The translations under genes were made by a program, and so were the position numbers. Positions 1 through 64,000 of a stretch of DNA of 64,000 bases are shown here, in pieces. Position 1 is the first letter of the stretch. Each line of letters begins with the position of its first letter. A model generated the notes under the pieces. The model was not told the origin of the DNA. It did not search any database and was given only the letters and a program-made list of their open reading frames with translations. Source of the DNA: Halopseudomonas xinjiangensis. Lineage in GTDB: Bacteria > Pseudomonadota > Gammaproteobacteria > Pseudomonadales > Pseudomonadaceae. The stretch covers positions 62,001 through 126,000 of the forward strand of contig DRFO01000012.1 of the NCBI GenBank assembly GCA_011050525.1, given 5' to 3'.

Positions 1-89
1 GTTATTAAGCCTTTGGGTTTGAGCCTCACACGGCTTCCGACACGTTGCGCGGTCAAGCCTTGCTCTCGGAGATAGTCGATAGCGGCCAT
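1..89 (-). CDS. Small protein downstream of RepA-like helicase (partial)
   Basis: The reading frame runs off the left edge of the window. Its ATG at 89 overlaps the TGA of the helicase gene by one base, so translation is probably coupled. The visible 29 residues begin MAAIDYLREQGL and continue with a basic stretch. Short proteins starting with a similar helix are often found after RepA-like helicases in Pseudomonas elements, but I cannot name a function. Only the N-terminus is visible. Confidence 0.55.
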   Translation of the reverse strand, partial: MAAIDYLREQGLTAQRVGSRVRLKPKGLI

Positions 90-1297
90 CACAGATCCTC
101 CGCGTCAGGATCTGCATCAGCGATTTCATCGAAGGTGCTCATCTCTTGCCGAAGGTGCTCACTGTTTTGTCTGAGCATCTTCGGGGAATCTTGAGCATCT
201 TCGGCGCATGAATGAGCACCTTGGAAGGGAAGCTCCCAGAACCATCCGGCGTCCATTCCGCCTTTTCTGGCTTTAGCTCCGATTGCTTTCTGTGCTCTGC
301 GCACGGTTGCCCAGGTCAAGCCGCTGCCGTCAGCGTCAACCTTAATTTGCTTGGTGGGGATCGGGCCGTTCGCCAGTAGAGCGCGGAGAAAATCGCAAGC
401 CTCGTCTAATTCAGTCCTGCGTTCGTCTGTGTTGTCGCCTTCAACATCCGCCAGAATATCCCGAGCGGTGCCTTCGATACGGTCGCCCCATAAAACTCTT
501 GTTGTTGAAATCCCAGCACTAACGGTGGTCTCTTCGATGGTGTAAGAACAGCCGCCAGAGTCGATAGAGATGTTCGACTTCGCCCGTGCCAAAACACGAA
601 GCTCTGAATCCTCTTGCTTGGCAGCTACCAAGACCGTTCGAGCCAAGGCTCCGAAGGCTTGAGAGCCCAGCACACGGTCAGCGGGGTTACTGCCTGCCGA
701 TCCTTTGGAAAAGTGAGTAATGCCGATAATCGCGCAATCGTAGCGCTCGGCTAGGTCTACCAAGCTTTGTAGAGCGCGGCGGACTTGGTTGGCCTGATTC
801 ATGTCGCCGGCAACGGCTGAAACGATGGGGTCGATCATTATCATTCCCACGTCGCCGATGCGCTCCATCTCAGCGGCGAGTAGATTGATATCCTTCGCCG
901 GGTCGAATGGTTCCATCTCGCCCAATCCGTTGATCCGGCCTTGCAAGATCGAAACCTTACTGAGATCCGCGCCAGCCGCTATCAGCCGTGGAACGATCGT
1001 GTCGGCGGGATCGTCTTCACTGGACCAAATCATCACGCTTCGGCGCTCGCTGCAGCGCTCCCCATCTGGCCATTTTCCCGCGCTGGTCATCGTCGCAGCT
1101 AAACCGATGTTGAGTGTCGTTTTCCCGGTTCCACCAGCGCCTGCCAGGATGGTGAGTTTCCCCAAGGCTATCCATCCTGGCCAGGCCCAATGAATAGCGC
1201 GTGGGGTGATGCTGCTAGCCGGAACGGCATTCGCCCGCCATGCATTTTTAGACGTGGCTTCCCATTCCTTGGCGAAGCGATCTATAACGGCTGTCAT
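89..1297 (-). CDS. RepA-like AAA family ATPase/helicase (AAA_25 type)
   Basis: This 402-residue protein has a RecA-fold ATPase core. It has a Walker A at about residues 50-57 (AGAGGTGKTT), a WSSEDDPADT segment, a Walker B-like MIMIDP stretch and a GITHFSKG sensor region. This arrangement is typical of the hexameric RepA helicases of mobile replicons. It probably unwinds element DNA for replication. The C-terminal part looks like a winged-helix region followed by an acidic tail. The gene overlaps the upstream CHC2 gene by 4 bp and the next gene by 1 bp, so the three form one translationally coupled replication module. Function in this host is inferred. Confidence 0.85.
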   Translation of the reverse strand: MTAVIDRFAKEWEATSKNAWRANAVPASSITPRAIHWAWPGWIALGKLTILAGAGGTGKTTLNIGLAATMTSAGKWPDGERCSERRSVMIWSSEDDPADTIVPRLIAAGADLSKVSILQGRINGLGEMEPFDPAKDINLLAAEMERIGDVGMIMIDPIVSAVAGDMNQANQVRRALQSLVDLAERYDCAIIGITHFSKGSAGSNPADRVLGSQAFGALARTVLVAAKQEDSELRVLARAKSNISIDSGGCSYTIEETTVSAGISTTRVLWGDRIEGTARDILADVEGDNTDERRTELDEACDFLRALLANGPIPTKQIKVDADGSGLTWATVRRAQKAIGAKARKGGMDAGWFWELPFQGAHSCAEDAQDSPKMLRQNSEHLRQEMSTFDEIADADPDAEDL

Positions 1298-1671
1298 GGC
1301 TTCACTCCAAGGCGTTGCTTGGCGAGTTCAAATCGCGCCTGATCGTTCGCGTTTAAATGGTTGCCACGCATCAGCGAGTTCAAGGCAATGTGATAAACGA
1401 TTTGCTCATGCTTTATTGCTGCTTTGCTCGGGCCTCTGCGCTCTTTCTTGTCGCCGGGGAATAGGTCGCCTAGATCCATTTCGAGCGCTGCGGTGATCTG
1501 GTGAATCGTGCAGCCGGCCCAGCAGTGCAACAGAACCTTGCCGTCTTCCGCTTCGGATATCGCCAGGCTTGGGTCCTTGTCGTCATGGGCAGGGCAGCAG
1601 GCTTTCCATTTGTTCGGGCCGCTGGCCTTGACTTTGTCCAGTTGGATTAGGATTCGGTCGATAGGCATCAT
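1294..1671 (-). CDS. CHC2-type zinc-binding protein, primase-like fragment
   Basis: This 125-residue protein carries a CHC2 zinc-binding pattern near residues 23-58, seen as CCPAHDDKDPSL followed by HCWAGC. That motif starts bacterial and phage primases. No TOPRIM or polymerase domain follows, so this is a stand-alone zinc-finger module that may recruit or assist a primase, or act with the adjacent RepA-like helicase. Its end overlaps the helicase start by 4 bp and its start overlaps the preceding HTH gene by 4 bp. That spacing supports a single operon of HTH, CHC2 and helicase genes. Confidence 0.8.
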   Translation of the reverse strand: MMPIDRILIQLDKVKASGPNKWKACCPAHDDKDPSLAISEAEDGKVLLHCWAGCTIHQITAALEMDLGDLFPGDKKERRGPSKAAIKHEQIVYHIALNSLMRGNHLNANDQARFELAKQRLGVKP

Positions 1672-1928
1672 GCCGCTTCTCCGGTGTGGTCGGAGGTGCG
1701 GCGGTGTAGAAATTCGGCCAGGTCAGTGACGCGATAGCGAACCAGACGCCCGACCTTACGGAAGGGGAGGTTATAGCGACCAGTGGAGCGCCAAACGGAC
1801 AACGTAGATGCTTTGACGCCTAGAGCAAGAGCGGCTTGCTTGTCATCAATTTGGGCGGGAGGGTTCTGCGGGTCGTAGCCAAGTGCCGCGGCAATTTCGG
1901 CTTTGATTGTTTCGATGTTGGTGTGCAT
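1668..1928 (-). CDS. Helix-turn-helix excisionase/AlpA-like regulator
   Basis: This 86-residue protein contains a MerR/HTH_17-type fold: KQAALALGVKASTLSVWR, then a basic wing ending RLVRYRVTDLAEFL. Such proteins act as excisionases or as regulators of integrase and replication genes. It heads the replication operon of element 1, and a pair of 16-bp direct repeats lies about 85-120 bp upstream of its start. Whether it controls excision, replication or both cannot be told from the sequence. Confidence 0.8.
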   Translation of the reverse strand: MHTNIETIKAEIAAALGYDPQNPPAQIDDKQAALALGVKASTLSVWRSTGRYNLPFRKVGRLVRYRVTDLAEFLHRRTSDHTGEAA

Positions 1929-2012
1929 TGGTAAAGCCTCGTCGGGTTAGAAGTGACGAGGCCATCTTGTGTAATGCAGCAGTTCTTAAAAATTCCCGAC
2001 ACGTAACGGAAA

Positions 2013-2049
2013 TGAGGTTATCCGTTACGCAATTGAGGTTATCCGTTAC
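2013..2049. repeat. Two direct 16-bp repeats, iteron- or operator-like
   Basis: The 16-mer TGAGGTTATCCGTTAC occurs at 2013-2028 and 2034-2049, 21 bp apart, which is about two helical turns. A partial inverted copy (GTAACGGA) lies just before at 2003-2010. The array sits in the gap upstream of the HTH gene of element 1 and overlaps the stop of the upstream gene. It looks like a binding site for the HTH protein, or a small iteron cluster for the RepA-like helicase. Confidence 0.6.
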
Positions 2050-2791
2050 AGTCGGGAGGGTTTAGGAGGCCGACCGCCTTTGCGCGCAAAGCTGGGTGCG
2101 ACTGGCTTTATCCAGTCCCTAACGCGGTCTTTCTCCGGCAGCACTTTCGCAAATCCTTCCTCATACATCCTGCTATAGACTTCCTCTGTCATTGATCCAA
2201 TTCGCATCGTTGCGTATTCAGCGGACCGCCATAGGTCGGTAGCTATCGCCTGCGCTCGCTCAACCTTGGAATCATGGGCACTGTGCATCTTCACCAGTGA
2301 TCTCTTGTGACCGCTCTGACGCTCGTGGATGGCAAGCGTTGTGCTTTTAACGACTGCGTAGCTTGCGCTTAGAAGCTCCCGCATTATGTCGCGCGTAATT
2401 TCTGCTGCTTTCGGAAAATCCGATTCGACCTCTTCTAACATGAGAAACGCCAGGGTCACCCTCAAAGAGGCATCCGCCATGGTTTGCAAGTCTGCGGCCA
2501 GGCTCGTGGTTGCCATGGCGAGGAGATATTCAGGCTGGTTGAGCAGACGATCAATTTTGCTCTTCGCCTCCGGGTCAGCGACCGGGTTGCTAGCCTTGAC
2601 TGCCTCCCATGTCTGCGGGTCTCGCATCCGATCGGCGACGGCGAGACCGGTTGCTGAAGGGTAATCATGTCGGAGTCTGCGGGATTGGACACTCGTTCGA
2701 TCTCGTCCATAAACCGGGCCGGCAACCACTCTCTAAGGTTTTCCTTGCTTCGCGGCAGAATGTCGCTGAGCAACTCCTTCATATCGTCCAT
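2046..2791 (-). pseudogene. Hypothetical protein gene, apparently frameshifted
   Basis: A strong ribosome-binding site (GAGGAGG) precedes an ATG at 2791, whose frame reads convincingly for about 48 residues (MDDMKELLSDILPRS onward) and then turns into arginine-rich noise. A second frame, offset by -1, reads convincingly from about 2660 down to the stop at 2046 (GLAVADRMRDPQTWEAV onward, about 200 residues). That second frame has only a weak GTG start at 2729. Joining them near 2650-2665 would give a protein of roughly 250 residues with a helical body and a basic C-terminus. No canonical slippery heptamer is seen. I read it as a frameshifted gene or a sequencing error. The family is unknown to me. 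Confidence 0.5.
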
Positions 2792-2890
2792 AACGATGCC
2801 TCCTCAGGCAACCTACATTAAATCGACCAGCCAGGCGGGGTAGGTGGCCCGCTTTTCGCCCCGTCGGGCTAGACTGGTCAAACTCGGTTA

Positions 2891-3199
2891 TCAGGCGTTG
2901 ATGCCGCGCTCCTTTAACGCCTGGTGCACGGCGTCAACCACCGCCTTGGCACTCTCCAGCGTGTGATGGACGAGCCAGGCGTTATTGTCTACCAGAGGCT
3001 CCCCCATGCCGGCCGCATTAACTGGAGTTAGCGCCGTGTCGAGCATATCGGATGCTGTTTGCAATGCGTCAGTAATGTCGACGCCAACATTCACGGTAAA
3101 GAGGCGCTGCTGTTTTTCCACCCATCCTGTATTACAGAATGCCGTCCCCTCGTCGGTCTTGATTGAAGTCGGGGCGAGCCCCTGCACGATCGCGTTCAT
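2891..3199 (-). CDS. DUF3077-like small protein
   Basis: This 102-residue protein resembles the small acidic proteins often labelled DUF3077 in Pseudomonas, with a central VNVGVDITDALQTASDML helix and a second C-terminal helix. There is no catalytic motif and no signal peptide. Its start overlaps the stop of the upstream 85-residue gene by 4 bp, so the two are translationally coupled. The family assignment is from memory of the pattern and is tentative. The role within the element is unknown. Confidence 0.6.
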   Translation of the reverse strand: MNAIVQGLAPTSIKTDEGTAFCNTGWVEKQQRLFTVNVGVDITDALQTASDMLDTALTPVNAAGMGEPLVDNNAWLVHHTLESAKAVVDAVHQALKERGINA

Positions 3200-3453
3200 G
3201 GACGTTGCTCCGAAAGGCCGTGCTTCTCGCTGATTTCCCGGGCGTAGCCTTCGAACAGGCTCACCTGGTGCTCAGCGACGTATTGCATTACGCCTGCGAG
3301 GTCTTTCGCTCGAAGCGGGAACCCGTCCCGGATGGCTGACTGGATGGCGGCGGCCAGCGATTCCGTCCATGAGGCGTACTCAACGGCGACGGTTGCCTGG
3401 TCGTGCATTTCATCGGGGTCAATCGGGGTTGCTACGTTCACTTGTGCTGTCAT
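3196..3453 (-). CDS. Hypothetical small protein
   Basis: This 85-residue acidic protein is probably helical (EYASWTESLAAAIQSAIRDG, then a second helix), with no recognised domain. It overlaps the DUF3077-like gene by 4 bp. The pair lies between the ribbon-helix-helix gene and the frameshifted gene of element 1. No function is proposed. Confidence 0.55.
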   Translation of the reverse strand: MTAQVNVATPIDPDEMHDQATVAVEYASWTESLAAAIQSAIRDGFPLRAKDLAGVMQYVAEHQVSLFEGYAREISEKHGLSEQRP

Positions 3454-3573
3454 GGGTACTGCTCCTTGTGCGCGGCCCCTGATCCCCTCCCCAGGTTCGC
3501 GGGCGGCCGCTGATGTGATGTTGTTATCGTGTTGCGTGTCAGTTTTCTTGAATCCGTTCGTCGCCCGGATCCC

Positions 3574-3936
3574 TTACAGCTTGACGTAGATCGCTTTGTT
3601 TCCCGAGGTGCGGTCGACCCAGTTAGCTATGCCTTGTGACTCAACCAGCTTGCGAAATCGTTTACCCAGCGACTTACGCTCTCCACCGGTCATGCCGTCC
3701 CAGCTTTCTTGATCAATGACATCGTCCAACGAGAATTGCTTTCCGGATTCGATGAGAGAAATTCCTTCGACAGCTGCAACCAATACGTTATCGACCAACG
3801 TGCTTTCGGCTATCGGCTGGTGAAGAGCTTCGCGCAGAAGCTCATCGATCAGCGCTTCAGTAGTGGTGTTTGTCTCAACGGCACGTGCGGTCAAGGCGGC
3901 AACCAGATCGTCTTGCATATTGATTTGGATTTGCAT
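3574..3936 (-). CDS. Ribbon-helix-helix/DUF1413-like DNA-binding protein
   Basis: The start at 3936 follows a good ribosome-binding site (AGGAGA), which fits better than the longer frame to 3975. Residues 1-40 look like a ribbon-helix-helix domain (MQIQINMQDDLVAALTARA, then helices). Residues 65-120 match the DUF1413 pattern (SLDDVIDQESWDGM, then GKRFRKLVE). The combination suggests a DNA-binding regulator, possibly antitoxin-like, although no toxin is adjacent. An inverted repeat just upstream may be its own operator. Confidence 0.65.
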   Translation of the reverse strand: MQIQINMQDDLVAALTARAVETNTTTEALIDELLREALHQPIAESTLVDNVLVAAVEGISLIESGKQFSLDDVIDQESWDGMTGGERKSLGKRFRKLVESQGIANWVDRTSGNKAIYVKL

Positions 3937-3960
3937 GGTGATGTCTCCTGTGTAGTGAGA

Positions 3961-3993
3961 TTGCAATTTACTCATCTAATTACATGAGTGCAA
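3961..3993. promoter_or_regulatory. Inverted repeat upstream of RHH/DUF1413 gene
   Basis: ACTCAT at 3970-3975 pairs with ATGAGT at 3984-3989 around an 8-nt spacer, and outer TTGCA and TGCAA arms extend the symmetry. The site lies 25-57 bp upstream of the RHH/DUF1413 start. RHH proteins commonly autoregulate through such sites, so this is a likely operator. Confidence 0.45.
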
Positions 3994-4050
3994 CACCTTT
4001 TCATGATAATCGATAAAAGATTAGCAAGGTTCAATTAACCTCCGAGGCGG

Positions 4051-4677
4051 TTAACCTGCTTTGATCCACGCCTTAACTTGGCGCTGAGCAACAAGAAAGC
4101 TGGTGCCCCGGCCTTTGCGACTAGCGACGAAAGCCTCAACGTCTGCTAGCGCCGTGTTCTTCAGCTTGCAACGGTTGAAATAGGCTCGAAGTTTTTGGCT
4201 AGAGCCTCCGGGCTCCGAGGTCGCCCAATAAAGGACATGTACCAGCGCGCCAGTATGCTTGCCTTCCAGACGTAGAGCGTTCGCAAGAGACAGGCTGACG
4301 CTCGCATCGAGGCCGGCAGCCTCCTTAGCCGAGAATCCGGACCGATGCGCGTGCTGCATGTAAAGGTGCTTTTGATCGTGGTAACGAGCCCAAGCTTCAT
4401 CGAAGCGGCTGGCCTTCACGGCGGCGCTAGCGGCTCTGCCTGCTTCAGCCGCCAGCCCGAGATAGTCGGTACTATCGCGAGCTTCTAAGCGGTCCACGAT
4501 TTGCTGAAGCGCTACGGGGTCAGACGGAAGGGTGATAGTCGCCGCACGTATTGGTTTCTGTAACGCAGCCACAGGAGGGGGCGAAGGCGTCTGGGATGCG
4601 CGGCGGCTGACGGGCTTGTTAGAAACGAGCCGCTTTCGGAGGCGCAGCAGGGCTTTGATAAGGGAGAGGAGTGGCAT
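4051..4677 (-). CDS. Hypothetical protein downstream of integrase 1
   Basis: This 208-residue protein has a basic, hydrophobic N-terminus (MPLLSLIKALLRLRKRL), a proline-rich linker near residues 27-40, and an alpha-helical body rich in alanine and aromatic residues. The C-terminus is basic (KGRGTSFLVAQRQVKAW). It begins 29 bp after the integrase stop on the same strand and is probably co-transcribed. The body could be TPR-like, but I do not recognise a family. Confidence 0.6.
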   Translation of the reverse strand: MPLLSLIKALLRLRKRLVSNKPVSRRASQTPSPPPVAALQKPIRAATITLPSDPVALQQIVDRLEARDSTDYLGLAAEAGRAASAAVKASRFDEAWARYHDQKHLYMQHAHRSGFSAKEAAGLDASVSLSLANALRLEGKHTGALVHVLYWATSEPGGSSQKLRAYFNRCKLKNTALADVEAFVASRKGRGTSFLVAQRQVKAWIKAG

Positions 4678-4706
4678 GGGCCGTCCGTGGCGAGTCTAGA
4701 TATGGA

Positions 4707-5957
4707 TCAAGTGTCTGACTGGGCGTCACAGGTGTCAACGGTCTTGGCGCCCATGGCAGCAGTAATCTTATTGAGTACGTCGCGCACCGGATCGTTTTCA
4801 AGGTGGGCGTAGCGCTGCGTCGTGATGGTCGTGGTATGTCCTAGCAGCTTGCCTACCATCGGCAGGCTGACGCCCTGGCCAACTAGCCAACTAGCAGTTG
4901 TATGCCTCAGATCATGTATACGGACGTCCGGCACAGCTTCCATCTTTGACGCCTTCGCGTAGATAGCCAGTACGTCTTTCCATGCCGCGTAAATATCGCT
5001 GATATGGCTGTTGCCATTCGCAGAGGGGAATACCCAATTTGGATTCAGCCCCGTTCGCCGGTTCAAAACTTCCATTGCAGCCGGCACAAGCGGAATCGTG
5101 TGGATACGCTTGTTCTTATGGTGGGCGCTTCCGATGGTCCAGGCGGCGGCAGTAAGGTCGAGCTGGTCCCATCGCATAGCCTTTACGTTTCCCGATCTAG
5201 CGCCGGTATAAAGGCAGAGCCGGACAACGTCCGCGGCATTCTGATTGCTGATCGAATCCACGGCTTTGAACAAGGCGGGCATCTGCTCCGGCCTGATCCA
5301 CTCTTCGCGGGCAGCTTCATAGTTATCTTTAAGGGTCGTCCAGGGGTTACGGATGTTCAGATTATGGTGCTTTATGACGTGGTTCCACATTGCCCGCGCC
5401 AGACGCTTCACATGGTTGGCCTCAACCGGGCCGCTAGCGACCGTAACGCCGCTGAATATCTTGCTGGCGACTGGCGCGGTTATCTCGCTGACGCGGCGTT
5501 TGGCGCGGTCCTTTAAATGACAATCATAAAGGCGCTGATCTTTTTTCCAGCTCCGTTTGATGGGCTTATCTGGGTTCGGGCCGACGGCGCGTTCAGACTT
5601 CCAGATTGCCCATATGTCGCCCACGGTCATTTCATCTTTTCGAGTCAGTGAGGCGGCGCGGACACTTTCACCTGCATTTAATACGCGTAACTTTTCGCGC
5701 GCAGCAGAGGACGCTTGTTCGACGGTCAACCCGTCTGATCCACCGGTAAAGGCTCCCAGCCGAATAAACTCTGTATTACCGCTTCGGCCCATACCGGCAA
5801 CGCGGCGAATCACATAGAAAGTTTTGGTTCCTGCAGGAGTGACGCACAAGGCCAGACCGGCCGTTTTTGCATCCCGGTACCAGGCACGCTTATCAGTCGG
5901 CGCGATTGCAGTCAAAGCGGTTTTTGTGAAGCGCAGGGACGTTTCCTTGCCGGCCAT
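4707..5957 (-). CDS. Tyrosine recombinase/integrase of element 1
   Basis: This is a P4/DUF4102-type site-specific integrase of about 416 residues. The N-terminal arm-binding region (KTAGLALCVTPAGTKTFYV) precedes a SAM-like core-binding domain. The catalytic residues are visible: Arg in TGARSGNVKAMRW, His-x-x-Arg in HDLRHTTASW (near residue 348), His in LLGHTT and the nucleophilic Tyr in QRYAHL (near residue 383). I prefer the ATG at 5957, preceded by GAGGG, over 5984. It lies about 150 bp from the tRNA-Leu 3' fragment at 6107, which fits its target site. Confidence 0.93.
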   Translation of the reverse strand: MAGKETSLRFTKTALTAIAPTDKRAWYRDAKTAGLALCVTPAGTKTFYVIRRVAGMGRSGNTEFIRLGAFTGGSDGLTVEQASSAAREKLRVLNAGESVRAASLTRKDEMTVGDIWAIWKSERAVGPNPDKPIKRSWKKDQRLYDCHLKDRAKRRVSEITAPVASKIFSGVTVASGPVEANHVKRLARAMWNHVIKHHNLNIRNPWTTLKDNYEAAREEWIRPEQMPALFKAVDSISNQNAADVVRLCLYTGARSGNVKAMRWDQLDLTAAAWTIGSAHHKNKRIHTIPLVPAAMEVLNRRTGLNPNWVFPSANGNSHISDIYAAWKDVLAIYAKASKMEAVPDVRIHDLRHTTASWLVGQGVSLPMVGKLLGHTTTITTQRYAHLENDPVRDVLNKITAAMGAKTVDTCDAQSDT

Positions 5958-6106
5958 CTTTTTAATCCCTCGGTTAGCCGTCAATCACCGGTCAATCACA
6001 TTTGGTTAAAACCGGTAATAACTGGTAAAGCGAGAATATGCCTGAAAGCCAGTAAATACAAGGGTTTGTGGTGTTTGGTAAAAATTGGTAAATCGATAAT
6101 AAAGAG

Positions 6107-6166
6107 ACTTAAAATCCCTCGGGGGTAACCCCGTGCCGGTTCGATTCCGGCTCCGGGCACCATCTA
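6107..6166 (+). repeat. att site: 3' half of tRNA-Leu(UAA), between elements 1 and 2
   Basis: The sequence starts in the anticodon loop (ACTTAAAATCCCTCGG), continues through a variable-arm stem and the T arm (GGTTCGATTCC), and ends with the acceptor strand and CCA at 6162. The 5' half of a tRNA is absent, so this is a fragment. Its first 16 nt and last 34 nt are identical to the copy at 19350-19409. The variable arm differs at three positions, two of which form a compensated base pair. It serves as the right end of element 1 and the left end of element 2. Confidence 0.9.
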
Positions 6167-6230
6167 GAACAAGCCTTCCAACCCTTTTTACACAATAACC
6201 TGCTCATGCAAGTTTGAAGTAAAATACCCC

Positions 6231-6251
6231 GCGAACCGTCCAGCGAACTGT
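6231..6251. promoter_or_regulatory. Tandem GCGAACCGT-type motif upstream of first satellite gene
   Basis: GCGAACCGT at 6231-6239 is followed 12 bp later by GCGAACTGT at 6243-6251, just before the first plus-strand gene of element 2. The same 9-mer recurs at 10906, 15632 and 19214 within this element. The repeats look like binding sites of an element-encoded regulator or replication protein. Confidence 0.5.
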
Positions 6252-6272
6252 CTGAGCGAGCGCACCTTTCCC

Positions 6273-6767
6273 ATGAATATCAACGAAACCGAATTAGCCA
6301 AGGCGCGGGCCGCTTGGAACGCTTGCCTCCAGCAGGAGCACGACGCCCAGCAGTTGCAAGAGCGGTTAGTGACGATTCGGGATAAGCTCCAGCCTGCCTT
6401 TGAGCGAATTGAATCCGCATGGTCCCAGCTACGCGCTGATGAAGAACTACGGGAAGTTCTAGGCGATCAGGTGGCGTGGCTAACCGATAACGTCCATGGC
6501 GCTGGCCCAGTTGAGCCGGCTCTAGAGACCCTTCGACACCTCGCCACACTGACCGCGTTCACACCCGGACGAACTGGCCGAGGCCACCACTCGGGCGTCA
6601 GTCTTGAGGCTATCCGTGCGGTTGCCCGTACCCTGGGCCTACGCAGCTACGGCAGTAGTCAGCGGACTAAGCCTCTTCCTGATGAACGCACGCTGCTCAC
6701 CGTCTGCAAGACCTTTGATGGACGTGTCTCTGCGGCCAACGTCCGCAACGCTCTTAAGACCCCGTAA
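6273..6767 (+). CDS. Hypothetical protein, coiled-coil rich
   Basis: This 164-residue protein has an N-terminal helical stretch (about residues 5-60, with QQEHDAQQLQERL) likely to form a coiled coil. A glycine/histidine-rich hinge (GRTGRGHHSG) follows, then a basic C-terminal region. It is the first gene inside element 2, 21 bp after a tandem GCGAACCGT motif. I recognise no family. A regulatory or DNA-binding role is possible but not shown. Confidence 0.6.
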   Translation: MNINETELAKARAAWNACLQQEHDAQQLQERLVTIRDKLQPAFERIESAWSQLRADEELREVLGDQVAWLTDNVHGAGPVEPALETLRHLATLTAFTPGRTGRGHHSGVSLEAIRAVARTLGLRSYGSSQRTKPLPDERTLLTVCKTFDGRVSAANVRNALKTP

Positions 6768-6879
6768 ATAGCTTTCGAAAATAACGTTCATTGGCGGGTC
6801 CCGCCACGCGGCGTCGTTTCTGCGAAAGTTTGCTCCATACGAGGCAGCGCGGTGCTGCCTCGATCATCAGGAGCACAAC

Positions 6880-7257
6880 ATGGATATTCACGAACGATTG
6901 AATAATCTTGAGAATGACATGAAGAGCATTCTTAGTGTTGCCAAGAGCTTCGTATTGGATGCGGAGCCTTCGCTTCGCTTCGGTGCGTGGCAAACTTGGA
7001 CAGAGAACGACTTACGGTATCCGCTGCAGGGCTTAACTGAGGCCTGTTGGGGAGAATGCGGCGAAACACTGGCAGCCGACGCACTTACCCTCGTTCGTGA
7101 TTTGGAGTTTGAATGTGTGCCCCAAGATCGAACCGTGTTTTTGACTATCCAAACGTTCGCTGACAAGCTGTCCGACCTCGGGGAGTCGGAGGATGCTCGT
7201 GCATTGGCGAAGCTGATTTTGAGTGCGCTAGATGCTTTCCCCCGGGTGACGCACTAA
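6880..7257 (+). CDS. Hypothetical small protein
   Basis: This 125-residue acidic protein with three cysteines has no signal peptide and no membrane segment. The N-terminal 20 residues look helical (MDIHERLNNLENDMKSIL) and the rest reads as a helical bundle. An AGGAGC ribosome-binding site precedes the ATG. It stands alone in the early part of element 2. I do not recognise the family. Confidence 0.6.
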   Translation: MDIHERLNNLENDMKSILSVAKSFVLDAEPSLRFGAWQTWTENDLRYPLQGLTEACWGECGETLAADALTLVRDLEFECVPQDRTVFLTIQTFADKLSDLGESEDARALAKLILSALDAFPRVTH

Positions 7258-7601
7258 CCCAGAGTTACCACTCCGGCCCGGTCTAGCAGGCGCTGCGCCT
7301 GCTGGGCTGGTCTGCGAGCCGTAAGACAGACCGTGCCCTCTCTCAGGAAACGGGATGTAAGTGTCACGAGTCATGCGTTGCCCGTTGCGGTGGGAGCGTA
7401 GATGTCGGAGGATTGAAAGCGTTAGCGAGAGCGTGCCTGAATCGACAGGACGAACCAGGACGGCCTACGGAGGGCAGTCCAGTAGCGGTGGCAGTCCGCA
7501 GCTAACAAGCGAACCCTGTTCCGCCGAGCTGGGTTCCATGCTTCGCCAGCAGTGTCCTGGGCGCTTCCGAATCTTGGCGATATCAGATTCGGAAAATTGT
7601 T
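7258..7601. other. 344-bp gene-free control region before AlpA-like gene
   Basis: No convincing gene is present. A strong hairpin (AGCAGGCG and CGCCTGCT, 3-nt loop) sits at 7285-7303, directly after the preceding gene, and may be a terminator or a structural element. The right end holds a perfect 10-bp inverted repeat at 7565-7594 that touches the next gene's translation start. The region probably contains the promoter of the regulator-primase operon. Confidence 0.5.
7565..7594 (+). promoter_or_regulatory. Inverted repeat overlapping the AlpA-like ribosome-binding site
   Basis: TTCCGAATCT at 7565-7574 is repeated inverted as AGATTCGGAA at 7585-7594 with a 10-nt spacer. The right arm ends 7 nt before the ATG at 7602 and contains the only purine-rich ribosome-binding candidate (GGAA). 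It could be an autoregulatory operator, or an RNA hairpin that hides the start site. Confidence 0.55.
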
Positions 7602-7853
7602 ATGTCCCATACTCCTGCCCAAGACGGCAACCTTACCGATAACGTCTCGTTCAACATGCCCAAGCGCTGGCTCCGTGCCAAGGAGACTGCCAAATATCTG
7701 GGCGTGTCCATCCCGCACCTCGCCCGCCTGCGTGAACTGAAGAAAGGCCCGCCGTATCGCAAGTTCGGCACCGTCGTTCTGTATGACATTCGCGAGCTGG
7801 ATGCCTACGTAGAAACACTGCCTCACGTCGAGACTAAGGGTGGTGGCCTATGA
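7602..7853 (+). CDS. AlpA-like helix-turn-helix regulator/excisionase
   Basis: This 83-residue protein has an HTH_17/AlpA pattern: RAKETAKYLGVSIPHLARLR, a basic wing (YRKFGTVVLYDIRELDAYV), then a short tail. In P4-like and related satellites, AlpA proteins switch on integrase or replication genes. The gene overlaps the primase-helicase start by 4 bp (ATGA), so the regulator and replication protein are translationally coupled. The second in-frame ATG at 7656 is a possible alternative start. Confidence 0.82.
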   Translation: MSHTPAQDGNLTDNVSFNMPKRWLRAKETAKYLGVSIPHLARLRELKKGPPYRKFGTVVLYDIRELDAYVETLPHVETKGGGL

Positions 7854-10291
7854 CCGCCGCCGCAAATGAAAGATGCCCCCGCCAGGGTGTGAACCTGGAA
7901 GGGGTCGCTAATGAAGTGAAGCTAGATCGACTGGTGCAAAATGAATCTTTCACTACGGAAGCCACTCAGCCAATCATCGATACCGCAGCCGCTGTCAGTT
8001 TCTTGCAGCGCTTCCATCCGGACGGGCTGTGGTCGCTGACCGCTATTTCGCCGGACAAGAAAGTTGTTCAAACCGCGACCTTCACTCCTAAGCAGGAGTC
8101 CGCTTGCTGCCAGTGGATCAACGACCGCAACGGTAAGCTGAATATCTACTTCAGCGCCAACCGGCCCATGCGCGACATGCGCAAGAAAGCCGAGAAGACG
8201 GATATCGGCGAGGCTTGCTGTCTTCACATAGACATCGACCCACGTGCTGGTGAGGACATCGGCGAAGAGCAGGAGCGAGCCTTGCGCTTGCTACGTGCAG
8301 CCAGCCCCGCACCCTCAGTCATCGTCTTTTCGGGCGGTGGCTTTCAAGCCTTCTGGCGCTTGGCGGAGCCAGTGGGGATCGACGGCGACCCACTCCAGGC
8401 GGAGGACTTCGAGCGATACAACATTCACCTGGAACGCCAGTTCGGCGCGGACAACTGCCACAACGTCGACCGGATCATGCGCCTGCCGGGCACGATCAAC
8501 CTTCCGGACGCGAAGAAGCTGAAAAAGGGGCGGAAGCCCGCCCTTGCCCGGCTGGTCGAGTTCAGCGAGAACGTCTACCCATTGTCGTCCTTCACTGCCG
8601 CGCCCAAGGTGCAGAAAGACGCGGGGTCCGGCTTCTCGGGGCGCTCAGTGGTGGTTTCGGGCAACGTCCAACGCCTGGATTCGGTTGATGATCTTGACCA
8701 GTGGGAGGCGCCTGACTGGCTGAAGGTACTCATCGTCCAAGGCAAAGACCCCGACGAGCCGCATAAATATCCCAGTCGCTCCGAAGCCTTATTTGCCTGT
8801 GTGTGCGAGTTGGTACGCCGGAGCGTCCCGGATGATGTCATTTTCTCAATCCTCACCGACGAGTCGTTCGGCATCGCTGAATCAGTAGTTGAACACAAGC
8901 GCCCTGAAAAATACGCGCTCCGCCAAATCGAACGCGCTCACGAAGACGCCATCAATCCTGTTTTGCGCGAGCTGAACGAGAGATTTGCTGTCATCGGCGA
9001 CATGGGTGGTAAGTGCCGAATCATCAGCGAGGTGTACGACGAAGGGCTCAAGCGGCACAAGATTAGTCGCCAGTCGTTCGAGGATTTCCGCAACCGCCAC
9101 ATGCATATCAAAGTTGCTGCTGGTGACGATGGCAAAGGCAACGTCCGGCATGCGAAGGCGGGCCACTGGTGGCTGGAGCAGCTGAACCGCCGCCAATACG
9201 ACCGCATCGTGTTTCTGCCGGGGCGTGAGGTGTCTCCCAACGTCTACAACCTTTGGAAGGGCTTCGCCGTCGATGCAGTTCCTGGGGAGGGTCACCTACC
9301 GTTCCTCGATCACATCCGCATCAACGTCTGCCAAGGTAACGAAGAACACTATCGCTATCTGCTCGGGTGGATGGCCCGCACGGTGCAGCAGCCCGACAGC
9401 CCAGGTGAAGTGGCAATCGTCCTTCGCGGGCAACGCGGCACCGGCAAGTCATTCTTTGCGAAGGTGCTGGGAAATCTGTTTGGGCGACATTTCATGCAGG
9501 TCTCTGACCCGAAGCACTTGGTGGGCTCATTCAACGCTCACCTTCGCGATTGCGTGGTGCTCTTCGCAGACGAAGCGTTCTATGCGGGCGACAAAAAACA
9601 TGAGTCGGTCCTGAAGATGATCATCACTGAGGAAACACTCGTGGTCGAGGGCAAGGGAGTGGATGCAGAAATCAGCCCGAACTATCTCCATGTCCTCATG
9701 GCATCGAACTCGGACTGGGTTGTCCCCGCTGGTGAGTTCGAGCGTCGATTCTTCGTGTTGGATATGGGTAACGACCATCGCCAAGATCGGGACTATTTCC
9801 GTAGCTTGCGCGAAGGGCTCGACACAGGCGGCATGGAAAATCTTCTTCATTACTTGCTGACCTACGACCTTTCGACCTACGAGGTTCGGGCCGTGCCCAG
9901 CACTAAGGCGCTTGAGGAACAGAAGGCATATTCCCTTGAGCCGTTCGAGCGCGAGCTGGTCGAGTGCGCTCAACTGGGCACCTTTCCGCAGTCCGTCTCC
10001 GAGGGCGGCACAGCACGCCCCATCATCCACTGGAAGGGGGGCGCCGCTTACTTCTCGACGGAGGCATTCATGGCTCACGTCCGGCAAAAGTCCCGGGGTT
10101 GCTCGATCAACCCAACCATGGTCGGGCGGGACGCCAATAAGATCGGGCTACAGAAGGCACATGCTAATCCACGGGGATACTTCGTCGGATCACTACAGGA
10201 GTTCCGCGACAAGCTATCGCAGACGGTCGCCGGGGTGGAATGGGATGCGGACATTGATGAATGGGTTGGGCTGGATAAGCCGGCCTTTTAA
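7850..10291 (+). CDS. Primase-helicase replication protein (AEP primase + SF3/DUF5906 helicase)
   Basis: This 813-residue bifunctional replication protein has an N-terminal half with an archaeo-eukaryotic primase pattern: HIDIDPRAGEDIGEE as the metal-binding acidic pair, SGGGFQAFWRL, and RIMRLPGTINLP. The C-terminal half is an SF3-type helicase of the DUF5906 kind: Walker A in GQRGTGKSFFAK, Walker B in VVLFADEAFY, sensor Asn in LMASNSDW and an arginine-finger region in FERRFFVLD. It resembles the P4 alpha strategy, in which one protein primes, unwinds and binds the origin. The iteron-rich region just downstream is its likely origin. Confidence 0.9.
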   Translation: MTAAANERCPRQGVNLEGVANEVKLDRLVQNESFTTEATQPIIDTAAAVSFLQRFHPDGLWSLTAISPDKKVVQTATFTPKQESACCQWINDRNGKLNIYFSANRPMRDMRKKAEKTDIGEACCLHIDIDPRAGEDIGEEQERALRLLRAASPAPSVIVFSGGGFQAFWRLAEPVGIDGDPLQAEDFERYNIHLERQFGADNCHNVDRIMRLPGTINLPDAKKLKKGRKPALARLVEFSENVYPLSSFTAAPKVQKDAGSGFSGRSVVVSGNVQRLDSVDDLDQWEAPDWLKVLIVQGKDPDEPHKYPSRSEALFACVCELVRRSVPDDVIFSILTDESFGIAESVVEHKRPEKYALRQIERAHEDAINPVLRELNERFAVIGDMGGKCRIISEVYDEGLKRHKISRQSFEDFRNRHMHIKVAAGDDGKGNVRHAKAGHWWLEQLNRRQYDRIVFLPGREVSPNVYNLWKGFAVDAVPGEGHLPFLDHIRINVCQGNEEHYRYLLGWMARTVQQPDSPGEVAIVLRGQRGTGKSFFAKVLGNLFGRHFMQVSDPKHLVGSFNAHLRDCVVLFADEAFYAGDKKHESVLKMIITEETLVVEGKGVDAEISPNYLHVLMASNSDWVVPAGEFERRFFVLDMGNDHRQDRDYFRSLREGLDTGGMENLLHYLLTYDLSTYEVRAVPSTKALEEQKAYSLEPFERELVECAQLGTFPQSVSEGGTARPIIHWKGGAAYFSTEAFMAHVRQKSRGCSINPTMVGRDANKIGLQKAHANPRGYFVGSLQEFRDKLSQTVAGVEWDADIDEWVGLDKPAF

Positions 10292-10368
10292 TTCGGTGGG
10301 GGTGATAACGGTGAGGGGGCTTCGGCCCCTTTCTGCTGTCTGGGCGGTTGCGCCGGGGTGGCTGGCCC

Positions 10369-10620
10369 AACCCGCAGCCGCATGCGGGTTTGCAACAGAC
10401 CCGCAAGGCTCAATCCCTGTAGAGACCGGGCTTACAGCGGGTGCGCGGGTTTGCGCGTGTTGACTTAAGTCGCTAGGCCGAGAGCTGCCCTGGTGCGGGG
10501 TGGCGAGTTCTTTATTCTTTTAATTATTAATAAAAAAAACTCGCTAAACCCGCCTTAAGCCCCGTCTCTACAGGGGTGCGGGTTTGCTGCGGGTAGGCCG
10601 AGCAAGCGGGTTGTACCCGC
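10369..10620. other. Putative replication origin of element 2
   Basis: The 10-mer GCGGGTTTGC occurs at 10384-10393, 10445-10454 and 10578-10587, with inverted partial copies near 10369-10376 and 10546-10553 and a palindrome GCGGGTTGTACCCGC at 10606-10620. A 19-bp inverted repeat with one mismatch (10415-10433 and 10557-10575) frames an AT-rich core at 10506-10538, itself flanked by GCGAGTT and AACTCGC. Iterons around an AT-rich segment directly after a primase-helicase gene match the P4-type origin layout. Function is inferred. Confidence 0.65.
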
Positions 10621-10893
10621 AATGGGCATGGAGCCACCGGGTGGTGCATCTTCTGCGTTATCCATTTCAACTGACACTCTCGCGTCCGCACGCGAACAAC
10701 TAGCCCCGTACGCAGTTCCTGGCCAGCTCTCCCAGCCCCGACGGCACCAACCAGCAAGGCACCCAGCCGCTGGCCCGCCTGGGCCGTGCCGTAGCTCCTC
10801 GGCCCGCCTAGGAATCCCGCCGGAATATCACTGGCAAGTTCGAGTTACCGCGCCGTGCCCGCCAGGTGAGGGATTCCAGCAGTATTCACCTGA

Positions 10894-10914
10894 ACGAACC
10901 GTGTAGCGAACCGT
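10894..10914. promoter_or_regulatory. Tandem GCGAACCGT-type motif, second copy
   Basis: ACGAACCGT at 10894-10902 and GCGAACCGT at 10906-10914 are 12 bp apart, the same spacing as the pair at 6231. They lie in the gene-free stretch just past the stop of the minus-strand lipoprotein gene. Confidence 0.45.
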
Positions 10915-10920
10915 TTGCCG

Positions 10921-11442
10921 CTACGGCTGGCGGTCTACTTCGCTCAAAAAGCGCTTCATCGCATGGAACGCTTTACTATCGTTGTTTCCATCAATTACGG
11001 CGTCCTCCGCATAACCGGACGTGGTGTTGACTCGAAGCCATGTCTTCCCAGACATGGTGATCTTGCGGACAAGACTCGTTGGCACGAGGAAACCTTTTCG
11101 TGATTCTTTAGTTGCAGCACCAAACTCGCTGAAGTTAGTGAATGTCTCCATGACGCGCAATTGGTACACCTCGCCATCAATATTCAGCTTTGCGCCGGTA
11201 ATGGCGTTTATGCTGTTGAATATGCTGACGACTAGGATCGTTTCTTCAGGTCGAGCGGCGTTCCAGTAAGCGCCAAGGCCGGTGCAAACCATCCCGGAGC
11301 AAGCATTGCCGTGTGGATTGATCCGTATCACCGTCGCGTTATCAAAACCGCTATGCGATACAACGGGTCCGGTCCCGGATGTTGTCGAGCAACCGGATAA
11401 AAGGACTGTAAAAGCTATTGTTACGAAAATTCCCTTCGTCAT
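10921..11442 (-). CDS. Satellite-encoded lipoprotein
   Basis: The first 20 residues form a signal peptide ending in the lipobox LLSGC, so the mature protein would be lipid-anchored at Cys18. The remaining 155 residues read as a beta-rich domain with two further cysteines (NACSGMVCTG), and no known family is recognised. It is the only minus-strand gene in the middle of element 2 and stands alone, the usual position of a cargo or lysogenic-conversion gene. A surface role such as superinfection exclusion is possible but only inferred. Confidence 0.7.
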   Translation of the reverse strand: MTKGIFVTIAFTVLLSGCSTTSGTGPVVSHSGFDNATVIRINPHGNACSGMVCTGLGAYWNAARPEETILVVSIFNSINAITGAKLNIDGEVYQLRVMETFTNFSEFGAATKESRKGFLVPTSLVRKITMSGKTWLRVNTTSGYAEDAVIDGNNDSKAFHAMKRFLSEVDRQP

Positions 11443-11601
11443 GACATTCCTTAGTTATGCGTTGCTTAAGAGCTGCTCGACTATTAATCCCAAATAGCCA
11501 TTAGTCAAGCTACTGCCCGAGTTGTAATCCACCTCAAAAATGATATCGCTACAGCATTGCAACCGAGATGATTCTTTGAGCTGCAGAGGTCGGGGGACCG
11601 C

Positions 11602-11931
11602 ATGACATTCACTGCACGCGCCCGAAGCGGCACCGAAACTCATTACGAGATCGAGCAAGACGAAGACGAGCTGCCGGATAGCCCGGAGCAACAGCTGGCC
11701 TCTGCGGTTTTGCTCCAGGCGTGGAGTGATGCGAACGCAACGCTGCAAACGCTGAAGTACAGCAAGGGCTTCGGGTCACCCGAGCGGGCGATCAGTTCAG
11801 CGAGACGATTCCTGACCGCTGAGCTTCCGTGCCCCTGGGCTCGCCAGCGCCAGCTATTCACGGGCGCGTTACCGGTTGACGACGTGGCCATCCGCTTGCG
11901 TGCGGTGGCTGTGTTTGGAGAGGGATATTGA
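11602..11931 (+). CDS. Hypothetical protein upstream of small terminase
   Basis: This 109-residue protein is acidic near residues 15-30 (EIEQDEDELPDSPEQQL) and then helical, with a conserved-looking SARRFLTAELPCPWARQRQ segment. It ends 1 bp before the start of the terminase-like gene, so the two are probably co-translated. No family is recognised. Its position suggests a packaging or regulatory role, which is inference. Confidence 0.6.
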   Translation: MTFTARARSGTETHYEIEQDEDELPDSPEQQLASAVLLQAWSDANATLQTLKYSKGFGSPERAISSARRFLTAELPCPWARQRQLFTGALPVDDVAIRLRAVAVFGEGY

Positions 11932-11932
11932 A

Positions 11933-12568
11933 ATGAGTATCAAACCTAAAACCGGAGGCGGTGGCCGCCCCGGCGCTCCGGTGGGCCGCAAGCCTAAGAC
12001 GCCGGTGGCGAATGCTGCGATGACCGACAAAAGGAAAGCTATATTCCTATCGGAGCTGAGTAAGCACGGGATCGTGAGCGCTGCCGCCCGTGCTGCCAGC
12101 CCACACGCTCAGGGCACTTGCGCACCTTCCTTCTACATCCTGCGCCGCAATGATCCGGAATTTGCAGCGGCCTGGGACGATGCCATCGAACAAGCCACGG
12201 GCAGCGTCGAACTGGAATTGCACCGCCGCGCCGTCGAAGGTTACGAAGAACCCGTATACCAGAAAGGTGAATTGGTCGGCACAGTCACCAAATACAGCGA
12301 CCGCTTGCTGGAAATCCGAGCCAAGGCGCTGATGCCGAACAAATACATCGAGCGGCGGGCCGTCGAACTTAGCGCGAACCTCAACGTAACCCAGGAGCTG
12401 TATGGCGGCCATGCGCTGACATTGAAGCCAGAGGACGTTTTGTTGCTGGACGAGGACAAGCGCCAGCTGCTGCTGAGCCTGCTTACCGACATTGCCGTGG
12501 CACGGGGCGACCTTCGGGACGTTGAACCAGAGCCGGTGGGCCTGCTGGGGGTAGACGATGATCGGTGA
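11933..12568 (+). CDS. Terminase small subunit-like protein
   Basis: The ATG at 11933 gives 211 residues. A basic Gly/Pro/Lys leader is followed by an HTH-like region (SELSKHGIVSAAARAASPHA) and then the pattern NDPEFAAAWDDAIEQATGSV, HRRAVEGYEEPVYQKGELVG, KYSDRLLEIRAKALMPNKY. This combination is typical of phage small terminase and terminase-like DNA-recognition proteins. No large subunit gene follows. In PICI satellites, a resident TerS redirects the helper phage packaging motor to satellite DNA, and that is the likely role here. The family call is strong. The hijacking role is inferred. Confidence 0.8.
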   Translation: MSIKPKTGGGGRPGAPVGRKPKTPVANAAMTDKRKAIFLSELSKHGIVSAAARAASPHAQGTCAPSFYILRRNDPEFAAAWDDAIEQATGSVELELHRRAVEGYEEPVYQKGELVGTVTKYSDRLLEIRAKALMPNKYIERRAVELSANLNVTQELYGGHALTLKPEDVLLLDEDKRQLLLSLLTDIAVARGDLRDVEPEPVGLLGVDDDR

Positions 12569-12785
12569 CTTCCTCACCCAAGTGCGGGGGCTGGTCAGCT
12601 TCGAGGCGGAAAATGGCGTTCCCGCTCGGAGAACGCCGTTTGGCTTCTTGATGCCGGACTACCAGCAGGACAACGAAGGCATGGATCTGTGGGAGAAGCA
12701 GTTCGGCGAGAAGGCGAAGGGGACAACCCGCGTACCCATCCCGCCGCCTCGGAAAGTCCGCAGCGCGCACGATCGAACCGTCTAA
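12558..12785 (+). CDS. Hypothetical small protein overlapping terminase-like gene
   Basis: This 75-residue protein starts 11 bp before the terminase-like stop. It has an N-terminal helix (MIGDFLTQVRGLVSF) and a basic proline-rich tail (RVPIPPPRKVRSAHDRTV). Short proteins of this kind follow terminase-like genes in several Pseudomonas elements. I cannot assign a function. Confidence 0.55.
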   Translation: MIGDFLTQVRGLVSFEAENGVPARRTPFGFLMPDYQQDNEGMDLWEKQFGEKAKGTTRVPIPPPRKVRSAHDRTV

Positions 12786-12949
12786 CACGCTGTGACTCCC
12801 GTCTCGCTCGCCCACCTGGGTAACTAGACATTACTCCGCCTGTTCTGGCCGCCAAAACTGACAGCGCCTCCCGGATGCCTGGGGAATGATTCTCGTGCAG
12901 GTGCTGGGAGTGGTTCCCGGTGCCGCTTTATCCAAGGTGGAGAAGCCGC

Positions 12950-13663
12950 ATGTCCAAACTCAAAATCAAACGGGTACTCAATCGAGGCCACGTCCAAGAA
13001 CTCCGCGCCTCGCTGAAGAACCATGAAGCGACCTTGCGCGAACTACGCGAAGCCGTAGTGAATGCTCCCGCTGTTGCCTTCAAACGCGCCCTGGAAGAGG
13101 TAGGTCGAATCGACATGCCCAAGTCCGAGCGCGAGCTGTTCGCCCGTCGCAAGGCCGATACCCAAGTGAAGGACGTTCGCCAAGCTGCCCGTGAGCGAGC
13201 TGACGCGATCAAGGAGGACTTAGCTGGCGCTCGCGAGCTGCTGGCCCTGTCGAAAGATGCTCTATCGAACCCGTTCGCCGTGCTGGATTCGCAGACCCTG
13301 GACGATCCCCGCCGTGCGACCTACATGGCGAATCTCGTGGGTGCTGGCCCGCTGGCGCTGAAACACGCCGCTGAACAGGCAGCCGCCACTAACGACGCCG
13401 CCCTTGCCGCTGCTGTCATCAGCGTGTTGGAGCGGATGCCGACCGCCGACCGACCGTTCTACCCGCAAGCAGTCCTCGAGATCTTCCCGGACGATCACGA
13501 CGTGTTCCAGCCCATGCACGAATACCTCGACGCCGAACGTACCCTGCAAGATTCTGTGTCCCTGTTCAGCGAAGTGCTCAACGGCTCCGCAACCATCACC
13601 GGCAAGATCAGCCGGGGCTTGCGTGCTGAGGAAGCGTCAGCAACCGAAGAGGGTGACGCATGA
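12950..13663 (+). CDS. Hypothetical coiled-coil protein of the packaging-region operon
   Basis: The ATG at 12950, preceded by GGTGGAG, gives 237 residues. Residues 15-105 are strongly charged and helical, with a likely coiled coil (ELRASLKNHEATLRELREAV). The C-terminal half holds an alanine-rich helical domain (KHAAEQAAATNDAALAAAV). The protein ends in an acidic tail. It overlaps the next gene by 4 bp. A scaffold-like or capsid-interacting role would fit its shape and position, but no homology is claimed. Confidence 0.6.
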   Translation: MSKLKIKRVLNRGHVQELRASLKNHEATLRELREAVVNAPAVAFKRALEEVGRIDMPKSERELFARRKADTQVKDVRQAARERADAIKEDLAGARELLALSKDALSNPFAVLDSQTLDDPRRATYMANLVGAGPLALKHAAEQAAATNDAALAAAVISVLERMPTADRPFYPQAVLEIFPDDHDVFQPMHEYLDAERTLQDSVSLFSEVLNGSATITGKISRGLRAEEASATEEGDA

Positions 13664-14028
13664 GCGACTTAGCGACTCTTTCCAATGAGGAACTGGCGCA
13701 GCGGATCTTCGACACGCTAACAGATACCGAGGCAGCCGCTCTTGGTTCTGCCTGTATGATCGCAAGCGCCCTGGGCCAGGACCGACCCGATGTGAAGACG
13801 GCTCGCGCCTGCTGCGAGCTGGTAGGCGAAAAGCCCGACCGTTTGATGGCCTTTCTTGGCTACGTCCCGCTAACGGGGCACCCGAACGGCTGGGTCAACG
13901 TCGAGAAAGGCTCGAACGGCCCCGGACTAGTCGGCAGCGAGCAGACCCTGGGCCTGTTTGTCTTCCGCCAGCTCGGAGGCGTTCTCCGAGCCAATCTGCG
14001 AACCAAGCAACCTTCTAAGGAGCAATGA
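13660..14028 (+). CDS. Hypothetical protein
   Basis: This 122-residue protein has an acidic helical N-terminal half and a second half with short hydrophobic strands (LMAFLGYVPLTGHPNGWVNV). It overlaps both neighbours by 4 bp, making it the middle of a tightly coupled three-gene run (12950-14312). No known domain is recognised. Confidence 0.6.
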   Translation: MSDLATLSNEELAQRIFDTLTDTEAAALGSACMIASALGQDRPDVKTARACCELVGEKPDRLMAFLGYVPLTGHPNGWVNVEKGSNGPGLVGSEQTLGLFVFRQLGGVLRANLRTKQPSKEQ

Positions 14029-14312
14029 CAATGCCGCAATTCATCTTGTACGCCGACCAACCCCAAACCCGCCGCGCCGACGGTGTGAACACTCTCGTAG
14101 TGGTCGCCGCTGACCCTGCATCCGCCCCGGCAGCGGCCCGCGCGCTCGTGCGTGGTGTTGCTCCGGACGCCTTCAATGACTTCCGAACCGTAGCCCTGGG
14201 CGCCGGAACCGAATTTGTTGTCGAGGGCTCGCCGCTTGTTGGTCGCCCGGACAACGCTGAAGGCTTCCCCACCCTTGGCCGTGGTGGCCAGCGGACGCTG
14301 ACGCCTGCATAA
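14025..14312 (+). CDS. Hypothetical small protein ending the TerS-region operon
   Basis: This 95-residue beta-rich protein (TMPQFILYADQPQ, NTLVVVAADP, TEFVVEGSPLVGRP) has no signal peptide. It overlaps the previous gene by 4 bp and is followed 23 bp later by a Rho-independent terminator, so it closes the operon. It might be a decoration or head-associated protein, but nothing in the sequence proves that. Confidence 0.6.
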   Translation: MTMPQFILYADQPQTRRADGVNTLVVVAADPASAPAAARALVRGVAPDAFNDFRTVALGAGTEFVVEGSPLVGRPDNAEGFPTLGRGGQRTLTPA

Positions 14313-14334
14313 CCGAACTCCTGTGGCACCCCTT

Positions 14335-14363
14335 GCCCGGAACCGAAAGGAACCGGGCTTTTT
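14335..14363 (+). terminator. Rho-independent terminator of the TerS-region operon
   Basis: GCCCGG at 14335-14340 pairs with CCGGGC at 14353-14358, followed by a run of T residues. It lies 23 bp after the last gene of the run. Confidence 0.75.
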
Positions 14364-14449
14364 ACCTTTAGGCGGTGCGTTCAGACGGTCCGTCATGCCA
14401 GTGACTACCGGCCTCCCTGAGCAGACCAGCAGTAGCCAGTAACTGCGAC

Positions 14450-14995
14450 TTACTGGTCCGCTTCTGGCAGCGCGAAGGTTCCGCGCCCGACACAGGCGAT
14501 GGTGTGGCCGCTACGGCGGGCGGTGTCGATGGTCGAGCGTGCCCTCTTCTGGTCCATACCCAGCATCTCGGCCAGCTCGGCGACGGTACGCGGACCGCTG
14601 GCGAGCGCTGCCAGGAGTTCATCGACGCGGGCCTTGAGTCCGGCGGGCTGGGCCTTGGCCTGGGCGGTGGCTGCGCCCTCTACGGGCTCCTCGGCAGTGC
14701 TAGGCGCAGTGGGGGCGGGAGCTGCCCCCACTGCGCCTGGGGTGACGGGCTCCTGCACGCTTTCGGCCGGCTCCGGCGCAACCTCGGCGGGCTCTTCCTG
14801 GGCAGCCTCTTCGAGTTGGACGAGCTGCGGCTCAATCAAGGCCCAGACCTGCTGCATGCCCTTGGCGCGTTTCAGGAATTGCTTGGTGTTCTTGCCGGTG
14901 ACGCTGTTGTAGTAGGTCAGCAGGTCGGCGGTGGAGACCTTATTCAGGTCGGCAAAGCAGATGATGTTGGCGTCAGCGATGCGGATCATGGCCAT
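14450..14995 (-). CDS. Putative winged-helix DNA-binding protein with Pro/Ala/Glu linker
   Basis: This 181-residue protein has three parts. Residues 15-60 are helical (NKVSTADLLTYYNSVTGKNT), residues 63-117 form a low-complexity Pro/Ala/Glu linker, and residues 118-175 look like a winged helix (RTVAELAEMLGMDQKRARST, then IACVGRGTFALP). An inverted GACCG and CGGTC pair sits just upstream of its start (near 15011). It points opposite to the TerS-region operon and could be a repressor of one of the two flanking transcription units. The family is not recognised with certainty. Confidence 0.65.
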   Translation of the reverse strand: MAMIRIADANIICFADLNKVSTADLLTYYNSVTGKNTKQFLKRAKGMQQVWALIEPQLVQLEEAAQEEPAEVAPEPAESVQEPVTPGAVGAAPAPTAPSTAEEPVEGAATAQAKAQPAGLKARVDELLAALASGPRTVAELAEMLGMDQKRARSTIDTARRSGHTIACVGRGTFALPEADQ

Positions 14996-15182
14996 TCTCC
15001 TTTTCTGGTAGACCGATCGTGCGGTCGGTTAGAAGAATCCTGTCCAGCTTGCTGAAGACCGACAATAGCTGGAGAAGGGTTTGCCGGCAAATTGCCATGT
15101 CCGGCGCACGAGGGTAGCGGTAAAGTAGCCATGACCTGAGCGGCAACCGCCCAGACGGAATATTCAGAGAAGGGACAATCAA

Positions 15183-15614
15183 ATGAAAAGAATAGGGATT
15201 CTGCTTGGCGTATTCGCAGTGCTCGTTGTTGTGGGATCGGCTTTGAATGGCGGGAAATCTGGGCAGACGAGACAACAACCTGTTGTTGCGATAACATCCG
15301 AAAAAGCCAAGGAAACGCCATTGACGCCGGCCGAAAACAAAGCCCGGCAGGAGAAGTGGTTTGGTGCCGCGACGATCATTGCGGCTCAGAAGGCGGTTCG
15401 TGCCGAGGTCAAAGACCCAGACTCTGTGCAATTCAAAGACGTTTTCTCCAACTACACCGAAGCATATGACGTCGTGGCTTGTGGCTATGTCAATGCCAAA
15501 AATAGCTTTGGTGCTTATACCGGCTACAAGGCATTTGTATCGAGTGGCAAGAGCGTCATCCTGGAAGGCAGGGATGAAATCAAAACTGCGTGGGCGAGCG
15601 CATGCGGCCAATAG
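15183..15614 (+). CDS. Membrane-anchored hypothetical protein
   Basis: This 143-residue protein begins with a single membrane segment or uncleaved signal (ILLGVFAVLVVVGSAL), then a Gln/Thr-rich linker. A periplasmic-type domain follows with the pattern KDPDSVQFKDV, VVACGYVNAKN and YTGYKAFV plus two cysteines. Proteins with this C-terminal pattern are common in mobile elements and prophages. The function is unknown. A good AGAGAAGGG ribosome-binding site precedes the ATG. Confidence 0.65.
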   Translation: MKRIGILLGVFAVLVVVGSALNGGKSGQTRQQPVVAITSEKAKETPLTPAENKARQEKWFGAATIIAAQKAVRAEVKDPDSVQFKDVFSNYTEAYDVVACGYVNAKNSFGAYTGYKAFVSSGKSVILEGRDEIKTAWASACGQ

Positions 15615-15631
15615 ACGGCTCTACAGACACT

Positions 15632-15640
15632 GCGAACCGT
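15632..15640. promoter_or_regulatory. GCGAACCGT motif upstream of Cys/His-PIN module
   Basis: A single exact GCGAACCGT lies between the membrane-anchored gene and the Cys/His-protein gene. It matches the copies at 6231, 10906 and 19214. The 165 bp that follow, to the next start, contain an AT-rich stretch with a run of ten T residues and no gene. Confidence 0.4.
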
Positions 15641-15805
15641 GCGAGTCCCCGCCCTTAACCTATATCTGCCGGGCGCTCGCAGGAACTAGAGGTTCCCAGT
15701 GATCAATAGCTCAACTAATCGCTTGCATCGTCCCTTGAATATTTGTATCAGTATCTGTTGATAACATGATGTTTTTTTTTGCATGCAATGGAGCTGCCTA
15801 GGTCA

Positions 15806-16720
15806 ATGGATTATCTAAACATACAAACGTACGAAGAGCTGTTAGTCAGGGAAGGCTTTCATCCTGACCTTGACTTCTACCCAAAGGGCGAGCGCCGCTT
15901 TGGCGATGTGCTAGGACCGTACCGATTTGTAAAAAAGATCCTGTGTGGTATCTCCAGCTGCCACACGCCCCACTTGCACGGCTATCTGATCACCACGAGT
16001 GACGGCTTCGAAACGGCCATTGGAGGCGACTGCGGCGCTCGCCATTTCGGCGTGCGGTTCACCAAAGAGCGGAGGCGCGTCGAGTCCGCGATGAGGCGCG
16101 ACCAACGGATTAAGGCGATTCAAAACCTGATCCTTACTCTTCCGGACATGATTACTACGATACGCCAACTCGAAAACGACTATCGCACCCTACAAGACCT
16201 CAAAATGCGTCTGATGGGCGCTACCACACCGAACTTCGTGAAGCAGCTCAAGGAGCGAGCCGAACGCGACGGGGCCACGATAACTCGAAGTGAGCCGATG
16301 ACGAAGGACGAAGCAGCCGCTTACTTTGCTACTAGCAACAAGCAGAATCGGACAAAACAGGATTGGCCACAGAAGGAGGTCTTTGTCGCGAAGCTGGACG
16401 GGCTTTCTTTTTTCAAGGTGCAGTTCAAGGATTTGCTCGTGACAAACCTGCTCGAGCCGCTGAATCGTTTGAGCCAAACCAGGGCAGAAGAGATCGAGGA
16501 AATGGGGCCAAAGGAACTCGCTCGAACGGCCAAATGGGTAGGCAACGTCCCTCGCGAAATCGCTAATGCACAAAGCGCGATCGATGCAGGAAAGAGGTTC
16601 TTCGCAGCTGATAACATCAGCAAGCTCGTCCATCTAGGGGCTGACAACTCAGCGCTCGCGCCGATGATATTGGACCTGCGCGGGCAGTCAGATTCGTCAA
16701 TTCGCCCCGTTGTCGCATGA
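15806..16720 (+). CDS. Cys/His-motif hypothetical protein paired with PIN nuclease
   Basis: Starting from the ATG at 15806 (15788 is possible), the protein has about 304 residues. Near residues 47-58 it has the pattern CGISSCHTPHLHG, followed by GGDCGARHFG around residues 73-82, which could bind zinc. Residues 95-150 look like a long helix or coiled coil, and a second helical region lies in the C-terminal half. I know this motif pair only from uncharacterised proteins. The PIN gene starts 35 bp downstream on the same strand, suggesting a two-gene operon. Defence or regulatory function is inferred from context only. Confidence 0.6.
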   Translation: MDYLNIQTYEELLVREGFHPDLDFYPKGERRFGDVLGPYRFVKKILCGISSCHTPHLHGYLITTSDGFETAIGGDCGARHFGVRFTKERRRVESAMRRDQRIKAIQNLILTLPDMITTIRQLENDYRTLQDLKMRLMGATTPNFVKQLKERAERDGATITRSEPMTKDEAAAYFATSNKQNRTKQDWPQKEVFVAKLDGLSFFKVQFKDLLVTNLLEPLNRLSQTRAEEIEEMGPKELARTAKWVGNVPREIANAQSAIDAGKRFFAADNISKLVHLGADNSALAPMILDLRGQSDSSIRPVVA

Positions 16721-16755
16721 CATTCGGTCCCCGGGAAACTTAGGGAGAAGTTTAG

Positions 16756-17865
16756 ATGAATTCTAGTGGTTTCGATTCGATTGTGGTGGACACCTCGATT
16801 TTTATCAGTAATGGCCTTCGACTTGAGCGCGGACTGTTAGGGAAGCTATCGCAGTTTCAGCGCAGCCCGGTTGATCTGATACTGCCGGACGTCATCAGGA
16901 GCGAACTACAAAAGCATCTGGAGTCTAAAACAAAAGAAGTCAAGCTTAAGCTAGAGAGAGCGTTGAACGATGCAAGCGATCACTTGGCTAGCGAAGGAAA
17001 TGCATCGGATGAGCACAGCGTTGCTGTCGCCGACATTCCGGCCTTTGTAGAAGGACGCATACGAGATTTTTGTAATCGGATCGGTGCAGTTCCCTTCGAG
17101 TGCGGGGTTCACGTATCGGTAACCGAAGTTCTTTCTCGATATTTTTTGAGCGAAGCTCCTTTCGCTGAAACTGGGAGTAAAAAAGCGGAGTTTCCCGATG
17201 CGATTGTACTGATGGCGATCCACAACTGGGCAGAAAAGGAAAACCGCGACGTACTGCTCGTTTCAAATGATAAAGGCTGGGAAAACTACTGCGCCTCGGC
17301 GAGCCGGTTGACATGCGTGGCCGACCTTTCCGAAGCGCTAGTCCTTTTCAACGAGACCAATGCGGTATATGAGTTTGTAGCTAGGCTTGAGAGCGAGCTG
17401 GACGCGGGTCGCGCTGTTTCGTTTACACGCCAGGTGGAGGAGGGACTTTCTCGAGCCTTAGACGGGATCACCCCAGAACAAGAAGCAGATTCTTACCTAT
17501 ATTGGGAACCAGATGGCTGCAGCGCTACATTCCAAAACTTCGCTTTGGTCGAAAATAAATTTTCTATAATCGACCAATACGAAGATTGGGTAGCGCTGTC
17601 TACCGTCGCAACCATCGGGATTGAAGCGGAAGGAGATTTTTCATTATCGGTTCACGATTCTATCGATGGAGATTATGTCCCGATGGGAGGAGTCACCGCC
17701 TCGGCAGAGGCCGTTTTCGAATCGGAAATATTGATTACTGTATCTGGTGACATATTTGGATCGATTGACCAGCTGGAAGTGATCGACGTTGAAGTTCTTG
17801 ATCCAATTACAAGCGTTGACTTCGGAACGATAGAACCTGATTTCGGGAACGACTATCACGACTAA
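16756..17865 (+). CDS. PIN-domain ribonuclease-like protein with C-terminal extension
   Basis: This 369-residue protein has an N-terminal PIN nuclease fold (residues 8-195) with the expected acidic residues: Asp12 in VVDTS, Glu50 in RSEL, Asp148 in EFPDAIVL and Asp172 in SNDKGW. The spacing resembles the large DUF4935-type PIN proteins. Residues 240-369 form a separate acidic, beta-rich domain of unknown type. A GGGAGAAG ribosome-binding site precedes the ATG. In the lines I counted, base composition is near 50% GC, visibly lower than the primase region. This fits recently acquired cargo. Likely an RNA-cutting effector. Confidence 0.8.
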   Translation: MNSSGFDSIVVDTSIFISNGLRLERGLLGKLSQFQRSPVDLILPDVIRSELQKHLESKTKEVKLKLERALNDASDHLASEGNASDEHSVAVADIPAFVEGRIRDFCNRIGAVPFECGVHVSVTEVLSRYFLSEAPFAETGSKKAEFPDAIVLMAIHNWAEKENRDVLLVSNDKGWENYCASASRLTCVADLSEALVLFNETNAVYEFVARLESELDAGRAVSFTRQVEEGLSRALDGITPEQEADSYLYWEPDGCSATFQNFALVENKFSIIDQYEDWVALSTVATIGIEAEGDFSLSVHDSIDGDYVPMGGVTASAEAVFESEILITVSGDIFGSIDQLEVIDVEVLDPITSVDFGTIEPDFGNDYHD

Positions 17866-17896
17866 ACGCCCGAGAGGTGGCGTCGCCAATCGGAAT

Positions 17897-19171
17897 TCAC
17901 GCCACAGCCCTCCTAGCAAGCGGCAGGACGTTGCCGTGAATCTGGCCCAGAAGGTACGCCGTAACTCGACCTTGCGCCTCTCTAAGCGTTGCTCCAAGCG
18001 CTGAGCCGTGAATATACCCGCCCGTTACCCCGGGCAGCTGGTGGTTGAGCAGAAGCTTGATGGTAAACGGGTCCATGCCCACAGCGGCGGCGGCGGTTGC
18101 GTACGAGTGGCGCAGCGCGTGGGGATTAACCAGCCCCTTGACCTTCACATGTGCCTCAGTGAGATGCCCGGACGCTGAGAAGTGCGAAGGAAAGAGCCAA
18201 GGGTGATCCTTACCAAATACCTCAACGTTCTCCTTGACCCGCTGACGGAGCATGTCCACCAAGAAGCCAGACAGCGGAAGGTCGAAGGCCCGCTTCGGCC
18301 CGCCCTTGGGATTGGGCACGTGCAGGAACCCGTTTTCTAAATCCAAATGCTCCATGCGGGCCTCGCTTGCCGCGCCCCGGCGCATACCCGTAAACGCGAG
18401 AAAGATATACCAATCTCGTGTCACCGGATTACGGAGCCCTTGCACGGCGGCCCAATAGGCGGGCCAGTCGGTAACAATGACGTTCCGGCGCTTCTCGTCG
18501 TTGAAGTCCACCGCGTCCGTGGGCGGCGGCGGGAGGTCGCGCATTTTGCGCCGGGCATGGCGATAGACCGCCCGGACGAGTCGCATGGTCTGGTTGGCCG
18601 CCACTGGGCCGTTGTTCTTGGTAATGGCGCGGTGGCGCTCATCGACGCCGAGGGTGTCGTCGCCAATTTCCCGCAGCGGGCGGTCGGCCCAGTCCTTGAG
18701 GTAACGCTCGAAAAGATTGCGATAGCCCTGCACAGTGCTTGGTCGGCGGGCCTTACGCTCGCAGCGATCAATATACGAGTCCAGCGCCTGACCGAAGGTG
18801 AACTCCTTCTTCGCCACTGGCTGTGCCTCGGGTTCGGCGGGCTTGTTAGGGTCGATGCCTGCCCGGAGCTGGCCAATTACGTCCTGAGCCTTCGCCCGGA
18901 CAGCCTCGATTGAAAGGAACTGCTTTGCGTCGCCCAAGCGGACGCGGCGGGTGCCGAGCTTCACGCGCCGCCCCTGGACATCTCGTTCTTCGGAGTACAG
19001 GTCGCGCTGAACTGCAAACGACTTCGAGTTGGCGTTCACGACGACCATCAGCCCAGGCGTAAGGATGTCGCGGACGGAGTACGATAGAACCCTGCCGCGC
19101 TCGTCGCGCTCAGCTGGTGGCAGGTTCTCGACGAAACGGATGGTTAGCTTTGTGGGGTTGTATTTGGCCAT
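17897..19171 (-). CDS. Tyrosine recombinase/integrase of element 2
   Basis: This 424-residue integrase has an N-terminal DUF4102-like region (SVRDILTPGLMVVVNANSKS), a core-binding domain near residues 130-215 and a C-terminal catalytic domain. The catalytic motifs are Arg in FTGMRRGAASEARM, His-x-x-Arg in PHALRHSYATAAA and Tyr386 in GGYIHG. It shares little visible sequence with the element 1 integrase, although both target a tRNA-Leu 3' half. It starts 178 bp from the right att copy. A GCGCACCGT/GCGAACCGT pair lies 32-51 bp upstream of its start. Confidence 0.92.
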   Translation of the reverse strand: MAKYNPTKLTIRFVENLPPAERDERGRVLSYSVRDILTPGLMVVVNANSKSFAVQRDLYSEERDVQGRRVKLGTRRVRLGDAKQFLSIEAVRAKAQDVIGQLRAGIDPNKPAEPEAQPVAKKEFTFGQALDSYIDRCERKARRPSTVQGYRNLFERYLKDWADRPLREIGDDTLGVDERHRAITKNNGPVAANQTMRLVRAVYRHARRKMRDLPPPPTDAVDFNDEKRRNVIVTDWPAYWAAVQGLRNPVTRDWYIFLAFTGMRRGAASEARMEHLDLENGFLHVPNPKGGPKRAFDLPLSGFLVDMLRQRVKENVEVFGKDHPWLFPSHFSASGHLTEAHVKVKGLVNPHALRHSYATAAAAVGMDPFTIKLLLNHQLPGVTGGYIHGSALGATLREAQGRVTAYLLGQIHGNVLPLARRAVA

Positions 19172-19202
19172 TGTGGCTGCTCCTTGGTTAGTCCAAGAGG
19201 CA

Positions 19203-19222
19203 GCGCACCGTCCGCGAACCGT
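19203..19222. promoter_or_regulatory. GCGAACCGT-type pair upstream of integrase 2
   Basis: GCGCACCGT at 19203-19211 and GCGAACCGT at 19214-19222 are 11 bp apart and sit 32-51 bp upstream of the minus-strand integrase start, a position suited to promoter control. They belong to the element-wide motif family. Confidence 0.5.
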
Positions 19223-19349
19223 GCGGGCTGCAGACCGGGGCTGCCTCTGGATACTGAACTCTTGAGTAAACAGCCGTCGCAGCCAATCAGTTTGTTGAGA
19301 TACGGAGCCTAAATGCCTGTAAACGCTTGCGAATGATGGCTACACGTGA

Positions 19350-19409
19350 ACTTAAAATCCCTCGGAGGCAACTCCGTGCCGGTTCGATTCCGGCTCCGGG
19401 CACCATCTA
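19350..19409 (+). repeat. att site: 3' half of tRNA-Leu(UAA), right end of element 2
   Basis: The sequence begins with ACTTAAAATCCCTCGG and ends with the T arm, acceptor strand and CCA at 19405, plus TCTA beyond it. The first 16 and last 34 nt equal the copy at 6107-6166. Between them the variable arm reads CGGAG-GCAA-CTCCG instead of CGGGG-GTAA-CCCCG, so the stem differs by one compensated pair. From here on the gene content is ordinary core genome. The 236 bp from 19410 to 19645 show no gene. Confidence 0.9.
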
Positions 19410-19645
19410 ACATGCGGCTTTCAGCGATACGGTACTTTTCCGGTCTTTTCCGCAAAACCTGATCTTTTTCCTGTTCCGCAAAAAGCTTTCCTTCCGTAAT
19501 TTTCGGGTGGAGCGACTATTTGGCTATTAAATGCTGCTTGGCTGAATCTTTGCCTCCTCCTCTGTATCACCTTGTCTTCCGACACGAACTATTACTGGCT
19601 GTGGCCGTCCCAATTCAACAGGTTTTAGTTTGACAGGGGATTGGT

Positions 19646-20521
19646 ATGGCGATGATGGATTTGCGGGGCGTGGGTTTCTGGACGGTGATCAAGAGAACTC
19701 TCAAGGGCTTCTCCGAGGATGACATGTCCACCTATGCTGCTGCGCTCGCCTACAGGGCTCTGTTTGCCTTGTTCCCCTTCACGCTGTTTCTGATTGCGCT
19801 GCTTGGCTTTCTTAATGTTCCGGAGTTTTTCGATTGGCTGCGTGAGCAGGCTAGTATTGCGCTGCCCCCGGCCGCCATGGAAGAAGTCAACCCCGTTATC
19901 GATCAGCTTCAAGAGGAAAGAGGCGGGTTGGTGTCTGCGGGTATTCTGATTGCGCTCTGGACCGCTTCAGTCGGTGTTCGCGCGCTGATGAACGCCATGA
20001 ACAACGCCTACGACGTGGAAGAAGGCCGCCCTGTCTGGAAGCTGACGATACTCTCCATTATTTATACGGTGGGAATAGCTCTCATGCTGCTGGCAGCAGC
20101 CGGAATCATGATAACCGGCTCCCAAGTCATGGAATGGCTGGCCGGCGTGGTGGGATTCGAGGACTCGGTATTGACTCTGTGGGCCGTGTTGCGCTGGCCG
20201 CTTGCCGCCTTGCTGCTGACGACGGTGGTTGCCCTTCTTTACTATTTTGCTCCGGATGTTGAGCAGGAGTTTCGTTTCATCACCCCAGGCTCGGTGGTTG
20301 CTGTGATTGTGTGGATAGTCGCGTCAATCGGGTTTGGAATCTATGTGCAGAACTTTGGTAATTACGACGCGATATATGGAAGCATCGGCACGATCATTAT
20401 TCTGATGTTGTACTTCTATATATCGTCCGCGGTATTACTGCTTGGCGCCGAGATGAACGCGGTTATCGAGCATGCCTCCGTTGAGGGCAAGGAACAGGGT
20501 GACAAGGAAGTGAACGGCTAA
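19646..20521 (+). CDS. YihY/UPF0761 (BrkB-like) inner-membrane protein
   Basis: This 291-residue polytopic membrane protein has about six hydrophobic segments. The family-typical start is visible (AAALAYRALFALFPFTLFLI), as is a late membrane segment with IYGSIGTIIILMLYFYISS. Members are uncharacterised or described as virulence factor BrkB family. A ribonuclease role was once suggested for homologues but is not supported by catalytic motifs here. AGGGGA precedes the ATG. It is the first core gene after the element junction. Confidence 0.88.
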   Translation: MAMMDLRGVGFWTVIKRTLKGFSEDDMSTYAAALAYRALFALFPFTLFLIALLGFLNVPEFFDWLREQASIALPPAAMEEVNPVIDQLQEERGGLVSAGILIALWTASVGVRALMNAMNNAYDVEEGRPVWKLTILSIIYTVGIALMLLAAAGIMITGSQVMEWLAGVVGFEDSVLTLWAVLRWPLAALLLTTVVALLYYFAPDVEQEFRFITPGSVVAVIVWIVASIGFGIYVQNFGNYDAIYGSIGTIIILMLYFYISSAVLLLGAEMNAVIEHASVEGKEQGDKEVNG

Positions 20522-20608
20522 CCGACGCGTCTGTCATGCTCCGAGAGAGCTAGCCTACCCCCAACGAGCCCGCCAATGCGTTATGCTGCGCCTTTGGACA
20601 GCAGCGAG

Positions 20609-21982
20609 ATGACCAGCATGGCGCAATACGATTTTGATCTTTTTGTCATTGGGGCCGGCTCCGGCGGAGTCAGGGCCAGCCGCATGGCGGCCAGTTACGG
20701 TGCGAGGGTAGGTGTTGCCGAAGATCTGTATCTTGGTGGCACCTGTGTGAATGTAGGCTGCGTCCCGAAGAAGCTGTTTGCCTACGCTGCGCATTTTGCT
20801 GAAGACTTCGAAGACGCTGAAGGGTACGGGTGGGATCTTGCCAAGGCCGGCTTTACCTGGAGCCGCCTGCTCGACAACAAGAATGCCGAGATCACTCGCC
20901 TGAACGGCATTTACCGAAATTTGCTGGTGTCTGCTGGCGTTACCCTGGTAGAAGGCCGAGCCCGCTTTGTTGACTCCCATACCGTCGCTATCGCCGACAG
21001 AACCTATACCGCAGAACGCATCCTGATCGCTACTGGCGGATGGCCGCACATACCCGAATTTCCCGGCCAGGAACATGTCATCAGTTCAAACGACGTGTTT
21101 TTTCTAAAGGACCTGCCCAAGCGGGCCGTAGTGGTGGGGGGCGGTTATATAGCCATCGAATTCGCCAGCATTTTTCACGGACTGGGTTGTGATACCAGTC
21201 TTCTTTACCGGGGTGAGTTGTTTCTTCGTGGTTTCGACAAGGAGGTTCGCGAGCACATGGCGCGTACGATGGAGCAGAAGGGATTGGATCTTCGCTTCAA
21301 TGCTGACGTGTCGCGAGTGGATCGTCTGGAGAATGGTTGCCTGCAGGTGACGATGCTCGACGGCACCCGCATCGAAACGGACTTGGTTCTGTACGCAACG
21401 GGGCGACGACCTAATCTTGCGGGTCTGGGGCTGCAGAATACCGACGTCACGCTAGATGACAAGGGCTTTGTCGAGGTCGATAAGCAGTATCAGACCGCTG
21501 ATCCGGCCATCTTCGCCATCGGTGACGTGACTCCCACGGTTCAATTGACGCCGGTAGCGCTTGCCGAAGGTATGGCGCTCGCTCGAAGACTTTATCAGCC
21601 TGCAGATTATCGTCCGGTGGACTACGACGACATCGCAACGGCGGTCTTCTGCATTCCCAATATTGCCACGCTAGGCCTTACCGAAGAACAGGCCAGGGAA
21701 CGGGGACACACGCTAAAGGTGTACGAAAGCCGCTTTCGCGCGATGCGGAACACCATGGCCGGACGCTCGGAGCAGAGCTTCATGAAGTTGGTGGTGGACA
21801 AGGCGACCGACCGAGTTCTGGGCGTGCACATGATTGGTCCCGAAGCGGGGGAGATCATTCAGGGGCTCGCCGTCGCGGTCAAGGCAGGCGCCACCAAGGC
21901 GGTATTCGATGCCACGCTGGGAATTCATCCTACGGCTGCTGAAGAGTTTGTTACCATGCGCACCCCAACGCGGGAGGATTAG
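20609..21982 (+). CDS. gor: Glutathione-disulfide reductase
   Basis: This flavoenzyme reduces glutathione disulfide with NADPH in the cytosol. The FAD-binding Gly motif ([13 protein letters not shown]) is at the N-terminus, the redox-active disulfide lies in [14 protein letters not shown], the NADPH-binding region has [14 protein letters not shown], and the FAD-binding end reads [16 protein letters not shown]. The C-terminal dimerisation domain carries the active-site His in [13 protein letters not shown]. Length is about 457 residues, normal for the family. The start could be 20609 or 20618; neither has a strong ribosome-binding site. Confidence 0.93.
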
Positions 21983-22019
21983 ATTTCAGCCTCCTTCACA
22001 AGTTCTGGAGCTTGCACGG

Positions 22020-22661
22020 ATGAACTGGCTGTACGCATTTGATCTGTTCGGTGTGGCGGTATTTGCGATCACCGGTGCGCTGATGGCGGGGCGTAAGTCC
22101 ATGGACCTGTTCGGTGTGCTGGTAATCGCCATCATTACCGCTCTGGGTGGCGGCACCCTGCGCGACGTCATCCTGGATAATCACCCGGTTAGCTGGATTG
22201 GCAATGACTGGTACATCCTGGTGGCGGTCGTGGCGGCGGTTGGAACGGTGATATGGGTGCGTTTCACCCGCCCTATCCACGAGACAGGCCTTCTCGTAGC
22301 AGACGCATTCGGATTGGCGGTGTTTACGGTCATCGGCACCCAGGTTGCCTTGCAACACGATGTGCCGGTCAGTGCCGCCGTTATCATGGGCGTGATGACC
22401 GGTGTGGCAGGCGGCGTAATGCGCGATATCGTCTGTAATGAGATTCCGTTGATATTCCACAAGGAGATCTACGCCACAGCCTGCATTGTCGGTTCCCTTG
22501 TCTATATTTTGCTGCGCTACCTGGACATGCCCCCAAACCTGGATATCGCCATTGCGATCCTGACGGTGCTTTCCATAAGGCTGGCGGCCATTCGGTGGCA
22601 TCTGGCGCTTCCACGATTTCATCTGCTGGACCGTGAACGTCCACCCGCTGACGATCAATGA
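22020..22661 (+). CDS. TRIC/UPF0126 family cation-channel-like membrane protein
   Basis: The ATG at 22020 gives 213 residues. Two repeated three-helix units are seen, each with the family glycine-rich signature: GGGTLRDVIL in the first and AGGVMRDIVCNEIP in the second. Bacterial TRIC homologues form trimeric channels for monovalent cations. The longer frame upstream of 22020 overlaps gor and is unlikely. It follows gor by 37 bp and converges with the copper chaperone gene, overlapping it by 7 bp. Confidence 0.88.
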   Translation: MNWLYAFDLFGVAVFAITGALMAGRKSMDLFGVLVIAIITALGGGTLRDVILDNHPVSWIGNDWYILVAVVAAVGTVIWVRFTRPIHETGLLVADAFGLAVFTVIGTQVALQHDVPVSAAVIMGVMTGVAGGVMRDIVCNEIPLIFHKEIYATACIVGSLVYILLRYLDMPPNLDIAIAILTVLSIRLAAIRWHLALPRFHLLDRERPPADDQ

Positions 22662-23152
22662 TGTTGGTGCGCACCGCTATCGTGTGGCGGCTCTGATCCG
22701 GCCGGCTCGGGAACTTCCTCACCGATCTTTACGATAACCTCTACCGCGCCGGCTTTCTCGAAATCCAGGGTCAACGGAAATTCGTCCCCGCTGACGAGGG
22801 GCTCGCGCAAATCGAATAGCATGATGTGCAAGCCGCCTGGTTCAAAGATGACCGTCTGGCCGGAAGCGATATCCACGCGCTCCGTTTGCTGCATTTTCAT
22901 CAAGCCATCGACATGAAGGTGTTCATGCATCTGCGCATACTCCGCTATGGGTGACCTAACTCCCAGCAACGAGTCGGCGGTCTGGCCGTGGTTTTCGATG
23001 CGCAGATAGGCTGCGCCTGTAGGGGCCACTGGTGGCAGAGGGCGGGACCAGGGATGATCGATATGCAAATCGCCCGCCTTGAATTCATGTGCCGACAGTT
23101 GAGCCGATATGAGTACAGCCGTCAGCATCACTCCCCATTTCGCTAATGTCAT
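22655..23152 (-). CDS. Periplasmic copper chaperone PCu(A)C
   Basis: This 165-residue protein has a signal peptide (MTLAKWGVMLTAVLISAQLS, cleavage near AHEF) and the PCu(A)C fold. The copper ligands are visible as YAQMHEHLH, LMKMQQ and GGLHIMLF, fitting the H-M-H-M pattern that binds Cu(I). The C-terminus is His-rich (HDSGAHQHH). The protein delivers copper to periplasmic sites such as cytochrome oxidase CuA. It is transcribed away from the PilZ gene, and a 16-bp palindrome lies about 120 bp upstream of its start. Confidence 0.9.
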   Translation of the reverse strand: MTLAKWGVMLTAVLISAQLSAHEFKAGDLHIDHPWSRPLPPVAPTGAAYLRIENHGQTADSLLGVRSPIAEYAQMHEHLHVDGLMKMQQTERVDIASGQTVIFEPGGLHIMLFDLREPLVSGDEFPLTLDFEKAGAVEVIVKIGEEVPEPAGSEPPHDSGAHQHH

Positions 23153-23270
23153 CCACAGGCTCCTAAGCAGAATAAAGACGCCAGAGTAACCTGCTGAAGG
23201 GCCAGAGGAAAGCGTACCGAGTGGCGTGGGTTGCTTGACCAGGGTGTGACAAAGCCGTGCAAGAAATGTG

Positions 23271-23286
23271 ATTAGGTTTACCTAAT
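23271..23286. promoter_or_regulatory. Perfect 16-bp palindrome ATTAGGTTTACCTAAT
   Basis: Six-base arms ATTAGG and CCTAAT flank a 4-nt centre in the divergent space between the copper chaperone and the PilZ gene. It has the look of an operator for a dimeric repressor. TTAGG/CCTAA half-sites recall DtxR/IdeR-type metal regulators, but the match is partial. Confidence 0.4.
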
Positions 23287-23363
23287 TTCATGCATTTGTG
23301 GCTGTTAGCCAGCACCAGAATACAGCACACTAGCGACAAGGGCATTTCATCAAGTGGTCAGGG

Positions 23364-23723
23364 ATGCATACCACAGTAAGCGAGCCGAACATGAGTGAAA
23401 GGCGGAAACTGGAGCGTCAACAAGTGAGCAGCAGCCTGGAGGTCTTCGACCTCGACAATGGTGAACTACTGGGAAGGGTGGTGGATCTGCATATAGAAGG
23501 ACTGATGTTGCTGAGCGAAAAGCCCATTGAGATGTTCAAATCGTTTGCACTGCAGGTCAATTTGCCGATGACCCTGAACGGCGTGACCGAGTTTTTTGTG
23601 GACGCAGAAAGCATGTGGGGCAGGGAAAGTATCGCTGGCGGGCAGTTCTGGACGGGATTGCACTTCACAAGCCTGCCGGATGACGCCCGGCAGTGCATTG
23701 AGAAGATGGTCGCTAGCCGCTAG
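23364..23723 (+). CDS. PilZ domain protein
   Basis: This single-domain protein of about 119 residues has the PilZ c-di-GMP-binding pattern: an ERRKLERQQV region providing the RxxxR loop, and LGRVVDLHIEGLMLLSEKP corresponding to the D/NxSxxG strand, here with His-Ile-Glu-Gly. The usual Ser is replaced, so ligand affinity may be altered. The start may be 23364 (AGGG precedes it) or 23391. Confidence 0.85.
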   Translation: MHTTVSEPNMSERRKLERQQVSSSLEVFDLDNGELLGRVVDLHIEGLMLLSEKPIEMFKSFALQVNLPMTLNGVTEFFVDAESMWGRESIAGGQFWTGLHFTSLPDDARQCIEKMVASR

Positions 23724-23725
23724 GT

Positions 23726-24832
23726 TTAGCTGCGGACCAGGGTAAGGTGGTTGTCCCATGTCGCCTTGGCGTTACCAAGCATCACGGCGGAGCCGTGATG
23801 CCCCGGAATTTCATAAATTCCACCCTGGCCTGAGGTAACCAGGAAACCGTCATCGCACGCCAATACACCCGCCACATCTGGCACTTTCAGGCTGTTCAGC
23901 CGCTCGCCGGTCCGGTAGTTGATCAGTACCACCCGATTGCCCCGGGGGGCGGTTATCGCTGCGACTGATGTGGCAGCATTGATCGCGACGCTTGCCACGT
24001 AGTTCTTCATTTCGAGCTGCTGCTCAGGCGAGAGCTCGATTTCGGTGTAGGTTTCCGTGCGAGTGTCGAGTAACGCAATCAGCGGAGGAACCTCCCACTC
24101 TGGTCCTTCGTACTGGTAACCCACCACCACCACTCCCTCTTGGCTGACATCCAGGTGATGGGCACTAAGTTGATGATTGGACGGTTTGTAGCGGCGCAAT
24201 ACGGTACCGGAGTGCCTGTTCACCAAAACAGTCGCGGGCGCCATAGTATCCAGGTTGAGTTTGATGCGGTCATAATCGGGATGAGTATGTATTCCCCCCA
24301 TAGCCACCACCAGCGTTTCGCCGTCAGGGAGCAGGCGAAGTTCGTGGGGGTCCATTCCGTCTAACGGGAATTCATTGACGAGTCCGTAATCCTTTGTTGC
24401 ATCGTAGACCAGGATGCGCCCGTCGCCGCTGGCGATATGATTAGCAGTAGCATAAAGATATTGCCCGTCGGGACTGAAAACGCCGTGCCCGTAGAAGTGA
24501 TGATCAGAACCTGCGTTGATCTGCTGCGAAAGCGCTGCGCTGGCCGTGTCCACCACGAAAAAATGACGCCCAGGCCGGCGCGCAAATATCACCGCGTGGT
24601 GGCTAACCGGGCGCAGGCAGCCGCCATGGCAGCGATCCGGCACAGAAACATTGAAAAGAACTGCGCCAGCATGATCAAGGCCAGAAATAAAATGCTTCCC
24701 TTGGAGATCATCGCTCGCGGTCAGCAGAAACGGCAACGCTTGTGGGGTGCCGGCCAACAACGATTTGAGAGGCAAGGTTCCGGCAGCCAGACCGGCCAGA
24801 CTGAACGCAACAAACTGCCTTCTGGAGATCAT
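23726..24832 (-). CDS. DUF1513 periplasmic beta-propeller-like protein
   Basis: This 368-residue protein has a Tat-like leader (SRRQFVAFSLAGLAAG), consistent with export after folding. The body is a WD40/YVTN-like propeller with repeated VLVNRHSGTVLRRY and DGQYLYATANH segments. It is the last gene of an iron-regulated four-gene operon (imelysin, di-haem, imelysin, DUF1513), the same order as PA4370-PA4373 in P. aeruginosa. It starts 2 bp after the upstream gene stop. The biochemical role is unknown. Confidence 0.85.
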   Translation of the reverse strand: MISRRQFVAFSLAGLAAGTLPLKSLLAGTPQALPFLLTASDDLQGKHFISGLDHAGAVLFNVSVPDRCHGGCLRPVSHHAVIFARRPGRHFFVVDTASAALSQQINAGSDHHFYGHGVFSPDGQYLYATANHIASGDGRILVYDATKDYGLVNEFPLDGMDPHELRLLPDGETLVVAMGGIHTHPDYDRIKLNLDTMAPATVLVNRHSGTVLRRYKPSNHQLSAHHLDVSQEGVVVVGYQYEGPEWEVPPLIALLDTRTETYTEIELSPEQQLEMKNYVASVAINAATSVAAITAPRGNRVVLINYRTGERLNSLKVPDVAGVLACDDGFLVTSGQGGIYEIPGHHGSAVMLGNAKATWDNHLTLVRS

Positions 24833-24834
24833 GC

Positions 24835-25875
24835 TCAGTCCCCATCGCTGGAATTGAAGCCTTTCACCACGCCCAGCTCGGGGGCAATGTCCCTGCTTAA
24901 TTTATTGGACAGCCGCTCTACGTCGATGTACAGAAACTGGAGCTGACGATAGCCGTTGTCTTCCTCAAGCATCGCAGCAAGGTCGTTCGGCAGGTCTGCG
25001 AAACGCTCAAGAGTGCGCGCCAGCTGGCTTTCAAACTCGTCAAATAACGCCTGATTGGCGCTGTTTTGCATGAGCGTCTTCAGGCCTGGAACGAAATACT
25101 GTTGCACGCCTTTCAGAGACGAATGGAGCGCCGCCAAGGATTGGTCGCTGCGCCAGGCATCACCGAGATAAGCATTCCTGCGCGAGCCGCCCAGGCCCAT
25201 CGGCGCGCCCAGCCTTTTGTTTTCGATGGTTTCGAGTGCATGCATGGCAGCCAACACCGTTGCGTCACCGTAATCACCGGTGCTCAGATAGTGCGACTTG
25301 AAGGTGGCCCAATCGTTTCTCAGACTCTGCGCGTTGCTGGCCATCAAGGACGTCACTGTCGTCAACATCTGGCACGTACGAGGGTGGGGTAGGGCCAGTT
25401 GTTTGCCCTCGAGCCGCGGGTCGAACAGCATGTACTCAATGGCGGGAAAGCCTTTGACGGCGACGCTATCTCCGGCAAGGTTTTCCACGGTTATTTTCTG
25501 CTCACCTTCCACCCAGGCGTCGACTTTCTTGGCTATCAGGTTCTTCTGATCGGGCCAGAACTGAAATTGCCAGGCAAGGCTGTTCTGCTGTATCGGTCCG
25601 AAATCGACGAACCGAACTGCTTGCCAGGCGTGAAAGCCATCTGCCCACGCCTCTTTCACCTGATCGAGTTTTGCCTTGTCAGGTGCTTCACAGTAATGGC
25701 GAGCGGAGTTGTTCAGTTTCTCGGTTGTTTCTACAAGCTGGCCGTAGCCGGTGGCGATGGAAGTGTGCCATTGCTCCTTGGGCGCTTCGGCCTGGACGTA
25801 GGGGCTAGCGAGAAGAACCAGCAGTCCCGCAACAGGAAGCAGGCGAGGCAGGGTGAAGCGAATCCGGTGAACCAT
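24835..25875 (-). CDS. Imelysin family periplasmic protein, second copy
   Basis: This 346-residue protein has a Sec signal peptide ending near VQAEAP, then an alpha-helical imelysin domain. The family GxHxxE motif is here KGFPAIEYML: the Glu is kept but the His is replaced by Pro-Ala. This copy may therefore lack the metal site seen in EfeO/imelysin-type proteins. It sits between the di-haem gene and the DUF1513 gene and is probably part of a periplasmic iron acquisition system. Binding ability is uncertain. Confidence 0.85.
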   Translation of the reverse strand: MVHRIRFTLPRLLPVAGLLVLLASPYVQAEAPKEQWHTSIATGYGQLVETTEKLNNSARHYCEAPDKAKLDQVKEAWADGFHAWQAVRFVDFGPIQQNSLAWQFQFWPDQKNLIAKKVDAWVEGEQKITVENLAGDSVAVKGFPAIEYMLFDPRLEGKQLALPHPRTCQMLTTVTSLMASNAQSLRNDWATFKSHYLSTGDYGDATVLAAMHALETIENKRLGAPMGLGGSRRNAYLGDAWRSDQSLAALHSSLKGVQQYFVPGLKTLMQNSANQALFDEFESQLARTLERFADLPNDLAAMLEEDNGYRQLQFLYIDVERLSNKLSRDIAPELGVVKGFNSSDGD

Positions 25876-25889
25876 GAATACAGCTCCTG

Positions 25890-27299
25890 CTAGAGGGATT
25901 TCAAAAATTGGATCAATGCTTCACGCTCTTCGGCGGGCAACTGACGATAATTTTCGGTAGCGGCCTCGGCCTCTCCTGCGTGCCAGAGAATGGCTTGCTC
26001 AAGTGTTTCGGCGCGACCGTCATGAAGAAAACCGGAACGAGGGTTAACCTCCTGAGCCAGACCTATTCCCCATAGCGGCGGGGTGCGCCACTCGTTGCCG
26101 TCTGCAAGAAATTCGGGACGATGGTCAGCCAGACCAGGTCCCATGTCGTGCAGCAGCAGATCCGTATAAGGCCAGATCACCTGATTGGACAGATCCGGCC
26201 TATCAGGGTTGGTGGCAGTGACGTGCCGTGGAGTATGACAGGCTGCACATCCGCTGCGGTTGAACAGCTCGGCACCAGCCTGTACCTGGGGGTCATTCAT
26301 CTCGCGCCGAGCCGGCACCGCGAGGCTGCTGGCGTAAAACGCCACGAAATTGGCCACCTTGTCGCTAACCTCTGGCTCGCCACCATGCGAGAAAGCCTCA
26401 CAGCCCTGGGTCTCAGTACAGTCGGTCAGCGGCACCAGCGCGGAGGTAATCCCCATGTCGCCAGCGAAGGCGCCCATGCTCTGTTGCATGATGTTGGGTT
26501 CGCCGGCTTTCCAGCCGAAACGGCCGAGCGCCCGGGTTTGGGTAGAGCGATCCCAGACCTGATTGGCTTTGCCTGAGATGCCGTTACCGTCTGCGTCGTC
26601 CGGATCAGCCGCAGTGGTAATATCTTCTCCAGCAATCGCCTCCAGCAAGCCCAAGCCGATCATGGGCGGGGCGACCCGCGGAGATATCTGCAGGTCCTCG
26701 GCCAACGGCCCAAAATTGGCGTTTTCGATGCTGTAGATCGGGCGACGCATGGCTACCTTGGTCCCATCCGCCAATACCTCGTGGAAAGTCTCCCACTCGA
26801 CAGAAAAATCTGCCTCATGGCGCATTCCCGGAATGGTGGCGGTTTGAAGCTGGCTGCCGTACACCGGCTCGGGGACAAATCCGTACTGTTCCAGTATCTC
26901 TGCATGTTCCTCGTCGTTGCCGGGAACGGACAGTCTGAGGAATAAAGACACGGACGGATCGTCTGCTGACGGCGGATGTCCCCGTCCATCCTTGATATGG
27001 CATCCCTGACAGGAATTGGTATTGAACAATGGTCCCAGTCCGTCACGGGCGTCGGTGCTGGACGGTGCGACAACCCAGGGATTGCGAAAAAAACTGTTGC
27101 CGACGCTGAAGTCCAGACGCTTGGTCATCGGCAAATTCGCCTGGGGGAGCGAAAAAGCGTTGTGGTCCGCCTGGGTAACCGTGCCTTCTCCACCCGTAGC
27201 GGGTGTATCCTGTATCGGATACGAGTCGCCAGCCGAACTGACGCCGTAGGTGAGCGCGACGAGGAGAGCACCGCCAAGAATTGAAACAGCTTTCATCAA
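25890..27299 (-). CDS. Di-haem c-type oxidoreductase (DUF1111)
   Basis: This 469-residue exported protein has a signal peptide ending near SSAGDS. It has two c-type haem sites: NSCQGCHIKDGRGH at about residues 97-110 and GCAACHTPRH near residue 355. DUF1111 proteins resemble di-haem peroxidases of the MauG class. In this operon it might change the redox state of iron before binding by the imelysins, which is inference. It starts 138 bp after the first imelysin stop, with a hairpin terminator in the gap. Confidence 0.88.
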   Translation of the reverse strand: MMKAVSILGGALLVALTYGVSSAGDSYPIQDTPATGGEGTVTQADHNAFSLPQANLPMTKRLDFSVGNSFFRNPWVVAPSSTDARDGLGPLFNTNSCQGCHIKDGRGHPPSADDPSVSLFLRLSVPGNDEEHAEILEQYGFVPEPVYGSQLQTATIPGMRHEADFSVEWETFHEVLADGTKVAMRRPIYSIENANFGPLAEDLQISPRVAPPMIGLGLLEAIAGEDITTAADPDDADGNGISGKANQVWDRSTQTRALGRFGWKAGEPNIMQQSMGAFAGDMGITSALVPLTDCTETQGCEAFSHGGEPEVSDKVANFVAFYASSLAVPARREMNDPQVQAGAELFNRSGCAACHTPRHVTATNPDRPDLSNQVIWPYTDLLLHDMGPGLADHRPEFLADGNEWRTPPLWGIGLAQEVNPRSGFLHDGRAETLEQAILWHAGEAEAATENYRQLPAEEREALIQFLKSL

Positions 27300-27387
27300 T
27301 GGGTCGTTACCGAAGGTTTTGAGTCAGTTTGCAATTCACCAGCCAATACTCATCCCACACGACGATTTGCCTAATGAAATAACGGAA

Positions 27388-27413
27388 AAGCCTGACGTGT
27401 CACCGCCAGGCTT
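27388..27413 (-). terminator. Hairpin terminator after the first imelysin gene
   Basis: On the minus strand AAGCCTG pairs with CAGGCTT around a loop, followed by a short T run. It lies between the lipoprotein-type imelysin gene and the di-haem gene, so it may attenuate rather than fully stop operon transcription. Confidence 0.6.
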
Positions 27414-27436
27414 CGTAATTACGACACTCGTCCGAA

Positions 27437-28792
27437 TCAGAAATTGTGACCAGCGTCGTCAGGCTCCAGCGACTGAACGTCCAGCACGCCAGCCACTTTC
27501 TCGATCGAGCCGGTCTGGTCCACCAGCGCAGCGATGGCCGTATTAACGATTTCCGCTCCGCGCTGGTTGTCTGGTGCAATCATCACGTCAAAAGGCATAG
27601 GGGTTTCGCCAGACTCAGCCGCTTCCTTCATGCCGGTCAGAGCCTGCATTGACGCATCGAGCTTGCCACGCAGCGTCTCATCGAGTTCGGGATCGCTCTG
27701 CTTGACCAGATCAGACAGCGAGGGACCTTCAACCGTCGAGCCGTCAACTCGCTCATATTTACCGAGATAGACGTTCTGCACGCCCAGACCGTTGTAATAA
27801 TGGGAGTTGTGCGTGTTGTCGCTGAAACAATCGTGTTCGTCTTCGTAGGAATTGGCCTCCAGTGCCACCTTCATGCGCTCGCCGGCGAGCTCGCCGAGAG
27901 AAAGCGACCCCATGCCGAACAGCATTCTCTGAAAGGCTTCAGTGGGCTCCAGCGCGACCAGCTCTGCGCGGTAGTTGCCGTCCTGACCAGCATCCCACTG
28001 CGTCACCATCCACTGCAGATCATTAACCAGCAGGTCGGTGACGGCGTCGAGGTAAGAACCGCGACGGTCGCAGTTGCCGTTGGTGCAATCCTCGCCCTGC
28101 TTGTAGTCAGTAACTGGACGATTGCCGCTGCCTGGCTCAAAACCGTTCAGATCCTGGCCCCATAGCAGAAACTCGATTGCGTGATAACCAGTAGCGACGT
28201 TTGCTTCGGAACCACCCACTTCGTTCAAATCGGCAAGCAATTCAGGTGTCAGGGTGCTCACATCCAGCGTCTGCCCCCCGACGTTGATTTCCTGGCTGGC
28301 AATGATGTTCGCGTTGGCGCCTTCATTGCCCAGCTCGTGCTCGTATTCACCACCGGCGACGTAGTCGATCATGCCTTCATCCAGAGGCCACGCGTTCAGT
28401 TGGCCTTCCCAGTCGTCGACGATCGGGTTGCCGAAGCGAAAAACCTCGGACTGCTGATAGGCAACACGTGCCTGCAGCCAGGCTTCCTTGGCTGCAGCAA
28501 GGGTTTCATCGGTCGGATTGGCGATCAGGGCGTCAGCGGCTTCATCGAGCTTTCTGGCAGTGATCAATGCGTCTTCATAGGTAGCGAAGGCCAGGTTGGC
28601 ATAGTTTTCGACCACCTCTGCGCGGTTGTCAGCCACCGGCTCGGCGGCGGGAGCTGCCGTGCCTTCTGTTACTGCAGAGGTCTCTTCTACCTGTGGAGTA
28701 GGCGGCGTTTCTTCCTGCTTATCGCATGCAGCAAGCAAAGCGGTAGTAGAGATCGCCAGTGCCAGCGATTTGAGTTGAAAACGAACTGCCAT
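27437..28792 (-). CDS. Imelysin/IrpA-type iron-regulated lipoprotein
   Basis: This 451-residue protein has a lipobox (LLAAC) after a short signal peptide, so it is probably lipid-anchored. An acidic Glu/Pro/Ala linker precedes the imelysin domain. The GxHxxE metal motif is intact (GYHAIEFLLWG). Two disulfide-type Cys segments (GEDCTNGNCD and EHDCFSDN) match the iron-regulated protein A family. The P. aeruginosa homologue region starts with PA4370. Two Fur-like boxes lie upstream at 28821-28839 and 28901-28915. Likely role: periplasm-side iron handling. Confidence 0.9.
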   Translation of the reverse strand: MAVRFQLKSLALAISTTALLAACDKQEETPPTPQVEETSAVTEGTAAPAAEPVADNRAEVVENYANLAFATYEDALITARKLDEAADALIANPTDETLAAAKEAWLQARVAYQQSEVFRFGNPIVDDWEGQLNAWPLDEGMIDYVAGGEYEHELGNEGANANIIASQEINVGGQTLDVSTLTPELLADLNEVGGSEANVATGYHAIEFLLWGQDLNGFEPGSGNRPVTDYKQGEDCTNGNCDRRGSYLDAVTDLLVNDLQWMVTQWDAGQDGNYRAELVALEPTEAFQRMLFGMGSLSLGELAGERMKVALEANSYEDEHDCFSDNTHNSHYYNGLGVQNVYLGKYERVDGSTVEGPSLSDLVKQSDPELDETLRGKLDASMQALTGMKEAAESGETPMPFDVMIAPDNQRGAEIVNTAIAALVDQTGSIEKVAGVLDVQSLEPDDAGHNF

Positions 28793-28820
28793 GGTGTAGC
28801 TCCCTGTAAACGTGCTAGAC

Positions 28821-28839
28821 GTTAATGATAGCGATTTGC
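28821..28839 (-). promoter_or_regulatory. Fur-like box proximal to imelysin operon
   Basis: Read on the minus strand, the 19-mer GCAAATCGCTATCATTAAC matches the consensus GATAATGATAATCATTATC at 12 of 19 positions, with the right half strongest. It lies 29-47 bp upstream of the first imelysin start. Confidence 0.55.
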
Positions 28840-28900
28840 GTTCAATTATAGGGTTGCGTCTGGGATTTGCAAACGAATGTTGTTTTACGCCTCTAGTTAA

Positions 28901-28915
28901 TGCTAATAGTTCTCA
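28901..28915. promoter_or_regulatory. Second Fur-like box (7-1-7 type)
   Basis: TGCTAAT-A-GTTCTCA matches the 7-1-7 Fur pattern TGATAAT-N-ATTATCA at 11 of 14 arm positions. It lies about 110 bp upstream of the imelysin start and 63 bp upstream of the small plus-strand gene at 28978, so it could serve both. Confidence 0.5.
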
Positions 28916-28977
28916 TTGACATACAGCTTTTGCCAAACAATACTTCTGGCATAGCGATCAATCAGCAGAGGTGCAGC

Positions 28978-29133
28978 ATGAGCAAATCCGTAATGCAGAT
29001 GGGAGGTACCAGTCGATCTATATGTCAGACCTGGCATTTGTTGCAGGCTTTGGAACATGGGCGCCGTCGACTTGCATCAGGGATCGCTGCGCATCCAGGC
29101 GAACGTGGGTCAGAATCCAAAAAACCAGGCTAG
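28978..29133 (+). CDS. Small hypothetical protein divergent from iron operon
   Basis: This is a 51-residue frame with a good ribosome-binding site (GAGGTG) before its ATG. The start is rich in Met and Ser, followed by TWHLLQALEHGRRRLASG and a basic tail. The Fur-like box upstream and its divergent position suggest an iron-responsive small protein. I cannot confirm that it is expressed, and I recognise no family. Confidence 0.35.
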   Translation: MSKSVMQMGGTSRSICQTWHLLQALEHGRRRLASGIAAHPGERGSESKKPG

Positions 29134-29232
29134 GGTGCTGAAGATTTGATCCAGCCAGGCGACATGACGGGTTGAACTAACATCGGCATCCTTTGCCATA
29201 TCTTGGAGACACACCAAGAAGCGGAGATACCT

Positions 29233-29448
29233 ATGTCAGATCATGTATACAAGCGCGTTGAAATTGTCGGTTCGTCCACGACCAGTATCGACGATGCCAT
29301 TCGAACCGCCATTGCGCAGTGCAGCAAAACGGTGAAGAACGTCGAGTGGTTTGAGGTTCAGGAAACACGCGGCCATGTCGAGAATGGTCAGGTCGCGCAT
29401 TTTCAAGTGGTATTGAAGGTGGGCTTTCGCATCGAACCGAGCGCCTGA
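29233..29448 (+). CDS. Dodecin flavin-binding protein
   Basis: This 71-residue protein closely follows the dodecin pattern: HVYKRVEIVGSSTTSIDDA, IRTAIAQCSKTVKNVEWFEV and HFQVVLKVGFRIE. Dodecins form hollow dodecamers that store or buffer flavins. The start at 29233 is preferred over 29203. The Trp in NVEWFEV is the usual flavin-stacking residue. Confidence 0.92.
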   Translation: MSDHVYKRVEIVGSSTTSIDDAIRTAIAQCSKTVKNVEWFEVQETRGHVENGQVAHFQVVLKVGFRIEPSA

Positions 29449-29499
29449 CTCTCGCCCCGATGGCCACATGAGGTATCAACGAACCTTATGTGGCTATTA

Positions 29500-30882
29500 T
29501 CAGTTTTTCTGTCTGTTTTGCCCTGAGCTGATCAAGGCCACCGCTACGCTTACAAGAGTCGATGCGATCAATGCTCCAGCAAACGGCGCCAGAGTCGGAA
29601 TGGCGCCGGGAAAGCTGGCCCCCAGCACTCCTGCAGAAAAACTCCCCGAGGCGAACCACCCCGGCGCTACCGCGCCCAGCAACCCCGCGGCACCTCCCCA
29701 TACCGCGGCGGATGTCGTCATTCTTGACCAGAGCCCCAGCAAAACAGGCACCACAGCGGTGGCGCAGAGCAGGTCGGCTATCAGAAATAACCTGAGGACC
29801 GATATACCTTGCATGGCAATCAGCACCACCGGAGCCATCAGCGCCACGGTAATCCATCGGGCCTGGTTCAAGGTAATGCCGCGTTTCTCGGTGACTGTCA
29901 GCGATGCAATAGCGTTCTGCAGGGTGTCGACCGACGACGCGACCAGCGTAATAGCCAGCACCAGGGCAGGAATTGCCAGCCAGCCAGGCGCGTCGCGTAG
30001 AAGCGCGAAGAAGGGAATAGGCGGGGTGCCGGTGTCTACTCCAATCATGATCGCTGCCATGCCCAGGCCACCTACTACTGCCACAACGACGACCGTGATG
30101 ATGCCACCAAGAAGCGCCCCACGACCTAGCGCGGAACTGTCCTGCGCAGACCAGATACGCTGCCAGTATCCCTGATGGAAAACGTTCGCCGCGGTAACCG
30201 CAATTACCAGAGTAAGCGCAACACTCAATGAGCTAGCCAGTGAGATGGAGGGCAGGGCATTGGTAGAAGTGGTTTCCGGCAGGCGCTTCAGAGCCACAAA
30301 GGTTACCAGGGCCAGCAACGCGATAAGCAGCCAGGCCTGCCAGCGGTCGGTCATGAGGCTGGCTCGCAGTCCGCCCCAAGCGGTATAAACGAGCGTGGTA
30401 ACCGCCACTGCTACGACAACGATGTTGCCATTCAGATCAGACAGGATGACGGTAATGGCGCCGATTGCGGTGAGCTCCGCTGTTAGAAAGCACAGCATGT
30501 AAAGCAGCGATATGACTGAAACCCAGCGACGAACGCCCGTGCCGTAACAGGCTTGTGCAAACTCCCCGATACTGCGGCCCTCCGGGAGCAGGCGCCGGAT
30601 GGCGGGCCCGCAAAAGGCAAAAACGATGAAGGGCAGGGCGGCACCTACCGCATAGCCTGCCAGCGCTACAGGACCTACCAGAGCGCCCACTTCGGGAGGC
30701 GCAAAAAGGATCCAGCCGCCCATTCCTGAGGCCAGAAAAGACATTCCCAGCGTTTGCGCGCTTTGAGAGTTTCTGGCGGTAACATAGTCATCAAGCCCGC
30801 CGTTTACCAACCGCGCTCGCAGGCCAAGCCATACAAAAAAAAGCAACGCCGCACTCAGCGCTGCAACCGTTGTGAAAAGCAT
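29500..30882 (-). CDS. Sodium/solute symporter under TPP riboswitch (ThiV-like)
   Basis: This 460-residue polytopic membrane protein of the SSS family has about 12-13 hydrophobic segments. Family landmarks are GMGGWILFAPPEVGALVG near the N-terminus and SSVDTLQNAIASLT in the Na+-site region. A THI element directly precedes the start codon. This points to uptake of thiamine or a thiamine precursor, similar to the ThiV class predicted by comparative genomics. Substrate identity is inferred from regulation alone. Confidence 0.85.
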   Translation of the reverse strand: MLFTTVAALSAALLFFVWLGLRARLVNGGLDDYVTARNSQSAQTLGMSFLASGMGGWILFAPPEVGALVGPVALAGYAVGAALPFIVFAFCGPAIRRLLPEGRSIGEFAQACYGTGVRRWVSVISLLYMLCFLTAELTAIGAITVILSDLNGNIVVVAVAVTTLVYTAWGGLRASLMTDRWQAWLLIALLALVTFVALKRLPETTSTNALPSISLASSLSVALTLVIAVTAANVFHQGYWQRIWSAQDSSALGRGALLGGIITVVVVAVVGGLGMAAIMIGVDTGTPPIPFFALLRDAPGWLAIPALVLAITLVASSVDTLQNAIASLTVTEKRGITLNQARWITVALMAPVVLIAMQGISVLRLFLIADLLCATAVVPVLLGLWSRMTTSAAVWGGAAGLLGAVAPGWFASGSFSAGVLGASFPGAIPTLAPFAGALIASTLVSVAVALISSGQNRQKN

Positions 30883-30888
30883 GTCGCG

Positions 30889-30991
30889 CTTCCTCCGCCG
30901 GTACTAACCGGATCAGGTTCCAGGGTTTGGGCAGGGCAGTCCTGCTTGATTCTCAGCTGTTTCAGCCTGTTTGCTGAACAAGCTCCCCTGG
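30889..30991 (-). ncRNA. TPP riboswitch (THI element)
   Basis: On the minus strand the conserved parts appear in order: CAGGGGAGC, GCTGAGA, ACCCTGGAACCTGATC, then GGTTAGTACCGGCGGAGG. The last stretch, including the purine-rich ribosome-binding site, lies only 7-15 nt from the symporter ATG at 30882. Ligand binding would therefore be expected to hide the start site and repress translation. Confidence 0.93.
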
Positions 30992-31224
30992 CGACTGGTT
31001 TATGTGGTGACCGTTTCGCGCCGCAATAGTGCCATATCGATAAACAGGGTGGTACCAGGATGATGCTTCGCCAGCCTTCAGGTACTTTGGCGTTACGTCG
31101 CCGGTCCGATTACGGGTTGTCCAGCGGAATCCGCGGCTTCGCTTTGCAACTTTCCATTTTCAGACGGGTCTCGAATAGAGACGAAAGCCGTTCCATCCAA
31201 GCGCAGGCAAGCAGGGGATCTGAC

Positions 31225-31647
31225 ATGCAGATTAAAGAGCTGATGACGTCCAGGCCAGAATTCTCCAGCGCTGACGCGTCCATCCGTGAGGTAGCCACGC
31301 GCATGCAGGAACAGGACAGCGGCTTTGTTCCCATAGCCGACGGTGAGCAACTGGTTGGTGTAATTACCGATCGAGACATGGCGCTTAGGGCGCTGGCTAA
31401 TGGCAAGAATCCAGACGACAAGATAAGCACCATCATGACCAGCGAGATCCGTTATTGTTTTGAAGATGACAACGTCAACACAGTGCTGCAAGAGATGCGC
31501 GCGCAGCAGCTTCAGCGTCTGGTGGTGCTGGATAACCCTGAGGAAAAGGATTTTGTTGGAGTGGTTTCCCTCAGCGACATCGCTGATAACTGCCATGACA
31601 GCGATATGGCCTTGAGGATTGTCGAGTGCTGTAAGCATTATCAGTAA
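31225..31647 (+). CDS. CBS-domain pair protein
   Basis: The ATG at 31225, preceded by AGGGG, gives 140 residues. It has two CBS motifs: IKELMTSRPEFSSADASIRE with VGVITDRDMALRALANG, and ISTIMTSEIRYCFEDDNVN with FVGVVSLSDIADN. Together they form one Bateman module, which usually binds adenosine nucleotides. There is no fused catalytic domain. The role is probably regulatory or a stress response. Confidence 0.9.
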   Translation: MQIKELMTSRPEFSSADASIREVATRMQEQDSGFVPIADGEQLVGVITDRDMALRALANGKNPDDKISTIMTSEIRYCFEDDNVNTVLQEMRAQQLQRLVVLDNPEEKDFVGVVSLSDIADNCHDSDMALRIVECCKHYQ

Positions 31648-31745
31648 GCACCGGAGAGGCCGCGCTAGCCTGGGATGGGTTTCAGTGCGGAACGCTTTAC
31701 ACTAGCGGTGCGTCCCATTCGCACCAGGCATTTGAGGGATCAAAC

Positions 31746-32618
31746 ATGACCACGAATGAAGATCGACCCGAGCTCGAAAGCATACAATTCATTCGTAACA
31801 TCCATGGACGCGAATTCCTGGAAATAACGCATCCTGCCGTAACCGCTCGAATCGCTTTGGAGGGCGCGCATATAGTTTCCTGCGTTCCCACAGGCCAGCA
31901 GCCGTTATTGTGGATGAGCCCCAGTGATCCGGAGGTACCAGGCAGACCCTTGCGCGGCGGCATTCCGATTTGCTGGCCGTGGTTTGCCGGCGAGCGCGAC
32001 GGGCCGGCTCACGGGATTGCCAGGACCAGCCCGTGGATTCTCAAGCGAACGGTAAGCACGCAACATCAGCTCCGTGTGGTGCTGGAGCTGCCCCAAACCG
32101 AAGTAACGCGACGGCTACCGGCTGAAAGCTGGAGCCTCGAGGTAGAGTTCGTTCTTGGCCAAAGCCTCATTGTATGCCTTACCACCGTCAATACCGGCGA
32201 CAAGCCTCAGGTGCTAAGTCAGGCACTGCATAGTTATTTGCCGGTGAAGGACATTAGCGACGTGCAGCTTTGGGGGCTGGAAGGCAGTTCGTTCGTCGAT
32301 CAGGTAACGGGGATTCCCGACAATACCCAGCAGGGTGCCGTGACCTTCGAAGGTGAAGTGGATCGCATCTATTATGATCACCAATCGTCCATACAATTAC
32401 ACGACAGCTCCGGAAATTTCATCGTTATAGCCAGGGACGGCAGTGAATCGGTAGTGGTGTGGAATCCCTGGATAGACAAGAGCAAGACGCTGTCGCAGTT
32501 TCCAGCTGACGGCTACCGCACGATGGTTTGCGTCGAAGCGGCGAACGCAGGTCCGGATGCGCGCATTCTCGAGCCAGGGGAGCGGCATACGCTGAGTACC
32601 GAGATCAAGCGAGCCTGA
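31746..32618 (+). CDS. D-hexose-6-phosphate mutarotase (YeaD type)
   Basis: This 290-residue protein has an aldose 1-epimerase-like beta-sandwich. The family segments are RGGIPICWPWFAG, AHGIARTSPW, LSQALHSYLPV and the late catalytic Glu in VCVEAANA. It interconverts alpha and beta anomers of hexose 6-phosphates. It ends 29 bp before the dif-like site. Confidence 0.9.
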   Translation: MTTNEDRPELESIQFIRNIHGREFLEITHPAVTARIALEGAHIVSCVPTGQQPLLWMSPSDPEVPGRPLRGGIPICWPWFAGERDGPAHGIARTSPWILKRTVSTQHQLRVVLELPQTEVTRRLPAESWSLEVEFVLGQSLIVCLTTVNTGDKPQVLSQALHSYLPVKDISDVQLWGLEGSSFVDQVTGIPDNTQQGAVTFEGEVDRIYYDHQSSIQLHDSSGNFIVIARDGSESVVVWNPWIDKSKTLSQFPADGYRTMVCVEAANAGPDARILEPGERHTLSTEIKRA

Positions 32619-32646
32619 AAAGTCAGCTCGTCATTCCTGATAGGCA

Positions 32647-32674
32647 ATTTAACATAATATAGATTATACGAAGT
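32647..32674 (-). other. Chromosomal dif site candidate (XerC/XerD)
   Basis: On the minus strand the 28-mer has an XerC-type arm ACTTCGTATAA, a central TCTATA and an XerD arm TTATGTTAAAT. The XerD arm equals the Pseudomonas and Escherichia dif arm exactly, and 24 of 28 positions match the P. aeruginosa dif as I remember it. It sits in a 221-bp intergenic gap. GGGNAGGG octamers found to the left in the core, and their complements to the right, point toward it, as FtsK KOPS sites should. Confidence 0.8.
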
Positions 32675-32839
32675 TATAAGTAGCTGCGCAGGGAAGCCCT
32701 ATGGCCACCTTTGCATCATTGTTCAGCTGTCGACTGAATTCCTACCCTTTGGAACGCTCATTCAAATAGGAACTCCACGAGTGGTTCCCTGTCGGTTCAA
32801 GTAACTAGCAGCATACTCAAACCGACGCGGAGCTGGTCC

Positions 32840-34297
32840 ATGGAACATCAGGGCGAATACATGCGCAAGGCGGGAATGGATACCGACATGGGCATGGACG
32901 ACCACATGCAGATGATGGAACGGCGCCGGACTGCAACGCTGTGGTGTCATTTCGCGAATATGCTGCTGGGCTGCTGGCTTATCAGTTCTCCTTTCATTTT
33001 CGGCTACACCAACCTTTCAGTATCCGATCTGGATCTGGCACGTCTCGCTGCGGAACGCGATTTGCCTGAGGTCTCGTTTCGGGCGCTGCTGATGGTCTGG
33101 AATGACGTCATCGCCGGTGCGCTGATTGTCTTGTTTGCCGTCCTGTCGCTCAAGCGCATCAGTTGGTCCCAATGGGCCAATTCGGCGATGGGCCTCTGGC
33201 TGATGTTCGCTCCATTGGTGTTCTGGACGCCGTCGCCAGCCAGTTACGGCAATGCTTTGTTGATTGGCGGATTGGTCATCACCTTCTCTGTCCTGGTACC
33301 CATGATGCCCGGCATGAGCATGGCCGGAATGATGCAGAAAGCCTCTGTCCCGCCTGGTTGGGATTATAACCCTTCGACCTGGTTGCAACGTTTGCCGATT
33401 GCCATACTCGCGGTGCTGGGCATCGTGCTGGCACGCTACCTGGCGGCCTATCAATTGGGACATACCGACTCCGCCTGGGATCCGTTTTTCGACGCCCCTA
33501 ACGGTACGGAAACAATCATAACCTCCGAAATGTCGCGGGCCTGGCCAGTATCCGATGCAGGGATTGGCGTCATGGCCTATATGGTCGAGCTGCTGATGGC
33601 GGTTATGGGTGATGCTCGGCGCTGGCGCACGATGCCCTGGATGGTGGCCGCTTTCGGTGTTGTGGTCGTACCGCTCGGTGCGGTAAGTATTTTCTTCATC
33701 ATTGCCCAGCCGATTTTCATCGGCACCTGGTGCACGCTTTGTCTGTTGCAAGCATTGGCGATGCTGATAATGATGCCCTATGCCTTGGATGAACTTGTTG
33801 CAATGGGCCAGTTTCTCAAGAATGCAAATCGAAGGGGCAAACCTTTCTGGCGTACCTTTTTCACAGGTGATGCAATGGAAGGCAGTCGACAGGACGACAC
33901 TCCCGAGTTCGAGGGAGCCCTTTCAGGTATGGCCTTGAAAGGACTGCGCGGGGTCAATCTGCCGTGGACATTGGTCGCGATCACCCTTCTCGGCCTGTGG
34001 TTGATGTGCACTCGTCTGATATTCGATACCACCGGCTCGATGGCCAACAGTGATCACCTCATGGGCTCCCTGCTCATTACCGTCTCGGTTCTGGCCATGG
34101 CTGAAGTGGCGCGACCCCTGAGAATGCTCAACATTCCGATCGGTCTCTGGCTTCTCGTGGCGCCATGGCTACTCTCTGGCGGCGCGATTACCGCTGACGT
34201 CGCCAGCATGATTGTGGGTCTGTTGGTGATCGGCCTGAGCTTGCCACGTGGGCCGATACGTCACCGCTACGCTGGCTGGAACCAGCTTTTACGCTGA
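32840..34297 (+). CDS. SPW-repeat/VKOR fusion membrane protein
   Basis: This 485-residue polytopic protein has an N-terminal Met/His-rich stretch (MGMDDHMQMMERR), then SPW-type two-helix units (LLGCWLISSPFIFGY and MGLWLMFAPLVFW). A vitamin K epoxide reductase-like block follows around residues 225-325, with AWPVSDAGIGVMAYMVELL and the redox motif WCTLCLL. C-terminal SPW units follow (GLWLLVAPWLL). The VKOR part could reoxidise a periplasmic thiol partner. The N-terminal stretch may bind metal. Both roles are inferred. Confidence 0.82.
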   Translation: MEHQGEYMRKAGMDTDMGMDDHMQMMERRRTATLWCHFANMLLGCWLISSPFIFGYTNLSVSDLDLARLAAERDLPEVSFRALLMVWNDVIAGALIVLFAVLSLKRISWSQWANSAMGLWLMFAPLVFWTPSPASYGNALLIGGLVITFSVLVPMMPGMSMAGMMQKASVPPGWDYNPSTWLQRLPIAILAVLGIVLARYLAAYQLGHTDSAWDPFFDAPNGTETIITSEMSRAWPVSDAGIGVMAYMVELLMAVMGDARRWRTMPWMVAAFGVVVVPLGAVSIFFIIAQPIFIGTWCTLCLLQALAMLIMMPYALDELVAMGQFLKNANRRGKPFWRTFFTGDAMEGSRQDDTPEFEGALSGMALKGLRGVNLPWTLVAITLLGLWLMCTRLIFDTTGSMANSDHLMGSLLITVSVLAMAEVARPLRMLNIPIGLWLLVAPWLLSGGAITADVASMIVGLLVIGLSLPRGPIRHRYAGWNQLLR

Positions 34298-34315
34298 ACC
34301 TTACAGGATGGTGCA

Positions 34316-35314
34316 ATGGTTGATCAGAAACTGACTGCGGTGGTTACCGGAAGCACCGCGGGTGTAGGCCGGGCGTCGGCTGTTGCTTTGGGACGGGCTG
34401 GATATCAGGTTGCATTGATCGCACGTGGTCAACAGGGTCTCGATGACGCCCAGGCAGAGCTGGAAAGTCTGGGAATAAAGGTGCTGGCTATCTCTGTCGA
34501 TGTGTCGGATGCAGAAGCGGTCGAACACGCTGCTGACCGCATTGAAGCCGAGCTCGGGCCAATCGATGTCTGGATCAACGCGGCCATGGTCACGGTATTC
34601 GGCACGGTATCTGAGCTGAGCGCTGCTGAGTTTCGACGCGTAACCGACGTCACTTATCTTGGCGTCGTTCATTGCACACAGGCTGCCCTGCGGCGAATGG
34701 CCCCTCGTGATCGAGGCTCCATCGTGCAGGTTGGCTCTGCCCTCTCCTACCGGGCCATACCGCTACAGTCGCCCTACTGCGCCGCCAAGTTTGCGGCGCG
34801 CGGCTTCACTGATGCACTGCGCTGCGAATTGATCCATCAGAAAAGTAAAGTACGCTTGTCCATGGTGCAGCTTCCCGCCCATAACACACCGCAGTTCGAT
34901 TGGGTTCGCAACCACATGGGCAAACGACCCCAGCCAGTACCGCCAATTCATACGCCTGAAGTAGCAGCCCGCGCCATTCTCAGGGCGGTCATTGATGGAC
35001 CACGGGAAATCTGGCTGGGGCGCGCGTCCTTTCAAGCCATCGTGGGTAACATGGTGATGCCAGGACTGCTGGACCGGATGATGGCCAGGCAGGCCTGGGG
35101 CGGGCAATTGACGGATGAGGATGATGACCCGGAGCGAGAAGACAATCTATTCGAACCTGTTAAATCAATGCACCGAACCTCCGGCCGATTCACTGACAGA
35201 GCCCGCGACAAAGCGGTCGGGATGAGCTCGGAAACAGCACGAAAGCTGCTCATCACAGCCGTAGTAGTGACAGCCTTCATGTCGGGCTGGGTGATCGCCG
35301 TGATAGCGGGCTAG
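34316..35314 (+). CDS. Short-chain dehydrogenase/reductase with C-terminal anchor
   Basis: This 332-residue protein begins with a classical SDR Rossmann domain: nucleotide motif TGSTAGVGRASA, a DVSDAEAV segment, catalytic Ser in VGSALSYR and YxxxK in YCAAK. Residues 250-300 are acidic and basic linker, and the last 23 residues form a membrane helix (LLITAVVVTAFMSGWVIAVI). It starts 19 bp after the SPW-VKOR gene and probably belongs to the same operon. The substrate is unknown. Its end overlaps the convergent GH15 gene by 38 bp. Confidence 0.88.
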   Translation: MVDQKLTAVVTGSTAGVGRASAVALGRAGYQVALIARGQQGLDDAQAELESLGIKVLAISVDVSDAEAVEHAADRIEAELGPIDVWINAAMVTVFGTVSELSAAEFRRVTDVTYLGVVHCTQAALRRMAPRDRGSIVQVGSALSYRAIPLQSPYCAAKFAARGFTDALRCELIHQKSKVRLSMVQLPAHNTPQFDWVRNHMGKRPQPVPPIHTPEVAARAILRAVIDGPREIWLGRASFQAIVGNMVMPGLLDRMMARQAWGGQLTDEDDDPEREDNLFEPVKSMHRTSGRFTDRARDKAVGMSSETARKLLITAVVVTAFMSGWVIAVIAG

Positions 35315-37133
35315 CTTCAGTGCCGGACGAATCGCCATACAACGCAAGCACGGCGTTGATAACGCCAACGTGGGAGAATGCCTGGGGAAAGTTTCCGAGC
35401 TGCGTGGAGCCGTCCACGCTCATTTCCTCTGCATAGAGACCGGTGTCGCCTCGCAGCTCGTACAACTGCTCGAACAGCTCCACAGCCTCCTGGCGTTGCC
35501 CACACGACACCAGCGCCTGAACCAGCCAGAAACTGCATATGACAAACGCACCCTCAATACCCCTCAGGCCGTCCGATTGATCTGGAAGATAACGGCGAAT
35601 CATGCCGTGTTCGCCTACTTGCAAGCGTTCACGAACCCTGTTGACGGTATTCCGAAACAACTCATCATGCCCGTCGATAAATCCGGTGCGCGCCAGTAGC
35701 AGCAGACTGGCGTCCATATCGTCTCCTCCATAGCTTCTGACGAAGTAGCGGCCATCCTGGCTCAATCCGTTGGCCAACACTTCGCTACGCAGTGCATCAC
35801 TTTCCCGCCGCCAGAGCGCTGCATCGCCCTCAAGCCCATGGCGTTCAAGCAACCACAATGCCCGCTGCATCCCCGCCCAGGCCATGACCTTTGAATGCAC
35901 GTACTGCTGTGGCTCGCTGCGAACCTCCCATATGCCGCGGTCCGGTTTGCGCCAATGACGGGCGATGAAGTCTGCCACGGCACGCAGATGTGACCAGTGT
36001 TTGAGCATAGCATCATCTGACATGCTGTCACAGATATAGACGCACTCGAGCAACTCACCATAGATATCCAGCTGAAACTGGCGGTCAGCCGCGTTTCCCA
36101 CGCGAACCGGACGCGAATTGCGGTAACCGGAAACGCCCTCGATGGTTCGCTCCTTCGGCAGCCGTAGGCCATCTATGGTGTACAGAACATTGAGTGGTAG
36201 TCCGTGGCGGTCAATCACCCGTTGCATCCACTCGGCCCAGCGATGGGCTTCGTCCTGATAGCCCAGATCAAACAAGGCATCCAGGGTCAGCCCCGCATCA
36301 CGAAACCAGGTGTAGCGGTAGTCCCAGTTGCGCTCTCCGCCAAGCTCCTCCGGCAGAGAACTGGTGGCCGCTGCCACTACGGCTCCGGTGGGCGCATAGA
36401 TAAGCATCTTGAGTGTAATGGCGCTGCGTACCAGAACCGAACGATAGTTCGCAGGGCCCTTCAAGGTTGCACACCATGTGCGCCATGTATCTGCGGTCGC
36501 GTCGATTTTACTGGCTATCTCAGGCCCTGAAGGAACCGCCGAAACCGCCCCGCCCTCTTGATCAACTGCAAGGGCGAACATCGCTTTCTGCCCGGCGCTC
36601 AGGGCAACTGATCCTGTCCAGCCAATTGAGGTTGCGCCAAGCGAGCAATCGCCTTGAAAGCGGATTACCTGTGAGCCAGTTCTTATTGCCAGACCGCTTG
36701 CAGAAGAAACGACCTCGTCGTTTGAACAACCGAAATCCGGCCTAGGGAGATAGTCGACAGTAATAACCTGACTACCGTTGAGCACTTCAAACGACCAGAG
36801 CAGCCGCTGTGACCCGGCTGGAGCCGGCCATTCCATGCAGAGCGCCGCGCGAACTGTACCGGTCGCAGTTTCCCAGAGGTACTCGGCCACGGCCGTGTCG
36901 TCCAGGTAACGCACCTGGGCTACGCCCCCATCCCTAGGCGCGATGCGTAGCTGTCCACCCTTGTTGCGATCCAGCAAGGTCCAGAATACAGGCGGCGCAT
37001 CAAAGCGCCCCGGACAAAACCATTCTACCGTGCCATCTGGCGCAACCAACGCCATAGACTGCCCATCGCCCAAGGCGGACAGGGAGCCAATCGGCGGAAA
37101 ATCCAGCTGTTCGGTATGCGGTATCCGAGGCAT
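35277..37133 (-). CDS. GH15 family glucoamylase/trehalase-like protein
   Basis: This 618-residue cytosolic glycoside hydrolase has an N-terminal beta-sandwich (residues 1-230) and a catalytic alpha/alpha barrel with the family marker GGERNWDYRYTWFRDAGLTL. The later acid/base region includes FVICSFWLVQALV. Bacterial members act as trehalases or on alpha-glucans or glucosides, so the substrate is open. The last 38 bp overlap the convergent SDR gene. Confidence 0.88.
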   Translation of the reverse strand: MPRIPHTEQLDFPPIGSLSALGDGQSMALVAPDGTVEWFCPGRFDAPPVFWTLLDRNKGGQLRIAPRDGGVAQVRYLDDTAVAEYLWETATGTVRAALCMEWPAPAGSQRLLWSFEVLNGSQVITVDYLPRPDFGCSNDEVVSSASGLAIRTGSQVIRFQGDCSLGATSIGWTGSVALSAGQKAMFALAVDQEGGAVSAVPSGPEIASKIDATADTWRTWCATLKGPANYRSVLVRSAITLKMLIYAPTGAVVAAATSSLPEELGGERNWDYRYTWFRDAGLTLDALFDLGYQDEAHRWAEWMQRVIDRHGLPLNVLYTIDGLRLPKERTIEGVSGYRNSRPVRVGNAADRQFQLDIYGELLECVYICDSMSDDAMLKHWSHLRAVADFIARHWRKPDRGIWEVRSEPQQYVHSKVMAWAGMQRALWLLERHGLEGDAALWRRESDALRSEVLANGLSQDGRYFVRSYGGDDMDASLLLLARTGFIDGHDELFRNTVNRVRERLQVGEHGMIRRYLPDQSDGLRGIEGAFVICSFWLVQALVSCGQRQEAVELFEQLYELRGDTGLYAEEMSVDGSTQLGNFPQAFSHVGVINAVLALYGDSSGTEASPLSRRSPSPT

Positions 37134-37144
37134 AGAGGAAACGA

Positions 37145-37645
37145 TCAGGACAGGCTTTGTAGAGCCTTGTCGTAATCCGGCTCGCTGCCAATTTCAGAAA
37201 CCAGTTCGCTATGCAGCACCTTGTCCTGCTCATCCAGTACGACGACTGCCCGAGCGGTCAAGCCAGCCAGGGGTCCATTTTCAATGGCTACACCGTAATC
37301 GCGGAGGAATTCATTGCCACGCAGCGTGGATAGATTCACCACATTTTCCAGCCCTTCCGAGCCACAAAAACGCGCCTGAGCAAATGGCAGATCGGCAGAA
37401 ATGCACAGCACTACCGTGTTGTCGAGGGAGTTGGCCTTGCTGTTGAAGGTCCGTACCGAGGTGGCGCAGGTCGGTGTATCAACGCTTGGGAAGATGTTGA
37501 GGACCTTTCGCTTGCCACTGAAGCTGGACAATGTGGCATCAGACAGATCCTTGGCAACCAGGCTGAAAGCGGGAGCCTTATCGCCAGTTGAAGGAAACGT
37601 GCCACCAATGCTGATTGGATTGCCTTTAAGAGTGACGCTGGACAT
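37145..37645 (-). CDS. tpx: Thiol peroxidase (2-Cys peroxiredoxin)
   Basis: The ATG at 37645, after a GAGGTG ribosome-binding site, gives 166 residues. The peroxidatic cysteine lies in [16 protein letters not shown] and the resolving cysteine in ARFCGSEG, matching atypical 2-Cys Tpx. It reduces organic and hydrogen peroxides with thioredoxin. It ends 11 bp before the GH15 gene start, so the two may share a transcript. Confidence 0.95.
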
Positions 37646-37725
37646 TAGAAACACCTCGGTTGTTGGCTGCGCGGGATAGCGCAGTATAAAAGCCGCCGCG
37701 ATGGCCGGACGCCATGCACGGCAAT

Positions 37726-40700
37726 TTAGAAATCAATACGGTAGAAGAAGTCCAGTGAACTGGCAAATCCGCTTACGGCTTCCAGATAGAGCCTTCGGGT
37801 CAGATCATAGCGCAATCCTACCTGGCTGGCAGGTTCGAACACGCCTACACCGTACCTGAGACTCAGCTTATCGGTGAGGTAGCCTGCCGCTACGACTTGG
37901 GTGCCGGCGCCCGACCCTTCGGTTTCGAGTTGGAAATCTTCAATGCCAAGGCGGCCTGCGATGTTTTGCGCCAATGGGCCGCTGCCGGCCATGCCCAGCG
38001 CCAGGGCCGCCTGCCCGACCATGTTGTTGTCGCCACCGTCGCCGCCCAGCGGCCGCCCAAGGACCAGGTAGGAAAGCGCCTGTTCCTGCGGCATCGCCGG
38101 CTCGGAAAAAACCTCTGACTGGGGGCTTTCAGCTCGACCGGTCAATCGCAGACCCGCAAGCACCTCATCCACTCGACGAACTGCCTCGATATTGAGGAAC
38201 GGCTGGCTGATCGGGCCGGCAAACAGAATCTGCGCCTGGCGCAGGCTCAAACGCTGGCCAAAACGACGGAAACGCCCGTCCAGAATATTCAAGTCGCCGC
38301 TGGCGGTCATGTCTTCTCTGACCTCCATCTGTCCACTCAGCCGGCCAGTCAAACCAAATCCTGAAAACCGCAGTTGGTCGCCAATAAGCAGGGTAACGCG
38401 GGCCGACACGTCAAGGGGCATAGCCTCCTCTTCGGCTTCTTCCTGGTCTCCGACGATAACCACATCGGGAGACACTTTAACCGCCTGCTCCGGCAGCTCC
38501 CTGACAGTGATGTCGCCCTCCGGGATGGCCAGTTCTCCACGAATCCGAAGCTGATTATCAACCATCGAGACCGTCAGATCAGGACTGACCAGCAGGTTGG
38601 CATAGGGCGGGACGGTCACCGGCAGCGACCGGCCCTGAAGCGCCAGGGATATATCCAGCTCGGGAGCCCAGGTAATCGCCCCACTCAGGCTGCCCTGCCC
38701 ATCCTCACCGCTGCGCCAGTCGCCCTGAATGTCGGCACTCTGCCCTTCTATCGCCACCGTGACGCCTAGCTGGTCGAAACTCACGGGCAATTCCGGCCCG
38801 CTTATCTGACCATTCTGCAGCGCGACGACGCCTTCAATCTGCGGATCTGTCAGGACGCCTGACAAGAGTCCGTTGCCGTTAAGCTCGCCCTGCACCACCT
38901 CAACACCGGGAAGGAACGGACGTATGAAGTCGAGCTGAAAGCCATCCAGCCGGTATTGACCGCTCAGAGATTGCTCACCCGTCGGATCGGCGACATCCGC
39001 TTGGATTTCCAGCTCGCCAAGTGTCTCGCCGGCCAGAATCAAGCGATTGCGCGCCTCGTCCGGTGTCAACTGGCTGTTCAGCTCCAGTCGGCTATAGGGA
39101 AACTCCAGGGTCTGTTCCGGGCTGCTAACGCTGAGAATGCCGTCCAGGCTGCTGACAGTGATTTCGGCGGTGGGCTTGCTACCTTCGGGTTGAGCAAAAC
39201 TCACATCGGCATCCAGCGTGCCTGCCCAGGCAAAGTCCTCGGGCAGAAAATTTTCAAGGGAGGTCAATGGGAAGTCTTCCAGCGTTAGGGCCAGCTGTCT
39301 GTCGGGCATAAGCTGTTGATCGCCGTTGAAGCACAGACGCCCGCCCTCATGGGTCCAGCAGTGCTCGCCCAGGCTGAGCGCCCCGGTAGGCAAGCGATAG
39401 GCAATGCTGGCCGATTCCACCAGTCGCCAGGTCATGTCCTGGCTAGTCACTTGTCCATCTGTGAGTTGTCCCAGCCAGCGCTCGTCATTCAAGCTGCCGC
39501 TCAGCCGAGTACTCAACTCCACGATACCGTTCTGCAGATCGACAAGGAGGTTGTGTGCATCGCGATCCCCGTCAATTTCCAGCATAAGATTGCCGAAGTA
39601 GGTTTCACCGCTGCGCAGTCTGGAAGCAGATACGGTGAGATTTCCGGGCAGGGTATCGGTTAGTTCCACCCGCCCCTGAACATCAAGGCTGTCCAGCCCC
39701 ATTTCTTCATAACCGATTCGCTCGCCCTGCAGATTGGCGGTGATGGCGGGCGCTTGGGCGTTCCCGCCAGCTGTCACCTTGCCCACCAGTTGTCCAGTTA
39801 ACCCAGGCCAGAGCGTTTCCAGATCGGTGAGCTGAATGGCCAGATCTGCGGCTATTTGCTCGCCCCACTCACCATCCCCACTTATGCGGTTGGCACCCTG
39901 TCGCAGTTGCAGATTGCTGAACTCCCAGGCTTGCGCTTGTTTGGCAAGCGCGCCGGACAGCTCCAGGGGGCGTTCACGCAGGGTACCTTCGACGTCCCAA
40001 TTGGCGGCCAGTTGCAACTCACCGTCAAGCAGGCTCCCGGTGCTGGTAATCGGTCCGTTCAGGTCGCCCGGCAGATCGGCTACAAAGATGCCTGGATCAA
40101 GCTGTTCCAGCAGAAGCTGAACGTCCCATTCAACGCCCTCGTCCAGTGCCAGCATCACCTCACCACTGGCTCGGCCCGCTTCGGTTTCGAGCATGAGCGG
40201 CGCTATAGTTATCGACTCGGGATTTCCCGCTACCGCCATGTCGATAGTGACCCGCTGCCCGGCGATGCCGGAGATCGTGCCATCGATATCACTAGTGAAA
40301 TCCATTCCCTGCAATGTCGCTTCCACCTGCAGTTGTTCCAGCTCGATCTCGCCGAGGTCCTGTGGATACAGCCATTGCCAGGGAAAACGCTGCAGATCCA
40401 ACTGAACGTTCGCAGCCAGCTCTTCGCCCCAAGCGGCTCCGCCAGTAAGCGCCAGGTAGCGTTCCGGCTCATCTTTCACCAGTAACTTGAGGTCAAGATC
40501 CGATAGTCCCGTCTCTCGAATCAGTGCGGCGAGTGATAGATCTATCTCGCCGCCCTCCCCGGGCAGACTACCATCGGCCTGTAATGCGTAACCCTGGTCC
40601 AGATTACCGCGCAATATTAAGGTAAAAGCTTCAAGCGTCAGTGTTTCGGGCAGGGTCGACAGCGCCAGAAAAGGCTCGCTTTGCCATTCCAGGCGAAGGG

Positions 40701-41442
40701 GCAGAGAGGGATCGAGGGGCTCCACTGACGCATCCAACCTGCCATCGATATAGCCGCTGGTGCGGGCTTGCACTGTCATTTCCGCCGCAGTGCCGCCCAG
40801 CTCCAGACCAACATTCAGTTCGCGTTCGTTTACTGCGGGCAGAGTGATATCGGATCGGATTTGCAAAGGCCATTCGCCAAATAACTGCACTCTCCCGTCC
40901 AGACTCCAGTCGACGTCCGGGCCGATGCCAGTAAACTCATTGATTACCAGTTGGTTGTCGATCACATCGGCCGACAGGAGGACACGGGTCAACAGCGGAG
41001 CGTCGTCGTCCAGCCAGACGCTACCTATTTGCAATCGCTCCAGCTGAATATCGAGCGGAAGGTCGAGGTCTGGCAGTACGATGGGCTGTCGTTCCGTTGG
41101 CGGCTCTTCTTCAGCCGGCAATACATTTACCCTGATCTCCGCGATATCCAGGTGATTGATGCACAACTTTCCGGCACTCAGGCAGCCCGGACTCCAGGAT
41201 AGGTCGACATCGTCGACAACAACCTGGAGCGCTTGATCCTGCCAGGCTATCCGCTCGAAATTCCATCCGCGCCAGAGATGACCTGAGTTGAGCACCAGTT
41301 CCAGCCTTGGTTCGACGCCCATAGCACGCTCGAAAATCCAGCGGTTTACGCTTTCACTCGCAAGCAGCAGACATAAAAGCGCAATCAGACCTGCCAGAAT
41401 CAACAGCCCGCGCAAGAAAATTTTGGTCACGAACCAAATCAA
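37726..41442 (-). CDS. tamB: TamB translocation and assembly module protein
   Basis: This 1238-residue inner-membrane-anchored protein has an N-terminal membrane helix ([20 protein letters not shown]), a very long beta-rich, AsmA-like bridge and a C-terminal DUF490 domain ([19 protein letters not shown], then [14 protein letters not shown]). TamB spans the periplasm, works with TamA in outer-membrane protein insertion, and is implicated in phospholipid transport. The start is TTG and overlaps the tamA stop (TTGA), so translation is coupled. No in-frame ATG lies near the membrane helix. Confidence 0.93.
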
Positions 41443-43145
41443 AATTCAGGCCCCAGCGCAAAGTGGATACGGAAACCCTCATCCGGATCAGTAATCGATT
41501 TGGCAAGATCCAGACGGACCGGGCCAATCGGCGATACCCAACGCACCCCTACTCCCAGACTGGTTTCCAAAGGATCGGAGAAGGAGTTGATGGCGTTACC
41601 GTGATCGACGAACACGGCGCTGCGCCAGTCTTCGATGAATTCGTATTGATATTCGAGGCTACCAGCCACCAGATGCTTGGCCCCAATCAGATCGCCGGTT
41701 TCGTCGGTAGGTGATAGCCCGCGGAAGTCATAGCCTCGCACGCTCTGGTCGCCGCCAGCAAAAAATCGCAGGGAGGGAGGCATCTGGCTGAAATCGTCCA
41801 CCACCGTGGTGCCAACGCTTGCGCGGGAGAGAAAGCGATGGTTATCCCACAGGGTGTACAAGCCATTGGCAGAAGCGGTGACCCTTAGAAAATCAAATTC
41901 GGATATCAGCCCCTCCTTGGCACCCTGCACATCGAATTGCAGGCTGTAGCCTTTGGCAGGATCGAGACCTCCATCACTGACAGTGCGGTTGAAGGCAATG
42001 CTTGGGATCAGCAGCGTACTGCTTCCCGAGTCGTTACCCAGAGTAAATCGCTCCTCCTCTACCCGCAGGCCGATGCCGCGTTCCCAGCCGTTAGCAAAAA
42101 GCTTGGTATACAAGCCGCCTATGCTGAGGTTGAGGCTTTCCACATCTTCGATATCTTCCTTCTGCAGCCCGGCAAAAAATCTGAAATTGCTGGTTTGAGG
42201 CGGCGTAAGGGGAATCTGGTAGTAAGCGCTGACCATTTGCCTGGGCATTGACAGTTCCATGTCCGCCCCCCGGCTATGGCCATGTTCGTTGAGCCAGTGC
42301 TGGGTCCAGTTGACGCGTACCCTGGCCCCTACGTCTGTCGAGTACCCGCCTCCAAAGCCTAGCGAGTGCGGACTGCGGGCATTCAGGTTGGCCATGACCG
42401 GTATTACGCCATCGGCCGCCTGCTCAGCTGGCGCAAGGACTAACACGTTTTCGAAGTAACCAGTGGCCAGCAGATCACGGTTCAGACTTGCCAGTAGATC
42501 GGAGTCGTACGGCACCCCTGTCTCGAAGGTGACCATACGCTGCAGAAGATTCTCGGAAAAAGGTGTATCCGAGAAAATCACCTCGCCAAGACGAAATCGC
42601 TCGCCGGTGTTATACGACAGCTTGATATCCGCAACATTTTCGTCAACGTCGACCAAAAGTTGTTGTTCGGTGAATTCGCCAGAGAAGTAGCCGTAGCGAA
42701 GCGCCTGATTGGTAATCAACGATTTAACGCTCTCGTACACATCGTGGCTAAGCACCGCGCCCGGTTTGAGCTTGTCGCTCTCAGGCAACTTGAAGAACCT
42801 GGCGTCCTCGCCAGCACCAGTTATGTCTATGTCTATGTTTCGCCAGCGCACTGGCTCGCCTAGCGTAACGTTTAGAACCAGGTTCGGTTCCGAATCGGTT
42901 CCGGTGACGTCAGGCTTGATATCCACGTCGTAGTAGCCCACCGCCTGGGCAGCTGTTTCGGCCTGATCGATGCTGTGACGGGCCAGGCGCCACATATCCC
43001 GACGGCTTTCGGCGGTCACAGGGCCGATAAACGCTTCGATATTGCTTTTGACTCTTCTGTTGGCGGGGTCTACGTTGACCACCAGCTCGGCCTGAACTGC
43101 CGTTGTAAGAAAAAACAGGCATATCAGAAGTAATGGTCCGGCCAT
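41439..43145 (-). CDS. tamA: TamA outer-membrane Omp85-family protein
   Basis: The start at 43145 follows GGAAAAG and gives a clean signal peptide ([19 protein letters not shown]), so I prefer it to 43211. The protein has about 568 residues: three POTRA domains (roughly residues 20-260), then a 16-strand barrel with the Omp85 signature [19 protein letters not shown] and a C-terminal Phe. It forms the TAM complex with TamB, encoded by the overlapping downstream gene. Confidence 0.94.
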
Positions 43146-43290
43146 AGGTTCTTTTCCAGCTATAAATGGCAATGAGAATGCTAACATGGCGCTTCGGTCG
43201 GACCCGACCAAATATACATCTGCTTACAGACGCTGCGAGCCAACTCGTCTCGACGAACAGCTCGCGTGCCGTATTAAACAAGGACAATCA

Positions 43291-44106
43291 ATGAAAGTAG
43301 TCTCTTTCAATATCAATGGATTAAGGGCAAGACCTCATCAACTCAAAGAGATTATCGAGCGTCATGCACCTGACGTTATTGGACTACAGGAAACCAAGGT
43401 TGACGATCCCATGTTTCCTTTGGCTGAGATGGAGTCCCTTGGGTACCATGTTTTTTTCCATGGGCAGAAGGGACACTACGGCGTTGCTCTGCTGACTCGC
43501 GACGAACCCTTATGGGTAAAAAAGGGTTTGCCCAATGATGGTGAGGAGTCCCAGCGCAGAATGATATCCGCCGCCCTCGCCTGTGCGAATGGCTCCTCCC
43601 TGACCGTGTTCAACGGATACTTCCCACAAGGTGAGAGCCGCGACCATCCGGTCAAGTTCCCCGCCAAGACTCGCTTTTATGCCGATCTGCAGGAACACCT
43701 TGAGCTTGAGTTCACGCCTGACCAGAAACTGGTGGTAATGGGCGACCTGAACATCTCCCCTGAGGACTGCGACATAGGTATTGGCGAGGTCAATGCCAAG
43801 CGCTGGTTACGTACAGGTAAATGCAGCTTTTTACCGGAGGAGCGCGAATGGCTTGCAAAATTGAAAAACTGGGGCCTAATCGATACCTTCAGACAGCAAA
43901 ACCCCGCAGTCAACGATCAGTTCAGCTGGTTTGATTATCGCAGTCGTGGTTTTGAAGACAATCCCAAACGCGGCTTGCGTATTGATCTGGTCATGGCGAG
44001 CCGTGGGCTTATAGGGCACTGCGTCGCAACGGGCATCGACCATGACGTACGCGGAATGGAGAAGCCCTCGGATCATGCCCCGGTTTGGGCAAAATTCGAT
44101 CTGTAA
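43291..44106 (+). CDS. xthA: Exodeoxyribonuclease III
   Basis: The ATG at 43291 (AAGGAC upstream) gives 271 residues, the usual size. The catalytic landmarks are [44 protein letters not shown] and DHAPVWAKF. It acts in base-excision repair as an AP endonuclease and 3'-5' exonuclease. It is divergent from tamA. The frame upstream of 43291 has no support. Confidence 0.95.
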
Positions 44107-44110
44107 TAAA

Positions 44111-44140
44111 AAAACGGGGCTGATTAATCAGCCCCGTTTT
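44111..44140. terminator. Bidirectional terminator between xthA and clpA
   Basis: A perfect palindrome with arms AAAACGGGGCTGAT and ATCAGCCCCGTTTT (2-nt centre) ends in A and T runs on both sides, so it can stop transcription from xthA and clpA, which converge here. Confidence 0.9.
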
Positions 44141-44177
44141 GTTAAATCGCTCCGCCCCCTTCCGTGGGGATCCGGAA

Positions 44178-46445
44178 CTAGGCCATTTCCTCCTCAAGCA
44201 CATCCAGCACCAGCTCTCCGTCGCGCAGGCTGACATGCACCGTGCCGCCATGTTCTGACAACTCCCCGAACAGTATCTGCTCAGCCAGAGGGCGCTTGAT
44301 CTTGTCTTGAATCAGGCGAGCCATTGGGCGAGCGCCCATCAACGGGTCGTAGCCGTGCTCGGCCAGCCAGTCGCGAGCCTCCTCGTCCACTTCAATCATC
44401 ACGTGCTTGTCTTCCAGCTGTGCCTGCAACTCCGTCAGGAACTTGTCGACGACAAACTTGATGCTGTCATGGCTCAGACGACCGAACTGGATAATGGTAT
44501 CCAGCCGGTTACGGAACTCTGGAGTGAAGGTCTTCTTGATCACTTCCGAGGCGTCCGTGGTGTGGTCCTGATGGGTAAAGCCAATCGAGGCCCTGGACAT
44601 CGATTCAGCACCGGCATTGGTCGTCAGCACGATGATGACGTTCCGGAAATCGGCTTTGCGGCCATTGTTGTCGGTCAGCGTGCCATGGTCCATGACCTGA
44701 AGCAGAAGATTGAACACTTCGGGATGCGCCTTCTCGATTTCATCAAGTAGCAACACGCAGTGAGGGCTCTTGGTAATGGCTTCCGTCAGCAAACCTCCCT
44801 GGTCAAATCCGACATAGCCGGGAGGCGCGCCGATGAGTCGTGACACGGTATGGCGCTCCATGTATTCCGACATATCGAAGCGCAACAGCTCGACACCCAG
44901 ACTTTTCGCCAACTGACGGGTGACTTCAGTCTTGCCCACGCCGGTCGGGCCGGAGAACAGGAACGACCCTACCGGCTTGTCTGCTGATTTCAGCCCGGCG
45001 CGCGACAACTTGATAGCCGTCGACAGCGACTCGATCGCCTTGTCCTGACCAAACACCACCAGCTTCAAATCGCGATCAAGATTCTGCAGCAGTTCTTTGT
45101 CGGTAGACGAAACATGCTTGGGCGGAATCCGCGCAATCTTGGCAACAATGGCTTCGACTTCAGCCACGTCAATGCACTCTGGCCGCTGGTCGGCGGGCTT
45201 GAGACGCTGATAAGCGCCCGCCTCGTCAATCACGTCGATGGCCTTGTCGGGCATATGCCGATCATTGATATAGCGCGCAGCCAGTTCGGCAGCAGCGCGC
45301 AACGCCTCGTCCGTGTAGCGGATGCCGTGGTGATCCTCGAAGCGGCTCTTCAAGCCCTTGAGAATCTGGATTGTATCGGCGATCGACGGTTCGACGACGT
45401 CGACCTTTTGAAAACGTCGTGCCAGAGCGCGATCCTTTTCAAAAATACCGCGAAACTCCTGAAACGTAGTCGAGCCGATGCAACGTATCTCGCCAGAAGA
45501 TAACATCGGCTTGAGCAGATTGGACGCATCCATCACTCCGCCGGAGGCTGCGCCCGCTCCGATAATTGTATGGATTTCATCAATAAAAAGAATGGCTTGA
45601 GGGCGCTTCTTAAGGGCCTTTAGAAGTGCTTTGAACCGCTTTTCAAAGTCACCGCGGTATTTTGTGCCAGCCAGCAATGCCCCCAGATCCAGCGAATACA
45701 CTACCGCGTCGGAGAGAATATCCGGCACTTCGCCGTCCACGATGCGCTTCGCCAGCCCTTCTGCAATGGCGGTTTTACCCACACCGGCCTCGCCCACCAA
45801 CAACGGATTATTCTTGCGCCGCCGCACGAGGATCTGAGCCACTCGCTCAACTTCGGAAGCCCGGCCTACCAGCGGATCGATACGGCCCAGTCTGGCCTGT
45901 TCGTTGAGATTGCTAGCGTAGGTTTCGAGTGGATTGTTGGCCGTAGCAGCCTCACCACCCTCATCGTCCATGCTCTCCTGGTCAGGCTGTATCTGCTCGG
46001 CGTCGCCAGCCACCTTGGAAATGCCGTGGGAGATATAGTTGACGATATCGATTCGCGCAATCTGCTGCTGCTTCAGGAAGAAGACCGCCTGGCTCTCCTG
46101 CTCGCTGAAAATGGCGACCAGAACGTTCGCGCCACTGACTTCACCCTTGCCCGAACTTTGCACATGGAACACAGCCCGCTGCAATACACGCTGGAAACCC
46201 AGCGTCGGCTGCGTTTCCCGTTCCAGATCCTGTTTGGGTATCAAGGGCGTCGTGGAATCAATGAACTCGGTCAGTTCCCGACGCAGGCGCTCCATATCGG
46301 CACCACATGCCCGCATTACTGCAACCGCGGCCTGGTTATCGAGAAGAGCCAAAAGCAAATGCTCTACCGTCATGAATTCGTGACGCTTGTTACGGGCTTC
46401 CTTGAATGCCAGGTTCAGGGTGATCTCGAGATCTCTATTGAGCAT
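44178..46445 (-). CDS. clpA: ATP-dependent Clp protease ATP-binding subunit ClpA
   Basis: This 755-residue AAA+ unfoldase has an N-domain (residues 1-140), a first ATPase module with Walker [14 protein letters not shown], and a second with [16 protein letters not shown]. The ClpP-binding IGF-like loop and the sensor 2 region [19 protein letters not shown] are present. It unfolds substrates for ClpP, with ClpS as the N-end-rule adaptor. clpS lies 34 bp upstream on the same strand, the standard clpSA operon. Confidence 0.96.
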
Positions 46446-46479
46446 GTTGCCACCTCGTCATGCGACCGTAGCCGCTCTG

Positions 46480-46851
46480 TTACGCTTCCCGCTCGATTTG
46501 ACACATCAACGGGTGCTGGCATTCCCTCGCATAATCATTTACCTGTGCTGCCTTGGTTTCGGCTATATCCCGAGTATAGACACCACACACAGCTCTGCCT
46601 TCAGTATGGACCTTCAACATCACCTGCGTCGCCGCTTCACGGTTCAGGGTAAAAAAACTTTCCAGCACCTCCACGACAAAATCCATTGGCGTGAAGTCAT
46701 CGTTCAGCATCACCACCTTGTAACGCGCCGGCGGTTTGAGTTCCGGCTTGCTGGTTTCTACAGCAAGGCCATGATCTTCATCACGCCCTGGCTCGTCGGG
46801 CTGTTGATTTGAAATCGGTAAAATTTTTGTCATCGAAAACATGTCATGCAT
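46480..46851 (-). CDS. clpS: ClpS adaptor protein
   Basis: This 123-residue protein has a disordered N-terminal arm (residues 1-45, rich in Pro, Glu and Asp), then the ClpS core: [40 protein letters not shown] and the acidic and basic ends. It binds N-degron substrates and delivers them to ClpA. The start is uncertain among 46851, 46842 and 46833. cspD is divergent, about 190 bp away. Confidence 0.94.
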
Positions 46852-47042
46852 CGCTGTTGCTGGGGGTGGGTGAGCCCGGTACAGAATGTGTACTGGTAGA
46901 CAGCTTGCCAGAGGCTAACTTGACTTACTGTGATTCAATGTTAAAAAGTGTAAATGAGCGTGTCACAGTGGTCACGTATTTTAAATCGACATGCATCGCG
47001 ATTCAGACTAACCGCCCCGACTGGGTGACGAGAGGATGTGGT

Positions 47043-47300
47043 ATGGAGAATGGTAAGGTCAAATGGTTCAACAACGCCAAGGGTTACGGATTTGTGGTAG
47101 CGGACGGGCGCAGCGAAGATCTGTTTGCTCACTACTCGGCAATACAGATGGATGGTTACAGGACGCTCAAGGCCGGCCAACCTGTGCAGTTCGATATCAT
47201 CCAGGGGCCAAAGGGCCTGCATGCCATAAACATCCAGTCGGTAGCTGAGCCAGACACGGCAGTAACAAGCCAGCGGGAAGCAGAACTAGCGCAGCACTGA
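47043..47300 (+). CDS. cspD: Cold-shock-like protein CspD
   Basis: This 85-residue protein has a cold-shock fold with RNP1-type NAKGYGFVVADG and RNP2-type DLFAHYSAIQ, plus a C-terminal tail longer than in CspA. In Escherichia, CspD is a stationary-phase replication inhibitor that binds single-stranded DNA. The upstream neighbour is divergent clpSA, as in P. aeruginosa. A start at 46809 would add an implausible leader. Confidence 0.93.
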   Translation: MENGKVKWFNNAKGYGFVVADGRSEDLFAHYSAIQMDGYRTLKAGQPVQFDIIQGPKGLHAINIQSVAEPDTAVTSQREAELAQH

Positions 47301-47341
47301 TCGCGTTACTTGATTCATCAGCGGCAATCCTGACATAACAA

Positions 47342-47360
47342 AGCCGGCGCGACGCCGGCT
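47342..47360. terminator. Terminator hairpin between cspD and icd
   Basis: AGCCGGCG at 47342-47349 pairs with CGCCGGCT at 47353-47360 around CGA. It lies between two converging genes and can serve both. The T run on the plus side is weak. Confidence 0.7.
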
Positions 47361-47384
47361 CTGTTATGGTGTTGCCTGCCGCAA

Positions 47385-48644
47385 TCAGTTCATGCTGGCG
47401 ATCAGGTCGTCGCCAAACTCCGAGCATTTGCGCAACTGTGCACCATCCATCAGACGTTCAAAATCATAGGTCACCGTCTTGTTGGCAATTGCGCCTTCGG
47501 TGCCCTTGATAATGAGGTCGGCCGCCTCAGTCCAGCCCATGTGTCGCAGCATCATTTCTGCGGAGAGAATCAATGACCCAGGGTTGACCTTGTCCTGACC
47601 TGCGTACTTCGGTGCTGTGCCGTGGGTGGCTTCGAACATGGCGATCGAATCAGACAGGTTCGCGCCCGGCGCGATACCAATACCACCAACCTCCGCCGCC
47701 AACGCGTCAGAAAGGTAATCACCGTTAAGGTTCAGAGTGGCGATGACATCGTAGTCGGCCGGGCGTAGCAGTATCTGCTGAAGCATTGCATCGGCGATCA
47801 CATCCTTCACCACAATGTTTCGGCCGGTTTTGGGATTCTTGAACTGCATCCACGGGCCGCCATCGAGCAGCTCGGCATTGAATTCATCCCGTGCGACTTC
47901 GTAGCCCCACTCCTTGAACGCACCTTCGGTGAATTTCATGATGTTGCCTTTGTGAACGATGGTCACGGACTCGCGATCATTGTCCACTGCATACTGCAGA
48001 GCCTTTTGTACCAGACGTTTGGTACCTTCCTGGGACACCGGCTTGATACCGATACCGCACATGTCGGTAAAACGAATCTTGGTAACGCCCATTTCGTCAG
48101 CCAGGAACTTGAGGATTTTCTTGGCCTCTGGCGAGCCCGCCTTGAATTCAACACCCGCATAGATGTCTTCAGAATTCTCGCGAAAGATAACCATGTCGAC
48201 ATCGCCCGGCTTTTTCACTGGGCTAGGCACACCGGTAAACCACCGGACCGGACGCTGGCAAACATAGAGATCGAGCTGCTGGCGCAGCGCTACGTTCAAA
48301 GAACGAATGCCGCCACCCACGGGCGTGGTTAGCGGGCCCTTGATAGACACAACGTAATCTTTAACCGCGTGCAGCGTTTCTTCAGGCAGCCAGGTGTCCT
48401 GGTCGTAAACCTGGGTGGCTTTCTCGCCAGCGAATACTTCCATCCAGGAAATCTTGCGCTTGCCGCCGTATGCCTTCTCAATCGCAGCATCGACTACTTT
48501 GATCATGACGGGTGAAATATCGACGCCGATACCATCCCCTTCAATATAAGGAATAACCGGATTGTCTGGCACATTGAGCGAAAGGTCAGCGTTCACGGTA
48601 ATTTTGTCGCCGCTAGCCGGCACCTGGATCTTTTGGTATCCCAT
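47385..48644 (-). CDS. icd: NADP-dependent isocitrate dehydrogenase
   Basis: This 419-residue dimeric TCA-cycle enzyme is close to the 418 residues usual in Pseudomonas. Active-site segments are [34 protein letters not shown] (with the regulatory Ser region) and [18 protein letters not shown], with [11 protein letters not shown] near the NADP site. It competes with isocitrate lyase for isocitrate. The upstream region carries TGTAGT/ACTACA repeats also found before aceA. Confidence 0.96.
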
Positions 48645-48981
48645 TTTTGACTCCGTTGTGTTGTCGTTGTCAGGTTGATGCAGAGCGATAACCCCGCATC
48701 ATGATTACGGTATTGGTGGCCGTATTGTTGTAGTTTTCCTACAAATTGTCACGCATTTTTAGGCTCCAGCCTCGCCGGCCTCACTGCAAGCACCATCTTC
48801 AAGGACAGACAGCGGAACGACAGTTTGCAAATGTAGTAACACTACATTGAGCACTACAAAAACATCTTTTAGCATCCTAGCGTTTTTTGTCGGCAAATCC
48901 ACTCCTGTCAGCTCCGCGGTGGCGCTGGTTCACCCTGCCGCAGGAATAGGCTACTCTATGTCGCCTTGACGGGAGCCTCCT
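48645..48981. promoter_or_regulatory. icd upstream region with TGTAG inverted repeats
   Basis: The 337-bp gap between divergent icd and the nudix gene holds no gene. It contains TTGTAG-N5-CTACAA at 48728-48744, a second element ATGTAGT-N3-ACTACAT at 48831-48847 and a lone ACTACA at 48853-48858. These resemble the TGTAGT-type half-sites reported for the KDPG-responsive regulator RccR of Pseudomonas. The spacing differs between copies. Confidence 0.5.
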
Positions 48982-49416
48982 ATGCGTTTTCTACCACATG
49001 TCACAGTGGCTACCATTGTTGAAGATCAAGGTCGCTTTCTCATGGTGGAGGAGCGCCGAGATGGCCGTACCGTTTTAAATCAGCCCGCGGGACATCTGGA
49101 AGCAGACGAAAGTCTAATCCAGGCCGCCCGACGTGAAGTGCTGGAGGAAACGGCGTGGACAGTGGACATTACGTCCGTCGTAGGTATCTACCTGCTCAAG
49201 GCGGATAATGGCGTCACTTATCAGCGCACCTGTTTTGCCGGCCGCGCTTTGGAGCATCACCCGGACCTTCCGCTGGACGACGGTATCCTCGGCGCGCGAT
49301 GGATGACGCTGGAACAATTGCAGGTCTCCAGAGTCGATCTGCGTAGTTATCTCGTACTTGAATGTATTCTGGATTATCTGCATAAACCCCACTACCCACT
49401 GGATCTGATACGTTGA
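48982..49416 (+). CDS. Nudix hydrolase (NudJ-like)
   Basis: This 144-residue protein has the Nudix box [20 protein letters not shown] in the expected position (residues 37-58). It is the NudJ type, in the same place as in P. aeruginosa, directly before mnmA. NudJ enzymes hydrolyse thiamine and nucleoside pyrophosphates. The stop is one base before the mnmA start. Confidence 0.9.
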
Positions 49417-49417
49417 T

Positions 49418-50548
49418 ATGACAGCCCCATTTGAAAAGCCGCCCAGCCAGACAAGCGTGATCGTCGGGATGTCCGGGGGGGTTGACTCGTCTGTTTCCGC
49501 TGCGCTCCTGTTGGAACAGGGGTACCGGGTCGAGGGACTGTTCATGAAGAACTGGGACGAGGACGACGGGACCGACTACTGCACTGCCAAGGATGATCTG
49601 GCTGACGCGCAAGCGGTATCCGACAAGCTGGGCATCAAGCTGCATACGGCTAATTTCGCCGCCGAATACTGGGATAACGTTTTTGAGCATTTTCTTGCCG
49701 AATACAAGGCCGGCCGCACGCCCAATCCGGACATCCTCTGCAATCGAGAAATCAAATTCAAAGCTTTTCTGGACTATGCTCTGATGCTTGGAGCCGATTT
49801 GATAGCGACAGGCCACTATGTGCGTCGCGCCGATGCCGATGGACGCACTTCCCTACTCCGTGGGCTGGATAGCAACAAGGACCAGAGTTATTTCCTGCAT
49901 GCGGTCAATGGAGAGCAGCTGTCACGGACGCTGTTTCCCGTAGGCGAGCTGGAAAAACCCGAGGTTCGGCGCATTGCCGAGAAGTATCAGTTGGCCACTG
50001 CACGCAAAAAGGATTCAACCGGAATATGCTTTATCGGGGAAAGGCGATTCAGTGATTTTCTCAAGCAATATCTACCAGCTCAGCCAGGCGATATAGAAAC
50101 CACGGCCGGACAGGTTATAGGCCGACATCACGGTCTGATGTACCACACGATCGGTCAGCGTCAGGGCTTGGGCATTGGTGGCATGCAAGGTGCTGGCGAC
50201 GAACCATGGTATGTATTGCGCAAGGACCTTGAGCGTAACGTGTTGGTGGTCGGTCAGGGCAATGCCCATCCATGGCTGTTTGCCGGTGCGCTGGAATGCT
50301 CCGAACTGTTCTGGATAAACCCAATTCCTGAGGTTTTCCCGATGCAGCTCACCGCCAAGGTAAGATATCGACAGGCTGATCAGGCCTGTGTTCTGGACAG
50401 GATCGGAGACCGCTATGTCATTCGTTTCGAGCAGCCACAACGTGCGGTAACACCGGGACAGTCGGTTGTGCTCTATCAGGATGAGGTCTGTCTAGGCGGC
50501 GGTGTGATTGAGCTGGCCGTCCCCGCCTTCGCCGAGGATGCCGCATGA
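49418..50548 (+). CDS. mnmA: tRNA 2-thiouridylase MnmA
   Basis: This 376-residue enzyme forms the 2-thiouridine at position 34 of Lys, Glu and Gln tRNAs. The PP-loop [15 protein letters not shown] is at residues 14-28. The catalytic cysteines lie in [12 protein letters not shown] and [12 protein letters not shown]. The downstream hflD start overlaps the stop by 4 bp, matching the usual nudix-mnmA-hflD order. Confidence 0.96.
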
Positions 50549-51165
50549 CCCCGACCGAGGAGCAGGTAATAGCGCTGGGCGGGATTTTTGAAGCGGCATT
50601 GCAGGTCGACAAGCTTGCTCGCACGGGCCAGTACAGCGAAGGACCGGTAGCCTGCCTTGTCAAAAGCATATTCGAGCGCTCCCCTGACGATGTGATTGAA
50701 ATCTATGGAGGATCCCATCATCAGATCCGCCATGGCATCCAGTCACTTGAAGCAATGCTGGAACGCGACATGGCCGGCTTGAAGCGGGAAGCACTGCGGT
50801 ACGTCATGAATATCCTTGCGCTCGAACGCCAATTGGCCAAGCGCGACGACATGCTGCAAGTACTGGGGCAGCGGCTGGACCAGGTAAGCAATCAGATCGA
50901 GCACTTCGGGCTACTGCATAACAATGTAATGGCCGGACTCGGCAGCACCTATCAGGACACACTCAGTACACTGCGCATGCGTATTCAGGTCCATGGCGAC
51001 ATGCGCTATCTGCAGCAGCCGGATACGGCCAATCAGATTCGCGCGTTGCTGCTTTCCGGTATCCGTTCAGCTCGCCTGTGGCGCCAACTGGGCGGGCATA
51101 GATGGCAGCTGCTGATTGCTCGAGGCAAGTTGCTCGGCGCCACTCGTAACCTGTTGCATGGTTGA
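50545..51165 (+). CDS. hflD: HflD lysogenization regulator homologue
   Basis: This 206-residue all-helical peripheral membrane protein matches the HflD family ([60 protein letters not shown]). In Escherichia it binds phage lambda CII and lowers lysogeny. Its host role elsewhere is unclear. It overlaps mnmA by 4 bp and the DMT gene by 8 bp. Confidence 0.92.
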
Positions 51166-52048
51166 ACTGATCAGGCTTGATCAGCCGCGCCAAGGCGCGA
51201 TCCTGTTAGCCATTTCTGCGCTGTTGTTTGCAATCATGGGCGTCTTGATCCGCGAGGTTTCCGTGGGGGTCAACAATGAGACCGTGGTCTTTTTCCGGAA
51301 TGTGGTGGGGATATTTTTCTTTCTACCAATGATTCTTTTCAGGGGTTTCGGTCCATTTCGAACCCAGCGTCTGGGCAACCATTTTCTACGGACCTTTTAC
51401 GGCCTTGGGGCCATGTACTGTTTTTTCTACGCGATTGCGCATTTGCCGCTGGCTGATGCGATGGTCTTTACCTACGCAGCGCCGGTCTTTACTCCGCTGC
51501 TGGCCTGGTGGTGGCTGCGCGAATCCCTCACGCCACGGATGATGTTCATGGTGTTGCTGGGCTTTGCTGGCGTGCTGCTTGTAGCAAAACCCAGCGGCGC
51601 GATTTTCGATCCCCAGAGCCTCGCCGGTATCGCAGCCAGCCTGCTCGCGGCCTGCGCTTTTGTGTCCATCCGAGCGATGAGTAACAGCGAGCCAGCCAGC
51701 CGAATCGTCTTTTACTTTTCGACTTTTTCCGCTTTGCTCTCGGCGATTCCGTTGCTGTGGGCCTGGCAGCCGCTGACTACCGAACAGCTAACACTGCTTG
51801 TCTTGATAGGAATGGTAGCCACCACCAGCCAGTTGGTGATGTCCAGAGCCTACGCCTTGGCTCCTCCTGGAAAAATAGGTCCGCTAAGCTACCTGGCGAT
51901 CATCTTCTCCGGATTTTTTGCATGGATACTTTGGGATGAGGTACCGGTTCTGTCTTCCTGGCTGGGTGCCGGTCTGATCTTTATGTCAACGCTGATCAGC
52001 ATCTCGATGCCCGGCAAGCGGGCCAAGAGCGCTGATTCTGGTGTATGA
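51158..52048 (+). CDS. DMT-family (EamA) transporter
   Basis: The ATG at 51158 gives 296 residues with ten membrane segments in two EamA repeats ([20 protein letters not shown] and [20 protein letters not shown]). It overlaps the end of hflD by 8 bp. The substrate is unknown. Relatives export amino acids or metabolites. Confidence 0.87.
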
Positions 52049-53458
<1,410 letters not shown>

Positions 53459-53480
53459 CGCCCTCCCTTGTCAGACCTGG

Positions 53481-53504
53481 CGCCCGGATAATACCGGGCG
53501 TTTT
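53481..53504 (+). terminator. Terminator after purB
   Basis: CGCCCGG at 53481-53487 pairs with CCGGGCG at 53494-53500 around ATAATA, followed by TTTT. Confidence 0.85.
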
Positions 53505-53526
53505 CAATTCACCAGAGGAAAACGAT

Positions 53527-54702
53527 ATGTCCCCTCCCGCTTCCGATTCGCTGCTTGGCGGCCTGACCGCTGAGGTTTTCCTGCGTGACTATTGGCAAAG
53601 AAAGCCACTGCTGATCCGCCAGGCATTTCCTGAGTTCGACAATCCGCTGACGCCGGACGAGCTGGCCGGCCTCGCTCTCGAGGAAGAAATCGAGTCGAGG
53701 ATTGTGCTTGAACACGGAGCGCACCCCTGGGAGTTGCGCCGCGGTCCTTTCACTGAAGACGATTTCAAAGCGCTGCCGGAAAGCTCCTGGACGCTGCTGG
53801 TCCAGGCTGTGGATCAATTCGTGCCTGAGGTGGGCGACCTGATGAAGGCGTTCAGCTTCATCCCAAGCTGGCGGCTTGACGATGTGATGATTAGCTACGC
53901 CGCACCAGGCGGAAGCGTTGGGCCGCACTTCGATAATTATGACGTGTTTCTGCTACAGGGTCAGGGGCGACGACGCTGGAAGATTGGTCAACGCTGTGAT
54001 GCCGACAGCCCCATGCTGGACAACCCCGATCTGCGTATTCTCGCGGGTTTCGAGCAGGAGGAAGAATGGGTGCTCGAACCTGGCGATATGTTGTACATAC
54101 CGCCCGGCCTGGCACATTACGGCGTGGCGGAAGAGGAATGCATGACCTATTCGATCGGGTTCCGGGCCCCCAGCCATCAGGAAATACTGGTGCATTACAC
54201 CGATTTTCTGGGCCAATACCTTAACGATCAGGCGCGGTATGGGGATGCCGGCATGCAGGCCGCTATTGATCCTGCTGCGATTGATGATGCTACCGTCGAA
54301 CGTCTTCAACTGATCGTTCGGCAACTGGCCGAAGACAAGACCGCGCTCGCTACCTGGTTCGGTCGATACATGACCGAGCCGCGCTACCCTGAAATGATCC
54401 AGGAGCAAAACCACGAAACCAGTGAGCTGGAACAGGCGCTGGCCAACGGCTACGGTCTGGTACGCAATCCAAGCGCTCGCCTCGCCTATCGACTCGAGTC
54501 CGGTACAGACCTGATGTTATTCGCCAGCGGTGAGCACTGCCTGCTGCCCGCTTCCCTGCTGGCCCTGGTTCAACTAGTCTGCAATGAGGATTATCTTGAT
54601 CCTGAACAACTGTTGAAGTGGAAGCTTGACGAGGAAGCCTGGACGTTGCTGGAGCAATTGCTCGGCAAGGGGGACCTCCTGTTGGAGGGAGATGATGAAT
54701 GA
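53527..54702 (+). CDS. roxA: Ribosomal protein L16 arginine hydroxylase (RoxA/YcfD cupin)
   Basis: This 391-residue JmjC-type 2-oxoglutarate/Fe(II) oxygenase hydroxylates an arginine of ribosomal protein L16. The iron facial triad is visible as His and Asp in GPHFDNYDVFLLQG and a distal His in PPGLAHYGVAEEE. A C-terminal winged-helix region follows. A GAGGAA ribosome-binding site precedes the ATG. Its end overlaps the GNAT gene start by 8-11 bp. Confidence 0.93.
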   Translation: MSPPASDSLLGGLTAEVFLRDYWQRKPLLIRQAFPEFDNPLTPDELAGLALEEEIESRIVLEHGAHPWELRRGPFTEDDFKALPESSWTLLVQAVDQFVPEVGDLMKAFSFIPSWRLDDVMISYAAPGGSVGPHFDNYDVFLLQGQGRRRWKIGQRCDADSPMLDNPDLRILAGFEQEEEWVLEPGDMLYIPPGLAHYGVAEEECMTYSIGFRAPSHQEILVHYTDFLGQYLNDQARYGDAGMQAAIDPAAIDDATVERLQLIVRQLAEDKTALATWFGRYMTEPRYPEMIQEQNHETSELEQALANGYGLVRNPSARLAYRLESGTDLMLFASGEHCLLPASLLALVQLVCNEDYLDPEQLLKWKLDEEAWTLLEQLLGKGDLLLEGDDE

Positions 54703-55717
54703 CATACATATTCGCGTTGTTGACTGGCTGCCCACTGAGGCGCTACGGGATATTCGCAGGAATGTCTTTATCGACGAGCAGTTGGTACCTGCCGAACTGG
54801 AATGGGATGCCGATGATGCGACCTCGACGCACTTTCTCATGTTGGCTGGAGCCTCGCCGATAGGCACCGCCCGCCTTTTGCCAGATGGTCATATCGGCCG
54901 GGTAGCTATCCTGGTCCGATGGCGAGGCAAAGGCCTTGGCCAGCGGTTGATGCGTTACGTTATGGATCAGGCTGTAGAGCAAGGCATGCGCGAACTCGTC
55001 CTCTCCGCCCAGACCCAGGCGGTGGAGTTCTATAGTCGGTTGGGCTTTGCGGTCGACTCCGAGGAGTACCTTGAGGCGGGCATCCCCCACCGCACCATGA
55101 TATGGCAGGCGAACGAGGCGGCCGCCCAAACCGAGTTGCCGCCAATCGACTTCATCTCTCCAGGCCGATTCACCATCAGCAATCCCGATTCGGGTCCTGA
55201 ACCCAGCTACCAAGGTTCGTTGGACTATAAGCTTGGCGATCACCGCGAGTTGCTCGAGGTGGATGAACACAACGCCGTGCAGCTGGCCAGCGACATAGCG
55301 CTGCAAGCCAGACGAGAGCTGACCATTTATGCAGCGGACCAGGCCACCTGGTTGTTCAATCGCAGGGATTTCATCGATTGCTGTGAACAGCTGATAGCCG
55401 CCCATCGCAAGATCAGAATTCGCGTACTGCTTCATGAAGCCAGCAAGGATTTTCTTGTTGGTCACAGCCTGGGTCGGCTAATGCACCGCTTCCCCAGTTT
55501 CTGTGAAATACGTTGTCAACACCCTGACCTGCCCCGTGGCCCGGAAGCTTATATGCTAGTGGACAACAGCGGCATATTGCTGCTGCCCCGGTCGCCGCTA
55601 CGCAAGGGGTTCACCCGGTTCAACAGCCCTGACCAGGTGAAACGCTGGCGCGGCACCTTTGACGACTTGTGGGCGAGCAGCCGAACTGACACCGAGTTAA
55701 GGAGATTTCAACTGTGA
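54692..55717 (+). CDS. GNAT acetyltransferase with C-terminal DUF7931/PLD-like domain
   Basis: Starting at 54692 or 54695 (GGAGGG upstream), this protein has about 340 residues. Residues 1-150 are a GNAT domain with the acetyl-CoA loop VRWRGKGLGQRLM and RELVLSAQTQAVEFYSRLGF. The C-terminal half (from about residue 185) matches the domain often seen after GNATs in Pseudomonas, with an HxK-less PLD-like fold (IRIRVLLHEASKDFLVGHSL). The substrate is unknown. It overlaps roxA and the next gene. Confidence 0.85.
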   Translation: MMNDIHIRVVDWLPTEALRDIRRNVFIDEQLVPAELEWDADDATSTHFLMLAGASPIGTARLLPDGHIGRVAILVRWRGKGLGQRLMRYVMDQAVEQGMRELVLSAQTQAVEFYSRLGFAVDSEEYLEAGIPHRTMIWQANEAAAQTELPPIDFISPGRFTISNPDSGPEPSYQGSLDYKLGDHRELLEVDEHNAVQLASDIALQARRELTIYAADQATWLFNRRDFIDCCEQLIAAHRKIRIRVLLHEASKDFLVGHSLGRLMHRFPSFCEIRCQHPDLPRGPEAYMLVDNSGILLLPRSPLRKGFTRFNSPDQVKRWRGTFDDLWASSRTDTELRRFQL

Positions 55718-56532
55718 AAGGATCCATGAGGCTATTCGCGGTGTGGCTGACGAGCGTAGTGATGACGGCGCCGCTGTCGGCTGCACCCACTACCGAAGTG
55801 ATCTCTCTGGGCTACAGCATGGCGGAAACCCTTATACCCGTCGTCGAGCCGATGTTGCAGGGTGAAGAACGGGTTTCCGGCTATGGCAACCAACTCATCA
55901 TCCGGGCCGAGCCTGAACGTCTGGAAGAGATCCGATCCCTTATAGCAACCCTGGACGAGCAACCAGCCAAGCTGCGAATCAGCATCGCTAACAGCGGCAA
56001 CTCCGTTGACAGTGATCAGGGCTACAGCGTCGATGGCCGCCTGAGCCAGGGCCCGGTTGATGTCATCATTGGCGATCCACGGAGCGGCAATCAGACCCGG
56101 ATCATCCGCCGCGCAACCCGTGGCGCAACCGATGGCGTCAGACAGGTGACGGCTAATGAAGGCTATCCCGTGTTGATACAGAGTGGACAGAGCGTGCCGA
56201 TCACTACTACCTCGACGGATGCATACGGTCAGGTAATCCGTGACGTTCAATACCGCGATGTGACTCAGGGGTTTTACGCGACCGTGCGCATCAACGGCGA
56301 TATGGCTACCATCACCCTGAGTGCAAACAACGATAGCATCAATCAATCCGACAGCCGGCTTATCAACATTCAACGCACTGACACCGTAGTGACCGCTCGA
56401 CTGGGTGAATGGGTAACGATTGGTGCCTTGGACGACACCGCGGCTGCTCAAGATCGGGATATAGGGCGGCGGATTAGTACCCGCAGCCAGGATCAGAACA
56501 GCATTCGACTGAAGGTCGATCGTCTCGAATGA
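55714..56532 (+). CDS. Secretin-like periplasmic protein
   Basis: This 272-residue protein starts with GTG, supported by AAGGAG 9-11 nt upstream and by overlap with the previous stop (GTGA). A signal peptide (MRLFAVWLTSVVMTAPLSA) is followed by a secretin N-terminal-like domain (SMAETLIPVVEPMLQGEER, then RLEEIRSLIATLDEQPAKL) and a short secretin-type beta region (GYPVLIQSGQSVPIT). It lacks the full secretin barrel. The exact role is unknown. The position next to aceA agrees with P. aeruginosa. Confidence 0.75.
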   Translation: MKGSMRLFAVWLTSVVMTAPLSAAPTTEVISLGYSMAETLIPVVEPMLQGEERVSGYGNQLIIRAEPERLEEIRSLIATLDEQPAKLRISIANSGNSVDSDQGYSVDGRLSQGPVDVIIGDPRSGNQTRIIRRATRGATDGVRQVTANEGYPVLIQSGQSVPITTTSTDAYGQVIRDVQYRDVTQGFYATVRINGDMATITLSANNDSINQSDSRLINIQRTDTVVTARLGEWVTIGALDDTAAAQDRDIGRRISTRSQDQNSIRLKVDRLE

Positions 56533-56980
56533 GGGGCTGGTTCGGTGATGTAGTGTTTTCAATAAATCACTACATGCACATTGACTTATTGTTCAGCAAG
56601 TCGCATTATTGCGTCGCTCCCGCTAGCCAGAGCCCTTAAAAGGGTTCCGAATCGGCTCCGATACCAAAGGATCGATTTGTGTCTTAACAGCCCACAAGGC
56701 ATTTCGACGAGGTTGCGACTGGAACGAAGTTGTCCTGAGGGACGGGGAAGCGATTTAAACGTATCAGAATGAATGACAGATCATCTGCCCGACCGAGCTT
56801 GCGCTTGAGTTATGGGAAGACACGTCATCCACACTGTTCGTCACAGCCCCCTCCTCTCCTGGTTTGCTTCTTTCCTTTCCAACTTCATCGCCTTGCACAC
56901 GCTGCGTAAAGACACCCATGGTTAATGGGTTCAGGTCGACAAATCGTGCAGAACCAAACGCAAACTTTGAAGGATTGACC
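56533..56980. promoter_or_regulatory. aceA upstream region with TGTAGT/ACTACA inverted repeat
   Basis: This 448-bp gene-free gap holds ATGTAGTG at 56548-56555 and CACTACAT at 56568-56575 (12-nt spacer), the same half-sites as in the icd upstream region. They lie about 405-433 bp before the aceA ATG, far for a promoter operator unless the transcript starts early. A small AAAAGGG-type hairpin near 56633-56648 and nothing else clear are seen in the rest. Confidence 0.45.
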
Positions 56981-58576
56981 ATGTCAGCTTATCAAAACGA
57001 TATCAAAGCCGTTGCCGCGCTGAGAGAAACAGCCGGTAGCGCCTGGAGCGCTATCAACCCGGAATCCGTAGCACGCATGCGTGCTCAGAACCGTTTCAAG
57101 ACCGGTCTGGATATCGCGAAGTACACCGCCGCCATCATGCGCAAAGACATGGCCGAGTACGACGCCGACACTAACGCCTATACCCAGTCCCTGGGCTGCT
57201 GGCACGGCTTCATCGGTCAGCAGAAGCTGATTTCCATCAAGAAGCACCTGAAAACCACCAACAAGCGCTATCTGTACCTGTCCGGCTGGATGGTTGCTGC
57301 ACTGCGTTCCGAGTTCGGTCCTCTGCCTGACCAGTCCATGCACGAGAAGACTTCCGTTGCTGCACTGATCGAAGAGCTGTACACCTTCCTGCGTCAGGCT
57401 GACGCCCGTGAACTGGATTTGCTGTTCACTGATCTGGATGCTGCGCGCAGCGCCGGTGACAAGTCCAAGGAAGCCGAACTTCAGGCCAAGATCGACAACT
57501 ATGAAACTCACGTTGTGCCGATCATTGCCGATATCGATGCCGGTTTTGGTAACCCTGAAGCCACCTACCTGCTAGCCAAGAAGATGATCGAAGCCGGTGC
57601 TTGCTGCATCCAGATCGAAAACCAGGTTTCCGACGAAAAGCAGTGCGGCCACCAGGACGGTAAAGTAACCGTTCCTCATTCCGACTTCCTCGCCAAGATC
57701 AACGCTGTGCGTTACGCGTTCCTGGAAATGGGCGTGGATGATGGTGTTATCGTTGCACGTACCGACTCCCTGGGCGCAGGTCTGACCAAGGCGATTGCTG
57801 TTACCAACGAGCCTGGTGATCTGGGCGACCTGTACAACAGCTTCCTTGACGGCGATTACATCGACAACGCCTCCGACATCCAGAACGGCGATGTTGTGAT
57901 CAAGGCAAACGGCAAGCTGCTGAAGCCTGCCCGTCTGGCTTCTGGCCTGTTCCAGTTCCGCAAGGACACCGGCATCGACCGTGTAGTTCTCGACTGTATC
58001 ACCAGCCTGCAGCACGGCGCCGACCTGCTGTGGATCGAGACCGAGAAGCCGCACGTTGGCCAGATTGCCGAGATGGTCAACAAGATCCGTGAAGTAGTCC
58101 CGAACGCCAAGCTGGTTTACAACAACAGCCCATCCTTCAACTGGACCCTGAACTTCCGTCAGCAGGTATTCGATGCCATGCAGACAGAAGGCAAGGACGT
58201 TTCTTCCTATGATCGCGCGAAGCTGATGAGCGTTGATTATGATGAAACCGAGCTGGCTCAGTTGGCTGACGAGAAGATCCGCACCTTCCAGGCAGACGCT
58301 GCCCGCGAAGCTGGTATCTTCCACCACCTGATCACATTGCCGACTTACCACACTGCTGCGCTGTCTACCGACAACCTGGCAAAAGGTTATTTTGCAGATC
58401 AGGGCATGCTGGCCTACGTCAAAGGTGTTCAGCGTCAGGAAATCCGCCAGGGTATTGCCTGCGTCAAGCACCAGAACATGGCTGGTTCCGATCTTGGCGA
58501 CAACCATAAAGAGTACTTCGCTGGCGAAGCTGCTCTGAAGGCTGGCGGCAAAGACAACACCATGAACCAGTTCTAA
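56981..58576 (+). CDS. aceA: Isocitrate lyase
   Basis: This 531-residue glyoxylate-shunt enzyme matches the length of the P. aeruginosa enzyme. The catalytic cysteine lies in DEKQCGHQDGKVTVPHSDF, preceded by KKMIEAGACCIQIENQ. ATYLLAKK and NNSPSFNW are further active-site segments. It splits isocitrate to glyoxylate and succinate. The ATG at 56981, preceded by AAGGA, is chosen over the longer frame. Codon use is strongly biased, as for a highly expressed gene. Confidence 0.96.
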   Translation: MSAYQNDIKAVAALRETAGSAWSAINPESVARMRAQNRFKTGLDIAKYTAAIMRKDMAEYDADTNAYTQSLGCWHGFIGQQKLISIKKHLKTTNKRYLYLSGWMVAALRSEFGPLPDQSMHEKTSVAALIEELYTFLRQADARELDLLFTDLDAARSAGDKSKEAELQAKIDNYETHVVPIIADIDAGFGNPEATYLLAKKMIEAGACCIQIENQVSDEKQCGHQDGKVTVPHSDFLAKINAVRYAFLEMGVDDGVIVARTDSLGAGLTKAIAVTNEPGDLGDLYNSFLDGDYIDNASDIQNGDVVIKANGKLLKPARLASGLFQFRKDTGIDRVVLDCITSLQHGADLLWIETEKPHVGQIAEMVNKIREVVPNAKLVYNNSPSFNWTLNFRQQVFDAMQTEGKDVSSYDRAKLMSVDYDETELAQLADEKIRTFQADAAREAGIFHHLITLPTYHTAALSTDNLAKGYFADQGMLAYVKGVQRQEIRQGIACVKHQNMAGSDLGDNHKEYFAGEAALKAGGKDNTMNQF

Positions 58577-58611
58577 ATACTGCGTTCATCGGGCTTAGCC
58601 CGGGTGTCGAG

Positions 58612-58639
58612 AAAGGCCATCTTCGGATGGCCTTTTTTT
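58612..58639 (+). terminator. Terminator after aceA
   Basis: AGGCCATC at 58614-58621 pairs with GATGGCCT at 58626-58633 around a TTCG tetraloop, followed by a T run. Confidence 0.9.
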
Positions 58640-58765
58640 AAGCCCGTTTCCAGCTGTTGCATGGCAAGTTAGTCGAGTACAATGCGCGCTGCCTTTATCA
58701 CGCCCTGCCCTGGTGCGCTCACTATCCGTGCCTGAGGTAATTCCCGCCGCAACAAGGTTCAACGT

Positions 58766-59212
58766 ATGGCCCGCCTGAAACTCGATTTTCCTGAAGACCA
58801 ATTCTATTTCACCACCCAGCTCACCGTCAGAATCACCGATATCAACGCCGGTAGACACCTGGCCAACGATTCGATGATTTCAATGATTTCCGAGGCCCGG
58901 GCACGGTTTCTTTATCAGTTTGGCATAGAGGAAGTGAGTGCCAACGATACGGGCATTATCGTTACCGATCTGGCGACTACCTACAAAAAGGAAGCATTTG
59001 CCCGTGACCCTCTCATATTCGAGGTTGGGCTCATGGACCTGAATAAATATGGTGGCGATATCATTTTCCGCATTACCAAAGCCCTGGGTGGCGATCTGGT
59101 AGCGCTGGCCAAATCCGGCTTCGTGTTTTATGACTTCACCACGTCCCAGGTCGCTCTGATGCCTGATGATTTCCGTCTGCGTTTTCCAGGCGTAAACCAA
59201 CTGGACCAATAG
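58766..59212 (+). CDS. Hotdog-fold thioesterase family protein
   Basis: This 148-residue protein has a 4HBT-type hotdog fold: TQLTVRITDINAGRHLANDS, then IVTDLATTYKKEAFARDPLI and KYGGDIIFRITKA. The usual catalytic Asp of YbgC-type proteins corresponds to the Asp in RITDIN. The likely activity is an acyl-CoA thioesterase. AAGG precedes the ATG. Confidence 0.85.
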   Translation: MARLKLDFPEDQFYFTTQLTVRITDINAGRHLANDSMISMISEARARFLYQFGIEEVSANDTGIIVTDLATTYKKEAFARDPLIFEVGLMDLNKYGGDIIFRITKALGGDLVALAKSGFVFYDFTTSQVALMPDDFRLRFPGVNQLDQ

Positions 59213-59216
59213 ACAT

Positions 59217-59247
59217 AAAAAACCCGGTCCTGAGACCGGGTTTTTTT
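59217..59247. terminator. Bidirectional terminator between thioesterase gene and oprF
   Basis: AACCCGGTC at 59221-59229 pairs with GACCGGGTT at 59234-59242 around CTGA, with A and T runs on both sides. It lies between converging genes. Confidence 0.92.
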
Positions 59248-59261
59248 GACCGAGCCCGCTG

Positions 59262-60224
59262 TTACTGAACTGGGACGGTAGCTTCTACGTCGGCTTCTAC
59301 GCGACGGTTCATCGCACGGCCTTCTTCAGTTTCGTTATCAGCGATAGGACGCTCTTCGCCATAACCGACTGCATCCAGACGTGACGCTTCAACACCTTCG
59401 TCAATCAACGCCTGACGAACAGAGCTGGCGCGACGCTGCGACAGGTCCTTGTTGTAGGCGTCAGTACCGATTGCATCGGTGTGACCAGCTACGTTGGTAG
59501 TGACATCAGGGTATGTGCGCATGAACTCAGCCAGGCTCTGGATATCCTGACGGTATTCAGGCTGAATTTCAGAACGATCGAATTCAAACTTGACGTCCAG
59601 CTCGACACGGACATTCTGCATCTCAGGCTCTGGGGCCGGAGCAGGTGCTGGTGCCGGAGCAGGCGCCGGTGCGGCTTGCGCAACAGGAGCAGCAGCGCCA
59701 CCAAAGTTCAGACCCAGGCCTACGCCAGCCATCCACTCGGTGTTGTCGTGATCAATACCGTGCATAACGTCCACGCCAGCTTTGACGAAGAAGTTCTCGC
59801 TCAGGTAGTTCTTGATACCTGCGCCCGCCATGATCATGGTAGTGCGGTCCTCGGTACCTGTACCGACCTGATCCAGTTCCTGATGACCAAAGCCGCCGGA
59901 AAGGTAAGGACGCACAGCGCCTTCACCGAAATGACGAATAGCTTCGATAGTAGCCAGACGACCGTCGATGTCTTCACCGGTGATGTCGCTGTCGAGGCTC
60001 TTGTATGTACCAAGACCCAGATTCAACGAAACGTTGTCGTTGAGGAAATAACCCAGACTGCCGCCGACCAGAGTGCCGTCTTCCAGATCGTGGATGCTGT
60101 CAGTGAAGTAACGCTTGGCAAAAGCTTCCGCTTCTACAGAACCAGCGCTCTGAGCCAAAACCGGCATGGTAGAGGCGGCAATTGCGGCGCCAACAACGAT
60201 ACCAACAGTGTTTTTCAATTTCAT
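59262..60224 (-). CDS. oprF: OprF/OmpA-family outer membrane protein
   Basis: This 320-residue protein has a signal peptide ending near LAQSA, an N-terminal eight-strand barrel, a Pro/Ala hinge (a PAPAPAPA run at about residues 185-200) and a C-terminal peptidoglycan-binding OmpA domain (NVAGHTDAIGTDAYNKDLSQ, RRASSVRQAL). P. aeruginosa OprF is about 350 residues with four cysteines near the hinge. This one has none. sigX lies upstream on the same strand, as in Pseudomonas. Confidence 0.92.
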   Translation of the reverse strand: MKLKNTVGIVVGAAIAASTMPVLAQSAGSVEAEAFAKRYFTDSIHDLEDGTLVGGSLGYFLNDNVSLNLGLGTYKSLDSDITGEDIDGRLATIEAIRHFGEGAVRPYLSGGFGHQELDQVGTGTEDRTTMIMAGAGIKNYLSENFFVKAGVDVMHGIDHDNTEWMAGVGLGLNFGGAAAPVAQAAPAPAPAPAPAPAPEPEMQNVRVELDVKFEFDRSEIQPEYRQDIQSLAEFMRTYPDVTTNVAGHTDAIGTDAYNKDLSQRRASSVRQALIDEGVEASRLDAVGYGEERPIADNETEEGRAMNRRVEADVEATVPVQ

Positions 60225-60329
60225 CTTTGAATCCCCGTTAAATCCATTCGGACGTTAGGTTTGCGAAAATCTATGCAAAACTCAGGCTGTAGTATAACAG
60301 AAATATAATATTGTCCATACAAAAGTCTT

Positions 60330-60911
60330 CTAAAAAGGCTCGTCTATATGCCTTCTCAACTTTTCCAAGGCCCTCTTATATCTCATTTTGGTCGCGCTAA
60401 GCCCCATGTACATAATTTCCGCTATTTCCTGAAACTCCAGCTCTGCAACGAACCGCAAAACAAGAATCTCACGATCCACCGGATTTACGTGGACCAGCCA
60501 TCGATCAAGCCCAACACCAGTGGCCGGGAGCCCTTCTGGCTCCTGGGCTTCTTCATGCGCTTCCAGACTAAGTGCATCAAAAAGCCGTTTCTTGCGCTTT
60601 TCCTTCCGATACTGAGTAATGCATTCGTTATACGTGATGCTGTACAGCCAGGTTTTGAATTTGGCCTTGCCTTCGAACTGTTTCAGCCCATGTAATACTT
60701 TGAGCATTACTTCCTGACAGACATCATCAGCATCCCTTTCGTTCCCCAAATAGCGCGCGCACACATTAAAAAGTGTGCGCTGGTACCGCCTCATCAGCTC
60801 CTCGTAAGCCAAGGTAGTGTGAAACAACTCGCTATTGGCCTTTATCGCCAGTTCCTCGTCTGAAAGCTCAGCAGGATTGTAGCGATTGCGCTTGGCGCCC
60901 TGATTAGTCAA
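60330..60911 (-). CDS. sigX: ECF sigma factor SigX
   Basis: This 193-residue ECF sigma factor has region 2 RRYQRTLFNVCARYLGNERD (residues 40-60) with DADDVCQEVMLKVL, and region 4 DREILVLRFVAELEFQEIAE. It closely resembles SigX of Pseudomonas, which controls oprF, cmpX and membrane fatty-acid genes after envelope stress. The only in-frame start here is TTG at 60911, with an upstream stop a few codons away. There is no obvious ribosome-binding site. Confidence 0.92.
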   Translation of the reverse strand: MTNQGAKRNRYNPAELSDEELAIKANSELFHTTLAYEELMRRYQRTLFNVCARYLGNERDADDVCQEVMLKVLHGLKQFEGKAKFKTWLYSITYNECITQYRKEKRKKRLFDALSLEAHEEAQEPEGLPATGVGLDRWLVHVNPVDREILVLRFVAELEFQEIAEIMYMGLSATKMRYKRALEKLRRHIDEPF

Positions 60912-60953
60912 AACGGATGATCATCGAGTCTGCAGGTCCGTATACATCTGGCG

Positions 60954-61775
60954 TTATCGCGATACCCGCTCATCAAGCAGCATGCGGTTGGCAATCGAGA
61001 TGATCGCGCCCTCGTCGTCGACCAAAGACGTTTTCACCGTCCCTATTTCATCTATCACGCCCTGGACGCCGCCCACTGTGATCCGGTCCCCAACCTGATA
61101 AAGCTCCCGGACATAAACGCCCGCAAGAATCTGACTGACGATTTGCCGGCTACCAAGGCCAAGCGCTAGCGCGGCCGCAGCGCCAAACGACACGAGGACG
61201 ATAGCGATTACCGTGTTGAGCAGAGCAGTTTCTATCTGCAGTTGCCCTATGGCCAGAGACACCGTGATTATTACCAGGAGCCCCTGGGCAAAACGACCCA
61301 GGCCGCTAGCGTAATCCACTCCAATGCCTTCGGCTGCCCCTCGAACTATGCCGCTCACCAGATGCGAAAGCAGAAGACCGGCGAGAAGAATAAGCGCGGC
61401 GCCTAATACTTTCGGAAGGTACAGGGCGAATTCGTCGAGCGTGGACGAGACCCGAGCCAAACCGAGCGTCTCCGCTGCCGAGACAACAAAGATCAAGATC
61501 ACGAACCAGTAAACGATCTTGCCGATTACCGACGATACAGGGGCATGTATTCCCACCCGCCCCAACAGCTTCGACACGCCCGCTCCGGCCATCAACCGAT
61601 CCAGGCCCAATTTTGCCAATCCCTTGCTGAGGACCGTGTCGATGATCTTCGCCACGACGAAGCCGAGGATAACGATCAGCAAAGCGGCTATGAGGTCCGG
61701 GATAAAGGACGCAACCTTTGCCCACAAGGTAGTCATGGAAGCAACGAAGCTCTGACTCCAGGTTTCTATTTCCAT
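60954..61775 (-). CDS. cmpX: Mechanosensitive channel CmpX (MscS-like)
   Basis: This 273-residue inner-membrane protein has an N-terminal helix pair (LIAALLIVILGFVVAKIIDT), three further membrane segments and a C-terminal MscS-type pore and beta domain (GLGSRQIVSQILAGVYVREL, then VGDRITVGGVQGVIDEIGTV). In Pseudomonas it lies in the crfX-cmpX-sigX-oprF cluster and affects SigX activity. The start is 4 bp from the crfX stop. Confidence 0.93.
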   Translation of the reverse strand: MEIETWSQSFVASMTTLWAKVASFIPDLIAALLIVILGFVVAKIIDTVLSKGLAKLGLDRLMAGAGVSKLLGRVGIHAPVSSVIGKIVYWFVILIFVVSAAETLGLARVSSTLDEFALYLPKVLGAALILLAGLLLSHLVSGIVRGAAEGIGVDYASGLGRFAQGLLVIITVSLAIGQLQIETALLNTVIAIVLVSFGAAAALALGLGSRQIVSQILAGVYVRELYQVGDRITVGGVQGVIDEIGTVKTSLVDDEGAIISIANRMLLDERVSR

Positions 61776-61778
61776 GTT

Positions 61779-62018
61779 TTACTCGCTAGTCTTGGGGGCA
61801 ACAGATGTATCTGCCGAAGGCCCGCGCTTTCCTTTAGGGCTGCATTCCGATAACACGTAGGCCCAATGGGTAAACAACGTCACCACATCCAGGGCGCCGC
61901 TCCTGATATGCGCCTTGTGCAACACTCTATCAAGCCGTTGGGCATCCGCGCCATCGGGGCGCTGTTCATCTGCCTCATGCATCAGGCTTCGCAGTCTGCT
62001 CTCGAAAGGATTGTCCAT
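61779..62018 (-). CDS. crfX: CrfX-like small protein
   Basis: The ATG at 62018 (AGGTGA upstream) gives 79 residues; the longer frame to 62084 is unlikely. It is a charged, helical protein (MDNPFESRLRSLMHEADEQR, then RLDRVLHKAHIRSGALDVVT) upstream of cmpX, matching CrfX by position and general pattern. It is implicated with CmpX in SigX-dependent envelope responses in P. aeruginosa. Confidence 0.8.
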   Translation of the reverse strand: MDNPFESRLRSLMHEADEQRPDGADAQRLDRVLHKAHIRSGALDVVTLFTHWAYVLSECSPKGKRGPSADTSVAPKTSE

Positions 62019-62129
62019 GCCAGTCACCTCTGTGCAATGAATACTAACCAGAGACGCACGACAAGCGGATGATGTCACCATCATCCGGAAAAATCACATG
62101 GGTGCCGGCTGCGTGATCAGTAAGGCATT

Positions 62130-62615
62130 CTACTCTGGCATTTCCAAGGCGGTCGGGGAAACAACGATGCCATTGTTGTCGGCATAGACATATTCACCCG
62201 GACGAAAAGTGACGCCTGCGAAGGTGACCGTCACGTTCAGATCGCCCAAGCCTTTCTTGTCAGTTTTCATGGGATGACTGGCCAATGCCTGAATACCGAG
62301 GGGAGTCTGCATCAGAACATCGACATCACGAACGCAACCGTAAACGATGATGCCTTCCCAGCCGTTCTTGGCGGCCTTCTCTGCCAGCATATCGCCAAGC
62401 AAGGCTCGACGGAACGAACCACCTCCGTCTACAACCATCACCTTGCCGGTACCGTCCTGGTCGACCTGTTCTTTTACCACCGAGTTGTCTTCATGGCATT
62501 TGACGGTAACAATTTCACCGCCAAAGGAGTCATGGCCGCCGAAATTACTGAACATCGGCTCGACGACAAATATGTCAGGGTATTTGTCGCACAGATCAGG
62601 TGTCACATAATGCAT
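62130..62615 (-). CDS. rraA: Regulator of RNase E activity RraA
   Basis: This 161-residue protein belongs to the RraA/DMK-methyltransferase-like fold: [35 protein letters not shown] and [11 protein letters not shown]. It binds RNase E and modulates mRNA decay. It is in the expected place between crfX and ppsA. The 111 bp between crfX and rraA have no gene. Confidence 0.94.
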
Positions 62616-62641
62616 GGTTTTTTACCTCGTAGCAGGATAGG

Positions 62642-64000
62642 TCAGGCGTTCTGTTCCGCCAGAAAGAACCACGTATCCATAACGGAATCAGGGTTGAGCG
62701 ACATGCTCTCAATGCCCTGATCCATCAACCATCTGGCCAGATCGGGATGGTCTGAAGGTCCCTGACCGCAAATTCCGATATATTTGTCTGCTTTGATACA
62801 CGCCGAGATGGCCATGGCGAGAAGCTTCTTTACCGCCGCATTTCGCTCGTCGAACAGATGAGCAATGATTCCAGAGTCCCGATCCAGGCCAAGCGTCAGT
62901 TGCGTCAGGTCATTGGAACCAATGGAGAAGCCGTCGAAATACTCAAGAAACTCCTCAGCCAGCAAGGCGTTCGCCGGTAGCTCACACATCATGATCAACC
63001 GCAGCCCATTGTCACCTCGCTTGAGCCCATTCTCAGCAAGCAACTCGACCACCTGTTGAGCTTCACCGACAGTACGCACAAAGGGCACCATGATCTCCAC
63101 GTTGGTTAGCCCCATAACGTCCCGGACGTATTTGATCGCCCGACATTCAAGCTCGAAACAATCGCGGAAGGAATCGCTTATGTAGCGCGACGCTCCCCGA
63201 AAGCCAAGCATCGGGTTTTCTTCTTCCGGCTCATAAAGTCGACCACCGATAAGGTTGGCGTATTCGTTTGATTTGAAATCGGACAGACGCACGATGACCT
63301 TTTTCGGCCAGAACGCCGCAGCGAGCGTGCTCACGCCTTCAACCAGTTTGTCGATATAAAAGCCGACCGGATCGGGATAACCGGCAATCCGCTTCTCGAC
63401 ACTGTCCTTGACGTCCGCCGGCAGGCTGTCGAAATTCAGTAGCGCCTTGGGGTGCACGCCAATCATCCGATTGATGATGAATTCCAGCCGCGCCAGGCCG
63501 ACCCCTTCGTTTGGCAGGTTGGCGAAATCAAATGCGCGGTCAGGGTTGCCCACGTTCATCATGATCTTGAACGCTAATGGCGGCATGGCATCGACGCTGT
63601 TGGTGCGAATGTCAAACGACAGCTGGCCCGCATAAATGAGACCCGTATCGCCCTCTGCGCAGGAAACAGTAACCTCTTGGCCATCCCTGAGTTCCGAGGT
63701 GGCATTGCCGCAACCCACCACCGCGGGAATACCCAGCTCCCGCGCAATAATGGCCGCATGGCAGGTTCGCCCGCCTCGATTGGTCACGATGGCGCTCGCC
63801 CGCTTCATGATCGGTTCCCAATCGGGATCAGTCATGTCGGAAACCAGTACGTCGCCCGGCATTACCTTGTCCATCTGGGAGACATGCTCGATAATCTTGA
63901 CCGGGCCCGAGCCGATACGCTGGCCTATCGCGCGACCTTCAACCAGAACCTTGCCGGTTTCCTTCAGCAGGTAGCGCTCCATCACATTGCCACTGGCCCG
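62642..64000 (-). CDS. ppsA: Phosphoenolpyruvate synthase (C-terminal part, cut by window edge)
   Basis: The frame stays open to the right edge; the visible 453 residues are the C-terminal part of PEP synthase (full length near 790). The phosphohistidine domain is present, with catalytic His in [18 protein letters not shown], and the PEP-utilising TIM barrel follows ([52 protein letters not shown]). It makes PEP from pyruvate in gluconeogenesis. The Met at 63985 is internal. Confidence 0.95.

Follow-up and report, generated by a model that had tools for sequence, protein, structure and literature searches.

A probable satellite of Bradleyvirinae-type Pseudomonas phages with a putative two-piece small terminase in Halopseudomonas xinjiangensis

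The window analyzed here is a stretch of 64,000 nucleotides of Halopseudomonas xinjiangensis DNA. A 13.2-kb element occupies positions 6107-19409, and the integrase, AlpA-like protein, primase and small terminase (TerS) attributed to it in a preliminary description, as well as the flanking tRNA-Leu(TAA) repeats, were confirmed. The features of the element are the following.

6107..6166, + strand: left repeat, tRNA-Leu(TAA) 3' portion, where tandem element A adjoins
6273..6767, + strand: g01, 164 aa, conserved element-end protein (41-58% aa identity in the other five near-complete relatives)
6880..7257, + strand: g02, 125 aa, weakly conserved (25% to L006)
7255..7601, + strand: leader upstream of alpA, possible regulatory region
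7602..7853, + strand: AlpA-like excisionase/activator, 83 aa; PF12728 (HTH_17) 1e-7, phrog_66 2e-8
7850..10291, + strand: primase-helicase, 813 aa; RepB_primase and DUF5906; phrog_1829 5e-104
10415..10575, no strand: inverted repeat, candidate origin; intergenic, 28-nt arms (10415-10442 and 10548-10575), 105-nt loop
10921..11442, - strand: g05, lipoprotein, 173 aa; phrog_7678 2e-54; 49% aa identity to PaMx74 gp09
11602..11931, + strand: g05b, 109 aa, small gene directly upstream of terS
11933..12568, + strand: g06, TerS, 211 aa, comprising its N-terminal and central regions; phrog_4044 1.2e-33
12558..12785, + strand: g07, 75 aa, TerS C-terminal tail at residues 42-58; overlaps terS
12950..13663, + strand: g08, 237 aa, all-helical
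13660..14028, + strand: g09, 122 aa, conserved; AlphaFold model unusable (pLDDT 49.9)
14025..14312, + strand: g10, 95 aa, conserved
14450..14995, - strand: g11, 181 aa; N-domain, linker and winged-helix-like C-domain
15183..15614, + strand: g12, cargo, 143 aa; phrog_2320 8e-19 (family without functional annotation)
15779..16720, + strand: g13, cargo, 313 aa; phrog_7003 7e-54 (family without functional annotation)
16756..17865, + strand: g14, cargo, PIN-domain protein, 369 aa; PF16289 2e-29
17897..19171, - strand: integrase, tyrosine recombinase, 424 aa; PF00589 6.7e-13
19350..19409, + strand: right repeat (attR)

The g02 protein had no match in the other four relatives, and Pfam and PHROGs gave it no well-supported family. 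The alpA leader could be aligned in all six relatives with a mean column identity of 80%; RNA covariation (+1.83) did not support a structured RNA at this position. The small gene g05b is kept in L011 (80% aa identity, dN/dS 0.33) and is readable in L006, where it is fused with terS into one ORF. The lipoprotein g05 may act as a superinfection factor. PADLOC and NCBIfam returned no match for the cargo genes of the window. Two Pseudomonas phage proteins share 27-28% identity with g13, which also scored 73 against a phage membrane protein family (null maximum 58), possibly through composition.

The claimed absence of genes for a large terminase (TerL), portal, capsid, tail and lysis held up: neither Pfam nor PHROGs gave a credible match to a family of TerL, portal, capsid or connector proteins, or of tail or lysis proteins, for any of the 15 main genes, for g05b or for a single doubtful ORF. 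Matches of the g05 lipoprotein to an Rz-like spanin (E 0.064) and of g11 to a tail fibre (E 0.099) were too weak and were discounted. No capsid, portal or TerL homologue emerged among the hypothetical proteins, and the satellite reading stands. Nor is the set as a whole homologous to a full-length prophage: clear counterparts in the nearest phages are limited to the primase, TerS, the TerS tail (in g07) and the N-domain of g11. The head and tail gene set expected of a Bradleyvirinae prophage is not present in the element. cf-PICIs carry their own capsid and packaging genes; no such set was found here, with no capsid, portal or TerL. P4-like satellites are defined by capsid-size and transactivation genes (Sid, Psu, Delta), for which no Pfam or PHROG match was listed in the element, an absence that is weak evidence. 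PICIs have no virion genes, and the same holds for this element, in which an integrase with a specific attachment site and an AlpA-type regulator with a primase module were found and structural and lysis genes were not.

The direct repeats at 6107-6166 and 19350-19409 are 60 nt long and 95% identical, and they contain tRNA-Leu(TAA) sequence from the anticodon loop through CCA. No intact tRNA was found within the window. The intact tRNA-Leu(TAA) gene lies about 20 kb to the left (L004 1941-2027, corresponding to G000:C12:47940-48026), with a third copy of the repeat beside it (C12:47966-48031). The left repeat is therefore the junction of a tandem 20-kb element (element A) and the satellite (element B). 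The earlier picture of a satellite between tRNA att repeats is thus kept for the repeats themselves and amended on the left, where the repeat joins another prophage-like element. On the right, with the query extended to 21000, homology stops at 19403-19429, at most 20 nt from the end of the repeat, in all six relatives checked (L006, L007, L008, L011, L015/L024 and L023; L008 as two pieces). On the left, homology with L006, L007, L008, L011 and L015 begins at 6226-6234, just inside the repeat. In a look-up of empty sites, homologues of the right flank in the loci of nine relatives had no tRNA gene close by. Ten whole contigs searched for a circular form (three near-relative fragments, four cousins and three other TerS-bearing contigs) had no terminal repeats.

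The same genes turn up together in five more elements, which supports the satellite reading proposed at the outset. The six near-complete members are the element of the window and those of Pseudomonas duriflava, a Lysobacteraceae strain, Gulbenkiania mobilis and two virome contigs. All carry tRNA-Leu(TAA) sequence at one end and have in common int, AlpA, primase, TerS and six more genes, and the integrase is 89-93% identical in relatives at the amino acid level. No virion genes were seen in the ORF lists of L006, L007, L008 and L011, while L015 was covered by tblastn only. Of the suggestion that this may be a new satellite type in Pseudomonas relatives, the satellite part stood and the restriction to these hosts did not, since members occur in other lineages. 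The satellite nature of the element appears well supported by these comparisons.

Several genes point to one group of phages. The primase shares about 74% nucleotide identity with Abidjanvirus primases over 1.8 kb, all eight matching records being Pseudomonas phages, and 72% amino acid identity with Ab19 gp22; the best matches of the L007 and L008 primases were the same Abidjanvirus-type phages. Among 50,697 records, the first 54 residues of g11 matched 16, all of them Bradleyvirinae-type Pseudomonas phages. This N-domain is the domain of the gp08 family, found only in such phages, and its DNA is 77.5% identical to theirs over 120 nt. The C-domain matched HTH_5 at 7.6e-4, short of the Pfam cut-off, and g11 is a candidate helper-sensing regulator. 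No match above ten shuffles was obtained for g01, g02, AlpA, g05, g05b, g08, g09, g10, g12 and g14 in three phages (Ab19, the first 50 kb of PaMx11, and AIIMS-Plu-RaNi). At the level of sequence, the prediction that the helper belongs to the Bradleyvirinae of Pseudomonas (Ab19, PaMx11, Epa5) is well supported.

Bradleyvirinae are reported to be virulent headful packagers, and genomes of Mesyanzhinovviridae to be circularly permuted and packaged by headful (PMC11946847). This 2025 study found no integrase in the 75 genomes of the family that were correctly classified, and it also mentions reports of temperate cycles. An Ab19-type TerL was absent from the host and from two of three relatives' hosts, Gulbenkiania giving a match of only 25% identity; this is as expected for a virulent helper and also fits the lack of any helper. 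As the likely helper is virulent and not a resident prophage, the induction of resident prophages envisaged in the preliminary description is probably the wrong test of packaging.

The small terminase appears to be encoded in two pieces. g06 shares 36-37% amino acid identity with TerS of Ab19, PaMx11 and AIIMS-Plu-RaNi and aligns better elsewhere (44% to a Rhodobacter phage, 39-45% to Achromobacter phages, with JWX at 48% over 108 residues); by alignment, its core has no special closeness to Abidjanvirus. The C-terminal tail of Bradleyvirinae TerS is missing from g06 (Smith-Waterman score 19, versus 76 for g07) and is carried by g07, which has 14 of 17 residues. Against four phage TerS proteins the g07 tail scored 76-77, values reached by none of 5000 shuffles each, and these four ranked 1-4 among 1796 ORFs, the next best scoring 44. 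A tblastn search with g07 (E<=10) returned 15 records, which are the g11 record set minus Epa19 and represent about 11 related phages, so that the events are not independent. Fourteen of the 15 rows fall at TerS, seven by annotation and seven through a second record, an upstream TerS core match or a direct check; the remaining row is phiW8-1. Because the match spans 16-18 residues only, each record has an E value of 0.3-1 in the full phage search, and the weight of the match rests on its landing place, not on the E value. The DNA of the tail is 96% identical to Epa5 over 27 nt. In P22 and lambda, the C-terminus of TerS is described as binding TerL (PMC9611059, PMC6739421). A programmed frameshift uniting g06 and g07 was rejected, as the frame offset derived by hand from the coordinates is inconsistent (+1 in the window, -1 in L006 and L007); the overlap of 11 nt in the window makes coupled translation likelier. 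A common pac site was also sought, and no 13-mer was present in all six satellites and three phages.

We consider it likely that the element is a mobile PICI-like satellite parasitising virulent siphophages of the Bradleyvirinae type (Mesyanzhinovviridae). Entry of the helper would be sensed, possibly via g11, whose N-domain matches helper gp08. Judging from their protein families, AlpA and the integrase would excise the element from tRNA-Leu(TAA), and the primase-helicase, helper-derived by homology, would replicate it. g06 would select satellite DNA, and g07 would dock g06 to helper TerL through its helper-type TerS tail; g07 may additionally block the contact of helper TerS with TerL. More speculatively, satellite DNA could be packed by headful into helper heads, and g08-g10 could perhaps adjust the motor or the head.

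The satellite could also depend on a different helper, such as the adjacent element A or another HK97-type prophage, its Bradleyvirinae-like genes being relics of past exchange. Element A occupies the same tRNA-Leu site, L011 also adjoins an HK97-type prophage, and L023 has a second, element-A-like integrase gene nearby (71% nucleotide identity). Satellites also exchange replication genes, and the five satellite primases are not united in one group in the primase tree. However, the TerS of element A belongs to phrog_83 and stands with a phrog_9 TerL, whereas g06 belongs to phrog_4044. The primase, g11 N-domain, TerS family and TerS tail all indicate one phage group, and two of these four features (the g11 N-domain and the TerS tail) are found in that group only. 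A different helper seems unlikely to us, and we retain a helper of the Bradleyvirinae type.

Cargo is swapped between relatives and is often defensive in them, including restriction-modification genes. The element genes are under purifying selection. With dS above 1 for several distant pairs, dN/dS was 0.04-0.09 for the integrase, among the most constrained genes, 0.03-0.13 for g06, 0.09-0.20 for g07, 0.11-0.38 for AlpA, 0.08-0.31 for g09, 0.13-0.35 for g10 and 0.08-0.37 for g08-g10 overall. Reading frames are mostly intact in relatives; the primase of P. duriflava is broken. The restriction-modification cargo would suit an immobile or purely defensive island, in which the TerS core, the tail and g11 serve as decoys that poison Bradleyvirinae packaging or regulation with no transfer. 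Competition with the TerS of the helper is what one would expect of a free TerL-docking tail, and g05 resembles a phage lipoprotein. Such an island is nevertheless quite improbable given the constraint on the integrase, the retention of AlpA, primase and flanking repeats, and the presence of the element at one kind of site in distant bacteria. The phage-type primase and TerS, and the prophage genes left of the left repeat, might suggest the decayed remains of a full-length prophage, or two fragments with no relation to each other. Both are very hard to reconcile with the recurrence of the same genes in five further elements, whose frames are mostly intact and under purifying selection, and with a phage family in which a published search found no integrases (PMC11946847).

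A satellite of Bradleyvirinae-type phages would share traits with several known systems. PICIs and SaPIs, as described in PMC6092414, resemble the element in their integrase, AlpA, primase, occasional TerS and exchanged accessory genes. The element differs in that its primase and TerS are of the Bradleyvirinae kind, the TerS tail lies on a separate gene and the predicted helper is virulent; no PICI-specific gene was recognised among its Pfam and PHROGs matches. The PICMI of Vibrio (PMC10803314) likewise have an HTH_17-type AlpA and a DUF5906 primase, and these satellites parasitise virulent phages, as is predicted for the element. PF12728 and DUF5906 are both present here, together with RepB_primase; DUF3987 was not listed. 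PICMI sit at fis, whereas the element lies at tRNA-Leu(TAA), and the type element in PMC10803314 has six genes and the word terminase is absent from the text of that paper, whereas the present 13-kb element has TerS and g07-g11. AH14b of Pseudomonas sp. ANT_H14 likewise has an integrase, an AlpA-like protein, a primase, no capsid genes and an att-like 18-bp repeat, tRNA-like on our inspection, but is described with a resident prophage helper and no recognised terminase (PMC4936722), whereas the element has TerS. Rpp and CpmB of PICIs and SaPIs are satellite proteins that redirect assembly proteins of the helper by mimicking part of them, Rpp imitating the TerS DNA-binding domain and CpmB the scaffold C-terminus (PMC6739421, PMC5644958); g07 instead mimics the opposite end of TerS and lies beside a satellite TerS core. 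The phages Ab19, PaMx11, AIIMS-Plu-RaNi and Epa5 share the primase, TerS family, TerS tail and g11/gp08 N-domain, but are full phages with structural genes, of a family reported without integrases (PMC11946847). Our literature search turned up no paper that deals with a satellite of Mesyanzhinovviridae; PMC11680426, PMC12141233, PMC10889362 and PMC12931631 mention both "Mesyanzhinovviridae" and "satellite", and their titles and abstract openings show no such satellite.

If this reading is right, the helper of a satellite would have been named from sequence alone, and Bradleyvirinae-type phages, a group that infects Pseudomonas aeruginosa and is discussed for phage therapy (PMC11946847), would be predicted to carry genomic islands between bacteria. 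Contact of the g07 tail with helper TerL would be a simple protein route to takeover of a headful motor, and this mimicry would complement that of Rpp, which imitates the TerS DNA-binding domain.

The g08 protein (AlphaFold pLDDT 85.8) has homologues that lie near terminase genes across cousin elements, making it a hallmark gene, and no copies were found on plasmids. A distant group of cousins encodes a TerL of its own close to a g08 homologue; a branch with its own TerL and no shell would need a helper for heads and tails only. Tentatively, and with slightly less than even confidence in the whole, we propose that these elements form a new family of satellites of virulent Bradleyvirinae phages, with TerS cut in two: g06 as the core that selects DNA, and g07 as a free adaptor whose tail docks on TerL, recruiting the motor and denying it to the helper. 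This family would be part of a wider g08-marked, terminase-carrying, capsid-less set, one branch of which has its own TerL but no shell. With g08 as a marker, the search could be widened to other capsid-less elements that carry terminase genes, some with their own TerL. In L034, L036 and L037, a protein of 144-147 aa without a PHROG match lies ahead of TerL and looks TerS-like by eye.

Element B, the 13.2-kb element comprising genes g01 to g14, spans 6107-19409 of the window (G000:C12:62001-126000) and is flanked by 60-nt repeats that are 95% identical to each other and correspond to the anticodon-loop-to-CCA part of tRNA-Leu(TAA). An intact tRNA-Leu(TAA) (C12:47940-48026) lies beside a third copy of the repeat on the same contig, which makes element B the right-hand member of a tandem. 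Homology with relatives begins at 6226-6234 on the left and stops at 19403-19429 on the right. No large terminase, portal, capsid, connector, tail or lysis family was detected among the well-supported family matches of its genes; only weak lines were seen, to an Rz-like spanin for the lipoprotein g05 (E 0.064) and to a tail fibre for g11 (E 0.099). On gene content, element B is classed as a PICI-like phage satellite. The features tested ruled out a PICMI, cf-PICI or AH14b-type identity.

When 84,980 species genomes were searched by pattern with the satellite small terminase (TerS, g06), a method that detects close relatives only, 4 loci out of 281 stretches were confirmed: those of Pseudomonas duriflava (L006, 86% TerS identity), Lysobacteraceae bacterium NML95-0200 (L007, 86%) and Gulbenkiania mobilis (L008, 83%), and a distant Sphingobium locus (43% over 75 residues). 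Virome scans added L011 and L015/L024, plus the fragments L014 and L023. They also turned up a copy of the window's element at 100% (L010/L012/L031), and L016 is probably the Gulbenkiania element once more. The six near-complete elements (window, L006, L007, L008, L011 and L015) have in common the integrase (89-93%), AlpA (74-90%), the primase (39-91%; broken in P. duriflava) and TerS (83-97%), together with g01, g07, g08, g09, g10 and g11. Judging by coordinates, L007, L008 and L015 have the alpA-to-g11 block flipped relative to the element ends. Compared with the window's genes, dN/dS was below 1 in every computed pair: int 0.04-0.09, g06 0.03-0.13, g07 0.09-0.20, g08 0.14-0.37, g09 0.08-0.31, g10 0.13-0.35, g11 0.33-0.55, AlpA 0.11-0.38 and g05b 0.33, with dS above 1 in several distant pairs and L015 entered for g07 only. 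The cargo is swapped between relatives, as listed here.

Cargo of element B and its relatives
Window: g12, g13 and a PIN protein
L007: N6/N4 methylase and ScaI-type enzyme
L008: methylase and type II enzyme (like pairs were read in L006 and L011)
L011: Mrr-type protein

An intact tRNA-Leu(TAA) stands at the g01 end in all five other elements, and for the window it is found at the other end of the tandem. In P. duriflava, a 5' tRNA-Leu remnant (4615-4654) is accompanied by a whole tRNA-Leu (4757-4844) adjoining g01, and this element looks as if it brings its own tRNA-Leu.

Several genes are common to element B and one phage group. Across 50,697 phage records, a DNA search with the whole element hit 8, all of them Pseudomonas phages and all through one primase stretch (~74%). 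The best rows for the primases of L008 (~60%) and L007 (~55%, over 42% of the protein) were the same phages. Residues 1-54 of g11 matched 16 records, again all Pseudomonas phages, the matched protein in Ab19 being gp08; each of the two proteins has a linker, and their C-domains differ. Ab19, PaMx11, AIIMS-Plu-RaNi and Epa5 are classified as Mesyanzhinovviridae, Bradleyvirinae. When 14 satellite proteins (primase and integrase left out) were scanned against 1255 ORFs of three phages with ten shuffles each, only g06 (208 vs a null maximum of 66), g11 (189 vs 64) and g07 (77 vs 49) stood clearly above the shuffles, and g13 was marginal (73 vs 58). In Ab19, PaMx11 and AIIMS-Plu-RaNi, the protein that g13 (15779-16720) slightly matches is a membrane protein encoded close to the lysis genes. 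The lipoprotein g05 shares 49% identity with a PaMx74 lipoprotein and is present in one Acinetobacter and one Janthinobacterium phage, with no counterpart in Ab19, PaMx11 or AIIMS-Plu-RaNi. Two results do not fit so simple a scheme: the core of g06 aligns better with a Rhodobacter phage (44%) and with Achromobacter phages (39-48%) than with Abidjanvirus (36-37%), and the primase tree joins satellite and phage groups weakly, with long-branch warnings.

The small gene g07, whose start overlaps the end of terS by 11 nt, carries the tail of a phage TerS: of the 17 positions in its residues 42-58, 14 match the C-terminal end of PaMx11 TerS. This tail is missing from g06 (score 19), which ends in a different sequence. 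When 1796 ORFs from four phages were ranked, their TerS proteins took the first four places (76-77; next ORF 44), and for each of them 0/5000 shuffles of g07 reached the observed score. Searched against all phage records at E<=10, g07 matched 15 records (E 0.3-1 each; ~11 distinct phages), namely the 16 g11 records minus Epa19. Placement of these matches covered every record except phiW8-1: seven of the 15 rows are annotated as TerS, the second records of Ab18 and Ab19 were also placed at TerS, as were both Epa5 records by direct check, and in Lucjan, Ab20 and Epa43 a TerS core match lies directly upstream. DNA comparison showed 96% identity with Epa5 over 27 nt of the g07 tail, and 89% identity with Ab19 terS over 73 nt of the L008 terS. 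The g06-g07 pair is kept in 6/6 relatives, with the tail readable in every one. Since g07 matches the TerS tail, and the TerS C-terminus is described as contacting TerL in P22 (residues 140-162) and lambda (PMC9611059, PMC6739421), g07 is predicted to dock on TerL and so to supply this contact in trans. It may act as a g06 adaptor, compete with the helper TerS, or do both. The nearest precedent for such imitation is SaPI CpmB, reported to carry the C-terminal capsid-binding motif of the scaffold (PMC5644958).

We infer that the helper is a Bradleyvirinae-type phage, which would package the satellite, and that g11 would act in regulation. The Ab19-type TerL had no match in the host of element B nor in the hosts of two of three relatives, and reached only 25% identity in the third. 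For this phage family, the Lydia paper suggests headful packaging of circularly permuted genomes. Its authors detected no integrase among the 75 genomes that were correctly classified and no sequences from bacteria that grouped with the large terminase, and they cite, but doubt, reports of temperate cycles (PMC11946847). In headful packaging, the DNA is chosen by TerS (PMC9611059); a satellite would thus be expected to encode a TerS of its own, and element B is consistent with a virulent headful helper.

The helical protein g08 marks a wider set of elements. Homologues were found in 3/369 class-level genomes with a single-protein query and in 3/398 phylum-level genomes with an alignment query, own genome included in both, and also in virome contigs. 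The 16 g08-bearing elements inspected comprise the six near relatives, seven elements with TerL and three with TerS only. TerL of the PF04466/phrog_2 kind was recognized by HMM in L029 and L030, and assigned by 77-92% identity to the L029 TerL in L033, L034, the right element of L035, L036 and L037. Among the 15 matches listed of 234 records, the L034 TerL shares 24-30% identity with phage TerLs. The TerS-only elements are the left one of L035 (E 6e-27) and, weakly, L042 (E 7e-5) and L041 (E 2e-4). A terminase gene lies within ~2.5 kb of g08 in 16/16 elements. No portal or capsid gene was seen in the 16, checked gene by gene in the window, in part in L029 and L030, and by ORF translations or tblastn in the others. 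The predicted model of g08 (pLDDT 85.8) consists of helices only and includes a long hairpin, and fold comparison of the model gave no informative match. The capsid-less L029, L030, L033, L034, L035, L036 and L037 carry int, AlpA, primase, resolvase, their own TerL and a homologue of g08, although the full set was not visible in every cut contig; the TerL-bearing elements lie mostly near tRNA-Thr or tRNA-Ser genes. One virome contig (L035 129-14579) holds a TerS-only and a TerL-bearing element in tandem. L042 (2340-16306) holds a 13.9-kb element flanked by 46-nt tRNA-Lys repeats. It carries int, primase, a TerS-like gene and a g08 homologue, and one cargo gene looks by eye like a cytosine methylase.

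Left of element B, at the same tRNA-Leu site, lies element A, a separate 20-kb prophage-like element (about G000:C12 47967-68107; L004 2027-19001 plus window 1-6107). It carries HK97-type head genes, TerS, TerL, portal, connectors, a major tail protein, a tape measure and an integrase, and stops shortly past the tape measure. Among the 17 of its proteins scanned, none was a tail-tip or lysis protein. Element A may be a satellite that forms capsids, or a prophage that has been trimmed. An HK97-type prophage also lies beside the near relative in L011 (13531-16915), and the neighbouring integrase gene in L023 (80-1009) shares 71% DNA identity with that of element A. Tandem stacking of both element types may be a habit. 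Rfam models placed an int-alpA RNA within element A (2812-2879, minus strand, 65.7 bits) and an SrbA sRNA in the right part of the window (56625-56839, plus strand, 109.1 bits).
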